The position numbers and the translations under genes were made by a program. From Vicia villosa (lineage: Eukaryota > Streptophyta > Magnoliopsida > Fabales > Fabaceae), in assembly GCF_029867415.1 (NCBI RefSeq), contig NC_081181.1:70838144-70902143 (forward strand): a stretch of DNA of 64,000 nucleotides, written 5' to 3'. Every line of letters begins with the position of its first letter. The first letter of the stretch is position 1. Positions 1-64,000 of the stretch are shown in pieces. The notes under the pieces were generated by a model, which searched no databases, had not been told where the DNA came from, and saw nothing but the letters and a program-made list of their open reading frames with translations.

Positions 1-796
1 GCATGAGCTGGCAATAAAACCCAGACATGTGGTAACTTTCCCTAATTTGGACGAGCATCTTTCTTTCATTTAAGAGATACTAGCATACTTGCAAACACAC
101 AAGTAAGGTCACTCTCTTAATGAAATGAATTCAATCATTCTGTCACTCTTTTAAAATGTTTGTGGTGGAATAGTAGAAATACCTCTCTATAAAGATGACT
201 TCATGTCTCTTTACTGTAAACAGAGATTTAATTCAAAGCTTCAACCTTGAGCTTCAAGCAATGCACCCAAAAATAATTAATAATTAATTAGTTCCCCGAA
301 CTACATTAAGCTCTGACTTCCATTAGGGATATGAGGCATGAGGTTCACAAGGAATCTCAGCGAGCTAATAAAATACCAAAAATAGTCAGTCTGTCTGTCT
401 TTCTTTTATTCAATTCAATTCCTTCTCCTAATACAAAGGAGAAACTTTCCCAATAATCATTAGCAGCACAAACACATTTAGACACAGAGAAGGTTCCTGT
501 AGAGTACTACAGATATGTAGGGTGTTTAAACACTTCCCTATGTATAACCGACCTCCCGGACTCCAGAATTTCTAGTCTAAGTGAATCCCCACACTTAGCA
601 AACTCCTAGGGTTTAGTTGAGATCTTTTTTTCCCTTTCCTACTCGTAGGACAATAAGAAAGTTCGTGTGATATCGTAGGAAGAACTGAAACAAAATTCAT
701 CCCACCACGGGCGCATTCTCATTCCAAATTTCGCGTGAAGGGTCTAGCGTGCCGTCCTCCCAAGTGAAACGGGGAGGTAAAAAAAACGACACCACA
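1..796 (+). repeat. Element A 5' LTR, last 796 bp
   Basis: Matches 61559-62354 with about ten substitutions and small indels, and ends at the shared CGACACCACA. The PBS follows after six bases. About 5.2 kb of this LTR lies left of the window. No coding sequence seen; short minus-strand frames here are incidental. Confidence 0.93.
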
Positions 797-802
797 GAAA
801 AA

Positions 803-820
803 TGGCGACTCTGCTGGGGA
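803..820 (+). promoter_or_regulatory. Element A primer-binding site
   Basis: TGGCGACTCTGCTGGGGA, six bases after the LTR end. The same 18-mer occurs just inside the 5' LTR of the other three elements. Its complement ends ...GAGTCGCCA, which fits the acceptor end of plant tRNA-Arg, the primer reported for Ogre. The tRNA identity is from memory, not checked. Confidence 0.88.
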
Positions 821-1436
821 TATAAGTGTTAAAAACCTTGGTTTTTCATCCAAACCAATGGTTGACCTGTTGCTGGTCCATTCCTAATGAGGAATTAGGG
901 ATGCCAAATTCCCCCTCAAACAAGAGAGGTCCTGCCTAACCTCTGTGTCATTTCATGTGTTTGTTGCATTTATATTTGTTTATTTTGTTTATTCTGTATC
1001 GGAAAAGGGCTTGATTCCCCCTTGTGGTGAGAAATCCTATACCCGGATTTGAGTGCAACATAAGATAGGATGGAGGATGTCTTCCCGGTGAAGACCCTCT
1101 AATCTTGGTTTCCAAGTCTACTCTTGGGATTTGCCTGGCTGGTTGTGATTAACTGCGCCACTGCATTCCGAGACTGATTTGTACCAGGAGGACCTAGAAA
1201 CACATTAACCCCACTTAAAGCCTTTTTTAGGACGTAGAGTGGTGATTACGAAAGTAATTGTCACGCAGATACTACACTCAGAGAAAACTCTCTTATAGAT
1301 ACCAATCAACGTATCTTTAAGGTTGAGAAAAAACTTTGAGACCCCTAGAATCCGTTCTACAGGTACAAAAATCCTTATCCATAGTTTACCATTGGGGCGA
1401 GGTTTGCGTTTTGACTTCATGACCACTATACCCTTC
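821..1436 (+). other. Element A untranslated leader, first part
   Basis: Non-coding leader between PBS and ORF1, split by element C and resuming at 43799. It holds a small hairpin, GTCTTC (1079-1084) and GAAGAC (1090-1095) around the loop CCGGT, which recurs with variants in A's 3' LTR (for example 59974-59990). The last five bases, CCTTC, are the left TSD of element C. No gene seen. Confidence 0.75.
1432..1436. repeat. Target-site duplication of element C (left copy)
   Basis: CCTTC precedes C's first base at 1437 and recurs at 43794-43798 right after its last base, as expected for LTR-retrotransposon integration (5 bp). Confidence 0.93.
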
Positions 1437-4400
1437 TGTCGCTACCGCGAAAATTAACAGAGTCGCCACTAGCATATTTATCCTGAAAAGGAAGGGAATG
1501 CCAGCAAACCACAAAACAAAACAACGGTCTCACGACCAGAGAAAAAGGGTAAGGGAGTCTGCTACGCGAGGGGAAGGTATTAGCACCCCTCGCGCCCATC
1601 GTACTCGATGGTATCCACGCCTGTGTCTAAATCTATGGGTGTGTAAGAAAACTGCGCTAATCTGGACTAAAATGAATGCAGAATGTAGGGAAAAGAAAGA
1701 ATTGTGCTCGCACGGGCCCTACCCCGCTGCCTACGTATTTGTTTTGCAGAATCAGAGCTACCGTAGCTCGGCTAACTAATTTTTGTTTGTTTTGTGTTTT
1801 TTAGGTGAACGAGTTACATTCACACTCCGCTGCTCGACCTTTGGAGACTTGTGCTTGGGAATGGAGCGGAAATAACAAGTTCTTAAGAAAAGAAAATCAA
1901 AGAGTGTGGTTTGTGTTTTAAAAGATGTATGAGGAAAACCTAGGCTAAGGGGGAAAGCTTGCTACCTAATGTTATCATACAAAGGGTGCAAATCTAAACT
2001 AAACTAACAACCTACGAGAAAAAAGGGAAGCATACAATAATATCACACAAACGAACATCCGCTTGTAAAGCAAACAAAACCAACGGTACTGACCGAATGG
2101 TAGAAAAGCGGTCCCGCCATAGCCAAGGGGAGCAGCTCAACCCAAGTCAACCAAGCATTAGACCTCGTGAAAATGATCGGGCCATAGACAAGAGAGCGGA
2201 CCCCTCTCAGCAACCAAGCCGTCACGGATCATAAAGGAAAACGGTACGTGCGTACACCGAGCATCAACGTCGAGCGACGCGAGCTATAGGAAAGGCGGGG
2301 GTCCGGTTGCATGAACCCTTTTCCTGACGTACTCGATAACAAGATCTTGTGCAGGTTCAGAAGCGAGCCACACGTAGCGTGCGCATACTGAACAGACTCT
2401 ATGAGACTAGGCGGGGGTTGATTGCTAACCCTTTCCGCATGCCTTCCTTGAGGACTTAACGGAGTGCCATATAGGACTTATTACACCGTGACTCCCTGCC
2501 GCAAAGCACAAATGTAAACACACCAACAAAAACAGAGCCTCTTTCAAGGGCTTGGCCAGATGCATGTCTAGGTCCTACTTCTCATGTTATAGGATGATGC
2601 GGAAAGCGGTAAAAGGGACAAGGAGACGATACCGAACGGATAGCAAATCCGCAATGAGCTAGCAAGCGTAAGCAGAGAAGTCCGGAATACTTCGCGTAAG
2701 CCATCATCAAGCAAAGCGAGACAGACAGCGTCGTCGTGAAAATAAATCACGAGTCACATGTGGTACACGTCGAGCATAACCACACAAACCTGCAAGAGGA
2801 CACAAGCCAGACAATACAAGGATATACATCTCAATGAATGAGAGATCAGATGAATCGTGTCAGGAATAAGTTCGTGTCCCAAAAATAAAGTGGAACACGA
2901 ACCAAATCAATCGCACTGGAGACAAATTCGTGTCCCACAAATAAAGTGGAACACAAAGCAAGTCGAATCTCAATTGAAGGCTCTCTCTCTAAGTATCTCG
3001 CACATCTCAACAAACAAATCAGTAGTAACATGGAAGCATGCTATAGAAAATACTAGAAATTAAGTTCTAATTAAATCCTAAACAAAAATCTAACAAGATT
3101 AAATTGTTTTTTGATGACATTTTCATCTAAAAAGCAACGGAACAAAACTATGTACAAAACAATCAAATTCTAACAAAGAAACATTACATGTTTTTGATTA
3201 TTTTTTATCATGCAAAACAAATATAGAAAACAAAAATCTAATTCTAACTAGAAAAGAATACATGTTTTTATTCATTTTTATCATGTAAAAGTCTAACAAA
3301 GATCAATGTCTTTTTCATACATTTTGTTATACTAAAAATAATGGAACACAAACTAATTAAAAAAATTAAATCTAATATGAATTTATATTGGATCCAGGGG
3401 GTTTATTACAGAAATTGGGTGCTGCCAGCAATGAGGGCGTAGGCCCACTGAGTCTAGCCCAATAGCTTTTTTGTTATAGTTTTCTTATGTGCCAAAAATT
3501 GAGGTGTTGGGCTCAGGACAGAGGGGGTAAGAAATAGCAATTCTTTTGGACATGGCATGGCCCAAGGTTGTAGGACTCAAATCCATCTTTTGTTTGATCC
3601 ACATTTTTATATCATTCCAAGTTAATGATTCGATTAACAGATTTATTACTCACATTAATCAACTCTTAATCAGATTGAAATCACAATTAACACACAATTG
3701 AAATTAGAAAAGGATTAGGTTTACATTTCAACGTGACGCATTAGCTTCTTCCCCCTTTCTCAATTCAGACGGCGGCGTGACGGCGACGGAGTTGTTCGTC
3801 TCCGATCAAAACTTTGCCTCTCATCTCACTCGCATCTCTCCGCTCATCATCTCTCACGTTCTTCAGATCTCAAACTCCGGCTCTCATCTCCGATTCAACT
3901 CCGTCCACCATTAAAGTAAACGACGACCACGTTGTCTCGTCGCTATGTGATCAGGATTCGTTCGATGCGTCTTCAATTTGAGGAAGATGATGAAGGATAT
4001 CTGGAAGAACGCTCAGGTACGTTCGATATCACACTTCCATTTTCTTGCGCTTTCTTCTTTGAGATACGATAACGCGTGCGTCGTAATGATGATTTTGTTC
4101 TTGTCCGCAGAGACACGGTTACGTTATGATGCAGAAGCGAGGAAGGTGGATTGAAATTTGGATGATGTAAGTTCTCGCAGGCTGAGTTTGCAGATGAAGA
4201 TGCGATGTTGTTGAAGATTGATTGAATCAATGTTTCTGTTGAAGCTTTTTTCTGAGTTTTTCGGTGATTTGGCGTATGAAGAAAATTGAAGCTGTGAAGG
4301 ATGAAGAAGAGAGAAAGATGTGTATCGGTGAGTTCAATTTTCTTTTTCAGAGAAGTTTGTTACATCTTCTTTTTCTCAAGTCTGTTATCTGTGAATCTCT

Positions 4401-5722
4401 GTGATGATTGGAGGATGAAGATGATTGTGATGAAGCCATGGAGGTGAAGATTGAAGGTTATGGTGATGGATCTTCCGAGTTTTCTGGTGAGGATTCCATG
4501 AAGAAGATAATGAAGATAGAGAGAGAGCGATCAAGGTTTGCAGCGATGTGAGATTTCTGGTTCGGTTCTTTGTGTGATGAAGGTTCAAGATCCAGAAAGT
4601 TTTGTTACATCTGTTATCGTTTTCTCTTTTTCTTCTTTTTTTTTGATTTTCTGTTGATTGAAGAACAGATGAATGAAAATGCCGATTATCTGGTGAATCG
4701 AGAATGATTGAAGAGAGTTTTCTTATGATCTGTGAATTGTGGAAGATTGGAAAAGATGAAGATGAGGATGGTTTCAAGATCGTGAATGGAGAGAGTTTGT
4801 TACCATTTTCAATTCTGTTATACTGAGTTCTCCCCTTGATTTCTGTTATGTGAAAGTTTTATTCCCCTCTGCTGAGCTGTTCTTTTCTGTTCGTATTTTT
4901 GCTGCAGGGTCGGTTCATTGATTATACAGGATTGAGATTCGGTTTTCCTTGGAGCTGCTGGTTTATTTGTGTAAAGGGCTGAACCAGTTTTATGCATAGT
5001 TTCGTGAAGAATTTTGTAATACCTTCCATGGTTAATGAAATTTGCAATGAGCTTTGAGGCGGACTTGAATCAGTTTGGCGGTGCACATGGGGATGGCTTA
5101 GGAAATCAGGATCAATTTGTCTTTGTTTAGGAAGAGTTTGTAATGTTCAATGGGTTTTTTTGTAATAGGTTTTTTGTAAAGGATTTTGAAACGATATTTG
5201 AAGGATGTAATCAAGAAATTAGATTCTGAACATGATTTTTTTGTATAATTTTTGTAATGAAATGTGCTTGGACTTTTATGAATGTATGGACTTTTGTATA
5301 TTTGAATTTGGATTTTGAATGATGATTAACACAAAGATGAGTAGAACTTGAACAAATGAATGATTGAGTGAACTTGAATAAAATTCATCAATACTTAATG
5401 AGTCCTTTTTTATGAGTGAATTCCAATCCACTTGCAACTTCAATGGACCCCCAACTCTATTTAATAGCATCAATCTAACTCAAACTTGCACGGGGAGCCA
5501 CCAATAAATCGCAAGTATAATGTCGCCACGGACACAATGCTCTCTTTTAAGCTCATACCCTTTTATTATGACTCACTATCTTGAAATTCACCCCAAAAAC
5601 CTCTTGAATTAAAGATCTCGAAATAACGGAACTCTTTATTTTTTCTCGATTTTCGAACGACGAAATAAAGGTCATTCATAACTTATAGCATGTATAAAGA
5701 GGGCAAATTTTAGGGTGCAACA
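1437..5722 (-). repeat. Element C 3' LTR (4286 bp)
   Basis: On the minus strand it begins TGTTGCACCC (ending at 5722) and ends at 1437. It aligns over its length with 12836-14403 plus 41386-43793. About 300 bp (around 1671-1970) have no counterpart in the other LTR. A GC-rich stretch near 3760-4000 resembles a plant 5' UTR on the strand antisense to the element. No convincing gene; serine/histidine-rich minus-strand frames come from GA/TC-rich DNA. Confidence 0.92.
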
Positions 5723-5736
5723 GCTTCCCCTATTCA
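5723..5736 (-). promoter_or_regulatory. Element C polypurine tract
   Basis: Minus-strand AATAGGGGAAGC touches the 3' LTR start. A, B and D have matching AATAGGGGCA(G/T)C at the same place, so this is the plus-strand DNA priming site. Confidence 0.8.
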
Positions 5737-5979
5737 AACTTCTTGAACCTGGCGAGTGAGAAACGAGAGTTTCGAACCGTTGAGGTGGAAGGAGATTGAA
5801 TACCAGAATGAACTCGAAAATTTGCGCTCTTGATCAATGGAAGATTCCAACTTGCAATGAAGAAGGAATCTACCACCCCGCAAGCAGGGAGTAAAAACTT
5901 CAATTGACATGGATAATTAAGTAGCTCCAACTTGCGATAAGAAGGAACAGGCAACCCCATTGCTGAGGGAAAAAACTTC

Positions 5980-7160
5980 AATTGGTCTGGGCACCAAGAG
6001 AAGGTCGACATCTTTGGTGGATCTGGATATCACCACGAAATAGACGTCTTTGGCCGATCTGAATATCGGAAATAAGAATGTCTTCAACTGATCTGGGGAC
6101 ATCAGGACTGAGCAGACATGTCTTCTTCTGGCGAAAATAATTCGTCAGGTGGGTGGATATCCTCAACTGATCGGAACCATCAGGAATGTGTCCTTCTACT
6201 GATCTGGGGGCACCAGGAAGGAAATGGATATCCTCAACCGATCTGGGGGCATCGAGAATCTTAAAGAATGCTTTCAACTGATCTGGGGACATCAGGACTG
6301 AGCAAGCAAGTCTTCTTCCGACGAAAATAAATCGTCAGGTGGGTGGAAGTCCTCAACTGATCGGAAACATCAGGATTGTGCCTTCTACTGATCTGGGGGC
6401 ATCAGGAAGAAAATGGACCTCCTCAACCAATCTGGGGGCATCGGGAATCAAGATTGTCTTCAACTGATCTGGGGACATCAGGACTGAGCAGACATATCTT
6501 CTTCTAAACGAACTAAATCGTCAGGTAATGGATATTTTCGACTGATCTGAGGCATCAGAGGGCTTGCTCCTTCGGAAGATCTTAGAGATCCGGAGGCGGT
6601 TCTTTCAACTGAGCTGAATTTCAGGATAAGAACAAATATCCTCAACCGATCTGGGGACATCGGGAATAGGAGTGTCTTCAACTGACCTGGCGATATCAGG
6701 AATAATAGACAGTCCTCTTCTGATGAATTAAATCATCAGGAGATATCTCCGACTGATCTGAGGCATCAGTGGGCTAGCTCCTTAGGAAGATCTTGGGAGA
6801 TCCGGAGGCGATTCCTTCAACTAATCTGGATATTAGGATAGGAACAAATATCTCTTCCGAACTGTGTACGCCGGGAAAAGAATGCCTTTAAACTGATCTG
6901 GACATGATGCCAGAAAATAAGTAGGACAATCTTCATCTGAAAGACAAAGTCAATCAGGTAGACATCTCCATCTGATCTGATGATATCAGTGGCTTGCTCC
7001 TTCGAAAGATCGACAGAGATCCGGAGGCGGTTCCTTCAACTAATCTGAATTTGAATATTAGGATAGGAACAAATATCTCTTCCGAACTGTGTGCGCCGGG
7101 AATGGAATGTCCTCAATGGATGAATTGACAATCCTCTTCTGATCTCAATATCAGGATAAC
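5980..7160 (-). repeat. Element C 3' UTR tandem hairpin array
   Basis: Degenerate repeats built around phrases like 'caactgatctggggacatcagg'. Many units are inverted repeats with different stems: CTGAT/ATCAG (6088-6092/6101-6105), CCGAT/ATCGG (6646-6650/6659-6663), CTGATGA/TCATCAG (6720-6726/6733-6739), CTGGCGAA/TTCGTCAG with one G.U pair (6128-6135/6141-6148). Small ORFs here are by-products of the repeats. Confidence 0.85.
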
Positions 7161-9200
7161 GCCTGTAATGACTAGGCGAATATTGCTCTCTGGGGAAGCA
7201 TTTGAACCTGGATAAACTTTCCTGCAGAAAGAAACAAATATGATATGATTTATGCATGATGCATGCATGAATGTTTATGGAATAACATTCCCAAGAAGGC
7301 AGACGCTATACGCTTTTGAGAATGCTATGCAAATGATGCATGATTCGAACGTTGCTTAGGGATACAACGGATGAGCACTGAATTGTTGAAGAAGTCCTGG
7401 AGAGATTATGGAACTCTGCGGGGAGGGCAAGATGAGTGACCTAAAGTCACTATTGCGAGCTGGCAAAGATGGATTAGAAATCTGCTGGAGACGATCAAAT
7501 TTGGATGCGAGCTCTGGTTGGGGAATAAATCCTATTTGGGGATATGAACATCCCAATTAACTGCCTAGGGAAGACCCTGGCAACTTCGTAGAAGCAAATT
7601 CTCGACACACTGGGGATGAGGAGATAAGAGCAAGTCATGGAGATAACTCTGATGAGGAGTGACCAAGTTGCTTGTATATGACGCATTCCGCTGGGGAAAT
7701 CATTGATGAGAACAGATCCTGCTGAGGATTTAAACGACTCTCTGCTGAGGGAAGAAGCTCAGTGGGGAAGATGAATACTTTTGCATAATGATCCACTGAG
7801 GAGATGAGAGATCCGCTGGGGATAAGGAACTTAGCATAAGAACCTTTTGTCAAGATAACCCCACTGGGGAATAAGATAACTCTCCTGGGGATAACAGGTC
7901 AAACTGTTGGGGAGAGAAACAACCTACTGGGGAAATGAGGAATTCGGGCAAGGAACCTCATTAAGAGCTTGTTGGGGAATCAGATACCATTCATCATGAT
8001 TCAACTGGGGAGAAGATATTCCACCAAGGGATAAGGCTTTTGAAGCACGGAGATCTCGTTGACATGTGCTTTGCTGAGGGGATGAAAATCTTGGAACCAG
8101 AGAAAGCCTCGTCTGAATGTACTCAGCTGGGGAATGAGAATCTCTCACTCGGCTAGATCCATCGATATGCTGATATGATGCACTCGAAAGGATGCATCTG
8201 CGAGGTAAACTGATAAAAATGCCCCAGGATATAGCATGACGTCTTTAAGAGGTTCCTCACATGGCGGAGGATAGTGATGCTCACCCATAATGGGAAAATG
8301 CAAGAGCAAACAGATTGTCCGACCTCTTGGCTTTGAAACTTTCCATACAGGCAATAGATTCACGAGTTGACAAGCAAGTAGTGATTAGAACAACAAACAA
8401 GTATTGGTCGGAGCATCAAACAGGCATTGGTTTTCCAAGAGAATGCCACCAGGAAGTGGGCTTAAGGGGTCAAGTAAGTGTTGACTTCAAAGGGACCAAA
8501 CAGGCGTTGGCTTTCATAGTGTTCTGCATATTTGTATGATTGTAAGAATGCCAACAAGTATTGGACTTTCAGCTTCTAACTGCTGAGGATGAAGACCCTG
8601 ATGGTTCTCAAGTTCATAAGTTGTTTGGCTCACACTTGAACTTAACCTGATCACCTCCTGATGAGGGAAAATACCAATACACAGTGTCTCGCCCCAGCCT
8701 GTAGGGACTTTGAAGAAATTCGTCTCGTAAGGACTTCTTGATATTTGTGCTATCATAGCCTATTTGCCCCAGTATCCTGACTTTTGGTACCATGCCCTGA
8801 TTGACCAGTGTTGAAGGTAGCTTCAAATGCGCTTGGGTGAATGCCCCTGATTACTTAGCACTTTGAGAGATTCTTCGAATCTTGACCTGGTTGTCTCAGA
8901 TTGACTGGATTCTGGCTCGACAGAGTGTTCAACTGCTTTTGTGCCCCCTGAGGGTGATTAGACTTTGAAATATTGCTGCCTCTGCTCAACGGAGTTCTGA
9001 AGACAACTTGTCCTTCGGGAGGATAAAACTTTTCATCTGAAGTTCATGTTGGAAACTTTCTTGATGTCAAGCACTTGTTCATATGCAAAGAATGTTTATT
9101 ATGAGAAATATAATTCTAATGCAAAGAGTATGTTTGTCTTGAAGTTTAAAGAAACTTTTTAAAAGGATGTCGTAACATCGATATTTTTGTTAAAGAAAGA
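7161..9200 (-). other. Element C interior, non-coding with 'ctgggga' repeats
   Basis: From about 7370 to 8160 the phrase 'ctggggaa/ctggggat' recurs every 25-60 bases in very degenerate form; the rest is AT-rich with scattered similarity to D. All frames are short and unlike retroelement proteins. No gene seen. Confidence 0.6.
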
Positions 9201-9224
9201 TGGTGCGGTACCAACTCAAGCGTT

Positions 9225-10210
9225 TAGCAAAACTCCTAGGAGTCAGCTTACCATATTCTCATGTATAGCTTGCTTTCGAATTAACCCATGCTTCAGTTAG
9301 GACTTTTCAGGGTTGTAACGTGGTCAGGTTCACGGTTTAAAAAAAAAGATTTTTAGGCTCAAATTATTTAGTGCCCACCCCCTTCGTGATGTTCTCCAAT
9401 CCTAAGTTCAGTTAACTTGACACGAGAATTCATCTTTCAAGAAGAGTTTGAGATGATTGAGGAGTCAAAGAGGTCTTCTGGATATGGCAATCACTTTACC
9501 TTTCATTTTGGTGTCTGATCACACGACTTTGTTCTTTGTCGAGGATTCTTATTTTGTAATCCTTTTTTTTCGCTTTTGCTTTGCTTTTTTTTGTCTCCCT
9601 AACTTTTGCCTGGACAAATTCTTTTGAATTTCGAGTTGGATGTCCAGCGGGATGTCCTAACTTTTGCCTAAGTCACATGTTTTCAACTTGCTGACTTAGC
9701 GGGCTTTTCTTCTTTTTTTTTTCTTTTTTTTTTCTTTTTGATTCATTCTTTTCTTTTGAACAAGTCGTGTGATCCTGAATCTCGGATTTGCTGGAAGTGC
9801 ATAGTGACTGCCTGAGTCATTGATTGATGAAGAATTACCATTGTGGTATCGTCATTTTTTGACCTCTTGATGTGAGGGATAAACCACAGCGGTTTTGATG
9901 TTGGTCTCGACCTCCTGATGTGAGGGATAATCGTTGTGGATTTGACTTTCCTCAATCTTCTGAAGGATAGCCATTGTTGTATCCTTAAATATGTGCTCCT
10001 GATGAATTCTGAATGCTTGATCAAGTTAACTGGACACTACCCTACCCCTGGGTTAAATGTGAGGGTTTTTTATTTTGAGAAAAGAAACTCCTACTTCGAA
10101 GGCTCAGAAGGGTTAACGAAGGTCCATCTCCCTTATATCTCCAGTGTTTGGGAATTTGAAACAATGCCTGTACATCATCAACAGGGTTCTACTCAAAAGC
10201 ATACCATTTG
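9225..10210 (-). other. Conserved non-coding module of element C
   Basis: Three sub-blocks also occur in D (20745-21625) and B (34400-35260, opposite strand). First is a block with 'gggttgtaacgtgg' and 'cttcgtgatgttctcca' (9225-9450). Then come paired hairpins CTGGACA/TGTCCAG (9610-9616/9641-9647) and CTAAGTCA/TGACTTAG (9668-9675/9692-9699). Last is a block with 'ctacccct', 'gggttaaatgtgagg' and 'ccttatatctccagtgt' (10030-10210). Order and relative orientation are the same in all three elements. No ORF is shared, which argues for a DNA- or RNA-level role. Confidence 0.75.
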
Positions 10211-12815
10211 AGGTTATTGGTATTATGTGCTCATCATCCTCCCTACAGAGTTATCATGCTTTATTAACAAGAGTTGGGTATCACAAAAAGCATATAAAAA
10301 CATATAAGAGCAAAAGCGAATGATTTTTTTCAAGACAAACATATTCAATGCATTATGATTATAGTTCACAAACAAACAAGTTTTAGATACAAACAGTATT
10401 GACAAAACAAGAAAGCTTAAACATGAGCATGCATGGTGATTCAGAATTGCCAATGTTGAGGAGATCTTCTCCGTATGGACTTATTGCTTCAGAAGATCCG
10501 CTGAGTCGAATGAGAACTTCAATTCTGGCCTTCAAGTGCGAATGTGATAGATTTTGAGTCAATCAGGTCTTAAACCTTTTCTTTGAATGGCTTACAATCT
10601 CCAATCAGATCACCAAGTGCCCCCAGAGTGGAAAGCACACCAACCAACAGCATACATTCCCGCATAACCTTTCAGATTACTTCCTGGAAGAAGATTTCGG
10701 CAAAGTCATACAGAAGTTGCAAGTGTCCAACTTTTAGGGATTTGAGTTGTGCCAGTGATGCACAAACTCAAGATATAAGGCGTCTTGCTTATCCCTCGGT
10801 CGGGAGCCCTAAATATAGCTGCTGAAATAGAAAACACCATCATGAATGGAGGAAAATTGTACTACTATCAGCGAGCAACAATAACCTCTTCCGTTTGGCC
10901 ATCAAAGTCATTACTTGGAACATACAATAGTTGTTGAGAAGGAAGCCTCTGGTAGTACCAATTGCAAGTGATTCTCATGAGTTACTTCCTCGAGGAAGAA
11001 CAAACATTCTACTTGCAGCAGATGAAATGGGATTAACCAGTAGAAACCAATATGAGTAAACTCAAACTTCCCTGCATCGAGCAAGTCCTGGACTCTTCGT
11101 ACTTCAACACCTTATAAAGCTTGACATCATGATCAGGTGCCCCTAGAATGGAAAACACCGAGTATTGTAATCGGAATCAGGAGAGCTATCTGTGGTGAGA
11201 AATATCCCAAATCACTGATCTTAACCAACTGAAATTTCAATAAGCATGAAAGCAACTGAACACCAGGCATGGGGATTACATCAACTTGCTTCTAACTCTT
11301 TCCGTCTCTGTTGACAAGAAAAGACTATTGACAAGGAAACTCCAAGATGAGGAAGCGACTCAGGATATGAAACAGAACCTTGAGAATGATAGGTGTGCCC
11401 TTGCGGATCACTCTTGATTACGGTCTGGCAGAAGATTCTGGTGAAGTCATACGGAATTTGTAATGCTTTAGGGATTCGAGCAATGCAAATGGTGCAATGC
11501 TCAAGATAGACAATGTCTTGCTTATCCCTCGTTCGGGAGCCCCAAGCAATTTCAAAGACTAGAATATCTTAACATCACAACCAGGTTCCTCAGAATAGAA
11601 CTCACACCAAGTGTCATCACCATCAAGCAAAGAAAATGTAGACATCCCCACAGTACAGAGCTAAACCAGTTGCAAATAAAGCAAGCTTGGAAGCAAGTGA
11701 GCATAAGACAAGTCTTCAAAAAGAACCTCAACTGAGCTTTCCTCTTGATCACCCCACAAAGTTATTTCATGACTAATCTTTGAGCAAACAATAAGAACAA
11801 GTCAAGTCTCTGAGTCTGGTGAGTACCAAGTCTGAATAAGAGATCCTCAACTCTGAACACCTGTTATGCATGAAATGTATGAGATGCATGATATAAATGC
11901 AATGCCATATTCATTCAATTTCCAAGGAATCCTCGTGTTTGATTTTTTAGAAAGCAAGAGATGGAAAAGCTCGACACGAGACTTAAAGACACGATTCCTT
12001 GGAAATGGAAGGAACACATATGCTAGTATGCTAGTTATTTTTTTGTACATCATTTTTTGGAAAGTAAATATGCAATGATGCAAAGTGGTGGGGCTTGTTG
12101 CCGCCCACCAGGCATTCTGGACTGCCGGTAACACACATAGTACAAAGCCAAAGGTTCGGCCCCAGATAGATATACCATACGGTACATAGAAGTCAACCCA
12201 CGGAACCAAAGCCCGTAGTCACTAACACACTGGAATAGAACACAGATCACCACTCGATCAAGAACCATAGTACCCCACGAACAGGAACAATAGTACACTC
12301 GAACGAGAACAGCGGTAACCCATGAACAGGAACAGTGGTAACCCACGAACAAGAACAGCGGTAACCCACAAACAAGAACCAAAGTCACCATCAATGTACC
12401 TGTTAAGCAATGATTGATTCCCGCCCCACTCACGGGTAAATCTAGGCCAAGGTAGGTCAAAAAGCCAACAGAGGATCGAATGTAGGCGTTATCATACGAT
12501 ATTGCCTCATTCCACCAAGCTCTGCCTGTGGATACGTGATCAGATCAATCAGGCATACGCCTTCTGTCCGTCACGGCCACTCTAGTCCTAGTTCCTATGG
12601 TATCACTCATAGCCTGGGTATTGGGCCTTTTACCTCTTGAAACACCCACCCAACAGACAGAGATCCAGCCAGTCCAGAATATGATGCAGAAAAGTAAAAG
12701 GGCACATAGAATGCAATGCAAACAGGTATATATGCAAAGCAGTAAAACACCCAAAGATAAACACACAAGCGCTAGGATCGACTCGCCGAGTCCGGACCCG
12801 CAATAGGTCGAGACG
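10211..12815 (-). other. Element C interior and leader, non-coding
   Basis: Contains degenerate duplicated segments; for example 'gcttatccctcggtcgggagccc' at about 10785 recurs as 'gcttatccctcgttcgggagcccc' near 11520, and a reverse-complement relative lies in B near 33960. Near 12265-12375 a 23-bp unit 'gaacaggaacagtggtaaccca' repeats about five times. The PBS-proximal part (about 12600-12660) shares 'cctgggtattgggccttttacctc' with the leaders of B and D. No gag or pol was recognised on either strand. Confidence 0.65.
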
Positions 12816-12833
12816 TCCCCAGCAGAGTCGCCA
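12816..12833 (-). promoter_or_regulatory. Element C primer-binding site
   Basis: The 18-mer TGGCGACTCTGCTGGGGA on the minus strand, two bases from the 5' LTR end, fixes the element's orientation and its internal boundary. Confidence 0.9.
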
Positions 12834-12835
12834 GC

Positions 12836-14403
12836 TGCCGCTACCGCGAAAATTAACAGAGTCGCCACTAACATATTTATCCTGAAAAGGAAGGGAATGC
12901 CAGCAAACCACAAAACAAAACAACGGTCTCACGACCAGAGAAAAAGGGTAAGGGAGTCGGTTACGCGAGGGGAAGGTATTAGCACCCCTCGCGCCCATCG
13001 TACTCGATGGTATCCACGCCTGTGTCTAAATCTATGGGTGTTTAAGCAAAATGCGCTAATCTGGACTAAAATGTTATCATACAAAGGGTGCAAATCTAAA
13101 CTAAACTAACAACCTACGAGAAAAAGGGGAAGCATACAATAATATCACACAAACGAACATCCGCTCGTAAAGCAAACAAAACCAACGGTACTGACCGAAT
13201 GGTAGAAAAGTGGTCCCGCCATAGCCAAGCGGAGCAGCTCAACCCAAGTCAACCAAGCATTCGACCTCGTGAAAATGATCGGGCCATAGACAAGAGGGCG
13301 GACCCCTCTCAGCAACCAAGCCGTCACGGATCATAAAGGAAAACGGTGCGTGCGTACACCGAGCATCAACGTCGAGCGACGCGAGCTATAGGAAAGGCGG
13401 GGGTCCGGCTGCATGAACCCTTTTCCTGACGTACTCGATAACAAGATCTTGTGCAGGTTCAGAAGCGAGGCTCATGTAGCGTGCGCATACTGAACAGACT
13501 CTATGAGACTAGGCGGGGGTTGATTGCTAACCCTTTCCGCATGCCTTCCATGAGGACTTAACGGAGTGCCATATAGGACTTATTACACCGTGACTCCCTG
13601 CCGCAAAGCACAAATGTAAACACACCAACAAAAACAGAGCCTCTTTCGAGGGCTTGGCCAGATGCATGTCTAGGTCCTACTTCTCATGTTATAGGATGAT
13701 GCGGAAAGCGGTAAAAGGGACAAGGAGACGATACCGAACGGATAGCAAATCCGCAATGAGCTAGCAAGCGTAAGCAGAGAAGTCCGGAATACTTCGCGTA
13801 AGCCATCATCAAGCAAAGCGAGTCAGACAGCGTCGTCGTGAAAATAAATCACGAGTCACATGTGGTACACGTCGAGCATAACCACACAAACCTGCAAGAG
13901 GACACAAGCCAGACAATACAAGGATATACATCTCAATGAATGAGAGATCAGATGAATCGTGTCAGGAATAAGGTCGTGTCCCACAAATAAAGTGGAACAC
14001 GAACCAAATCAATCGCACTGCAGACGAATTCGTGTCCCACAAATAAAGTGGAACACAAAGCAAGTCGAATCTCAATTGAAGGCTCTCTCTCGAAGTATCT
14101 CGCACATCTCAGCAAACAAATCAGTAGTAACAAGGAAGCATGCTATAGAAAATACTAGCAATTAAGTTCTAATTAAATCCTAAACAAAAATCTAACAAGA
14201 TTAAATTGTTTTTTTATGACATTTTCATCTAAAAAGCAACGGAACAAAACTATGTACAAAACAATCAAATTCTAACAAAGAAACATTACATGTTTTTGAT
14301 TATTTTTTATCATGCAAAACAAATATAGAAAACAAAAATCTAATTCTAACTAGAAAAGAATACATGTTTTTATTCATTTTTATCATGTAAAAGTCTAACA
14401 AAG
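12836..14403 (-). repeat. Element C 5' LTR, segment 1 (PBS-proximal)
   Basis: Aligns with 1437-3304 of the other LTR but lacks about 300 bp, lost at 13071-13074 between AATG repeats. It ends in CAAAG (14399-14403), the B insertion target, and continues at 41386. Confidence 0.9.
14399..14403. repeat. Target-site duplication of element B (left copy)
   Basis: CAAAG here and at 41381-41385. The uninterrupted site is preserved in C's other LTR as 'gtctaacaaagatcaatg' near 3292-3309, which proves the empty-site sequence. Confidence 0.93.
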
Positions 14404-14407
14404 TGTC
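14403..14407. repeat. Target-site duplication of element D (left copy), holding B's first four bases
   Basis: GTGTC here and at 27197-27201. Its G is the last base of B's CAAAG duplication and TGTC is the start of B's 5' LTR, so D inserted across the C/B junction. Confidence 0.92.
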
Positions 14408-15102
14408 TGTCGCACGCTCGCGAAATGTGAACAGAGTCGCCACCAATATATTTATCCCAAAGAGGGAAAGGAATATCAGAAAACCTAGAATAAAGAAAGG
14501 ATAAGAAAAGGTCTTTCGACCAGAGATAGGGTACGGGAGTCGGTTACGCGAGGGGAAGGTGCTAGCACCCCTCACGCCCATCGTACTCGATGGTATCCAC
14601 CTATGTTTGCTCTATTCTAAGGGTGTATAAATCTAAAGCTTAATGCTAAGGGAATGCATGCAAATGAATGAAAAAGAAACACGGGGAAAATAAGGTTTAT
14701 AAATAATTGTGCTCGCTTAGGCCCCGCGACCTAATGCCTACGTATCCTTTTCAGGAATCAGAGCGCCGTAGTTCGGCTCTTTAGTTTTTGTTTGTTTTTG
14801 TGTTTTTTAGTTGAACAGTTACATTCGCACTCCGCTGCTCGACCTCTGGAGTCTTAAGCTGGGAATGGAGCGGAAATAACGTGTCCGATTAGGAGAAAGA
14901 ATGCCCTGAAGGCAAGAGAAAGAATGCCTCGGAGGCGAGAGAGATAAATTTGGTTTGTGTCTTTTAGATGTAATTCCATGATGAACAAAACCCAATACAA
15001 GGCTTCGCGTCACTTCATTACTTTGATTTAGGTCTGAGCCTTTATTAAGTATTTTAAGTGTTTTTGATTGAGTGTTTTTTAAGGGATTTTAATCTGCGAG
15101 TT

Positions 15103-15377
15103 GAATCACATAGAATGTATGATGTCAAAGAAACAGATTAGGGAATGAATCCCACTCATTTCTCTACATGGATAGAGAAACAGATTAGGGAATGAATCCC
15201 ACTCATTTCTCTAATAATCGAGAAACAGATTAGGGAATGAATCCCACTCATTTCTCTTTGTAGTGATCGAGAAACAGATTAGGGAATGGATCCCACTCAT
15301 TTCTCTCTCACTAAGTGTTCGAGAAACAGATTAGGGAATAAATCCCACTCGTTTCTCTCCCACTTTTAATGTGATTC
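15103..15377 (-). repeat. Five-unit hairpin array inside inverted repeats (D 3' LTR)
   Basis: Five copies of a roughly 37-bp unit 'gagaaacagattaggg...' ending 'catttctc'. Each can pair GAGAAA with TTTCTC and GGGA with TCCC. The array is enclosed by GAATCACAT (15103-15111) and ATGTGATTC (15369-15377), so it could close as one stem with five arms. The same design is in D's other LTR and in both LTRs of B. Confidence 0.88.
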
Positions 15378-17020
15378 GCCTCTTCCTTTGTTAAGTGTTT
15401 TAAAGTTGAAAAGGAAAAGAAGAAGAAAACTAGCCTAAAATGAATAACTAGCTTAATGTGATGGGAACCTCTAATTCCTAAAGTTGTCATGGTTTCTACC
15501 TAATGGTTAGGAGCAAAAAGCGACATGAGAATATAAGCATAAGCGGAGATACAAGTAAATAACGATACAAGAATTAGTGTAAAAATGAGTAAAAGAATGA
15601 CTTGAAATATGGTACAAAACATAGAAGCAAATGATGCAAAATATAGTACCAAAAGTGAATTAAAGGACTATTATTTTTATTGATTTTTATATGACAAAGA
15701 ACAAGAATTCTAATCAAGCAAAAGAAATAAAATACAAGCCTAAACTAATATTTTTTAGTGATTATTTTTATGTGTCAAAAAATGTATTAAGGGTCTAAAA
15801 ACTAATAGGAGATTGGTATGATTTTTATTGCCTAAAAGAAGTTAAAAATCTAAGTAAAATCTAAATTGTTAATTTAACAAAATATGAACAGGGGGTTCAA
15901 AATGAATTATAGGGCGTGATTAGGAACTGGGCGCAGGCCCAAAGGACAGGCCCAGAGGGGGCGTTTTTGTTTGAGTTTTCAGGTTACCAAAAAAGATGTT
16001 ATGGGCTCAGAGGGGGTGCAGAATTCGCATGGCTCCCATGTATTGTTCTAATTGATCCACTATCAAATGTTTATTCAGATTTTAATTAAAAATAAAACAA
16101 ATTAATTAAATGAATAGTAATAAAAAGGGAAATTACGTTTGCAATGTGACGATTCATATTCAACTCCTACTCAACGTTCATTCTCCCTCCCTCGTTTCGA
16201 ACGGCGCCGGAAATCGCTCCGCCGCGCCGGAGGCGGCGGAGCTCGACTAAGTTCAGAATTAAAACACGCGCCCTCATCTATTTCACCTCCTCTCTTCGTT
16301 TTCGACCTCCATTCCTCTAGAAACTCACTCCGTCTTCCTAAATCTGAACAAATAGCAAACCCTAGATCTAAAGAGAAATCAAATTAAACGCTCATGGTTA
16401 CGAATCGTGAAGCTAGATCGTGGGGGAAGGAAACACGAGGTCTCAAGCTTCACAGTGGTATCAAGAATGCCGAAAAGGATGAAGATTTAGGGCTTGGTGA
16501 AACTTACCTACCGGAGAATGGTCCGGCGCCTCTTCGACGTGCGGGAGCGAGAAAACTAGAGATATCCTTAAGGACTCAGGTAATATTATGCATCCGTTAT
16601 TCCTCAGTTTTGCGTTTTCCTTCTTCTTCTTCTTCCTTTTCTGAATCTGTGAACTATGCTGAAATCTTGTTGCCTATTGTTATTGTTTCTGAGAGATTAT
16701 AGGAGACTCGGAGATGGAGGTTAAAAGATGAACTGAGAGGTTGAGATGGATTTCAGTGATGGAGTTTAGCTCTACTCCATTGAAGTTCAATGAGAACCTT
16801 CAATGGAGTTTTAGGTGGTGAGCGTGTAGTGGTTAGGGTGAGTGAGATGAATTGAGATGAGAGAGTAGAGTTAAATGTGAAGGAGAAGATGAGAGTGAAG
16901 GTTCTGAATTTTTGTGAATGATGGAGGATGCCGAGAGTGAAGATTGAAGAATGTGGAGACTGAAAATGGTGGAGTGTGGATGAAAAATGGAGAATGAATC
17001 GAGAGATGGTTGAGACTTGA

Positions 17021-17027
17021 TTATATA
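17021..17027 (-). promoter_or_regulatory. Probable TATA box of D 3' LTR
   Basis: TATATAA on the minus strand, about 1.55 kb from the LTR start. Transcription would begin near 16995. The twin is at 25635-25641. Placement fits the TATA position in A's LTR (about 1.55 kb in). Confidence 0.5.
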
Positions 17028-18582
17028 GAGGTGAATCTCTTCTCAACTTTTCTGTTATGATTCTGTTAGTAGTTATCTGGATTCTGTTAAAGTAGTTAGG
17101 TGGTTATGAGAATCGGTTAGGACAGTTAGTAATTTGTTAGGAGGAGGTTATAGTGATCGGTAAAAAAACAGTTAGAAGTTAGTTTGTTAGAAAGTGGAAG
17201 TTAGTTAAATTCTGTTATGAATTGGTTGGGTAAGTTAGAGGGAAGTTAGAAGATGTTAGAATTCTGTTATGGCAGTTTGACAGTTAGAAGTTAAGTGAAA
17301 CTGAGTTAGTTAGTTACAAGTGTAAAGAGAAACTGTTAGGAGGTTAGGAATCAGTTGGGAAATCTGTTAGTAACTTGCAATAGAAGTTAGACTGTGGAAT
17401 TCAGTTAGAAGTGGCTAGAATTTGTGTGGAATGATGGCTGCTATGAGATAGTGTTTCTTTTGGTTTAATAGGCTATGATTTTGAAAGGTTTGAATTGATT
17501 CATTTTGTCATGGATGAACAAGTGCAGGGCTGGTTTGAATTTCATTTGGTTATGCAGGTTTTTGAATTGGTAGAAGGTAAATATATTAGGTTAATTCTGT
17601 TGTGTTTTGCTTTGTATTCTGGCTATTGATTTGTTTATGGCTGACTGGTTTATATCTGAATGCAAGGGGGTGATTTTGAATGATTTTGGATGCTGGTTCT
17701 GTCTGGGCTTTAGAATTTTGTAGGTTTACGGATTTTGAAATGTCAATAAGTTAGAACTTGGCCTTGTGTTTCCTATGCAAACTTTGAATTGATGTTAAGC
17801 TGCCACTTTTATTTTTTATGTGCAGGGACTGTTTCTTCATCAAGTGTATATCTCACTTCTTCACAACCTTGTTTAACAAGGTCAATTGTTGCTGCTTGAG
17901 CAATTCTGGAATCAAGGAATGCATTTTCCTCAAGCTCATCTAAGGAAACAACCAGTACATCTCTGCTTCGGCCTGATGTTGGAAGAACAATGAAGTGCAA
18001 ACAGAGATTTACTTTTATTCCATCCTTGTATTTGTAAATGTAATGTCACCGTTGTAGAGTATTTTGAATTTGTAATGGCTCTTTTTGTAACAGCTTATTG
18101 TATGCATAGAAAAATTATTCTTGAATATAATTTAGATTCTTCCATGGACACTTGTGAATGTGTAATCTCTTTATGACTTTTCTTATAATCCGCAATAAAC
18201 ACAAATGTCAGGTTAAATGAATGAGGCTTTATGAATCCCTTGTAAATGCCCCCAAATGATTTTGAGTGAGACTTCTTGATTAATAACATTCCAGGATGAA
18301 TGATTTTCATAAAGAAATCCTTCTCGAGTAATACCTAATAGCCCTTGATGATATATAGCCAAGCCTTTGAGATACAAACTAGCTGAGAATCCGACACTAA
18401 CAGCAATCTACCTCAATTGTAGCATACAAACAGAATCCCAACGTTTCAAGCCTTGATCCTATGATAGACTTATTGATGAACCAATGTATAAGATGTTACA
18501 TGACCTATTGGAGAGATGCATATGAATGTGAAGTTAAGCCAATTAGAAGTAAAATTAGGAAGGCAAATTTTGGGGTGCAACA

Positions 18583-18596
18583 GCTGCCCCTATTTA
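18583..18596 (-). promoter_or_regulatory. Element D polypurine tract
   Basis: Minus-strand TTAAATAGGGGCAGC directly precedes the LTR start; it matches B's tract almost exactly. Confidence 0.82.
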
Positions 18597-18720
18597 ATCA
18601 TCTTATACGTGAGAGTGAGATTGGCGCTAGCCTTTCGAACACTTAAGGTGGAAGAGGATTAAATACCAAAGAACCTGAAAATTTGCCTGATGAGAGATAG
18701 GATCCACTAGGGAAAAGATG

Positions 18721-19900
18721 GTGTCAACTCCACTGAGAAGGAATGTATCAATTCTGGATTGAACAAAAGATAACCGTCAACTCTGGGTTGAGAGGGAAAT
18801 AAGAAAGGATCAACTTTGGGTTGAACAAAAGAAAGGATAACCGTCAACTCTGGGTTGAGTGGGTAAAGACAAAAGCTAACCGTCAACTCTAGGTTGAGTG
18901 GGAAAAAGAGATAACCGTCAACTCTGGGTTGAGTGAGAAAGGAGAAAAGATAACTGTCAACTCTGGGTTGAGTGAGAAAAGGATCAACTCTGGGTTGAAT
19001 AAAAGATAATCGTCAACTCTAGGTTGAGTGGGAAAAAGAGAAATCAATAAGAAATATCCGTCAACTCTGGGTGAGAGGGAAAAGGACAAAAGATAACCGT
19101 CAACTCTGGGTTAAGTGGGAAGAGACAAAAGGCGACCGTCAACTCTGGGTTGATTGGAAAGAAACAAGACAACCATCAACTCTGGGTTGAGTGGGAAAAA
19201 GATAAGCATCAACTCTGGGTTGAATAAAAGACAAACATCAACTCTGGGTTGAATAAAAGGTGACCGTCAACTCTGGGTGAGTGGGAAAAAAGATAAGTAT
19301 CAACTCTGGGTTGAATAAAAGACAAACATCAACTCTGGGTTGAATAAAAGGTGACCGTCAACTCTGAGTGAGTGGGAAAAAGATAAGCATCAACTCTGGG
19401 TTGAATAAAAGACAAACATCAACTCTGGGTTGAATAGAAGGTGACCGTCAACTCTGGGTGAGTGGGAAGAAACAAGACAACCATCAACTCTGGGTTGAGT
19501 GGGAAAAAGATAAGCATCAACTCTGGGTTGAATAAAAGACAAACATCAACTCTGGGTTGAATAAAAGGTGACCGTCAACTCTGGGTGAGTGGGAAAAAAG
19601 ATAAGTATCAACTCTGGGTTGAATAAAAGACAAACATCAACTCTGGGTTGAATAAAAGGTGACCGTCAACTCTGAGTGAGTGGGAAAGAAACAAGACAAC
19701 CATCAACTCTAGGTTGAGTGGGAAAAAGATAAGCATCAACTCTGGGTTGAATAAAAGACAAACATCAACTCTGGGTTGAATAGAAGGTGACCGTCAACTC
19801 TGGGTGAGTGGGAAAAAAGATAATTAACTCGGGGTTGAAAGATGAAAGGAAATCAACTCTAGGTTGAACACAAAAACATCAACTCTGGGTTGAAGAAAGA
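18721..19900 (-). repeat. Element D 3' UTR minisatellite of short hairpins
   Basis: About 40 copies of a core 'tcaactctgggttga' separated by AAAG-rich spacers, period about 20-30 bp. The core pairs TCAAC with GTTGA (for example 18844-18848 with 18854-18858). Longer blocks repeat as units: the run starting 'aacaagacaaccatcaactc' occurs near 19153, 19470 and 19690, a higher-order repeat. Non-coding. Confidence 0.92.
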
Positions 19901-20744
19901 TGAACATGGTTGACTTTGGAAGATGACACCACAATGGTAACTCTGAGTGATCTAGTGGAATATCAACTTGAATACTTGGCTTATGCTTTACATGCAATGT
20001 TTGATTTATTTTATGCACTTCTGAAGATGCGATGCAATGATTTCTATATGCAGTGTACTGATTGATCAGGGTTTCTGCTTTGATGTGGAATAGATTAGGC
20101 GGAGTTCTGAAACTCTGTTCGAGATTCAAGGTGGGGTGGATGCCCCTGCTTTATTGATGATTGGATTATTAAGGGATAAATGCCAATGAGGATGCAATGA
20201 CATGTATGATGAATGTATGAATGAAATGATTGTTTCCAAGATATAAGTGGATGGAGGATGCCCTTGCGGAAAGGATCATAGCTTGAAGGATAGAACTTGT
20301 GGAGGCGAGGTGTTTGGCTTGACTCCTCGACACTTGTCTCGATATCTGACATTTGATTGAAGATGAAGAAATGACTTGTTTCTATCTTGCCCCAGCTTGT
20401 ATGATCTTTTGAGATGGAATTTTGATGTGCTTGAATCATGGAGATTTGTAATGGTCTGCCCCAGTGTTGATCATGGAATGATTGCCTCAGATTGAAGGGA
20501 ATTGTTCCACCAAATGGATTCTTCAGATATTTGCTTTGCGGATAACCAAACTTTGCCCTTGTAAGATTACTCGATGGAACTTCAATGTTGAACTTTCCTT
20601 GGTATCAAGTACTTACTTTCAAGTTAGAGACAATTCTGTTTTGAAAAAGGATAATGAGAAATGCAATGCACATGTTAATCTCAAAGAAGAGTTTTATTTG
20701 TCAAAATGTTTACTGATACTAACACAAGTGACACAGCAACATTA
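19901..20744 (-). other. Element D interior, non-coding
   Basis: AT-rich, no convincing ORF. 'Gccccag' phrases near 20390 and 20455 have loose counterparts in C (8690-8800). Confidence 0.5.
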
Positions 20745-21625
20745 GGAGTCAGTTTTGACATGATTTTACAGTTTGTATGCTTTCAGAACGAACCCTGCTT
20801 CAATTAGGACTTTTGAGGGTTGTAACGTGGCCGGGTTCACGGTTTAAGAAACAAGGGATAAAGGCTCAAGTTCTACTTAACCCACCCCTTCTTCGTGATG
20901 TTCTCCAGTCCTACGTTCAGCTAGTTCGACACGAGTGTTCACCTTTCAGGAAGGATTGTGATGGATGAGGATCTTTTATGACTTCGATGGAGGTGGCAGT
21001 CACCCTTTGGTGCTTTCGTTGATGGTCACAACAACTTGTCCCTCGGAGGATTTTTCTTTTGCATTTGCCTTTTGCTATCCCTAACTTTTGCCTGGACAAA
21101 AAGTTTCTTTTGAATTTGGTTTTCGTTGTCCAGCGGGATATGCCCTAATTTTTGCCTAAGTCATTTGCTTCAAAGCTTTTCTTTTCTTTTTGACTTAGCG
21201 GGCTATTGTTTCTTTTTTTTTTTTATCATGATTCATAACTTTCTTTTCATTTTTTTTTGTCTCGTTCGGGAACAAGTTGTATGAGTTTTGTGATTGACTT
21301 GATGAAAAGGTTGTGACTGCCCTCTTCTTAGTGAATGAGAGACATCCATTGTGGATGGTGCTCTTCTTCTTTGTTGTGAGATATGAGATATGATTGATCC
21401 TCTGAGGAGATACCTGAAAGTTGAGCGCTCGATCGCACTAACTGAAGACTACCCTGCCCCTGGTTAAGATTGAGGGTTTTGTATTTTTTGAAAAGAAACT
21501 ACTACTCCTTAGGCTCAAAGGGGTTGACGAAGGTTTCACTCCCTTATAACTCCAGTGTTTAGGAATTGAAACAATGCCTGTACATCGTCAGCAGGATCTT
21601 TGTTCCAAAAGCATACAATTAATAG
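20745..21625 (-). other. Conserved non-coding module of element D
   Basis: Counterpart of C 9225-10210 and of B 34400-35260 (reverse). Contains the 'gggttgtaacgtgg' block (20745-20965), hairpins CTGGACAA/TTGTCCAG (21092-21099/21126-21133) and CTAAGTCA/TGACTTAG (21156-21163/21191-21198), and the 'ctgcccctggttaag' block (21440-21625). Confidence 0.78.
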
Positions 21626-22187
21626 TTCATGTGTTTTTGATTTTCATCATTCTCCTTTTTTAGTTGCTTAAGACAAATGAGTTGAATATCAATGAACATA
21701 ATGACAAAGATGAAATGATTTGAGAAAAACATGTATATTGCATTATTTTTATTTATTCAAACAGAATGGGTTTCTTACAATGAGAAGTACTTGATAACAA
21801 CAAAAGTAATACAATTGAAAGTACTGAAGGAATCTATACAATGGCAAGCTTGGCCTTATTCTGATGCAAATGAAATGTTCTCTGACAAACATAAAGTCTT
21901 TAGGATCCTTTGGTGGAAGGTACCCTCATGAGGAGGCGTGGGGTCCTTAGATAGTAGCTTGATTTTTTTTGTAATTCCCCATGATTCTTTGTCGGTGAGC
22001 TCTTGTCAGATATCGGTGTGGAGGAATTGTCTTGTCTGATCTGATGGAGAGGAAGAATGTAGGAATCTTGGTAGCCATGGATGCATATGCATGAATGCAA
22101 AAATGTTAATGATGATGCAAATGCAGTAGGAATCAGGATCAAGGATCAAGGCCTCTTGTGATAATAACTTCTCATGGTCAATAAGAT
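21626..22187 (-). other. Element D interior, nothing recognised
   Basis: AT-rich sequence with no ORF resembling a protein family and no clear repeat. Confidence 0.5.
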
Positions 22188-22453
22188 ATGGTTGAATCCT
22201 CTAAATCCTCTAGATTCAGAGGTTCGACGTTGCATTCTTGATAACTAGGCAGTGCATAACTCAAAGATGGTCGAATCCTCCAGATTCAGAGGTTCAACGT
22301 TGATTGATTCTGATAGATAACTGATGTAGAACTTCTGTATAAGTCAAAGATGGTCGAATCCTCCAGATTCAGAGGTTCGACGTTGATTCAGGATAGATAA
22401 CCTTTGCATAAGTCACATAAGGTCGTACCCTCCAGATTCAGAGGTTCGACGTT
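22188..22453 (-). repeat. Four-copy hairpin repeat in D leader
   Basis: Four units containing 'tcgaatcctccagattcagaggttcgacgttg', about 70-80 bp apart. In the third, GTCGAA (22353-22358) plus CCTC (22360-22363) pair with GAGG (22372-22375) plus TTCGAC (22376-22381), with one bulged base. Confidence 0.85.
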
Positions 22454-23001
22454 GATTAGGATAGATAGTCTGAACGGGCATAGGGTGGGATGGAGGCTTG
22501 TTTTCCTGCAAAACAAAATTTCCCAACCCCTCTCACAGGTATGGTCTAGTATAAGGTAGGTCAAAAGGTCACCAGTGTTAACAGTTCTCCTGAAACACCA
22601 TCATCGTTGCAAATACATGCCAACAATGGTATCCCATTTGAACCTCGACTGGTCGTGGGTCTCATGATCGCAATCAACAGAACCTGACATTCTGTTGGCG
22701 TCATGACTATCCACTCTGTCCTAGGTAGCCTAAGTAACACTCTGGCCTGGGTATTGGGCCTTTTACCTCATAGAAATCCCACCCAACCTGCAAATAGAGA
22801 AAATATGTGGCCCCCACGGGGACCCATAATATAGTCCAGGATGCGAGAAAATAAACATGATATGCGAGCAATAAATAGTCATGATATGCAAGCATAAAAT
22901 AAATGAAGCGAAGCATAAACAATATATAAGCACACCCAATAAACAAACAAACAAAGGCTAGGATCGACTCGCTAAGAATGGACCAGCACAGGTCTATTCC
23001 A
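22454..23001 (-). other. Element D leader shared with B and C
   Basis: From about 22560 to 22790 the minus strand matches B 31520-31760, including 'aaaaggcccaatacccaggc' and 'gacgccaacagaatgtcagg'. C keeps a shorter part near 12600-12660. It lies just downstream of the PBS, where LTR elements often carry packaging signals; that role is inferred. No coding. Confidence 0.7.
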
Positions 23002-23019
23002 TCCCCAGCAGAGTCGCCA
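23002..23019 (-). promoter_or_regulatory. Element D primer-binding site
   Basis: The shared 18-mer on the minus strand, two bases from the 5' LTR. Confidence 0.9.
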
Positions 23020-23021
23020 GC

Positions 23022-26000
23022 TGTCGCACGCTCGCGAAATGTGAACAGAGTCGCCACCAATATATTTATCCCAAAGAGGGAAAGGAATATCAGAAAACCT
23101 AGAATAAAGAAAGGATAAGAAAAGGTCTTTCGACCAGAGATAGGGTACGGGAGTCGGTTACGCGAGGGGAAGGTGCTAGCACCCCTCACGCCCATCGTAC
23201 TCGATGGTATCCACCTATGTTTGCTCTATTCTAAGGGTGTATAAATCTAAAGCTTAATGCTAAGGGAATGCATGCAAATGAATGAAAAAGAAACACGGGG
23301 AAAATAAGGTTTATAAATAATTGTGCTCGCTTAGGCCTCGCGACCTAACGCCTACGTATCCTTTTCAGGAATCAGAGCGCCGTAGTTCGGCTCTTTAGTT
23401 TTTGTTTGTTTTTGTGTTTTTTAGTTGAACAGTTACATTCGCACTCCGCTGCTCGACCTCTGGAGTCTTAAGCTGGGAATGGAGCGGAAATAACGTGTCC
23501 GATTAGGAGAAAGAATGCCCTGAAGGCAAGAGAAAGAATGCCTCGGAGGCGAGAGAGATAAATTTGGTTTGTGTCTTTTAGATGTAATTCCATGATGAAC
23601 AAAACCCAATACAAGGCTTCGCGTCACTTCATTACTTTGATTTAGGTCTGAGCCTTTATTAAGTATTTTAAGTGTTTTTGATTGAGTGTTTTTTAAGGGA
23701 TTTTAATCTGCGAGTTGAATCACATAGAATGTATGATGTCAAAGAAACAGATTAGGGAATGAATCCCACTCATTTCTCTACATGGATAGAGAAACAGATT
23801 AGGGAATGAATCCCACTCATTTCTCTAATAATCGAGAAACAGATTAGGGAATGAATCCCACTCATTTCTCTTTGTAGTGATCGAGAAACAGATTAGGGAA
23901 TGGATCCCACTCATTTCTCTCTCACTAAGTGTTCGAGAAACAGATTAGGGAATAAATCCCACTCGTTTCTCTCCCACTTTTAATGTGATTCGCCTCTTCC
24001 TTTGTTAAGTGTTTTAAAGTTGAAAAGGAAAAGAAGAAGAAAACTAGCCTAAAATGAATAACTAGCTTAATGTGATGGGAACCTCTAATTCCTAAAGTTG
24101 TCATGGTTTCTACCTAATGGTTAGGAGCAAAAAGCGACATGAGAATATAAGCATAAGCGGAGATACAAGTAAATAACGATACAAGAATTAGTGTAAAAAT
24201 GAGTAAAAGAATGACTTGAAATATGGTACAAAACATAGAAGCAAATGATGCAAAATATAGTACCAAAAGTGAATTAAAGGACTATTATTTTTATTGATTT
24301 TTATATGACAAAGAACAAGAATTCTAATCAAGCAAAAGAAATAAAATACAAGCCTAAACTAATATTTTTTAGTGATTATTTTTATGTGTCAAAAAATGTA
24401 TTAAGGGTCTAAAAACTAATAGGAGATTGGTATGATTTTTATTGCCTAAAAGAAGTTAAAAATCTAAGTAAAATCTAAATTGTTAATTTAACAAAATATG
24501 AACAGGGGGTTCAAAATGAATTATAGGGCGTGATTAGGAACTGGGCGCAGGCCCAAAGGACAGGCCCAGAGGGGGCGTTTTTGTTTGAGTTTTCAGGTTA
24601 CCAAAAAAGATGTTATGGGCTCAGAGGGGGTGCAGAATTCGCATGGCTCCCATGTATTGTTCTAATTGATCCACTATCAAATGTTTATTCAGATTTTAAT
24701 TAAAAATAAAACAAATTAATTAAATGAATAGTAATAAAAAGGGAAATTACGTTTGCAATGTGACGATTCATATTCAACTCCTACTCAACGTTCATTCTCC
24801 CTCCCTCGTTTCGAACGGCGCCGGAAATCGCTCCGCCGCGCCGGAGGCGGCGGAGCTCGACTAAGTTCAGAATTAAAACACGCGCCCTCATCTATTTCAC
24901 CTCCTCTCTTCGTTTTCGACCTCCATTCCTCTAGAAACTCACTCCGTCTTCCTAAATCTGAACAAATAGCAAACCCTAGATCTAAAGAGAAATCAAATTA
25001 AACGCTCATGGTTACGAATCGTGAAGCTAGATCGTGGGGGAAGGAAACACGAGGTCTCAAGCTTCACAGTGGTATCAAGAATGCCGAAAAGGATGAAGAT
25101 TTAGGGCTTGGTGAAACTTACCTACCGGAGAATGGTCCGGCGCCTCTTCGACGTGCGGGAGCGAGAAAACTAGAGATATCCTTAAGGACTCAGGTAATAT
25201 TATGCATCCGTTATTCCTCAGTTTTGCGTTTTCCTTCTTCTTCTTCTTCCTTTTCTGAATCTGTGAACTATGCTGAAATCTTGTTGCCTATTGTTATTGT
25301 TTCTGAGAGATTATAGGAGACTCGGAGATGGAGGTTAAAAGATGAACTGAGAGGTTGAGATGGATTTCAGTGATGGAGTTTAGCTCTACTCCATTGAAGT
25401 TCAATGAGAACCTTCAATGGAGTTTTAGGTGGTGAGCGTGTAGTGGTTAGGGTGAGTGAGATGAATTGAGATGAGAGAGTAGAGTTAAATGTGAAGGAGA
25501 AGATGAGAGTGAAGGTTCTGAATTTTTGTGAATGATGGAGGATGCCGAGAGTGAAGATTGAAGAATGTGGAGACTGAAAATGGTGGAGTGTGGATGAAAA
25601 ATGGAGAATGAATCGAGAGATGGTTGAGACTTGATTATATAGAGGTGAATCTCTTCTCAACTTTTCTGTTATGATTCTGTTAGTAGTTATCTGGATTCTG
25701 TTAAAGTAGTTAGGTGGTTATGAGAATCGGTTAGGACAGTTAGTAATTTGTTAGGAGGAGGTTATAGTGATCGGTAAAAAAACAGTTAGAAGTTAGTTTG
25801 TTAGAAAGTGGAAGTTAGTTAAATTCTGTTATGAATTGGTTGGGTAAGTTAGAGGGAAGTTAGAAGATGTTAGAATTCTGTTATGGCAGTTTGACAGTTA
25901 GAAGTTAAGTGAAACTGAGTTAGTTAGTTACAAGTGTAAAGAGAAACTGTTAGGAGGTTAGGAATCAGTTGGGAAATCTGTTAGTAACTTGCAATAGAAG

Positions 26001-27196
26001 TTAGACTGTGGAATTCAGTTAGAAGTGGCTAGAATTTGTGTGGAATGATGGCTGCTATGAGATAGTGTTTCTTTTGGTTTAATAGGCTATGATTTTGAAA
26101 GGTTTGAATTGATTCATTTTGTCATGGATGAACAAGTGCAGGGCTGGTTTGAATTTCATTTGGTTATGCAGGTTTTTGAATTGGTAGAAGGTAAATATAT
26201 TAGGTTAATTCTGTTGTGTTTTGCTTTGTATTCTGGCTATTGATTTGTTTATGGCTGACTGGTTTATATCTGAATGCAAGGGGGTGATTTTGAATGATTT
26301 TGGATGCTGGTTCTGTCTGGGCTTTAGAATTTTGTAGGTTTACGGATTTTGAAATGTCAATAAGTTAGAACTTGGCCTTGTGTTTCCTATGCAAACTTTG
26401 AATTGATGTTAAGCTGCCACTTTTATTTTTTATGTGCAGGGACTGTTTCTTCATCAAGTGTATATCTCACTTCTTCACAACCTTGTTTAACAAGGTCAAT
26501 TGTTGCTGCTTGAGCAATTCTGGAATCAAGGAATGCATTTTCCTCAAGCTCATCTAAGGAAACAACCAGTACATCTCTGCTTCGGCCTGATGTTGGAAGA
26601 ACAATGAAGTGCAAACAGAGATTTACTTTTATTCCATCCTTGTATTTGTAAATGTAATGTCACCGTTGTAGAGTATTTTGAATTTGTAATGGCTCTTTTT
26701 GTAACAGCTTATTGTATGCATAGAAAAATTATTCTTGAATATAATTTAGATTCTTCCATGGACACTTGTGAATGTGTAATCTCTTTATGACTTTTCTTAT
26801 AATCCGCAATAAACACAAATGTCAGGTTAAATGAATGAGGCTTTATGAATCCCTTGTAAATGCCCCCAAATGATTTTGAGTGAGACTTCTTGATTAATAA
26901 CATTCCAGGATGAATGATTTTCATAAAGAAATCCTTCTCGAGTAATACCTAATAGCCCTTGATGATATATAGCCAAGCCTTTGAGATACAAACTAGCTGA
27001 GAATCCGACACTAACAGCAATCTACCTCAATTGTAGCATACAAACAGAATCCCAACGTTTCAAGCCTTGATCCTATGATAGACTTATTGATGAACCAATG
27101 TATAAGATGTTACATGACCTATTGGAGAGATGCATATGAATGTGAAGTTAAGCCAATTAGAAGTAAAATTAGGAGGGCAAATTTTGGGGTGCAACA
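23022..27196 (-). repeat. Element D 5' LTR (4175 bp)
   Basis: Offset exactly 8614 bp from the 3' LTR, with about three differences by eye. Contains the second five-hairpin array at 23717-23991 and the TATA candidate at 25635-25641. Its last base adjoins the right GTGTC duplication. Confidence 0.95.
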
Positions 27197-27197
27197 G

Positions 27198-30100
27198 TGT
27201 CATACCCCAAATTTGTCCTACCCTTTCATGTTTAACTGGCTTAGACTTCTCATTTCATTTACATCTCTCCATTAGGGCATTAACATAACATCATGCATCA
27301 TTAATCAATAACTTTGCATTGGATCAAGGATCTTGGAAGCTAGGGTTTTATATGGTAATTCACTGTGTGCTTCTTTCTCCTAAAGCTACAAGGCTTTCCT
27401 CCATGAAGATTCATCAAGGGCAAGAGGAATATGGGTTTTATATGTGGCGTCTGCAATCGTTAATTCGACTGAGATTTATCGGAGTTCATGTCGATATGTT
27501 CTGATGCACTTCAATTCTTATCTTATTCCATAGTTCCTCAAGGCATTATTATCATAGTGGGTTGAAATACAAGGGCAATCGCAGGAGAGGTTGACTTATT
27601 CATTTATCTTGATCAACACAACTTTTGGCTCGCATCATGTACTTAGTACTTCAATTGCAGGTTAATTGAGATTTCAAGAATTAGTGATTCAAGACTTGTC
27701 GTTGAAGTTTGGAGGTGAAGATTTACTGTGGATCAAACTTTCAAAATTGCGAGTTGATTAAAGTTTATACATTGGGATTTGAAGTCCAAAGATACTCAAA
27801 GTAAAGTAAAAGTTCTTAAACACTTGTGTGGTTTTTTTTGTTTGATATTTGAATTACAAGACTGAAGCACGCGCCAAAGATGTTCACTTTAATATTGATT
27901 CAAAATCCCTCAAGAAACTTCATTCACGTTTCAAGAATATACAAACCAAAAATCCAATTCCGTTCCAATCGATCACCCAATACATGTCCATTACAAAAAA
28001 GAATATACAAATGGAATTGCAAACAATTTCAAACATTCATTCGAGATTCAGAAGTCCAGTCCATTACATAACAATTGTTACAAAATTATCCACACAAAAA
28101 AGGGGCCTTCACAATAAAACTGATCCCAAAACTGTTATGCATCAATACAGAGAAATTCCCGATTCAGCTTTGCAATTCCATCCCTGCTGCCCCAGGAAGA
28201 GTAAACCAAACCAGCAACTCATAAACCGAAGAAAAGGGAAAAGACCGAATCAGTTCCCAGTAAAACCGAACCCGAGCTTGCTGCATAACGAAAACGCGAA
28301 GCCAAAGTCGAAAATTGATTCAGAAGCTGCACATATACAAGTTCACATATCAGAATTGAAGAGAACAGAAAAAGAGACTAAAAAGCTTTCACGACAAAAA
28401 AAAATCAAAGAGAAAAAACTCACCAAAAGAATCTGTAACTGAATCGTAACAAACTCTCTTCATTCTTCACCCATCCCCTACCATTCTTCATCATCACCCC
28501 TGCGAAATCGCCACACAAAGAAAACTCAGAAGTTCAATCTCCAATCCCTCTCCCTCCATTGAATCCTTAACAGAAAAGAGATAACAGAAGTCATAAAGAA
28601 ACATTGGATGAACCGGTAACAAATTTCTTCTTCCACGATCTTCTTCCAAAAATCTCAACCTTCATCTTCGTTGCGTCATCATCTTCATCAATCACCAAAG
28701 AGCATTCGATCTGCAAACTACAACAACAATCACATCTGAGACTCAAAAGAAGGCAAGAAAGAGAATCATAGAGGAAGAGCTCAGGGAATCACCTTCAAAA
28801 TCCTCATACGCTTCATACGGTTCATTGCCACTGAGTTACCATCACCACTGCTCTCAACAATTCTTCAATTGCAGAAGAATTCGCACAATCTTCATCATCA
28901 TCATCGACATTCGATCCTCTCTTCATCTTCGTCGATCCAGAGTTCATCGTCTTCAACGAATCTCCAGCAAGCACTTGCAAATCGGAAGCGCACCTTCGAC
29001 ACCACCGCACCACCCACGCCAAACTATTCCAGATCGCAACACATCCGATTCGCTTGCGGCCTCGGGGTAGAGACGAGGAGGATTCGAATCGGAGAGGTTG
29101 ATTGAGAGACGAGAGAGTTCGAGTTTGAAACGGAGAAGAAGGAAGAGAATCTCCACCGTCTGAGTTTCGATCGGAGATTGGCCGGAGGAGATTGGAGGCC
29201 GCCGTTTACGCCGTCGCGAGAGAGGAAGGAGATAGCCACAAACACGTAAACCTAATCTTCTATCTTCTTTCTATTTGGATTATCTTGTTAACATGGTTTT
29301 TAATTTGGTTTACAATAGTTAATTTGTTATTAGGGATGATTAATAAAAAAACCTGAATGATTAATATTGACACTAGAATCTGTTTGGATCAATTCAAATG
29401 ACCGGGCCTTGCTACGAATTGCCAATGCTACACCTCCCTACAGCCCACGCACCACTCTCTCGTTTTGCCATAAAAAATACTGTAATAAAAAACATGTCAT
29501 TGGGCCTTCTCTCAATCTGCACGCTGCACCCCCCTAAGCCCATCTTTACCATCTTTCACAAAAATCTAAACGAAAACATTCTCTGGGCCAGCATCAGATT
29601 GGGCCCTGTGCCCTTTCCCTGCATACACCATGAAATCAATGTTCACCCCCTGTTTCTGTTTTTTTTAGCTACTAAATTTAGGTTTAATTAGATTTCTTTC
29701 TATCTTTTCTTTTAGGTGATAAAAATGCTTTTTTCTATTATTTTCATTAGACTTTAACACTAATTTTGACATAAAAATGCATAAAATCAATGTTAGATTT
29801 AGGTTCACTTTACAATAGCTTTGTTACTTTTAGTTGTCAAAAACATGATAAAATCCCTTAACTTTGGTTAGATTTTTTTAGGTAATTGTTGACATTAAAA
29901 AAGGCTCATAAAAATAAGTAGACCATAGGTTAATTTTGACACTAATCTTTTGACTTCATAAAGACAATAAAAATACTAGTTTAGACTTATTAGAATGTAG
30001 GTTTTTTAAGTACAATTTAGACTTGAATTAGGAATCCCCCATAAAAGACTCATAAAAAAATTGGTAGTTTTTTTAGTTTCGTTTTTGTACTAATGCTTGA

Positions 30101-31265
30101 ATTGTTTTGTGCTAGTTCCATGTTATTTTTGTATAATTGTGTGATTTTATTGCTTGTATTTTTGGCCTTATTTTAGGCCTACCTTGTTAATACTACTTAT
30201 ATGCTTCTCTTAGAATTTATCCCATGTTAACATTAGGATTTAGACTTGTATAGACAACTTAGTTTAGAATTTAGGATTAGTTCCCTATTGCATTCTTTTC
30301 TCTTTTCAACTTTTAAAAAACTTAATAAAAGGAAGATGCGAATCACATTAAGAAAGTGATAGAGAAATGAGTGGGATTCATTCCCTAATCTGTTTCTCAA
30401 TCACTTAGTGGCATAGAAATGAGTGGGATTCATTCCCTAATCTGTTTCTCGGTCACTACTTAATGGGAGAGAGATGAGTGGGACTCATTCCCTAATCTGT
30501 TTCTCAAACATTAATTAATGGGAGAGAAATGAGTGGGATTCATTCCCTAATCTGTTTCTCGAACATTACATAATGGGATAGAAGTGAGTGGGATTCATTC
30601 CCTAATCTGCTTCTCGATCATTATACATTTTTATGTGATTCGAATCGCAAAGTAAATTCCCTTAAAAAATACACAACCAAAAACACTTAAAACACCTAAC
30701 AATGGTTCAAATTAAAACAAAGTAGAGAAAGTGGTGAGTGGCCCGGTATTGGGAACTGTTCATCACTCATCTACGCTAAAAGACACAAACCAATCATCTC
30801 TTTTCCTTCTTTCTAAGGGCATTGTTATTTCCGCTCGAATGCATCGTAGGCGATCCCTTATGCAAGAGCGCGAAAGTTAACTCCGCCCAACTAAAAAACA
30901 CAAAAACAAACAGAAAATCGTGCGCCGAGCTACGGTAACTCTGATTCCTGAAAAGGATACGTAGGCAGCGGGGTAGGGCCCGTGCGAGTACAATTCTTTA
31001 TTTTCCCTACATTTTGCATTCATTTTGCATATAGACATAGACATAGTACACACCCTTTAGATAGAAACAAACATAGGTGGATACCATCGAGTACGATGGG
31101 CGTGAGGGGTGCTAATACCTTCCCCTTGCGTAACCGACTCCCGTACCTAGATTTTCTGGTCGCAAGACCCTGTTCTTATCCTTTGTTAGGTTTTCTGATA
31201 TTCCTTTCCCTTATGGGATAAATATATTGGTGGCGACTCTGTTCATTTTTCGCGAGCGTGCGACA
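27198..31265 (+). repeat. Element B 5' LTR (4068 bp)
   Basis: Starts TGTCATACCCC, ends GCGTGCGACA. A frame at 27849-28442 (about 197 codons, non-ATG start) is also present in the other LTR, but has no recognisable domain, so no gene is called. A GC-rich segment near 28960-29240 resembles a plant 5' UTR on the antisense strand. Confidence 0.94.
30340..30641 (+). repeat. Five-unit hairpin array inside inverted repeats (B 5' LTR)
   Basis: Five 'gagaaatgagtgggattc...ctgtttctc' units between GAATCACAT (30340-30348) and ATGTGATTC (30633-30641). Relative to element orientation it is the same structure as in D. The 3' LTR copy is 40455-40756, where one closing arm has a C-to-T change. Confidence 0.88.
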
Positions 31266-31267
31266 GC

Positions 31268-31285
31268 TGGCGACTCTGCTGGGGA
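31268..31285 (+). promoter_or_regulatory. Element B primer-binding site
   Basis: TGGCGACTCTGCTGGGGA, two bases after the LTR end. Its first 11 bases also occur inside the LTR at 31231-31241. Confidence 0.9.
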
Positions 31286-32278
31286 TGTTGCTAGACCTGT
31301 TGCTGGTCCATCCTTAGTGAGTCGATCCTAGCCTATCCGTTTGTTTGTTTATTTACTGGGTGTGCTATGTTTTGTCTATACGTGCATTTATTTATTTTAT
31401 GTATTTGTTTTATGTTTCGCATGTCCTGTTTACTTTCCCGCTTGCATATCATGTTTATTTTCCGCATGAATCTGGACTGGATTGGGATCCCCTTCGGGAC
31501 CATATATTTTCACTGTTTGCAGGTTGGGTGGGATGTTCTATGAGGTAAAAGGCCCAATACCCAGGCCAGAGTGACACATAGGATACCTAGGACAGAGTGG
31601 ATAGTCATGACGCCAACAGAATGTCAGGTTCTGTTGATTGCGATCATGAGACCCACGACCAGCCGAGGTTCAAATGAGATACCGTTGTTGGCATGTATTT
31701 GCGACAATGATGGTGTTTCAGGAGAACTGATAACGCTGGAAGCCATTGACCTACCTTGACCTAGATTCACCTGTGAGTGGGGTGGGATATACATGACAGG
31801 TACCGTTGGTGACTACTATGTTCTGTTGGTGACTATTGGTTTTCCTGGTATTCAAAAAGGTGTCGGACCTTTGATCTTGTGACATTTGACTTGTATCAGT
31901 TATTCAGAAGTTTGTATGGTGGTTACTAAGATTATATGGACCTTGATACCATGCCTCTGCATTGCATAACATCATTGCTTCATCCACTTCATTTGTGAGG
32001 ATCCAAAAGTCTATTTCCAAAAAAAAGAGAAAAAGGAAAAAGAAAAGAAAAGATATCCTATACAAAATAAAGCTTTGATTTCAAAAGAACAAAAAGAGAA
32101 ATAAAAGTATGTGAAAAGACTTCAGGGTTCTCCACAAATGAAACATTGCATTCATATCATATTGCATGTCATGGTTCTCTCCGAAACTTATTGGGGTCCC
32201 TTTCAACAGATTTCTGCTTCATCAACGAAACTGACTTCCCTACATCCGTATCATACAAGGATTAATCAGAAGAGAATC
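31286..32278 (+). other. Element B leader
   Basis: Non-coding. Shares about 230 bp (31520-31760) with D's leader and the 'aaaggcccaatacccagg' phrase with C. A purine-rich A/G stretch lies near 32010-32110. An in-frame ATG upstream of gag occurs at 32138. Confidence 0.65.
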
Positions 32279-33727
32279 ATGGACCGTCTTGAACAAAATC
32301 AGGCTGAACTTCGTAAGGACATGGATATTATGGGGGAGAGGATGACCCAACTCTTGGAGACTCTCCAAGCTGTTATTCAGGGGCAAGAAGAGCTCAAACT
32401 ATGTGTCGCTAAGTTGGCTAATGGTACTCCGACCACTGTTGCTAATGGGGGATCAAAAACTGTGCCCGTGGAAGTTCATAACAAGGAGGATTCACACCAT
32501 GAGAACGATTCTGAACTCGAAGCTTACAAGTTCCCGATCGAGGAAAATGAGAGAAAATTCCATCTCCTGGGAGAAAGATTGAATTCTTTAGAAAGTCGAA
32601 GTTCCTCAAGTTTAAATGCTATTGATTTGTGTCTAGTGCCTGATATCAAGATTCCTGCTAAATTCAAAGTCCCCAGTTTTGAGAAATACAAGGGTACTAC
32701 TTGTCCGATGAGTCACATCAAGGCATTCTGTAACAAGATGGCTCCGTATGCAGAAAATGACAAGCTTCTAATGCATTTCTTTCAGGATAGCCTAAGTGGG
32801 GCATCTCTTGAATGGTATACACGACTCGAACGAACTCATGTCCGCACATGGGATGAACTAGCAGAGGCTTTTCTCAAACATTACAAGTACAACAGTGACA
32901 TGGCTCCTACTAGACTACAACTCCAAAGTTTAACTCAGAAGGTTGATGAGTCTTTTAGAGAGTATGCACAGAGATGGAGAGAATTAGCATCTAGAGTCCA
33001 ACCTCCTCTTTTGGAACGAGAACTTGTAGACACGTTCATGAATACTTTGAAAGATCCTTATCTAAACATGATGATCGGATGTGCTTCCTCCGAATTTTCA
33101 AATTTGGTTGTTGTAGGAGAACGAATTGAAAACGCTTTAAAGATGGGTAAAATCCAAGATATCTCCGATGTTTCCGAATTCACTGAAGAAGAGAAAAGTG
33201 AAACAAATACAGTTTCTGAGATTGAGGAAGAGGAAATCCATGTTTATCCTCAAGTTCAAGTTCCTAACTATCAGGTGGTCCCAGTTTCTCCTAGTCAGTA
33301 TATTCCACAAGTCTTTGCCACCACTATCAATCAACAACCCCAAATGGTCCAACAACGACCAATTCAGTATCTGCCACAAAAGCAATGTGCTCCACATCAA
33401 CAAGTTCATCTGAATCAACGCCAACCTAGAAATAATTTGGAACGAAGATATGCTCCGTTGGACCAGATTCCTATGACATACAGTAAACTTCTGCCATATC
33501 TAGTTCAAAGCTTGTTGGTGACTCCCAAATCTCTGAAGCCTCCACCACAGCCGTTTCCACCTGGGTATGACCCTAATGTGCAATGTGGGTATCACGCTGG
33601 ATCAGCAGGGCACTCAACTGAGGACTGCAACGCTTTCAAAGCCAAAGTACAACAGTTGATCGACGAGAGGTATATAACCCTTCAAGGAGGAAACATGTGG
33701 GTGAATGGAATTCCCTTGCCCGAATGA
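32279..33727 (+). CDS. gag: Gag polyprotein of element B (gag only, 482 aa)
   Basis: Structural protein that would coat retroelement RNA in virus-like particles. The ATG at 32279 is chosen because the protein then begins with a coiled-coil-like stretch (MDRLEQNQAELRKDM) like A's Gag; the frame stays open upstream with an ATG at 32138. A retrotransposon Gag core starts near residue 115 (LCLVPDIKIPAKFKV, then EKYKG) and runs to about residue 290, followed by a Gln/Pro-rich region. Near the C-terminus is a zinc-knuckle-like motif, C436-x2-H439-x5-H445-x4-C450, differing from the usual CCHC. The frame is intact, but nothing of pol follows. It is clearly related to A's Gag, though far from identical. 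Preservation without pol suggests selection or youth. Confidence 0.9.
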   Translation: MDRLEQNQAELRKDMDIMGERMTQLLETLQAVIQGQEELKLCVAKLANGTPTTVANGGSKTVPVEVHNKEDSHHENDSELEAYKFPIEENERKFHLLGERLNSLESRSSSSLNAIDLCLVPDIKIPAKFKVPSFEKYKGTTCPMSHIKAFCNKMAPYAENDKLLMHFFQDSLSGASLEWYTRLERTHVRTWDELAEAFLKHYKYNSDMAPTRLQLQSLTQKVDESFREYAQRWRELASRVQPPLLERELVDTFMNTLKDPYLNMMIGCASSEFSNLVVVGERIENALKMGKIQDISDVSEFTEEEKSETNTVSEIEEEEIHVYPQVQVPNYQVVPVSPSQYIPQVFATTINQQPQMVQQRPIQYLPQKQCAPHQQVHLNQRQPRNNLERRYAPLDQIPMTYSKLLPYLVQSLLVTPKSLKPPPQPFPPGYDPNVQCGYHAGSAGHSTEDCNAFKAKVQQLIDERYITLQGGNMWVNGIPLPE

Positions 33728-34399
33728 AAGCTCAGATTTCAGAAAGTCTCAAATTTCGAAAAATTCCCTGTTTAAACTCATTGATATGATAATAATAAAA
33801 GCATCTCTCCTTCTCAAGGTTCTTGTGCTCAGTTGTATCCCTGAGGGTTGGTGTTTCAGTTGGTGTTTCGAGCTTTCCTTACAAAAGATAGCTTTTCTAA
33901 GTTTGATGAACTTGCAAGGTTCTTCCATGTTTGATGGCAAATACTTTCTCCAACATCTATGCTTGGGGCTCCCGCACGAGGGATAAGCAAGACGTACTCT
34001 TATCTTGAGCATTGCATCACTTGCATTGTTCGAATCCCTAAAGTGAGGCAAAAATTTACAACTCTTGGAGCTCTTCTTTTGAAGTAATCTGAAGTGTTTG
34101 GAAGGAACTACAAAAAGTATTCAAGATCAACAAGTCCAGACGGAGTCAAGCCTCCTCAACTATGTCAATCATCAATTCATTTCTGCATTTTCATTTGTAA
34201 TTTTCCTTGTTTTGTTAATTGTTTCTTCCATGTAAAACTTGTTTGTTTTTAACCATAATAAAAAATGCACTGCATATGCTAGTTTCAAATCAATCCATTC
34301 GTGTTCACTCATATATTTCTGTCTATCGATATCAAACTCTTGATTAAGCAAAAATATCAAAAGGAGAATGATGGAAGAATAATAAAAACGCAAAACCTC
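33728..34399 (+). other. Element B interior after gag, non-coding
   Basis: No pol remnant seen. Near 33960-34010 'ggggctcccgcacgagggat' is the reverse complement of phrases near 10790 and 11525 in C. Confidence 0.6.
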
Positions 34400-35260
34400 T
34401 AATTGTGTGCTTTTGAATAAAACCATGCTGAGGATGTACAGGCATTGTTTCAAATCCCCAAACACTGGAGATATAAGGGACTGCAACCCTCGTTAACCCC
34501 TTTGAGCCATGAAGTAGGAGTTTCTTTTTTATACAAAAAAAACCTCACATTTAACCCAGGGGCAGGGTAGCGTTCAATTATCCTAATCGAGCAATCCAAA
34601 TTCATCAGGAGTGTGCATCCAAGGATACAACAATGGTTATCCTTCAAAAGGTTGAGAAAAGTCAATATCACAATGGTAATCCCTCGTCAATCAGATAATC
34701 AGGCAGTCACAATCACCTCCCACAAATCAAAGATTCAGGATCACACGACTTATCGAAAAAGTGAATGAAAAAAAAAGCCCGCTAAGTCAACAACTTGAAA
34801 ACAAGTGACTTAGGCAAAAATAAGGGCATCCCGCTGGACTCCAAAATAAAATTCAAAAGAATTTGTCCAGGCAAAAGTTAGGGATACAAAAAAGCAAAGC
34901 AAAAGCGAAAAGCAAGGATTATAAAATAAAGATCCTCATCAAAAGAACAAAGTCGTGTGATCAAACGCCAAAAACAAAAGGGGTAAGGTGACCGCCATGT
35001 CTAGAAGACCTCATCAATCCCTCAATCATTTCAAACTCCTTTTGAAGGATGAACGCTCGTATCAAGTTAAGTTGAACTTAGGACTGGAGAACATCACGAA
35101 GAATGGGTGGGTTAGGTTAGACTTTGAGCCTTAAATCCTTTCTTTCTAAAACCGTGAACCAAGCCACGTTACAACCCTTAAAAGACCTAATTGAAGCAGG
35201 GTTATTTCAAAAGCATACTACACCAAGTTGCGTAAAACTGACTCCTAGATGTTTGCTTAC
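34400..35260 (+). other. Conserved non-coding module of element B
   Basis: Reverse-complement counterpart of the modules in C and D, so identical in element sense. Includes hairpins CTAAGTCA/TGACTTAG (34782-34789/34806-34813) and CTGGAC/GTCCAG (34834-34839/34865-34870), each followed by 'aggcaaaagttaggg'-like text, then the block with 'ggagaacatcacgaag' and 'ccacgttacaaccc' (35085-35180). Confidence 0.78.
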
Positions 35261-35519
35261 CATTTGCGTTGATATCGATATGACAAATAATTCAAACACT
35301 GAATGTCACAACTTTGTTTTAATAACGTTGATCTCGAAGCTAGCATAAGCATTGCATTAGGATTATCATCTTCAAAACAAATATCTTTTACTTGTGAATA
35401 GACACTTGACATCAAGGAAGATCAAACAATGAACAACTGTAGAAAAAGTTGATCGATTCCATGAGCCATTCACTTCAAAGGCTGATTACTCCAAGGGGCA
35501 AGTTGTGTAAAGACTCTGT

Positions 35520-37030
35520 CAACTGAGGCATCCATTCACCATTTGTCAATCTGGGGCAATCATGTCGATAAATCTCTTCAAGCTTTGATCAATCTGGGGC
35601 AATCAAGTCGAGGAATCTCTCTTGAGTTCAACCAATCTGGAGCAGTTACGTCGAGATTCGACAAATCTCTCCAAGGACCCTTTGAGGAGAATTCCTTCAT
35701 GGGTCGTGAAGCTTGGGGCAAAATCTTGAGTTGTATTGTCTCTCCCCGATCATAGGAGTTTATTTCTCCTGGAACCATGGTTTCTCCCCAAGCACATGAG
35801 TTTATTTCTCATGGGAGTTGTCCCATTCCCCCGACCTGGTCTCCTCTTCTGAAGTTCTCATCCTCAACATGGCGAATCGAGGGAATCTCCTCAAGCTCAC
35901 CATCCCCAAGCAATTCAAGATGTAGGGAAAGTCAGATGAAGTCACTTCCTCCCCAACAGAGCTACATTCCAACCCTCAAGGTAGTTGCCAATAATCTTTG
36001 GTACTGTAGGTTTTCCAACACCGATTCATATTGATAGCTCAAGACCACAAGCAACGGACCCCAATAATCATGCTAACGCCTTTATTTGGCACTTTGCATA
36101 TAGAATCCATTGCATATAACATTGCATCTTCAAAAGCGTAACATTTCCATTAAGGTGGATCATTACGCCATACAAAAATTCAAACATACATCAATGCATA
36201 AGCCAGTTTGGGTGTGCCCAAAAGGTACGAAGTAACATATATACCCTCAGAAGAAGTGTCATCTTCTCTCTCCAATGTGGATCAGACACAATGTCTTTCT
36301 TCGTCAGAATCGTTGTCTCCAAGGTTATTTCCCGTGTGCTGCGTGAAGATTAGAGTGTGAATGAGAGTGGGCATTCAACCCATCTCATTTTTCAATCATT
36401 TGAATAACCATACTTGGTGTGTGGCAATTCGAACGATTGCCACTCTTAAAGAGTTACACCCCGCCGGTGGCCTGAGGGATTAATGCAACTCTTATGCTTC
36501 GCCAGCATCAATATCTTCGTGATTATGTCTTTTAATCGAGTCTAGTCGTCACTAGTCTCCGTGGCCCCTTCCCTCGTACGGAAAACTTTTGGATCTAACC
36601 CCCGTGTTGTGAATCCTTTACCTTCCAACATTCAAACAATTCCAAAGCCCAGTTCTCGCCCTGGCAAATCATTTCAAAGCTCAGTTCTCGCCCTGGCAAA
36701 TCAAGTCAAAATCCAGTTCCCGTCCTGGCAAACCTTTCAAAATCCAGCTCCCGTCCTGGTAATCATTTTCCAAATCCAGTTCCCGTCCTGGTAATCCTTT
36801 TCCGAATCCAGTTCCCGTCCAGGTAATCATTCAAAGCCCAATTCCCGCCTTGGCAAACCTTTTTTTCAAAGTCCAATTCTCGCCTTGGCAAAACCTTTTT
36901 TCAAAGCCCAATTCCCGTCTTGGCAAACCTTTTTCAAAGTCCAGTCCCCGCCCTGGCAAATCATTTCCATCATTTTCAGTCCTCGTCTGATATCCTCGGT
37001 GAAGTCAGTTCTCGCCTGACAACCACCATT
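35520..37030 (+). repeat. Element B 3' UTR repeat arrays, including covarying hairpins
   Basis: A loose roughly 50-bp repeat 'caatctggggcaatcaagtcg' lies at about 35545-35680. From about 36640 to 37020 there is a roughly 30-bp hairpin repeat with loop 'ttctcgcc/ttcccgtc'. Stems vary in step: CCAG/CTGG (36649-36652/36661-36664), CCAA/TTGG (36873-36876/36885-36888), GTCAG/CTGAC (37004-37008/37016-37020). Between the arrays the sequence is AT-rich and non-coding. Confidence 0.87.
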
Positions 37031-37296
37031 CATCCATAATTTCTTACCGTAAAACCAATTCTCAATTCCCAACAAGTCATTATTCTCTTTCCCCATTCAA
37101 CTATTACATCCGTAAACTTTTCCACCAGAAAAACAAAATTCTCTTTCCCCAGCAGATATCAAAATACAAAAAATAAGGATATCATTTACACCATCTTCCC
37201 TTTAGGACAAATTTTTGGTAATTTGATATTTAATCTTCTTCTACCTCGAATGTTCGAAAGGCTAGCGCCAATCTCACCTTCAGGTTTAAGACGATT

Positions 37297-37309
37297 AAAT
37301 AGGGGCAGC
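37297..37309 (+). promoter_or_regulatory. Element B polypurine tract
   Basis: AAATAGGGGCAGC immediately before the 3' LTR start, almost the same as in A and D. Confidence 0.83.
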
Positions 37310-40300
37310 TGTCATACCCCAAATTTGTCCTACCCTTTCATGTTTAACTGGCTTAGACTTCTCATTTCATTTACATCTCTCCATTAGGGCATTAACATAA
37401 CATCATGCATCATTAATCAATAACTTTGCATTGGATCAAGGATCTTGGAAGCTAGGGTTTTATATGGTAATTCATTGTGTGCTTCTTTCTCCTAAAGCTA
37501 CAAGGCTTTCCTCCATGAAGATTCATCAAGGGCAAGAGGAATACGGGTTTTATATGTGGCGTCTGCAATCGTTAATTCGACTGAGATTTATCGGAGTTCA
37601 TGTCGATATGTTTTGATGCACTTCAATTCTTATCTTATTCCATAGTTCCTCAAGGCATTATTATCATAGTGGGTTGAAATACAAGGGCAATCGCAGGAGA
37701 GGTTGACTTATTCATTTATCTTGATCAACACAACTTTTGGCTCGCATCATGTACTTAGTACTTCAATTGCAGGTTAATTGAGATTTCAAGAATTAGTGAT
37801 TCAAGACTTGTCGTTGAAGTTTGGAGGTGAAGATTTACTGTGGATCAAACTTTCAAAATTGCGAGTTGATTAAAGTTTATACATTGGGATTTGAAGTCCA
37901 AAGATACTCAAAGTAAAGTAAAAGTTCTTAAACACTTGTGTGGTTTTTTTTGTTTGATATTTGAATTACAAGACTGAAGCACGCGCCAAAGATGTTCACT
38001 TTAATATTGATTCAAAATCCCTCAAGAAACTTCATTCACGTTTCAAGAATATACAAACCAAAAATCCAATTCCGTTCCAATCGATCACCCAATACATGTC
38101 CATTACAAAAAAGAATATACAAATGGAATTGCAAACAATTTCAAACATTCATTCGAGATTCAGAAGTCCAGTCCATTACATAACAATTGTTACAAAATTA
38201 TCCACACAAAAAAGGGGCCTTCACAATAAAACTGATCCCAAAACTGTTATGCATCAATACAGAGAAATTCCCGATTCAGCTTTGCAATTCCATCCCTGCT
38301 GCCCCAGGAAGAGTAAACCAAACCAGCAACTCATAAACCGAAGAAAAGGGAAAAGACCGAATCAGTTCCCAGTAAAACCGAACCCGAGCTTGCTGCATAA
38401 CGAAAACGCGAAGCCAAAGTCGAAAATTGATTCAGAAGCTGTACATATACAAGTTCACATATCAGAATTGAAGAGAACAGAAAAAGAGACTAAAAAGCTT
38501 TCACGACAAAAAAAAAATCAAAGAGAAAAAACTCACCAAAAGAATCTGTAACTGAATCGTAACAAACTCTCTTCATTCTTCACCCATCCCCTACCATTCT
38601 TCATCATCACCCCTGCGAAATCGCCACACAAAGAAAACTCAGAAGTTCAATCTCCAATCCCTCTCCCTCCATTGAATCCTTAACAGAAAAGAGATAACAG
38701 AAGTCATAAAGAAACATTGGATGAACCGGTAACAAATTTCTTCTTCCACGATCTTCTTCCAAAAATCTCAACCTTCATCTTTGTTGCGTCATCATATTCA
38801 TCAATCACCAAAGAGCATTCGATCTGCAAACTACAACAACAATCACATCTGAGACTCAAAAGAAGGCAAGAAAGAGAATCATAGAGGAAGAGCTCAGGGA
38901 ATCACCTTCAAAATCCTCATACGCTTCATACGGTTCATTGCCACTGAGTTACCATCATCACTGCTCTCAACAATTCTTCAATTGCAGAAGAATTCGCACA
39001 ATCTTCATCATCATCATTGACATTCGATCCTCTCTTCATCTTCGTCGATCCAGAGTTCATCGTCTTCAACGAATCTCCAGCAAGCACTTGCAAATCGGAA
39101 GCGCACCTTCGACACCACCGCACCACCCACGCCAAACTATTCCAGATCGCAACACATCCGATTCGCTTGCGGCCTCGGGGTAGAGACGAGGAGGATTCGA
39201 ATCGGAGAGGTTGATTGAGAGACGAGAGAGTTCGAGTTTGAAACGGAGAAGAAGGAAGAGAATCTCCACCGTCTGAGTTTCGATCGGAGATTGGCCGGAG
39301 GAGATTGGAGGCCGCCGTTTACGCCGTCGCGAGAGAGGAAGGAGATAGCCACAAACACGTAAACCTAATCTTCTATCTTCTTTCTATTTGGATTATCTTG
39401 TTAACATGGTTTTTAATTTGGTTTACAATAGTTAATTTGTTATTAGGGATGATTAATAAAAAAACCTGAATGATTAATATTGACACTAGAATCTGTTTGG
39501 ATCAATTCAAATGACCGGGCCTTGCTACGAATTGCCAATGCTACACCTCCCTACAGCCCATACACCACTCTCTCGTTTTGCCATAAAAAATACTGTAATA
39601 AAAAACATGTCATTGGGCCTTCTCTCAATCTGCACGCTGCACCCCCCTAAGCCCATCTTTACCATCTTTGACAAAAATCTAAACGAAAACATTCTCTGGG
39701 CCAGCATCAGATTGGGCCCTGTGCCCTTTCCCTGCATACACCATGAAATCAATATTCACCCCCTGTTTCTGTTTTTTTTAGCTACTAAATTTAGGTTTAA
39801 TTAGATTTCTTTCTATCTTTTCTTTTAGGTGATAAAAATGCTTTTTTCTTTTATTTTCATTAGACTTTAACACTAATTTTGACATAAAAATGCATAAAAT
39901 CAATGTTAGATTTAGGTTCACTTTACAATAGCTTTGTTACTTTTAGTTGTCAAAAACATGATAAAATCCCTTAACTTTGGTTAGATTTTTTTAGGTAATT
40001 GTTGACATTAAAAAAGGCTCATAAAAATAAGTAGACCATAGGTTAACTTTGACACTAATCTTTTGACTTCATAAAGACAATAAAAATACTAGTTTAGACT
40101 TATTAGAATGTAGGTTTTTTAAGTACAATTTATACTTGAATTAGGAATCCCCCATAAAAGACTCATAAAAAAATGGTAGTTTTTTTAGTTTCGTTTTTGT
40201 ACTAATGCTTGAATTGTTTTGTGCTAGTTCCATGTTATTTTTGTATAATTGTTGTGTGATTTTGTTGCTTGTATTTTTGGCCTTATTTTAGGCCTACCTT

Positions 40301-41380
40301 GTTAATACTACTTATATGCTTCTCTTAGAATTTATCCCATGTTAACATTAGGATTTAGACTTGTATAGACAACTTAGTTTAGAATTTAGGATTAGTTCCC
40401 TATTGCATTCTTTTCTCTTTTCAACTTTTAAAAAACTTAATAAAAGGAAGATGCGAATCACATTAAGAAAGTGATAGAGAAATGAGTGGGATTCATTCCC
40501 TAATCTGTTTCTCAATCACTTAGTGGCATAGAAATGAGTGGGATTCATTCCCTAATCTGTTTCTCGGTCACTACTTAATGGGAGAGAGATGAGTGGGATT
40601 CATTCCCTAATCTGTTTCTCAAACATTAATTAATGGGAGAGAAATGAGTGGGATTCATTCCCTAATCTGTTTCTCGAACATTACATAATGGGATAGAAGT
40701 GAGTGGGATTCATTCCCTAATCTGCTTCTCGATCATTATACATTTTTATGTGATTTGAATCGCAAAGTAAATTCCCTTAAAAAATACACAACCAAAAACA
40801 CTTAAAACACCTAACAATGGTTCAAATTAAAACAAAGTAGAGAAAGTGGTGAGTGGCCCGGTATTGGGAACTGTTCATCACTCATCTACGCTAAAAGACA
40901 CAAACCAATCATCTCTTTTCCTTCTTTCTAAGGGAATTGTTATTTCCGCTCGAACGCATCGTAGGCGATCCCTTATGCAAGAGCGTGAACGTTAACTCCG
41001 CCCAACTAAAAAACACAAAAACAAACAGAAAATCGTGCGCCGAGCTACGATAACTCTGATTCCTGAAAAGGATACGTAGGCAGCGGGGTAGGGCCCGTGC
41101 GAGTACAATTCTTTATTTTCCCTACATTTTGCATTCATTTTGCATATAGACATAGACATAGTACACACCCTTTAGATAGAAACAAACATAGGTGGATACC
41201 ATCGAGTACGATGGGCGTGAGGGGTGCTAATACCTTCCCCTTGCGTAACCGACTCCCGTACCTAGATTCTCTGGTAGCAAGACCCTGTTCTGATCCTTTG
41301 TTAGGTTTTCTGATATTCCTTTCCCTTATGGGATAAATATATTGGTGGCGACTCTGTTCATTTTTCGCGAGCGTGCGACA
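37310..41380 (+). repeat. Element B 3' LTR (4071 bp)
   Basis: Same ends as the 5' LTR, about 30 differences by eye, followed directly by the right CAAAG duplication. Contains the second five-hairpin array (40455-40756). Confidence 0.94.
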
Positions 41381-43793
41381 CAAAGATCAATGTCTTTTTC
41401 ATACATTTTGTTATACTAAAAATAATGGAACACAAACTAATTAAAAAAATTAAATCTAATATGAATTTATATTGGATCCAGGGGGTTTATTACAGAAATT
41501 GGGTGCTGCCAGCAATGAGGGCGCAGGCCCACTGAGTCTAGCCCAATAGCTTTTTTGTTATAGTTTTCTTATGTGCCAAAAATTGAGGCGTTGGGCTCAG
41601 GACAGGGGGGGGGGTAAGCAATAGCAATTCTTTTGGACATGGCATGGCCCAAGGTTGTAGGACTCAAATCCATCTTTTGTTTGATCCACATTTTTATATC
41701 ATTCCAAGTCAATGATTCGATTAACAGATTTATTACTCACATTAATCAACTCTTAATCAGATTGAAATCACAATTAACACACAATTGAAATTAGAAAAGG
41801 ATTAGGTTTACATTTCAACGTGACGCATTAGCTTCTTCCCCCTTTCTCAATTCAGACGGCGGCGCGACGGCGACGGATCTCAACTTTGCCTCTCATCTCA
41901 CTCGCATCTCTCCGCTCATCATCTCTCACGTTCTTCAGATCTCAAACTCTGGCTCTCATCTCCGATTCAACTCCGTCCACCATTAAAGTAAACGACGACC
42001 ACGTCGTCTCGTCGCTATGTGATCAGGATTCGTTCGATGCGTCTTCAATTTGAGGAAGATGATGAAGGATATCTGGAAGAACGCTCAGGTACGTTCGATA
42101 TCACACTTCCATTTTCTTGCGCTTTCTTCTTTGAGATATGATAACGCGTGCGTCGTAATGATGATTTTGTTCTTGTCCGCAGAGACACGGTTACGTTGTG
42201 ATGCAGAAGCGAGGAAGGTGGATTGAAATTTGGATGATGTAAGTTCTCGCAGGCTGAGTTTGCAGATGAAGATGCGATGTTGTTGAAGATTGATTGAATC
42301 AATGTTTCTGTTGAAGCTTTTTTCTGAGTTTTTCGGTGATTTGGCGTATGAAGAAAATTGAAGCTGTGAAGGATGAAGAAGAGAGAAAGATGTGTATCGG
42401 TGAGTTCAATTTTCTTTTTCAGAGAAGTTTGTTACATCTTCTTTTTCTCAAGTCTGTTATCTGTGAATCTTTGTGATGATTGGAGGATGAAGATGATTGC
42501 GATGAAGCCATGGAGGTGAAGATTGAAGGTTATGGTGATGGATCTTCCGAGTTTTCTGGTGAGGATTCCATGAAGAAGATAATGAAGATAAAGAGAGAGC
42601 GATCAAGGTTTGCAGCGATGTGAGATTTCTGGTTCGGTTCTTTGTGTGATGAAGGTTCAAGATCCAGAAAGTTTTGTTACATCTGTTATCGTTTTCTCTT
42701 TTTCTTCTTTTTTTGATTTTGTGTTGATTGAAGAACAGATGAATGAAAATGCCGATTATCTGGTGAATCGAGAATGATTGAAGAGAGTTTTCTTATGATA
42801 TGTGAATTGTGGAAGATTGGAAAAGATGAAGATGAGGATGGTTTCAAGATCGTGAATGGAGAGAGTTTGTTACCATTTTCAATTCTGTTATACTGAGTTC
42901 TCCCCCTGATTTCTGTTATGTGAAAGTTTTATTCCCCTCTGCTGAGCTGTTCTTTTCTGTTCGTATTTTTGCTGCAGGGTCGGTTCATTGATTATACAGG
43001 ATTGAGATTCGGTTTTCCTTGGAGCTGCTGGTTTATTTGTGTAAAGGGCTGAACCAGTTTTATGCGTAATTTCGTGAAGAATTTTGTAATACCTTCCATG
43101 GTTAATGAAATTTGCAATGAGCTTTGAGGCGGACTTGAATCGGTTTGGCGGTGCACATGGGGATGGCTTAGGAAATCAGGATCAATTTGTCTTTGTTTAG
43201 GAAGAGTTTGTAATGTTCAATGGGTTTTTTTGTAATAGGTTTTATTGTAAAGGATTTTGAAACGATATTTGAAGGATGTAATCAAGAAATTAGATTCTGA
43301 ACATGATTTTTTTGTATAATTTTTGTAATGAAATGTGCTTGGACTTTTATGAATGTATGGACTTTTGTATATTTGAATTTGGATTTTGAATGATGATTAA
43401 CACAAAGATGAGTAGAACTTGAACAAATGAATGATTGAGTGAACTTGAATAAAATTCATCAATACTTAATGAGTCCTTTTTTATGAGTGAATTCCAATCC
43501 ACTTGCAACTTCAATGGACCCCCAACTCTATTTAATAGCATCAATCTAACTCAAACTTGCACGGGGAGCCACCAATAAATCGCAAGTATAATGTCGCCAC
43601 GGACACAATGCTCTCTTTTAAGCTCATACCCTTTTATTATGACTCACTATCTTGCAATTCACCCCACAAACCTCTTGAATTAATGATCTCGAAATAACGG
43701 AACTCTTTATTTTTTCTCGATTTTCGAACGACGAAATAAAGGTCATTCATAACTTATAGCATGTATAAAGAGGGAAAATTTTAGGGTGAAACA
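41381..43793 (-). repeat. Element C 5' LTR, segment 2
   Basis: Continuation of 12836-14403 beyond the B/D insertion, aligned with about 3300-5722. It ends (LTR start on the minus strand) TGTTTCACCC, against TGTTGCACCC in the other LTR, then the CCTTC duplication. Confidence 0.92.
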
Positions 43794-43798
43794 CCTTC

Positions 43799-43974
43799 AA
43801 CGCCATGTTTGTTTAAAACTCTTGTGTGTGCATTCATGCATTCATGAATCATTCATTAATAACAACTAAAAACAAAAGAGTCTTTTTCGAGTCGTTTTTC
43901 AAGGAAACTAAATAACGAACGTTTTAAACTTCAGAGAAAGAGAGAAACAGAGAAAGGACTTAAGGATCTATACC
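43799..43974 (+). other. Element A leader, second part
   Basis: Resumes A after C's TSD and leads to the ORF1 start. Purine-rich just before the ATG (GAGAAAGAGAGAAACAGAG). No other feature. Confidence 0.7.
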
Positions 43975-45411
43975 ATGGATTATGGGAGAAAGAGAGCTAG
44001 GAAATACACCTTCAAGATTCCCCAGGTCGAGGAACTGGGAAAGCTCGGAAAACTGGTGGTTAACCCCCAGGCTTTCAAGGAGAAGTATGGAAAACTTCTG
44101 CCTTGGCTCAATACCAACATTGTGGATGGGATCCTTCCCACCTTGGTACAATTTTACGATCCAACGTATCACTGCTTCACCTTTCCAGATTATCAGCTCA
44201 TGCCTACGTTGGAGGAGTACTCTCGTCTGATTGGAATACCCGTGTACGCGCAAGATCCGTACTCCGGTTTGGAAAAGAATCCTGACGACATTATCATTGC
44301 TGCAACTACTCCTTTGAACGTAGTCGACATCAGAACTCATATGGTGAGTAGAGGAGGAATTCAAGGATTGCCCTCCAAATTCCTGTTTAATCAAGCTCGG
44401 TACTTCGTCAGCATCCAAGATATGAGCGCTTTTGAGGAAATCTTGGCTTTGCTTATCTACGGATTGTTTTTGTTCCTTAACATTAACGATTTCGTCGACA
44501 TCAACGCAATTAAGCTCTTCTTAATTGGAAATCCAGTTCCAACCTTGCTTGCGGATGCTTATCACTCTGTGCATTCAAGAAACCTGCAGCGAGGAGGATT
44601 AATCACATGCTGCGTACCGTTGTTATACGGATGGTTCGTTTCGCACCTGCCGAAGTCTAGCACTTTCTGGAGCATGAGGGATGGCCTTTACTGGTCACAG
44701 AAAATCATGTCCCTCACTCATACGGATATTGAGTGGTGTAGTCCTGATAACGACGAAACCAAGATCATCTTCAGTTGCGGAAGTTTTCCCAACATACCCC
44801 TTATTGGAACTAAGGGAGGAATCAGTTACAATCCAGCTTTAGCCCGTCGTCAATACGACTATCCCATGAAAAATATACCAAGTAACATCCAATTGGAGGG
44901 TCTGTTCTTCAAGAACATCGACGATCATGGCAACATGCTGAAGAAGGAAATTGTCCAAGCCTGGCGTCTTGTTCACAACAAAGGGAGAAGATTGTTAGGA
45001 AAACATCTTTGCATCTCCCTGGATCCTTACCTTCAATGGGTACGCGTCAGAGCATTCAAGCTCAGGATGCCATATCAGCATCAAGAACCCATTCCCCTAG
45101 GGGAACCAATATACCTTTTCTCCACCAATGCTGAAAAACTACAAGCGGCATTAAACAAGGTATGCCAAGAAAGGAATGCTTGGAAGAACAAGTATCGAAT
45201 CGTCAACACGGAAAACGTTGAGATTCATAACATCCTAAGAAGGAAGGATGAGTTACTTGAAGTACTCGATCGACAAGTGACACAAACGTCACTTTCCCAT
45301 CATATCCCTCCTGCTTCCTGGATCATCGATCAGCTCACGTCAGAGAATGCTCAGCTCAAGAAACAGAAGAAAATGTTAGAACGTGAAGTCGGCTCTTCGT
45401 CAAAATTTTAG
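43975..45411 (+). CDS. Ogre ORF1 protein (478 aa), function unknown
   Basis: An extra ORF upstream of gag is a hallmark of Ogre/Tat elements; its job is unknown. The ATG lies in a good plant context (ACCATGG) and the frame is uninterrupted. The N-terminus is basic (RKRARKYTF), possibly nuclear targeting. Residues about 50-95 carry the family-like stretch 'YDPTYHCFTFPDYQLMPTLE'. A hydrophobic stretch sits near residues 155-175. The last 100 residues (from about 380) are charged and probably coiled-coil. From memory, relatives are labelled DUF7745 or plant mobile domain-like; not checked. It is the only long protein of A without any lesion. The 289-bp spacer to gag (45412-45700) holds no gene. 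Confidence 0.85.
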   Translation: MDYGRKRARKYTFKIPQVEELGKLGKLVVNPQAFKEKYGKLLPWLNTNIVDGILPTLVQFYDPTYHCFTFPDYQLMPTLEEYSRLIGIPVYAQDPYSGLEKNPDDIIIAATTPLNVVDIRTHMVSRGGIQGLPSKFLFNQARYFVSIQDMSAFEEILALLIYGLFLFLNINDFVDINAIKLFLIGNPVPTLLADAYHSVHSRNLQRGGLITCCVPLLYGWFVSHLPKSSTFWSMRDGLYWSQKIMSLTHTDIEWCSPDNDETKIIFSCGSFPNIPLIGTKGGISYNPALARRQYDYPMKNIPSNIQLEGLFFKNIDDHGNMLKKEIVQAWRLVHNKGRRLLGKHLCISLDPYLQWVRVRAFKLRMPYQHQEPIPLGEPIYLFSTNAEKLQAALNKVCQERNAWKNKYRIVNTENVEIHNILRRKDELLEVLDRQVTQTSLSHHIPPASWIIDQLTSENAQLKKQKKMLEREVGSSSKF

Positions 45412-45700
45412 AGTCCTTTCTCTCAATTTCTCTGTATTTCTTTTTCAAAGTGTGTAAAAAACGGCGTTTTCGCTTAATTAATAAAAGTTTGATGTTTCAT
45501 AACGTAATTATGGTGTTTCCTTGAAAAATATTAACTTAATTGCATATCATACATCGCTTTAGTCGTACGCACTGACACGAGAATTGTCGCGGATCTAATA
45601 GTCACTTTCCTTTCTCCAGAAAGAGAGGAGGAGAAGGAGGTGAACCAAGACTTTCAAGCTGTCTCATCCATACAACACTCGTTCAAGTCGCAAGAAAAGA
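45412..45700 (+). other. ORF1-gag spacer of element A
   Basis: 289 bp, non-coding. Gag is in a different frame from ORF1, so it needs reinitiation, a separate RNA or splicing. No promoter evident. Confidence 0.6.
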
Positions 45701-48700
45701 ATGGATGACTTTGAGCAAGAGAATGGAGAACTCAGAGAAGAGGTTAATACTCTCAAGGATACTGTTGAAAGACTCAATAGCATGGTAGAAGCCCTGGTAG
45801 TTGCACAGAATCGACCAACGCCAGAAGAACCGCAAAGGACTGTGGTTTCCGAGATTGTTTCTACTCCTATTCCTCAGTATGCCATGCCACCCAACCGACC
45901 TTGGGGCATGCCGTATAACTTTATTCCAGAAGGGTACATACCCCCAGTTTCTGAAGTTCCAAGAGCTACAATGGAGATGCAACCACCGGAGGGTTACAAA
46001 CCTCTGGAAATTGAAGTTCCAAGAGCAACGGCAATGGGTTTCACACAACAGAATGCTGAGATTCCAAGATCTGCTGTCATGGCTTCTCCACGACCGATTA
46101 TGCATACTTTTCCTCCACCGGGCGGACAAGTATATCATCACGCTCCAAGTGAGGATGCTGGCGTGTATGAAAGATTGGACGAGTTCCAGGAACAGTTTCT
46201 GCAAATGCAGAAGGAACTCAAGACTCTTCGAGGACAAGATCTATTTGGAAAGAATGCTGCAGACCTCTGTCTGGTTCCAAATGTTAAGATTCCTCACAAA
46301 TTCAAAGTACTAGATTTCGAGAAGTACAAAGGGAATTCATGCCCACAAAGTCATCTCGTGATGTACGCTCGAAGAATGTCAACTCAGACTGATAATCAAC
46401 AATTACTCATTCATTATTTTCAAGACAGCCTGACAGGTGCCGCACTCAAATGGTACATGAACTTGGACAGTTCAGAGATTCGTACTTTTCGAGACCTCGG
46501 AGAGGCCTTCGTCAAACAGTATAAGTACAATCTGGATATGGCTCCCGATAGAGATCAACTCCGGGCCATGACTCAAAAGGATAGGGAAAGCTTCAAGGAA
46601 TACGCTCAGAGATGGCATGAAGTTGCTGCTCAAATTTGTCCACCACTTGAAGAGAAAGAAATGACAAAAATCTATCTCAAAACTTTGAGTCCATTTTACT
46701 ACGGACGAATGGTTGCAAGTGCACCAAGTGACTTTACCGAGATGGTAAACATGGGTGTACGTTTAGAAGAAGCAGTTCGGGAAGGACGCTTGAACAAAGA
46801 ACCAGAATCTTCTTTTGGTCCAAGGAAGTATGGAAGTTTTTTCCAGAAGAAAAAGGATCAAGATGTCAGCAATGTCTTGCACAAAACAAAGAAGAGATTT
46901 TCACCTCAGGTTGCTACAGTAACTCCGGTTGTTAACTCAGCGCCAGCTTATCAACCTCAGGTCTCGCAACAACAAATTCAACAAAGGTCGCAGCAACCTC
47001 AGCAGCAGATTCGACCTCCAAATTTCAACAACAATCGGATTCCGAGGTATCCTGCCTTTGATCCCATACTAATGCCGTATGCGGAATTGTTTCCAACATT
47101 ACTGGCAAAAGGACTCATTCAGACAAGGAGTCCTCCAAATCCTACAAACAGTTCCTCACCATGGTATAAGGCTGACCAATCCTGTCCCTATCATCAGGGG
47201 GCACCAGGTCACAATATTGAGAACTGTTTCTCTTTCAAGATTGACGTCCAACGATTAGTGAAGAGCGGAATGCTATCCTTCAAAGATACTAGTCCAAACG
47301 TCCAAGCAAATCCTTTGCCGCAGCATAAAGAAGCTTCAGTGAATTGGATAGATCAACACCCTAACGTCATTCAAATCTACGACATTCGTCAGATAGGGGA
47401 AAATCTTGTCAAGATGCACGCTAAACAAGCTGGGTACGGCCATGTACCACCTCACAACTACTTCACATGCGATATTTGTCCAAAGAATAATCAAGGATGT
47501 GCCGTAGTTCAAGCTGCATTACAAGAACAAATGGACTTAGGATGGATTCAACATATCCGAGTCAGAAATGAACATGACATCAACATGGTTCAAGGATGTC
47601 CAGGAGAATACAAAATCTACAAAGTTGAAGATCTTGAAGGATCGGTAGTCAGGTTCCATAAAACTTTAAATGGACTTGCCTACTTTGGAACGGATTTCCA
47701 TCCTTACAGTAGATGCAGAATTTGTCGAAGAAATTCACGAGGTTGTTTGCGCGTTCGCAACGACATTCAGAAACTAATGGATGATAATACCATTACAGTT
47801 CTTGCCAACAGAGAAGATGACGAAGTCTTTACCGTATCTCCTCAAATTAATCAAGTTGAACCAATGCAAGTTAAGTATGATAGCAGGAAGAGAGCAGTTT
47901 CTCCGTTAGTCATCTACTTACCAGGTCCTGTACCGTATGAGTCCAGCAAGGCTATACCATACAAGTACAATGCTACATTCATTGAAAATGGTAAGGAAAT
48001 ACCATTACCGTCTGTTGTCAACATTGCTGATGTTAGTCGAGTCACCAGAAGTGGACGAGTCTTCAACAGAACAACAGAAAATATGGAGAAACCTTCGGAG
48101 GAAGTACCACATAGGCAAGACAATCATCCGACTAATGCTGTTCAAGCGAAAGAAAATGATGAGATCTTGAAGTTAATCCAGAGGAGTGAATACAACATTG
48201 TAGACCAATTGCTACATACTTCGTCTAGGATATCTGTTCTCTCCCTACTATTGAGTTCTGAAGCTCATAGGGAAGCTCTACAAAAAGTTTTGGAACAAGC
48301 TTTCATAGAACCTAGCGTCACGATAAGCCAATTCAACAACATCGTTGCCAACATCTCCGTCGGAACTAACCTAAGTTTCTGTGACGAAGATCTTCCTGAA
48401 GAAGGAGTGGACCACAATCTTCCACTTCACATCTCAGTTGGCTGCATGGGTGATGTACTCATAGGAGTCCTAATAGACAATGGATCCTCTCTCAACGTCA
48501 TGCCGAAATCAACATTGTCAAGATTATCTTTCGAAGATTACCCTCTAAGAAAAAGTCATGTCATCGTCAAAGCATTTGATGGATCAAGGAAGTCAGTTTT
48601 TTGGAGAAGTGGATCTTCCCATAACTATTGGACCTCAGACGTTCAAAATCACTTTCCAAGTTATGGATATTCCAGCACAATACAGTTGTTTGCTAGGTCG

Positions 48701-48715
48701 CCCGTGGATTCATGA
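45701..48715 (+). pseudogene. gag-pro: Gag-protease of element A, frame broken inside protease
   Basis: N-terminal coiled coil (residues 1-36). The Pro-rich region contains three 'EVPRAT/EIPRSA' repeats (residues about 85-130). The Gag core starts near residue 190 (LCLVPNVKIPHKF). Q-rich linker, then a zinc-knuckle-like C495-x2-H498-x5-H504-x4-C509. Two further Cys motifs of form C-x2-C-x6-C follow (C590/593/600 and C672/675/682), each followed by a similar helix. The aspartic protease has LIDNGSSLNVMPK with catalytic D926. At a run of six T (48597-48602) the reading frame changes; the rest of the protease is in the frame at 48603-49919, so the final 38 or so residues of this ORF are out-of-frame. 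The run length suggests slippage or an assembly error; programmed frameshifting cannot be ruled out. Confidence 0.85.
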
Positions 48716-49919
48716 GGCTGGGGCAATTACTTCAACACTTCATCAAAAACTGAAGTTCATAAGAAATGACAAATTGGTAACCATATGTGGAGAACGAGCT
48801 CTGATCGTCAGCAACCTGTCATCATTCTCCGACATAGAACCAAAAGAAGTTGTTGGAACTAAATTCCAAGCACTTTCCTTGGACAAAGGAAAGGAGAAAG
48901 CAGTGTCTATTTCTTCCTACAGAGATGCAATCCAAGTTGTAAAGGATGGCACTACCAGAGGTTGGGGGCACATTAATATTCCTACCAACAACAAGAATAG
49001 AACAGGAGTTGGATTCTTTCCAACATCATCAAAGACTATTCCAGGAATTGAGATAGTTCTTCCAATTCAAGAAACTTTCTGCAGTGGAGGTTTTCTTCAA
49101 CCTGTCCAGCAAACAGTCAATACCATCGGTACGGAAGACACCGATGAGAATTTTGAAGTGGAATGTATGTCCTACCTTCTCGAGGAAGGATACATAGCCC
49201 TATCAGAGTCTGATTCACCTTGCTGTTATCCAACTAAGGGATCTGAAAGTAAGACTCAACCAAGCAGTGATGAAGTTACTAACAGCTTCGCCACCAGAAG
49301 TCATGGTTCATCAGAAGAAGTTCCTCCTATCCCCGAAGAGACTTGGGATACATTAGGAGAACCAAGCGGAAAATTCGACTACATGGTGAAATACTCCGCT
49401 CCTGAAAGTTCAAGAATCTCTCTTGAAGATATTGTTCCAACTGGATGGAACAGTGATTTTGAGTACCTCTCTCAGCCAAAAGAGATGTATAACCCTTGCT
49501 ATTCATCATCATCGACTGGTGAAATCATCATTGAGGATTATATCCCCAAGTCACCTTCCGAGGCTACGGATCTAGAGTTCACATATCTAGTCAATGCCAT
49601 CTTGGGAGAAGAGCAAGACCAAAATACAGAAGAGGATGATCTCGAAAGTGTCTCCGACAACGAGTCTCTCCATTCAGAAGATTGGAAGTTTCCTCAAAAG
49701 AAAGTCCGACATACTCCACTTGGAAATGGGTATGCTCACACCGCTCAGTCTGCTGAAGTAGAAGAAGATCGTCTGAGTGTTGCAAAGACAGTGGTTGGTA
49801 AATCAAGACCTACCACAGGCCAGCTTAAGCCTAAGGTTCCAGATTACCTAGTGCACAATGGGGTTCGCCACTATTGGACAGCTGTTGAAGTTACAACTGT
49901 TGTTTGCACTCCTAAGTAG
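48603..49919 (+). pseudogene. Protease C-terminal half and linker of element A
   Basis: Continues the protease in a new frame: GEVDLPITIGPQTFKITFQV and then LLGRPWIH, a conserved segment after Ty3 proteases. A long acidic Ser/Glu-rich linker follows (about 350 residues) and the frame ends at TAG 49917-49919. A splice donor-like GTAGGA overlaps this stop (49916), so the stop would lie within an intron. Read separately the ORF opens at 48558, but its first 15 codons are out of frame with protease. Confidence 0.75.
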
Positions 49920-50243
49920 GAACTTTCACCGTTATTTTATCTTCTCACCATAGCCCAGGGTGAAGAGATGTTTCATAGGGCTTTGCATTTTACTATTTCT
50001 TAGGAAAATGTCCCTCTTTGCTTCGCCAAAAGCAATAGAGTTTTGTTTTATAGGGTCTTTGTTTCAAGAAATGACTGTCAATAAATAAAAATGTCATTTT
50101 GTTCCTTCGCTAGTTTTTCCCTTTTCTTTTTTCGGAAATTGGTAATCCTAAAAAACACCCTTAAAAAACATCAAAAAATTCCATTAACTGCATACACCGA
50201 GTCTTCCCTCGTTGTCTAAATAAAACTTATCACACATATGCAG
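49916..50243 (+). other. Probable Ogre intron between protease and RT (328 bp)
   Basis: Donor CCTAA|GTAGGA and acceptor CATATGCAG| give a 328-bp T-rich segment. Its removal takes out the TAG at 49917 and leaves the protease-linker frame open straight into the frame of 50281 onward. A partly spliced intron between pro and RT is established for Ogre. These exact sites are predicted from sequence only. Confidence 0.7.
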
Positions 50244-51271
50244 ATTAATCATAAAATACCCCGTTGAAACGTGCGACCGTATGACTTCTCCAAGCTTTGG
50301 GTTTCCTGTATTCGAGGCAGAGGAAGAAGAAGACGAAGAAATATCAAAGGAAATTTCACGATTACTTCAACAAAAGGAAGAGGCCATTCAGCCATACAAT
50401 GAGCCTCTAGAGATCATTAACCTTGGTTCCGATGGAAACAGAAAAGAGGTTAAGATTGGAGCTTCGCTCAGTTCAGAGATCAGAGAGAGTTTGATACAAC
50501 TGCTCAAAGAATTCTCAGATGTCTTCGCTTGGTCTTATCAAGATATGCCAGGGTTGGATACCAGTATAAGTGGAGCATCACTTGCCATTAAAAGCATAAT
50601 GCCCTCCGGTCAAGCAAAAATTGAGAAGAACTCATCCGGAAATGGCTATGAAAATCAAAGAGGAAGTTCAAAAGCAAATCAACGCAGGTTTCCTCGTCAC
50701 TTCAGAATACCCTAAGTGGTTAGCTAACATTGTTCCCGTTCCTAAGAAAGACGAAAAAGTTCGCATGTGCGTCGACTACAGAGATTTGAACAAAGCTAGC
50801 CCTAAGGATGACTTTCCTTTACCACATATTGATATGTTGGTGGACAGTACAGCAAAATCCAAAGTTTTCTCATTCATGGACGGATTTTCAGGATACAACC
50901 AAATCAAAGTGGCACCTGAAGACATGGAGAAAACAGCTTTCATCACCCCCTGGGGCACGTTCGGCTATCGTGTCATGCCTTTTGGACTAAAGAACGCAGG
51001 GGCAACTTATCAAAGAGCCATGACTACGCTTTTCCACGACATGATGCATAAAGAAGTGGAAGTCTATGTGGACGACATGATTGCCAAATCAGAAAATGAA
51101 GAAGATCACATACAAAATCTGACAAAGTTATTTCAACGCTTACGGAAGTTTCAGCTTCGCCTGAACCCCAACAAGTGCACCTTTGGTGTCTACTCATGAA
51201 AACTCTTTGGTTTCATTGTCAGCAAACGAGGAATTGAAGTAGATCCAGACAAAGTCAAGGCAATTCAAGAA
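50244..51271 (+). pseudogene. pol (RT): Reverse transcriptase of element A, broken
   Basis: An acidic N-terminal linker (EAEEEEDEE) leads to the RT segment VFAWSYQDMPGLD. At about 50569 an extra A shifts the frame, and a TAA follows in the new frame (50597-50599). From about 50600 the RT proper runs: YRDLNKASPKDDFPLPHID, catalytic Asp in SFMDGFSGYNQ, GTFGYRVMPFGLKNAGAT, and YVDD at 51065-51076. A TGA interrupts at 51197-51199 after FGVYS. The palm aspartates are all present. The enzyme would copy element RNA into DNA from the tRNA primer, but this copy cannot yield a full product. Confidence 0.87.
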
Positions 51272-51904
51272 ATGCCTTCACCCAGAAACGAGGAATTGAA
51301 TTACATCTCGAGATTTATATATCTCATGACTGCAACTTGTGCTCCAATTTTCAAACTTCTACGGAAAAATCAGAGTTGCGTCTGGACAGACGATTTTCAG
51401 AAAGCGTTCGACAGCATTAAAGAATATCTGCTCGAACCACCCATTTTGTCTCCTCCAGTGGAAGGAAGACCTTTGATAATGTACTTAACCGTCTTAGAAG
51501 ATTCCATGGGTTGTGTCCTTGGACAGCAAGACGAGACGAGAAGAAAAGAGCATGCCATCTACTACCTAAGCAAGAAATTCACTGACTGTGAATCCCGCTA
51601 CTCCATGCTCGAGAAGACGTGTTGTGCTTTGGCCTGGGCTGCCAAGCGTCTCCGCCAGTACATGATTTGACATACTACTTGTTTGATCTCTCATATGGAT
51701 CCAATCTAGTACATCTTTGAGAAGCCTGCTTTAACTGGGAGAATTGCCCGTTGGCAGATGTTGTTATCAGAATATGACATTGAGTATCACGCACAGAAAG
51801 CCGTGAAAGGAAGCATTCTAGCTGAGCACCTGGCTCACCATCCACTCAATGGTCATGAATCAACCAGTTTCGACTTTCCGGACGAGGACGTCATGTACCT
51901 CAAG
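51272..51904 (+). pseudogene. pol (RNH): RT connection and first RNase H of element A, broken
   Basis: Same frame as the RT. Shows TATCAPIFKLLRKN, then Ty3-type RNase H landmarks: LTVLEDSMGCVLGQ, YYLSKKFTDCESRYSMLEK and TGRIARWQMLLSEYDIEY. Compared with the family, a short in-frame piece is missing near 51290 (the 'GFLGRL' area). Stops are TGA 51668-51670 and TAG 51707-51709. A one-base loss near 51908-51912 then moves coding to the next frame. Confidence 0.8.
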
Positions 51905-52473
51905 ATGAAGATTACGACGAGCCACTACCAGACGAAGGACCTGAGATAGGATCCCAATGGGGCTTAATCTTTGACGGAGCTGTCAACACTTATGGACGAG
52001 GAATTGGGGCAATCATTGTTACACCTCAAGGTACCCATATTCCATTTACTGCCAGATTAACTTTCAAGTGCACAAACAATGAGGCCGAATATGAAGCTTG
52101 CATCATGGGTCTCGAAGAAGCCGTGGATCTAAGAATCAAACACTTGGATGTATACGGAGATTCTGCTTTGGTCATCAATCAAATCAAAGGAGAATGGGAA
52201 ACACGCCAACCAGGGCTAATTCCTTACAAAGACTACGCGAGAAGATTGTTACCATTCTTCGACAGGGTAGATTTTCATCACATTCCTCGTGAAGAAAATA
52301 ACTTGGCTGATGCATTAGCCCCACTCTCTTCCATGATTAGGATAAATCATTGGAATGACATTCCTCGAATTGATGTTATGCGCCTGGATAGGCCCGCTCA
52401 TGTTTTCACAGTAGAAGCAATCATCGACGACAAACCATGGTATCACGACATCAAGAACTTTCTTCAAAAGTAA
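51905..52473 (+). pseudogene. pol (aRNH): Second (archaeal-type) RNase H of element A
   Basis: A second RNase H between the Ty3 RNase H and integrase, known in the Tat lineage. Acidic catalytic residues are visible: Asp in IFDGAVN (51973), Glu in NNEAEYEA (about 52081), Asp in YGDSALV (52159), and Asp in LADALAP (52309). The domain itself is uninterrupted, but it is cut off from the upstream frame and stopped by TAA 52471-52473, probably a CAA-to-TAA change since the integrase continues in the same frame. Confidence 0.85.
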
Positions 52474-52488
52474 GAGTACCCTCTTGGG

Positions 52489-53685
52489 GTGTCAAAGAAA
52501 GATAGAAAGACTTTGAGAAAGTTAGCTTGTAGATTCTTCCTGAATGAAGATGTTCTGTACAAGAGAAACTTCGACATGGTTCTGCTCAGATGCGTTGACA
52601 GAAAAGAAGCAGAAGTACTCATGAGAGAAATACATGAAGGTTCCTTTGGTACTCACACCAATGGACATACCATGACAAGGAAAATACTGAGAGCAGGATA
52701 TTATTGGCTGACGATGGAGTCAGATTGCTACCAGTACGCAAAGAGGTGTCACAAATGTCAGATCTACGCCGATAGAATTCATGTGCCACCATCTCTTCTC
52801 AACATACTCTCTTCCCCTTGGCCTTTCTCCATGTGGGGAATCGACATGATTGGAATGATCGAGCCAAAAGCGTCCAACGGACATCGCTTCATCTTGGTAG
52901 CTATAGACTATTTTACCAAATGGGTTGAAGCAGCTTCATATGCAAACGTTACAAGACAAGTTGTCGTCAGGTTTATCAAGAATCACATCATCTGTCGCTA
53001 CGGTATTCCTAGCAAGATAATCACTGACAATGGGTCAAATTTAAATAACAAAATGATGAAGGAGCTTTGCGAAGAATTCAAGATTGAACATCACAACTCA
53101 TCTCCTTACAGACCAAAGATGAATGGAGCTGTAGAAGCAGCTAACAAAAACATCAAGAAAATCGTTCAGGAGATGGTCATCACTTACAAAGATTGGCATG
53201 AAATGCTCCCGTATGCTCTTCATGGTTACCGTACATCAGTACGTACTTCGACTGGAGCAACTCCTTTCTCCCTTGTATATGGCATGGAGGCAGTCCTACC
53301 CATAGAGGTTGAGATCCCATCAATGAGAGTCTTGATGGAGGCGAAATTAACAGAAGCCGAGTGGTGTCAAAGAAGATTCGATAAATTGAACTTGATCGAA
53401 GAAAAGCGCATGAAAGCTTTATGCCACGGTCAGCTATATCAACAAAGAATGAAGAAAGCTTTCGACAAAAAGGTTCGGCCTTGCACCATCAAAGAAGGCG
53501 ACCTTGTACTCAAAAAGATTCAATCTTTTCTCACAGATTCGAGAGGGAAATGGACTCCCAATTATGACGGCCCCTACGTGGTCAAGAGAGCTTTCTCAGG
53601 AGGAGCCTTAATACTCACGACTATGGATGGAGAAGAATTCACCCGTCCTGTGAACGTCGACGCAGTCAAGAAATACTTCGCCTAA
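52489..53685 (+). pseudogene. pol (INT): Integrase of element A (398-codon open frame, intact DDE)
   Basis: C-terminal part of pol that inserts element DNA into the genome. The HHCC zinc-binding region includes HEGSFGTHTNGH and CHKCQIYAD. The core has D119 (GIDMIG), D180 (TDNGSN) and E216 (GAVEAANKN), spacing D-x60-D-x35-E as usual. C-terminal region: KEGDLVLKKIQSFLTDSRGKW then GPYVVKRAFSGGALILTTMDG. The frame ends at TAA 53683-53685. There is no break within it, but it has no start of its own and depends on the damaged upstream polyprotein; the first codon here is GTG after the TAA at 52471. Confidence 0.88.
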
Positions 53686-53704
53686 ATAATTAAAAGAACA
53701 GCTC

Positions 53705-53852
53705 GCTAAGTTGAAAACTCGCAAAGAACGACTTAGGCAAAAAAGAGCTTCTCGGTGAATCGAAAACCCGAAAGGGCGATTCAGGCAAAAGTTAGAGACA
53801 TAAAAAAAAAATCAATCCCGGTAGACTTGAAACCCGAGAGGGGTAGTTTACG
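53705..53852 (+). other. Three tandem hairpin modules just after integrase (A)
   Basis: Three modules, each ending near 'ggcaaaa(g)ttag' or similar, with different paired stems: CTAAGT/ACTTAG (53706-53711/53731-53736); GAATCG/CGATTC plus CCC/GGG (53757-53762/53777-53782); GTAGACT/AGTTTAC with one G.U pair plus CCC/GGG (53821-53827/53845-53851). The first matches the CTAAGTCA hairpin of B, C and D. Confidence 0.83.
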
Positions 53853-54639
53853 CAAAAGTTAGGGATATATGGCAAGTAACTGTGTTCAGGACAAACTTGA
53901 TCATTCAAAAATCCATAGCGGAGTATTCATCAGTAGTAGGTCATCTTCTACGAAGCACGAATACAGCGCAACTCGGAGTGGAAGGGAAAGATAACGGTCG
54001 TCACGTTTCATCGTAGCCCTTTTCCCGAAAAATTACCAATTTCCAACTTCGTAAATGCTCCATGGAATCAAGCATTTGGCTGATTACCATTCCATATATG
54101 ATAATTTGAGCCTTGTGCCTTTCTTTGCAATCGAGTCTTTTTCAGTTTCTTGAAATGCATTTTAAGTTTAAACAGTCATTTTTTTTGAAACGAAATGTTT
54201 TCATAAAATAAAAATGAATTTACTTGCAAAAAAAATAAAGGTGAAATTTCTTTCTGAGGTTTACAAACAATAGGAAGAATGCAAACAGTTGCTCTAAGAA
54301 CGGTTGAGACTCCGGGAACCAAGATTTCCCCATGAGGTCGCTTTGCGAACATCTCCCGATGACGGATCTTCACTTCAATTCATGTTACTCACTTCGGACA
54401 GCGGACAACTGATAACCAGGTATTCCCAACAGAGTTCGAACTACAAGAAGAAGACATCTTCTGATCAACAAAATTCAAGTCGTATCATAGGACTTTACAT
54501 CCGCGACAATTCTATTCACATTCACTTTGCATTTCATAATCATCGTAATATTCATGCATTTTGTCTCACACCATATTTGCATAATGAGCATAGTCTAGCG
54601 AGGTTTTGATCGTGTTAATACCCAAATTACTTGGACATA
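53853..54639 (+). other. Element A 3' UTR, no gene
   Basis: AT-rich non-coding sequence between hairpins and repeat arrays. Nothing further recognised. Confidence 0.55.
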
Positions 54640-55510
54640 TACTCGAGATTCCCCTGCGAAGTTGTGAAAGGGTTTTTCTTCTTCATGAAGAAGGTTCATA
54701 CACCCAAATTCCCCAAGCAAGTCAACAAATGGTAGTCTCCCTCAAAGAGATAGTTTGTTCACTTTTGGAGTTCCTCAGCCAAGATTCTCCCGCAGAGTGA
54801 CACTCGACAGTCTTCTTCAGATGAGATAGTCTATTTCGCATTTTGGAATTCCCCACAGGGTCGATGAGCGTTTCTCTTCTCCAAGAAGTGTGGATTCCCC
54901 GACATAATTAACAAGTGGTAGTTTTTCCTCCTGGAAAACAGTTTGGTATTTCCCCAGCAGGGTCAAGAGATGCCACTTTTCGTCAAAGAAAATAATTTGG
55001 AATCTCCCCGGCAGATCGACAAATGATCCCCAGCGGAGTCAGTGAATAGCAGTCTCTTTCGGCAAAAGACAGTTCACTCACTTTTTCGAACAAAAATAAC
55101 GAATGGCAGCCTTCTTCATGAAGACAGTTCGTTTTGCTTAAAGATTCCTCAACAAAGTCAGCAAATGGCAGTCTCTTTCGGCAGAAGACAGTTTGCTCAC
55201 TTTCTTTCACGGCGGGGTCAACAAATGGCAGTCTCTCCCAGTAGAAGACAGTTTGTTCCCCTAGCAATTGGCAAATGGCAGTCTTTCCCCAAGGAAAGAC
55301 AGTTTGTCTGTTAAACATTCAAGAGATCGACAAATGGCAGTTTCTTTAAACAGTTTGTCTGTTTCTGAGATGTTTCATCCCCTTTAGAGTCGACAAATGG
55401 CGGTTCTCCTCTTAGGAAAATAGTTTGTTGGTTCCCCGGCACAAGTCGATGAATGTTGGTTTTCACCCAGAAAACAGTTCGTCTGCTTTCAAGCAAAGTC
55501 ATTAGCCCCT
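54640..55510 (+). repeat. Element A 3' UTR variable-stem hairpin array
   Basis: About 12-15 degenerate units of 50-65 bp ('gtcgacaaatggcagt...acagtttgtctg', 'ccccagcagggtc'). Most contain an inverted repeat at the same place but with another stem: CTTCTTCATGAAGAAG (54678-54693), GTCTTTCC/GGAAAGAC (55281-55288/55293-55300), GTTTTC/GAAAAC (55459-55464/55470-55475). Confidence 0.85.
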
Positions 55511-55570
55511 CAAAAGATCATGAGGCCATATGACATTCTTTCAAGACGTCAAGTCAAAAGGGAAGATGGT

Positions 55571-55950
55571 GAAGTTTCTTTATTACCATCAAATGGCGTC
55601 TCATCTCCAAGTGCTGATGAGAAGTTTGATGAGGAAACAAACCTTTGAAGTTTCTTTATTACCATCAAATGGCGTCTCATCTCCGAGTGCTGATGAGAAG
55701 TTTGATGAGGAAACAAACCTTTGAAGTTTCTTTATTACCATCAAATGGCGTCTCATCTCCGAGTGCTGATGAGAAGTTTGATGAGGAAACAAACCTTTGA
55801 AGTTTCTTTATTACCATTAAATGGCGTCTCATCTCCAAGTGCTGATGAGAAGTTTGATGAGGAAACAAACCTTTGAAGTTTCTTTATTACCATCAAATGG
55901 CGTCTCATCTCCGAGTGCTGATGAGAAGTTTGATGAGGAAACAAATCTTT
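55571..55950 (+). repeat. 76-bp minisatellite, five copies (A 3' UTR)
   Basis: Units start at 55571, 55647, 55723, 55799 and 55875 ('gaagtttctttattacc...'), nearly identical. Each can pair 'atggcgtctcatct' only weakly with its surroundings, unlike the neighbouring array. Repeating ORFs on both strands result from the period. Confidence 0.95.
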
Positions 55951-56310
55951 GGAGAATTTCTCTTTATCTGAGATATTGTCCAAAATCACAACTTAGACCA
56001 GTTTCGAGATGCAGACATCCGAAACAAGGGGAGGTTGCTTGCCTTTTTCTAAGTGTCAACACTTAGTTAAAGAAGATGGATTGCGCATCCTACATTGCCA
56101 TCCATTCATCAGAATCCACATGACGTATTCCTACAGGAGTTTGTCTCCTCATCCCCCGCTAAGTGCGACAACGGGATCAAGTCATGAAAAGATTTTATCA
56201 ATTACAACATCTCAGGAGCGCCCAAAATTCGGGCATTCTTTGATATTTAAGTCTCTTTCACGCAGGAGAGATCGAGATATCAATCTCTCTCCCTCTGGAT
56301 AAAAGAAACT

Positions 56311-56324
56311 TAAATAGGGGCATC
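56311..56324 (+). promoter_or_regulatory. Element A polypurine tract
   Basis: TAAATAGGGGCATC immediately before the 3' LTR. The 360 bp between the minisatellite and this site is unique non-coding sequence. Confidence 0.83.
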
Positions 56325-57877
56325 TGTCATACCCTAATTTTTGACCCCCCTGAGATGACATATCTTCAGGATTTTCATCAGGTCAAAGCAAGTACCCAGA
56401 GCAGTCACTTCTTCATCTGGCATTTAATCAAGGATGTTCAAAGACAAGAAAACTCAGGCAAAGGATCAATCAATAGAAGGATTGGTATCTAACACAATCA
56501 TAGGACTCAAAAGCTTCACTTTTATATTCACCTATGATTGATTAGACACTCAGTCATCTGAGTACAAGTTTACTCAAGTCACCAGACTAGGTTTTTGAGC
56601 CTATCAAGGACTGAAATCAGGGATCACCTTTGGGAAACCCTAAAAAGCTCCAGGACATCTATTAAAGACTTCAATCTTCATCAAATGATCCATACAATAA
56701 AATCCACTGGACATCACACCTCAATTCAAGATCCACAGTCACCAATTTCATCTGGTCGACAATTAGGGTTTTTAACCTAATTCATCTGGATAGTTGACTT
56801 TTAATCAGGGCATGGATCCAAAACTCAATACATGATTCAAGAACTTCTACTACCTCAACATAACCCATTTACATCACTCATTTGAGGAGAAGATCTTGAT
56901 TCCACACAAAAGTCCAAAATCTCACTTTATCTAGAAAAAGTGAACTGTATAGGATCACCTTTGACTTTTGGGATTTTTGGTCAAACCATGACTTTTAAAG
57001 ATCAATATCATCAATATATGGTTATTAAAGTCATTTGACCAAAGAAATTCATGAAGAATCATCAAGGAGCAAAAAGTCGGGAATTAGGGTTTTTGAGGGC
57101 ATTGTGGGAACTCAAAATTTCACCTACACAACTCAAAAAACTTCCAACATGAAAGTTGTAGATCTTGCAAAATAAAACAACATCTTACATAGGAACTTTT
57201 TTCAAAAGATCAACCATTTAAGAGATTTGGAATTTTCAAGCTTTAGGTTATAAAAACTTAGAAATTTTTCTAAGTGTTTTAACCTAGTTTTCATCCAACT
57301 TTGGGCTCATTTTTCATAAATTTCCCAAATGATTCTGAAGAAACCCCAAACTAATGATTTGAAGTAGATGTTTAGGGCTTTCCAAATTGTGCTCAACCTT
57401 CTCCAAATTCATTTTGAGCTAGGAGTTATGCTTGTTCAAAGTTGGCCTCATAAGGTGAAATTATAGGTCATGTACAAATTGGAACTTTGCAATTTTGTGC
57501 AAAAGCCTTCTCTAAATGATGCTACCCGACCTCTAATACATCTGCAAGCACACCATACATCCAATTTCATCATTGCATAAGGATTAGAGAAGATTCCCAA
57601 AAACAAAGACATGTGATTATGTAATGATTACATTTAGGAATTTATGGCAAATTGATGAATCACCAAAGGAATCTCTTCCCAGCCAATTGGAGCTCATTTC
57701 TGTCTCAGATTTGTCCCCTAAGATCAAGCAAAATCGAGGGCTGGGGGATTGATCAAATGGAATCAAAATTCTCATCATTGCATAAGAGATATTTGCAAAC
57801 TTCCTTCATGGCCAAGAAAACCAAATCAACCTCACTAAGCAAGCACACTCCTCTGCAACTATACTGAACCATTTGCC

Positions 57878-57885
57878 TATAAATA
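57878..57885 (+). promoter_or_regulatory. TATA box of element A LTR
   Basis: CCTATAAATAGGAG is a near-ideal plant TATA box. Start of transcription expected 25-35 bp on, near 57910. Confidence 0.72.
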
Positions 57886-58824
57886 GGAGAGCATACCTCA
57901 GTAGAAAATCACACCAAAGCAACAGAATTCTTGCTTTCTCTTTTCTTTCTTCATACTTAGTTTTTTCAAAGGTCCTTTGGCAAGAAGACTCGGATTCTTC
58001 AAACCAAAGCTCTCTCTTTGAAAGTAAGTATTCAAACACATTGAGGGAGGCATTTAGAGGTGATCCAAACCTCTGGAACACTTCTGGGCGTGGAGAATCA
58101 TCATCTTCACCTCTCATTTGGAGCACTTGCAGTTGGAGGACCACAGAACAATTCAGGAGGTTCCAAGCAAGGTTAAGCATCCAGGCACACTCCTTAGAGT
58201 ATAGTGAAGCTACTCAGATGGTCGCAGCTCATCTGTAACTGCAGATTCATCATCCTCCATGTTCACTTGAAGCTCAAATCGAAGGAGTCGAGTAGAGCAA
58301 TTCAGAAGGTTTGAGGTCACAACAAGCATCCAGTTAGCATCACTGAGTCCCAAGGAAGCTTTTAGGATCATTCATACAGACCCAGGTGCTCTCCAACATC
58401 CTCACGATCTTCATTTTCAGAGGTAAGTTTCTCAACTCCACCTCTTTAATTCATGTACCTTTTTGGATAAAACTCAACACCATTCTATTCAGCATCATAA
58501 GAGGATTAAAAACCCTCTATCATCAGTCATTTATGCTTCAGTATAGCCATTTAATTTAATTTTCAAATTTTAGGGTTCTTCACGTATTTTAGATAATTCA
58601 GTAGATGTAGTTAATATAAATTCATATTAGTTACATATCTAGAATCGTGAGTGAATTTAGAGCAAGTTTGGTCTTTACATCTTTGCGAATGGTTGAGAGT
58701 TGAGAGAGTTCAGAAATTCAAAATTTGAGAGCTTGAGGAAGAAGATGACAATGGTGGTGGCGCGCAAATTTCAAATCCCAGGGCAGAGTTTATTTTATAT
58801 TTAATGATATGCATTTCATAAACG

Positions 58825-59090
58825 AATGAATAACTTGCCCTAGTGGCCACACATGCGCTCTTAGTCTCCTCATGCCCAAGGTCTGGGGTTCGAATCCCCC
58901 TCGCCTCAGACCTTTTGATTTTATTTTCTTTTTTGCTTCTATACACTTGAACACTATATGAATTGCATTGAAACCAGCTTACTATCACCACACGCGCGTT
59001 GGCTCAGTAGTGTTTGTTTTGGGTGTGTGACCTAGAGGGCGTGTGTTCAAACCTTGGAGGAGACAAAACCATTTTTTTTACCACTAATTC
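58825..59090 (+). repeat. Two tRNA-like (SINE-head-like) modules in A's LTR
   Basis: The second module has a perfect pol III A box, TGGCTCAGTAG (59000-59010), a B box GTTCAAACC (59045-59053) and a T8 run after it (about 59072). The first has a perfect B box GTTCGAATC (58888-58896) and a weak A region near 58845. Antisense translation of the first gives the 'EARGIRTPDLGHEE' peptide, a known sort of spurious repeat-derived ORF. Confidence 0.6.
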
Positions 59091-59639
59091 CCTTCATTTT
59101 TTCTCACAACTTCACACAATTAATTCACCTATCAAATTAAATCATTTTCACTTCATTTATCACACACTTGTTATTTAATATACCTATTTTATGAATAATC
59201 AAAAAAATCACAAAAAAAATATTATTCATTTCATATATTTTAATTAGGTTTAAAATAGTATGTTTTAAGTGTTTTCTTAAATACTTTAAATATATATATT
59301 TTCATTTTGTTTTAACCTAATTATCTTGTAAATAAATTTATTATAAAACCCTAATTATTTAGGTCTTATTTAGGTATAGATTTTATCTTTACCTTAACTA
59401 AGTTGACTTTTGTCAATTTGCAAAACTGTTTTCAATCTCCGATTAAACAGACGATTAAGGTTTTCAAACAACAAAACCTTATATCATTTCAATCATTTTC
59501 AACTGTTTCTCATAAACAGTAAATCATTTTCAAGTGGGCCTCTAATAGAGTGTAAGTCCCAACACCTTTTTCTTTTCTTAGTTTGTTTTCAAAAACTGTA
59601 TTTACAAAATCTTCTTTCTGTTTTCAAAATATTCTTCTG

Positions 59640-60780
59640 GTATTTGAAGGGCATTATTCCCGGTGAAACTCTTCAGATACCTGTGTGACCTATGTCCATC
59701 TTCACTTCTTCTGTTTTCAAAAAACCATTAACTGTTTATCATATATATTCAACTGTTATCCATCAACTGTTGGTGAGGCTTTGTACATACTTCTTCAAAG
59801 GCCTCCACTCCATCCAGGTTAGGCTTTACAAGCTTTCAATTTACAGTCTTTGTTTAAATTACTGTCAAATATAGAACTGTTTATATATTTGTTTAGAACT
59901 ACGTCTGAGTGTAAACCTTAGGACAGTTAAACTATATATATATATTATAGGAATATGACCTAGGATTGAGAATGTCTTCCCGGTGAAGGCTCTTTCCTAA
60001 TTAGAGATCTGTAGTTCAAACCCCCAAGATGAATTATTCCCGGTGAAACATCTTGGCAAAAACCTTAGAATCCAAAAAAATAGGACACATCCACCCAAAG
60101 AGGAATTATTCCCGGTGAAACCTCTTACCCATTTGCTTAGAGCCAAAATAAGTTCAAAACTACATAGCTTTCTCTTGTGCTATAACAAGGACCCTCGATG
60201 ACCCTCGATTAGCCTCCTCTTGGGCTTTGTACAAGGACCCACAGGCTTCTTAAAAGCATTTCCAGCTTCCTCTTGAGCTTGTATACAAGGACCCATCAGG
60301 TTTCTTATAAACATAGGAACAGGTCTTTAGTCACCTTTTAACCTACCCTGGTGAGTTTCTTCCAATTTAAACCAGACTTTAAACAAGCTAAGTTTGTCTC
60401 AATTTTACATTGAGTACACCTTTTGGAATGAGAGACATGGACAGTCTCTGTCACCCTTATCTTCATCAATTTTCCTTAGCAGAATCTAGGATCCATGTTT
60501 GCTTATCCTCAGCAAGAGTCAGCCTTCATCTTGGGCTTTAAACAAGAAGTCTCATTAGATAATCTTTCTGCCATCATTCAAAAACCCCTGGAAAGGGTTA
60601 GCCTCCAAAATCACTCCTTCAATTCCAAAGATTCATTCTATTAAGAGATAATTCCCCAAAAGAGTCAAAACCCCTGGAAAGGGTAAGCCTCCAAAAAACA
60701 TGATTAAAATTCAGTCTTTTAATAGTCAATTTCTCCAGCTGAGTCAAAATCCCTGGAAAGGGTTAGCTTCCAAAAAAAAA
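59640..60780 (+). repeat. Short dispersed hairpin repeats in A's LTR: 'TTCCCGGTGAA' and 'CCCTGGAAAGGG' families
   Basis: 'Attcccggtgaaac' occurs near 59654, 59977 (variant), 60034 and 60109; it pairs TTC with GAA. 'Cccctggaaagggt' plus 'agcctccaaaa' occurs near 60586, 60670 and 60750; it pairs CCCT with AGGG. 'Gtacaaggaccca' phrases lie between. Confidence 0.75.
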
Positions 60781-60837
60781 CATAAAAATAAATTATTTTG
60801 TTAAAACCTCTAGCAGAATAAAACTCCCCCAGTGAGT

Positions 60838-61330
60838 CTTTCATTTTTTAGCCACAACCTTGGGCTTTGTACAAGGCAGATAAACCATATTTCCCCGTGT
60901 CAAAGATTCCTAATCTCTAGGATCTTTTCCCCATAGAGTCTTCCACACTCAGTTTCTTTAAAAGTCCGCCACAACCTTGGGCTTTGTACAAGGCAGAAAA
61001 TAATATTCCCCCTAGCTAGAGTAGCCACAACCTTGGGCTTCATACAAGGCACAAATTAATAACCATCCTCAGTAAGAGTCAGCCACAACCTTGGGCTTTG
61101 TACAAGGCACACAAAATAGAGTCATCCATAGTCTTAAAAAAAACTCAGTTATCCTCAGCAGTTAGCCACAACCTTGGGCTTCATACAAGGCACACAAATA
61201 GAGTCTCCCTAAGTAGAGTCAGCCACAATTCTGGGCTTTGTACAGAACACCAAATAAAATCCATCAAATAAAAACTCTCCAACTAGAGTCAGCCTCAATT
61301 CTGGGCTTTGTACAAAACACAAAAACTCCT
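60838..61330 (+). repeat. 'Ccacaaccttgggctttgtacaaggc' repeat array in A's LTR
   Basis: About seven units. Loop 'ggctttgta' is kept while the stem changes: CCTTG/CAAGG (60858-60862/60872-60876) against TTCTG/CAGAA (61229-61233/61243-61247). Related single units lie further up near 60210 and 60280. Confidence 0.87.
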
Positions 61331-62354
61331 TAGTTTAAATTCTCCCCAGTAAAGTTATCTCCCAGAGTCAATAAATAATACATCAATCAAAAGCCTCAAG
61401 CTTGGGCCTTATTCCAGCCAGCTAAAAAATCAAATCTTTTATACAGTAGATAGACATAGCTTATCTCTGTAGAGAGATCTTTCCTCTATCTCACCACATT
61501 CAAACAAACAAACATTACATTTAATTTTAATCAAGTCTCCCATTTAGGATTTTGAAAGGCATGAGCTGGCAGTAAAACCCAGACATGTGGTAACTTTCCC
61601 TAATTTGGACGAGCATCTTTCTTTCATTTAAGAGATACTAGCATACTTGCAAACACACAAGTAAGGTCACTCTCTTAATGAAATGAATTCAATCATTATG
61701 TCACTCTTTTAAAATGTTTATGGTGGAATAGTAGAAATACCTCTCTATAAAGATGACTTCATGTCTCTTTACTGTAAACAGAGATTTAATTCAAAGCTTC
61801 AACCTTGAGCTTCAAGCAAGGCACCCAAAAATAATTAATAATTAATTAGTTCCCCGAACTACATTAAGCTCTGACTTCCATTAGGGATATGTAGGCATGA
61901 GGTTCACAAGGAATCTCAGCGAGCTAATAAAATACCAAAAATAGTCTGTCTGTCTGTCTTTCTTTTATTCAATTCAACTCCTTCTCCTAATACAAAGGAG
62001 AAACTTTCCCAATAATCATTAGTAGCACAAACACATTTAGACATAGAGAAGGTTCCTGTAGAGTACTACAGATATGTAGGGTGTTTAAACACTTCCCTAT
62101 GTATAACCGACCTCCCGGACTCCAGAATTTCTAGTCTAAGTGAATCCCCACACTTAGCAAACTCCTAGGGTTTAGTTGAGATCTTTTTTTCCCTTTCCTA
62201 CTCGTAGGACAATAAGAAAGTTCGTGTGATATCGTAGGAAGAACTGAAACAAAATTCATCCCACCACGGGCGCATTCTCCTTCCAAATTTCGCGTGAAGG
62301 GTCTAGCGTGCCGTCCTCCCAAGTGAAACGGGGAGGTAAAAAAACGACACCACA

Positions 62355-62694
62355 ACAGCTATCACCAGTTTTCCAGAAAACGAACACGTGTTTACTATTT
62401 CTAGACAAGCATGCGTGCAGTTGAGAAGACGCCGCCCTAGGTAACGGTGCAAATCATTTCATTTTGTCACTTTATCTCTCCTAACGTCATTTCTCATTAA
62501 ATGCAAATTGATGTCATGTTTTTCTGTAATCATTTCACTTAAAACATATTGCATTTATTATTTTCTTTTATTCATCTTTTAAATACCCCGCTTCATCTTC
62601 ATTTCATCTTTTTCGCTCTCTCTCTTCATTCGTCCCTCTCTTTCTGCATTCATCGCATAAACCCTAGCTTGTGTCTGTAACTAAGCATTTCACC
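62355..62694 (+). other. DNA flanking element A, upstream of env-like gene
   Basis: Starts ACAGC, the presumed right TSD of A (left copy outside window). AT-rich, then a TTTAAATACC possible TATA-like site near 62578 and a CT-rich leader before the ATG. May be part of the retroelement that A interrupted. Confidence 0.45.
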
Positions 62695-64000
62695 ATGAAT
62701 CCTACATCAAGTTATTCAAGCCCAACAGAAGTTTCATCCACTCAACTGGTTCTGAGCAAGCGTGGTTTTGCTCCGTTGAAGACCTGTTCCATTCCTACTG
62801 AAGAGATGGAAGTTCTTTGTGAGTCGTATGTTGACTTTGAAAATCTGAAAGCAAATGGTTTCCAACCAGATGCAAGGATCTTGGCACAAGGCTGGTCAAA
62901 CTATCTTGGTAGATTGGTTGGACCAATTTATCCGACTCTTGTGAAAGACTTCTGGGCTCATGCAACCGTTACTCCAACTGCTATCATCTCCTTCGTGCTA
63001 GGGCATGAAGTTGTGATAACTGAGAAACTGATCAGGAAACTGTACAACTTGGATGATGAAGAAGGATGCACTGGTCCTCTTCATGGTAGAGTTAGTTGGC
63101 TACAGGTTGAAAAACAAATCTCATTTGCTACTGGTATTGAATCTCATAAAACTGGTACATTGAGGGCGTTCTATCAAGTTTGGGCTGAAATTATTCTGGG
63201 TTCTCTCCATCACAGAAGGCAATCGTTCTCCTCCTCTTACATCAGTCCTGATCACAAATACACTCTCTTCTGCATTGGAAGAAGAATAGAACTGAATATC
63301 TCCAACATTCTGTTTTAGAATATGAAGTTGGCTATTGAAGAGTCATGAGATGAAGAACGTAAGAAGTACCCTCACCTTCCCAGATATACTATTCCTTTCG
63401 CCAGAATGATCTCAGATATTCTGATAGAAAGTGATTTGATGGACTCTCTAAGGACTATTGGAACGTCCAGGTTCTTTGGAATGATTCATGGTCCTGTCAT
63501 CAATGGTGTTGATTTGTTAAGATTGCAACTTATCAGGGAGACAACTTCTGCTCCTGTGATCCCCACAGATATTCTGTCTAGAAGAACTCCTGTGGAAGGC
63601 TTTGCTACATTGTTCCAAGCAGAACTTCACAAGGCCGTTAAGCATTACTTGGAAGCCTCTGTTAGAACTCAATCTTCTGTTGATCCTGCGTGGATTCGTG
63701 GAAGAGTGCTTCCTTCTCAAGTTGATCTTCAGAAAAAGGCTCAGAAGAAGCAAGAAGCAAAGCTGAAGAGAAAGACTGCAGAAGAAGCTGCTAAAGAAGC
63801 TAAGAGGCAGAAGGTTACTTATGACCCTCTTAAAGTAGATTCTTTTCAAGCAATAAGAACAGGTAACTTCTCCAGGCAAGTATATCAACCACCTCCTTCT
63901 GAATCTCAATCTTCTACCCAACCTCCTCCCTCTGAACCTCAAAACACCTTCACCATTCCAAATCCTTCTCAACCATCTCTTTCTACACCTGTTTTGAACC
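62695..64000 (+). pseudogene. Retroelement env-like / 'putative plant transposon protein' pseudogene, partial
   Basis: Begins at ATG 62695 (context CACCATGAA). An N-terminal Ser/Thr-rich stretch precedes a conserved-looking core (EEMEVLCESYVDFENLKANG, LVKDFWAHA, EVVITEKLIRKLYNLDDEEG) resembling proteins linked to SIRE/Athila-type plant elements and labelled env-like or putative plant transposon protein. The frame meets TAG 63316-63318 and TGA 63346-63348, then stays open to the window end: an Arg/Lys-rich stretch (near 63750-63820), then Pro/Ser-rich. With two in-frame stops it is a decayed copy. It is unlike A's proteins. Family assignment is from memory; 'envelope' function is unproven. Confidence 0.62.

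Follow-up and report, generated by a model that had tools for sequence, protein, structure and literature searches.

A hairpin domain shared by four Ogre-type retrotransposons of Vicia villosa, with covarying hairpins in tandem arrays downstream of it

Four LTR retrotransposons (A, B, C and D) that lie nested in a 64,000-nt stretch of the Vicia villosa genome (the window) all carry a folded RNA domain that follows the coding part, or its former place, and precedes the tandem array of the 3' UTR. This domain, which lies outside the arrays, is a stronger result than the arrays themselves. The best explanation overall, held tentatively and at somewhat less than an even chance, is that non-coding RNA of the sense strand is kept folded, and that the shared domain serves, in cis, as a site at which the genomic RNA is recognised. 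According to this explanation the constant bulge of the domain hairpins would be read by a protein, most likely Gag during packaging, and the stems would merely present the bulge, which would let them drift by paired changes; the arrays downstream would have arisen when weaker hairpins of this general kind were multiplied lineage by lineage, those of A with a constant internal loop of their own.

The four elements

Elements A and B lie on the forward strand and C and D on the reverse strand, with the nesting order A > C > B > D. A tandem array is found shortly 5' of the PPT and the 3' LTR in each of them, as the initial annotation had stated, and all four arrays were located by coordinates (Table 1). 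The stretch ending at 61,330, which had been taken as 3' UTR, lies inside the 3' LTR of A. The pol of A has the order RT, RH, aRH and INT, with the frame broken between 49,918 and 50,600, ahead of RT, where an intron between PROT and RT would be a mark of the Ogre lineage; an additional aRH between RH and INT is the criterion of the Ogre lineage of Tat Ty3/gypsy elements in the available passages of PMC6317226. Likewise, a DUF7745 protein (43,975-45,411) precedes gag (45,701), an extra ORF before gag being a further Ogre criterion, and passages of PMC3305785 place ORF1 of GmOgre upstream of gag. The putative grouping of B, C and D with Ogre is based on the length of their LTRs (4 kb), on the PBS TGGCGACTCTGCTGGGGA and the PPT, and on the post-pol domain that they share with A. 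In tblastn searches (1e-4, nine queries from A and B) no gag, pol or ORF1 match was obtained in C and D, only gag was detected in B, and RT and INT were not found in B, C or D. The LTR pairs of B, C and D are nearly identical (99.2%, about 98.2% and 99.93%, respectively), and therefore these copies moved recently, carrying the domain without genes or, for B, with gag only. ARAGORN found no tRNA genes in the window.

Table 1. Positions in the window of the domains, hairpins, arrays and landmarks of the four elements.
Element	Feature	Position	Strand	Remarks
A	Leader hairpin	1,082		fifth hairpin with loop TTCCCGGTGAA
A	RVT_1	50,600-51,196
A	RT_RNaseH	51,200-51,667
A	RVT_3/RNase_H	51,859-52,470		aRH position, between RH and INT
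A	INT	52,489-53,684
A	Domain span	53,645-53,892	+	RNAfold z -2.45 sense, -0.17 antisense
A	A1 hairpin	53,700-53,749	+	outer AGCTC/GAGCT, inner TAAGT/ACTTA; 34.1 bits, E 1.3e-6, A-free model
A	A2 hairpin	53,749-53,799	+	outer TTCTC/GAGAC, inner TGAATCG/CGATTCA
A	A3 hairpin	53,815-53,866	+	outer ATCCC/GGGAT, inner TAGACT/AGTTTA; 39.4 bits, E 4.6e-8
A	3' UTR hairpin array	54,725-55,482	+	12 units counted; outer and inner stem separated by a 4x1 internal loop (GGCA/A) that a U.G pair closes
A	76-bp array	55,570-55,951	+	5 copies; 4x1 internal loop (GGCG/A) as in main A array, both stems replaced; z -2.24
A	3' LTR	56,325 to about 62,354
A	Four 3' LTR hairpins	59,640-60,127	+	loop TTCCCGGTGAA, unrelated stems; loops at 59,657, 59,977, 60,037 and 60,109
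A	3' LTR array	60,207-61,420	+	GGGCTTTGTA core between CCTTG/CAAGG, TCTTG/CAAGA and TTCTG/CAGAA stems
B	Whole domain	34,739-34,962	+	13-bp closing stem GATCACACGACTT / AAGTCGTGTGATC (34,739-34,751 with 34,950-34,962)
B	B1 hairpin	34,776-34,828	+
B	B2 hairpin	34,828-34,885	+
B	3' UTR array	36,649-37,019	+	12 units; CCAG/CTGG, CCAA/TTGG, TCAG/CTGA
C	3' UTR hairpin array	5,982-7,154	-	CTGAT/ATCAG, CCGAT/ATCGG, CTAAT/ATTAG, TTGGT/ACCAA and others
C	Whole domain	9,517-9,774	-	13-bp closing stem identical to that of B (9,762-9,774 with 9,517-9,529)
C	C2 hairpin	9,595-9,653	-	not in MFE of whole domain
C	C1 hairpin	9,653-9,705	-
D	3' UTR array	about 18,740-19,910	-	TCAACCCAGAGTTGA; little covariation, weakly folded
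D	Whole domain	21,031-21,280	-	closing stem ACAACTTGTTCCC / GGGACAAGTTGT, which differs in part from that of C
D	D2 hairpin	21,077-21,139	-
D	D1 hairpin	21,141-21,204	-

The shared domain downstream of pol

The domain measures roughly 220-260 nt and consists of two or three tandem hairpins inside a longer-range closing stem. Its nine hairpins (A1-A3, B1-B2, C1-C2 and D1-D2) are built on one plan, in which a one-sided conserved A-rich bulge (AAAAGUUA in most, or AAAAAUUA-like) lies between an outer and an inner stem and the apical loop is left free; an extra G is constant as well. The weakest closing stem of the four is the one proposed for A, where GTCCTG (53,645-53,650, within the integrase frame) would pair with CAGGAC (53,887-53,892). 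RNAfold of the domain gave z values of -6.61 and -6.22 for the sense strand of B (0 of 200 shuffles as stable in the latter run) and -4.25 for its antisense strand, -6.06 and -5.33 for sense and antisense of C, and -3.13 and -1.50 for D (21,018-21,320). In the MFE structure predicted for the complete domain of C, the closing stem and most of the C1 inner stem are present and C2 is absent; without the closing stem, the antisense strand of C (z -3.40) beats the sense strand (-2.01) relative to shuffles.

In the alignment of the nine hairpins, 93.4% of 106 cells are paired, whereas shuffles give 79.0% (none of 500 attains the observed value), both-sided changes occur at 7 of 12 base pairs, and sliding the register by 1-3 columns leaves at most 46.4% of the cells paired; the same stems were recovered unprompted by RNAalifold. 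Under a tree null, which was a script of our own with a fully paired root and not R-scape, the fraction of paired cells was 0.929 versus 0.727 expected (p=0.0008) and the number of double-change pairs 6 versus 1.5 (p=0.0004). In the shuffle test, pairs with a double change were not clearly above shuffles (24/500), and further pair types were not above them (500/500). The sample is made up of four elements of one window, and with about four classes of stem among the nine hairpins, few independent events are represented; pattern searches of viral contigs and genome contigs yielded 0 further Ogre copies, and no relative was confirmed in scans for related loci that used the integrase, ORF1 and part of the RT. 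When a covariance model was built from B, C and D only, it recovered two of the three A hairpins, A1 and A3, in a search of the whole window; sequence only gave 13.4-13.8 bits at the three A sites. The hairpin that was missed, A2, scored 25.0 bits when its stretch was searched alone with filters off; its outer stem has three of five standard pairs at p2-p4, plus p5, and a pairing probability of 0.00-0.14. Covariation in the domain lies above the phylogenetic background, which is the criterion of a selected RNA structure. From these patterns we infer that the stems pair in the cell and that selection acts on the RNA, and it is very probable that the folded domain is under selection.

Matched arms could also originate in the DNA without any selection on RNA, if templates were switched or imperfect palindromes corrected in the course of reverse transcription or replication. 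Tandem arrays do grow by such errors, and the array of D is an inverted repeat that was amplified whether pairing or not. In addition, the excess of G.U over A.C that selection on RNA should leave on the sense strand (15 versus 7, p=0.13; in six sets 21 versus 12, one-sided p=0.08) has the direction expected for RNA and is not significant. Nevertheless, correction should remove bulges, yet in the domain neither the one-sided AAAAGUUA bulge nor the extra G varies; likewise, the 4x1 internal loop of the A arrays survives full replacement of the stems, and the arms of the closing stem are about 200 nt apart. An origin in the DNA is considered improbable.

A possible role in the handling of genomic RNA

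The initial annotation had named packaging, dimerisation, RNA stability and support for strand transfer as possible roles of the arrays. The presence of the domain in non-autonomous copies favours a cis role, and the domain probably acts in cis in the handling of the genomic RNA in some way. The best reading places packaging first and export or stability second; that packaging in particular is served is a possibility that falls a little short of an even chance. According to the accessible part of the source, what minimal Ty3 elements retain is chiefly the 5' part, together with a section of the 3' UTR, so that a position after pol is not the usual one for a packaging signal.

On the other hand, the domain might export or protect unspliced genomic RNA, a job like that of the CTE of simian retrovirus or the RTE/MTE of mouse. 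It resembles these as a multi-stem, cis-acting structured RNA with repeated constant bulges between pol and the 3' LTR, a likeness of position and form in which no sequence match was found. The coding part of Ogre contains an intron, and hence both spliced and unspliced RNA are made (passages of PMC6317226); such elements are used by IAP and musD (passages of PMC12786077), and multi-stem transport elements are described in the accessible text of PMC11379458. However, C and D are without detectable coding parts and would need no export of an intron-bearing gag-pol RNA, yet they keep the domain, and the window, scanned in full against Rfam 15 at gathering thresholds, gave 0 matches to a described RNA family. 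A role in export or stability is judged unlikely. The ENE of Evade, a triple-helix element that raised RNA stability and mobility according to passages of PMC12501189, is also a structured RNA of a plant LTR element, situated in the spacer that separates the coding part from the 3' LTR. It depends on U-rich internal loops by which the poly(A) tail is taken up, whereas the domain bulge is A-rich; an assignment to this class was rejected, as the U-rich internal loop flanked by G-C pairs was not found.

Returning to recognition of the genomic RNA, the retention of the domain in copies in which few genes or none were detected suggests a handle for recognising or moving the element RNA. The domain also differs from what is known of LARD and TRIM elements, in that one structured domain is here common to a gag-pol element (A) and to gag-only or gene-less ones (B, C and D). 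A wider proposal, possible and rather doubtful, is that the domain is an RNA mobilisation tag by which proteins of autonomous partners pick up the element RNA and also that of gene-less relatives, the arrays evolving by a rule that keeps structure and not sequence; satellite families that arise in these arrays would, in that case, begin as repeats of an RNA structure. Ogre elements form a very large share of some legume genomes (45% of that of Lathyrus sativus, in passages of PMC7004042), and according to the available text of a 2025 review (PMC12786077) there is no direct study of the export of LTR-element RNA in plants. Little is known of how the RNA of plant LTR retrotransposons is selected for export and packaging, and a compact, shared and testable domain that gene-less copies retain would offer a way into the study of trans-mobilisation.

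Hairpins in the arrays and in the LTR of element A

The hypervariable tandem-repeat 3' UTRs of Tat/Ogre retrotransposons were reportedly described as a source of satellites by Macas et al. in 2009. The arrays of the window resemble the tandem-repeat 3' UTRs presented in passages of PMC7004042 in that they occur in the same kind of element, downstream of gag-pol and before the 3' LTR, with family-specific units. The words "hairpin" and "secondary structure" are absent from the accessible text of PMC7004042, PMC11963269 and PMC3305785, as is "palindrom-" from that of the first. Tandem arrays in Ogre 3' UTRs are already known; the covariation and the shared domain are additions. The birth of satellite DNA, long known to begin in these 3' UTRs, would be linked by the arrays to RNA structure.

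The initial annotation proposed a common design with unrelated sequences in the four arrays. The common design was overstated: the units of A are two-stem hairpins with a 4x1 internal loop, whereas each unit of B, C or D has one short stem, and a CCCAG loop core recurs in C and D. The units were picked by eye with structure in mind, and an all-register covariation scan on MAFFT alignments, in which a helix was kept if at least 80% of cells were paired with at least 3 double-change cells, was run to offset this choice. It passed 6 of 623 helices in A, 3 of 181 in C, 1 of 253 in B and 0 of 175 in D (whose units were cut at TCAAC and hence selected for one arm), and the helices listed, four of the six of A, all three of C and the one of B, were in the register of the expected stems. 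Two control tandem repeats gave 0/31 and 0/496 helices and, with 5 and 3 units, have little power. In A, 91.7% of cells are paired versus 84.2% in shuffles (0/500) and 4 of 9 pairs are double-changed, a number not clearly above shuffles (41/500; further pair types 403/500). The tree null gave, for paired cells, p=0.0002 in A, 0.003 in C, 0.12 in B and 0.015 in D and, for double-change pairs, p=0.039, 0.0008, 0.009 and 0.14, respectively, with a few chance regex matches in the D set.

As regards the units, those of A include two degenerate ones and leave out a degenerate unit near 54,880 and a truncated one near 55,010, and those of B leave out one more degenerate unit near 37,056. For C, the first G.U/A.C count used 27 units, two with longer arms trimmed to 5 nt and so out of register; the tree null used 26 (the GGTGAT/ATCCACC unit left out, the 6-nt arm GTTTAG typed minus one T for register) and the all-register scan 23, its CCGG and CGGATCT hairpin types being uncounted.

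The claim that both arms change together in A, B and C, and that structure rather than sequence is kept, thus stands for A and C and weakly for B, where covariation comes from five distinct arm pairs. It fails for D, which had rightly been left out of the covarying set: the canonical TCAAC/GTTGA makes up 26 of its 42 loop-anchored 5+5 nt flanks, 7 others read CTCAC/GTTGA, with the stem broken by a deletion and amplified like intact units, and one, TCAAT/ATTGA, is a clear double change. Nor are the arrays clearly more folded than dinucleotide shuffles, the mean RNAfold z of 100-nt sense windows being -0.23 in A (17 windows), -0.20 in B (7), -0.87 in C (24) and +0.10 in D (24), and folding energy was rejected as proof of array structure. 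Stem pairing probability reaches at least 0.5 in 8/12 outer and 6/12 inner stems of A, 11 of 14 tested in C and 1 of 8 tested in B, and averages 0.16 over 21 stems of D; the 4-5 bp stems of B and D are predicted to be mostly open.

Ordinary folding energy would also be expected of hypervariable minisatellites in which chance inverted repeats, as founder effects, were multiplied by tandem duplication. Such arrays are well known in Ogre 3' UTRs (passages of PMC7004042 and PMC3305785), the few arm pairs of B fit this explanation, and a window-wide seed scan for families of constant loop and replaced stem showed no general excess (83/6793 and 92/6792 seeds at p<0.01, about 68 expected). Against it, A, C and the LTR array have more double changes than the tree null yields, the all-register scan singled out the expected registers, and the shared domain is no array repeat. 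Chance and duplication are an improbable account overall and a possible one for the arrays of B and D.

Loop-conserved, stem-replaced hairpins in the LTR and leader of A, like the domain upstream of the arrays, had been missed in the initial annotation. In the seed scan, only the CCCGGTGAA family stood out; a clustering of hairpins by their loops joined unrelated hairpins and was discarded. For the array in the 3' LTR of A, with 12 units read by eye without coordinate placement, the tree null gave p=0.011 for paired cells and p=0.0096 for double-change pairs.

The nested elements

Self-comparison and element ends show that the window contains a nest of four LTR retrotransposons (A to D, see table), with the target duplications CCTTC, CAAAG and GTGTC read by eye from the ends. 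The last of these, 5 bp long, belongs to D, inserted a few bases into the very start of B's 5'LTR. In the self-comparison the LTRs are 98.6% identical over 797 bp in A, 99.2% in B, 99.93% in D, and 98.1-98.3% over two long pieces and 97.1% over a 239-bp piece in C. The four elements have in common one primer-binding site (PBS), TGGCGACTCTGCTGGGGA, adjoining an LTR. Among the Ogre characters that could be tested, A shows those of the group; a tblastn search with nine A and B proteins as queries detected gag in B, and gave zero matches in C and D.

Coordinates of the elements, hairpins, arrays and PBS-related motifs
Feature	Position	Strand	Remark
A, 5'LTR tail	1-796	+	self-comparison, element ends
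A, ORF1 (DUF7745)	from 43,975	+	
A, gag	from 45,701	+	
A, RT	from 50,600	+	
A, RNase H	from 51,200	+	
A, second RNase H	from 51,859	+	
A, integrase	52,489-53,684	+	followed by 3'UTR, PPT, 3'LTR
A, 3'LTR	56,325 to about 62,354	+	
Element C	1,436-43,798	-	in leader of A
Element B	27,198-41,380	+	in 5'LTR of C
Element D	14,407-27,197	-	at start of B
D insertion point	27,180-27,215		
A, post-pol hairpins	53,700-53,866	+	three
B, post-pol-type hairpins	34,776-34,885	+	two
C, hairpins	9,595-9,705	-	two
D, hairpins	21,077-21,204	-	two
B, ~1-kb block	34,128-35,434	+	
C, ~1-kb block	9,042-10,486	-	
D, ~1-kb block	20,738-21,701	-	
C, CCCAG(A) hairpins	5,982-7,154	-	
D, CCCAG(A) hairpins	18,740-19,910	-	
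A, 3'LTR array	60,207-61,420		
D and B, LTR tandem arrays	15,129-15,358; 23,743-23,972; 30,361-30,623; 40,476-40,738		
TTCCCCAGCAGAGTC, A 3'UTR	53,686-56,300	+	
TTCCCCAGCAGAGTC, A LTR	56,330-61,558	+	
TTCCCCAGCAGAGTC, C 3'UTR	5,740-9,500	-	
PBS-like TGGCGACTCTGTT	31,231; 41,346		
PBS-like TGGCGACTCTGTT	23,056; 14,442; 12,867; 1,468	-	

A folded domain downstream of pol

Reading the four elements, all in one window, around the motif GGCAAAAGTTAGGGA brought to light a post-pol domain with tandem hairpins in each. The consensus hairpin has an outer stem of 4-5 bp (AGCTC/GAGCT, GCCC/GGGC, TCTC/GAGA, ATCCC/GGGAT), a G-C plus one more pair, an inner stem of 5-7 bp (TAAGT/ACTTA, TAAGTCA/TGACTTA, TGAATCG/CGATTCA, TAGACT/AGTTTA, TGGAC/GTCCA), a variable apical loop, a single bulged base and, on one side only, the bulge AAAAGUUA with the variants AAAAAA, AAAAAUAA and AAAAAUUA. 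In the MAFFT alignment 93.4% of 106 cells are paired versus 79.0% after shuffling, and the covariation score is 0.523 versus 0.244, values that none of 500 shuffles reached; double changes occur in 7 of 12 pairs (24/500 shuffles get to 7), and the number of pair types was reached by all 500. Slid registers pair only 2.5-46.4%, and RNAalifold, unprompted, returns the same fold. A mechanism correcting palindromes at the DNA level would leave the constant bulges unexplained.

The domain is closed in B and C by a 13-bp stem, GATCACACGACTT/AAGTCGTGTGATC, whose homologous arms in D are altered to ACAACTTGTTCCC/GGGACAAGTTGT; A has a shorter candidate that extends into the integrase frame. Folding z-scores, sense and antisense, are -6.61 and -4.25 for B, -6.06 and -5.33 for C, -3.13 and -1.50 for D, and -2.45 and -0.17 for A. 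The minimum-free-energy (MFE) structure of the C domain lacks its second hairpin, C2, and cutting this domain without the closing stem gives -2.01 sense and -3.40 antisense; the outer stem of A2, the second A hairpin, is only weakly predicted.

A covariance model built from six hairpins of B, C and D only was searched over the whole window and gave seven matches, including four training hairpins; C1 and B1 are not listed apart, as they overlap better matches by one base. The model recovered A3 (39.4 bits, E 4.6e-8) and A1 (34.1 bits, E 1.3e-6), and the remaining match is at chance level (13.6 bits, E 0.43). When the base pairs were removed from the same alignment, the three A places scored 13.4-13.8 bits (E about 0.005); to bring out A2 (25.0 bits), the search had to be confined to its own 63 bases, with the filters switched off. 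Since A1 and A3 score far higher with pairs than without, A's hairpins are tied to those of B, C and D by base pairing, and not by sequence alone.

The domain is kept in gag-only and gene-less elements whose arrays are unlike in sequence, which points to a putative signal acting in cis on the genomic RNA. Gag, which at least C and D would have to receive in trans, would package this RNA through the domain; such packaging would account most directly for a domain kept in gene-poor copies. Excerpts of work on Ty3 give POL and the two UTRs a part in localisation and packaging, although minimal Ty3 mainly requires the 5' end and a short 3'UTR piece, whereas the present domain lies post-pol (PMC4974528, PMC11381356). 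An RNA export or stability element is nearly as good a guess, given that Ogre produces spliced and unspliced RNA (PMC6317226, in part); however, no coding part that could be left unspliced is detectable in C or D. As a side observation, a roughly 1-kb block surrounding the domain is 69-75% identical among B, C and D, and the arrays adjoining it have nothing in common between elements in self-comparison.

Hairpin arrays of the 3'UTRs and LTRs

In the A array unit, in the 3'UTR, a 4x1 internal loop with GGCA facing A separates the outer from the inner stem, and RNAalifold closes this loop with a U.G pair; around the constant loop the stems alternate between ACAAA/TTTGT, GTGAA/TTCAC, ACGAA/TTCGT and GCAAA/TTTGC. 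A neighbouring 76-bp array of five near-identical copies has the same fold, with GGCG opposite A and both stems new. Folded singly, three of five A units have the 4x1-loop form as MFE and the other two lack it. Stems are CTGAT/ATCAG, CCGAT/ATCGG, CTAAT/ATTAG and TTGGT/ACCAA around a CCCAG-like loop in C, CCAG/CTGG, CCAA/TTGG and TCAG/CTGA in B, and nearly invariant in D, deletions apart. Between C and D the hairpin stems are unrelated but the loops have a CCCAG(A) core in common, and therefore both arrays may, on this sequence likeness, derive from one ancestor.

The initial annotation had suggested that the arrays keep RNA structure rather than sequence, both arms changing together in A, B and C. 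In 12 MAFFT-aligned A units 91.7% of 108 cells are paired, versus 84.2% shuffled (0/500 as high); both-sided changes in 4 of 9 pairs were matched by 41/500 shuffles, and the number of pair types by 403/500. When arms were swapped among distinct arm pairs, the A outer stem (41/45 paired, 34.9 expected, p=0.0002) and the C stem (67/75, 60.2 expected, p=0.0005) stood out; p was 0.05 for the A inner stem and 0.10 for B. A null of independent substitutions on a neighbour-joining tree, also run with a fully paired root, was exceeded by A, C and the array in A's 3'LTR; for B the excess was confined to the count of double-change pairs, and for D, whose set includes chance hits, to cells paired. The expected registers were picked out in an all-register scan, which picked no helix in two small control repeats. 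Covariation in A and C thus goes beyond the phylogenetic background, but RNAfold energies of the array windows are ordinary and the stems of B and D are mostly open by prediction; the claim is therefore accepted for A and C, may hold for B, and is rejected for D.

Macas et al. 2009 reportedly described tandem arrays in Ogre/Tat 3'UTRs and their growth into satellites. Both are established for Ogre and other Tat elements in excerpts of later work that do not mention hairpins or secondary structure (PMC7004042, PMC11963269, PMC3305785); nor do those of a 2025 review on the host factors of LTR elements in plants (PMC12786077). The open-licence PMC literature, which leaves subscription papers outside its scope, yielded no publication that treats covarying structures of Ogre; the nearest plant cases, from partial texts, are ENE elements (PMC12501189) and LARD/TRIM structures (PMC7215508).

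TTCCCGGTGAA has five exact copies in the window, all of them within hairpins of A's LTR and leader whose stems are unrelated, e.g., CCAAGATG/CATCTTGG, AAGAGG/CCTCTT and TATTTGAAG/CTTCAGATA. Pairing is better between the flanks of one copy than after flanks are exchanged among copies (p=0.017; 2/120 permutations as good); singly, against random LTR places, the hairpins reach only 0.1% to 14.6%. The A 3'LTR array has CCTTG/CAAGG swapped for TTCTG/CAGAA around GGCTTTGTA. Of all arrays in the window, the tandem ones inside the D and B LTRs have the most stable folds (sense z from -2.1 to -3.2), with hairpins nested as GAGAAATGAGT GGGA ... TCCC ... TTTCTC.

Complements of the primer-binding site

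The 15-mer TTCCCCAGCAGAGTC, which is complementary to the PBS of these elements, recurs on the sense strand only; the pattern was picked post hoc, after being noticed. At up to 4 mismatches it has 8 matches in the A 3'UTR (shuffles: mean 0.51, max 3), 7 in the A LTR (0.82, 4) and 11 in the C 3'UTR (0.94, 4), with 0 antisense in all three regions and no enrichment in B (2) or D (0). As it complements the PBS, it would resemble the 3' end of the primer tRNA, which we take to be tRNA-Arg. By pairing with the PBS it could circularise the RNA or act as a competitor of the tRNA. A PBS-like TGGCGACTCTGTT precedes the true PBS by about 35 bp, within the LTR 3' ends of B, C and D, and is possibly an old PBS absorbed into the LTR.
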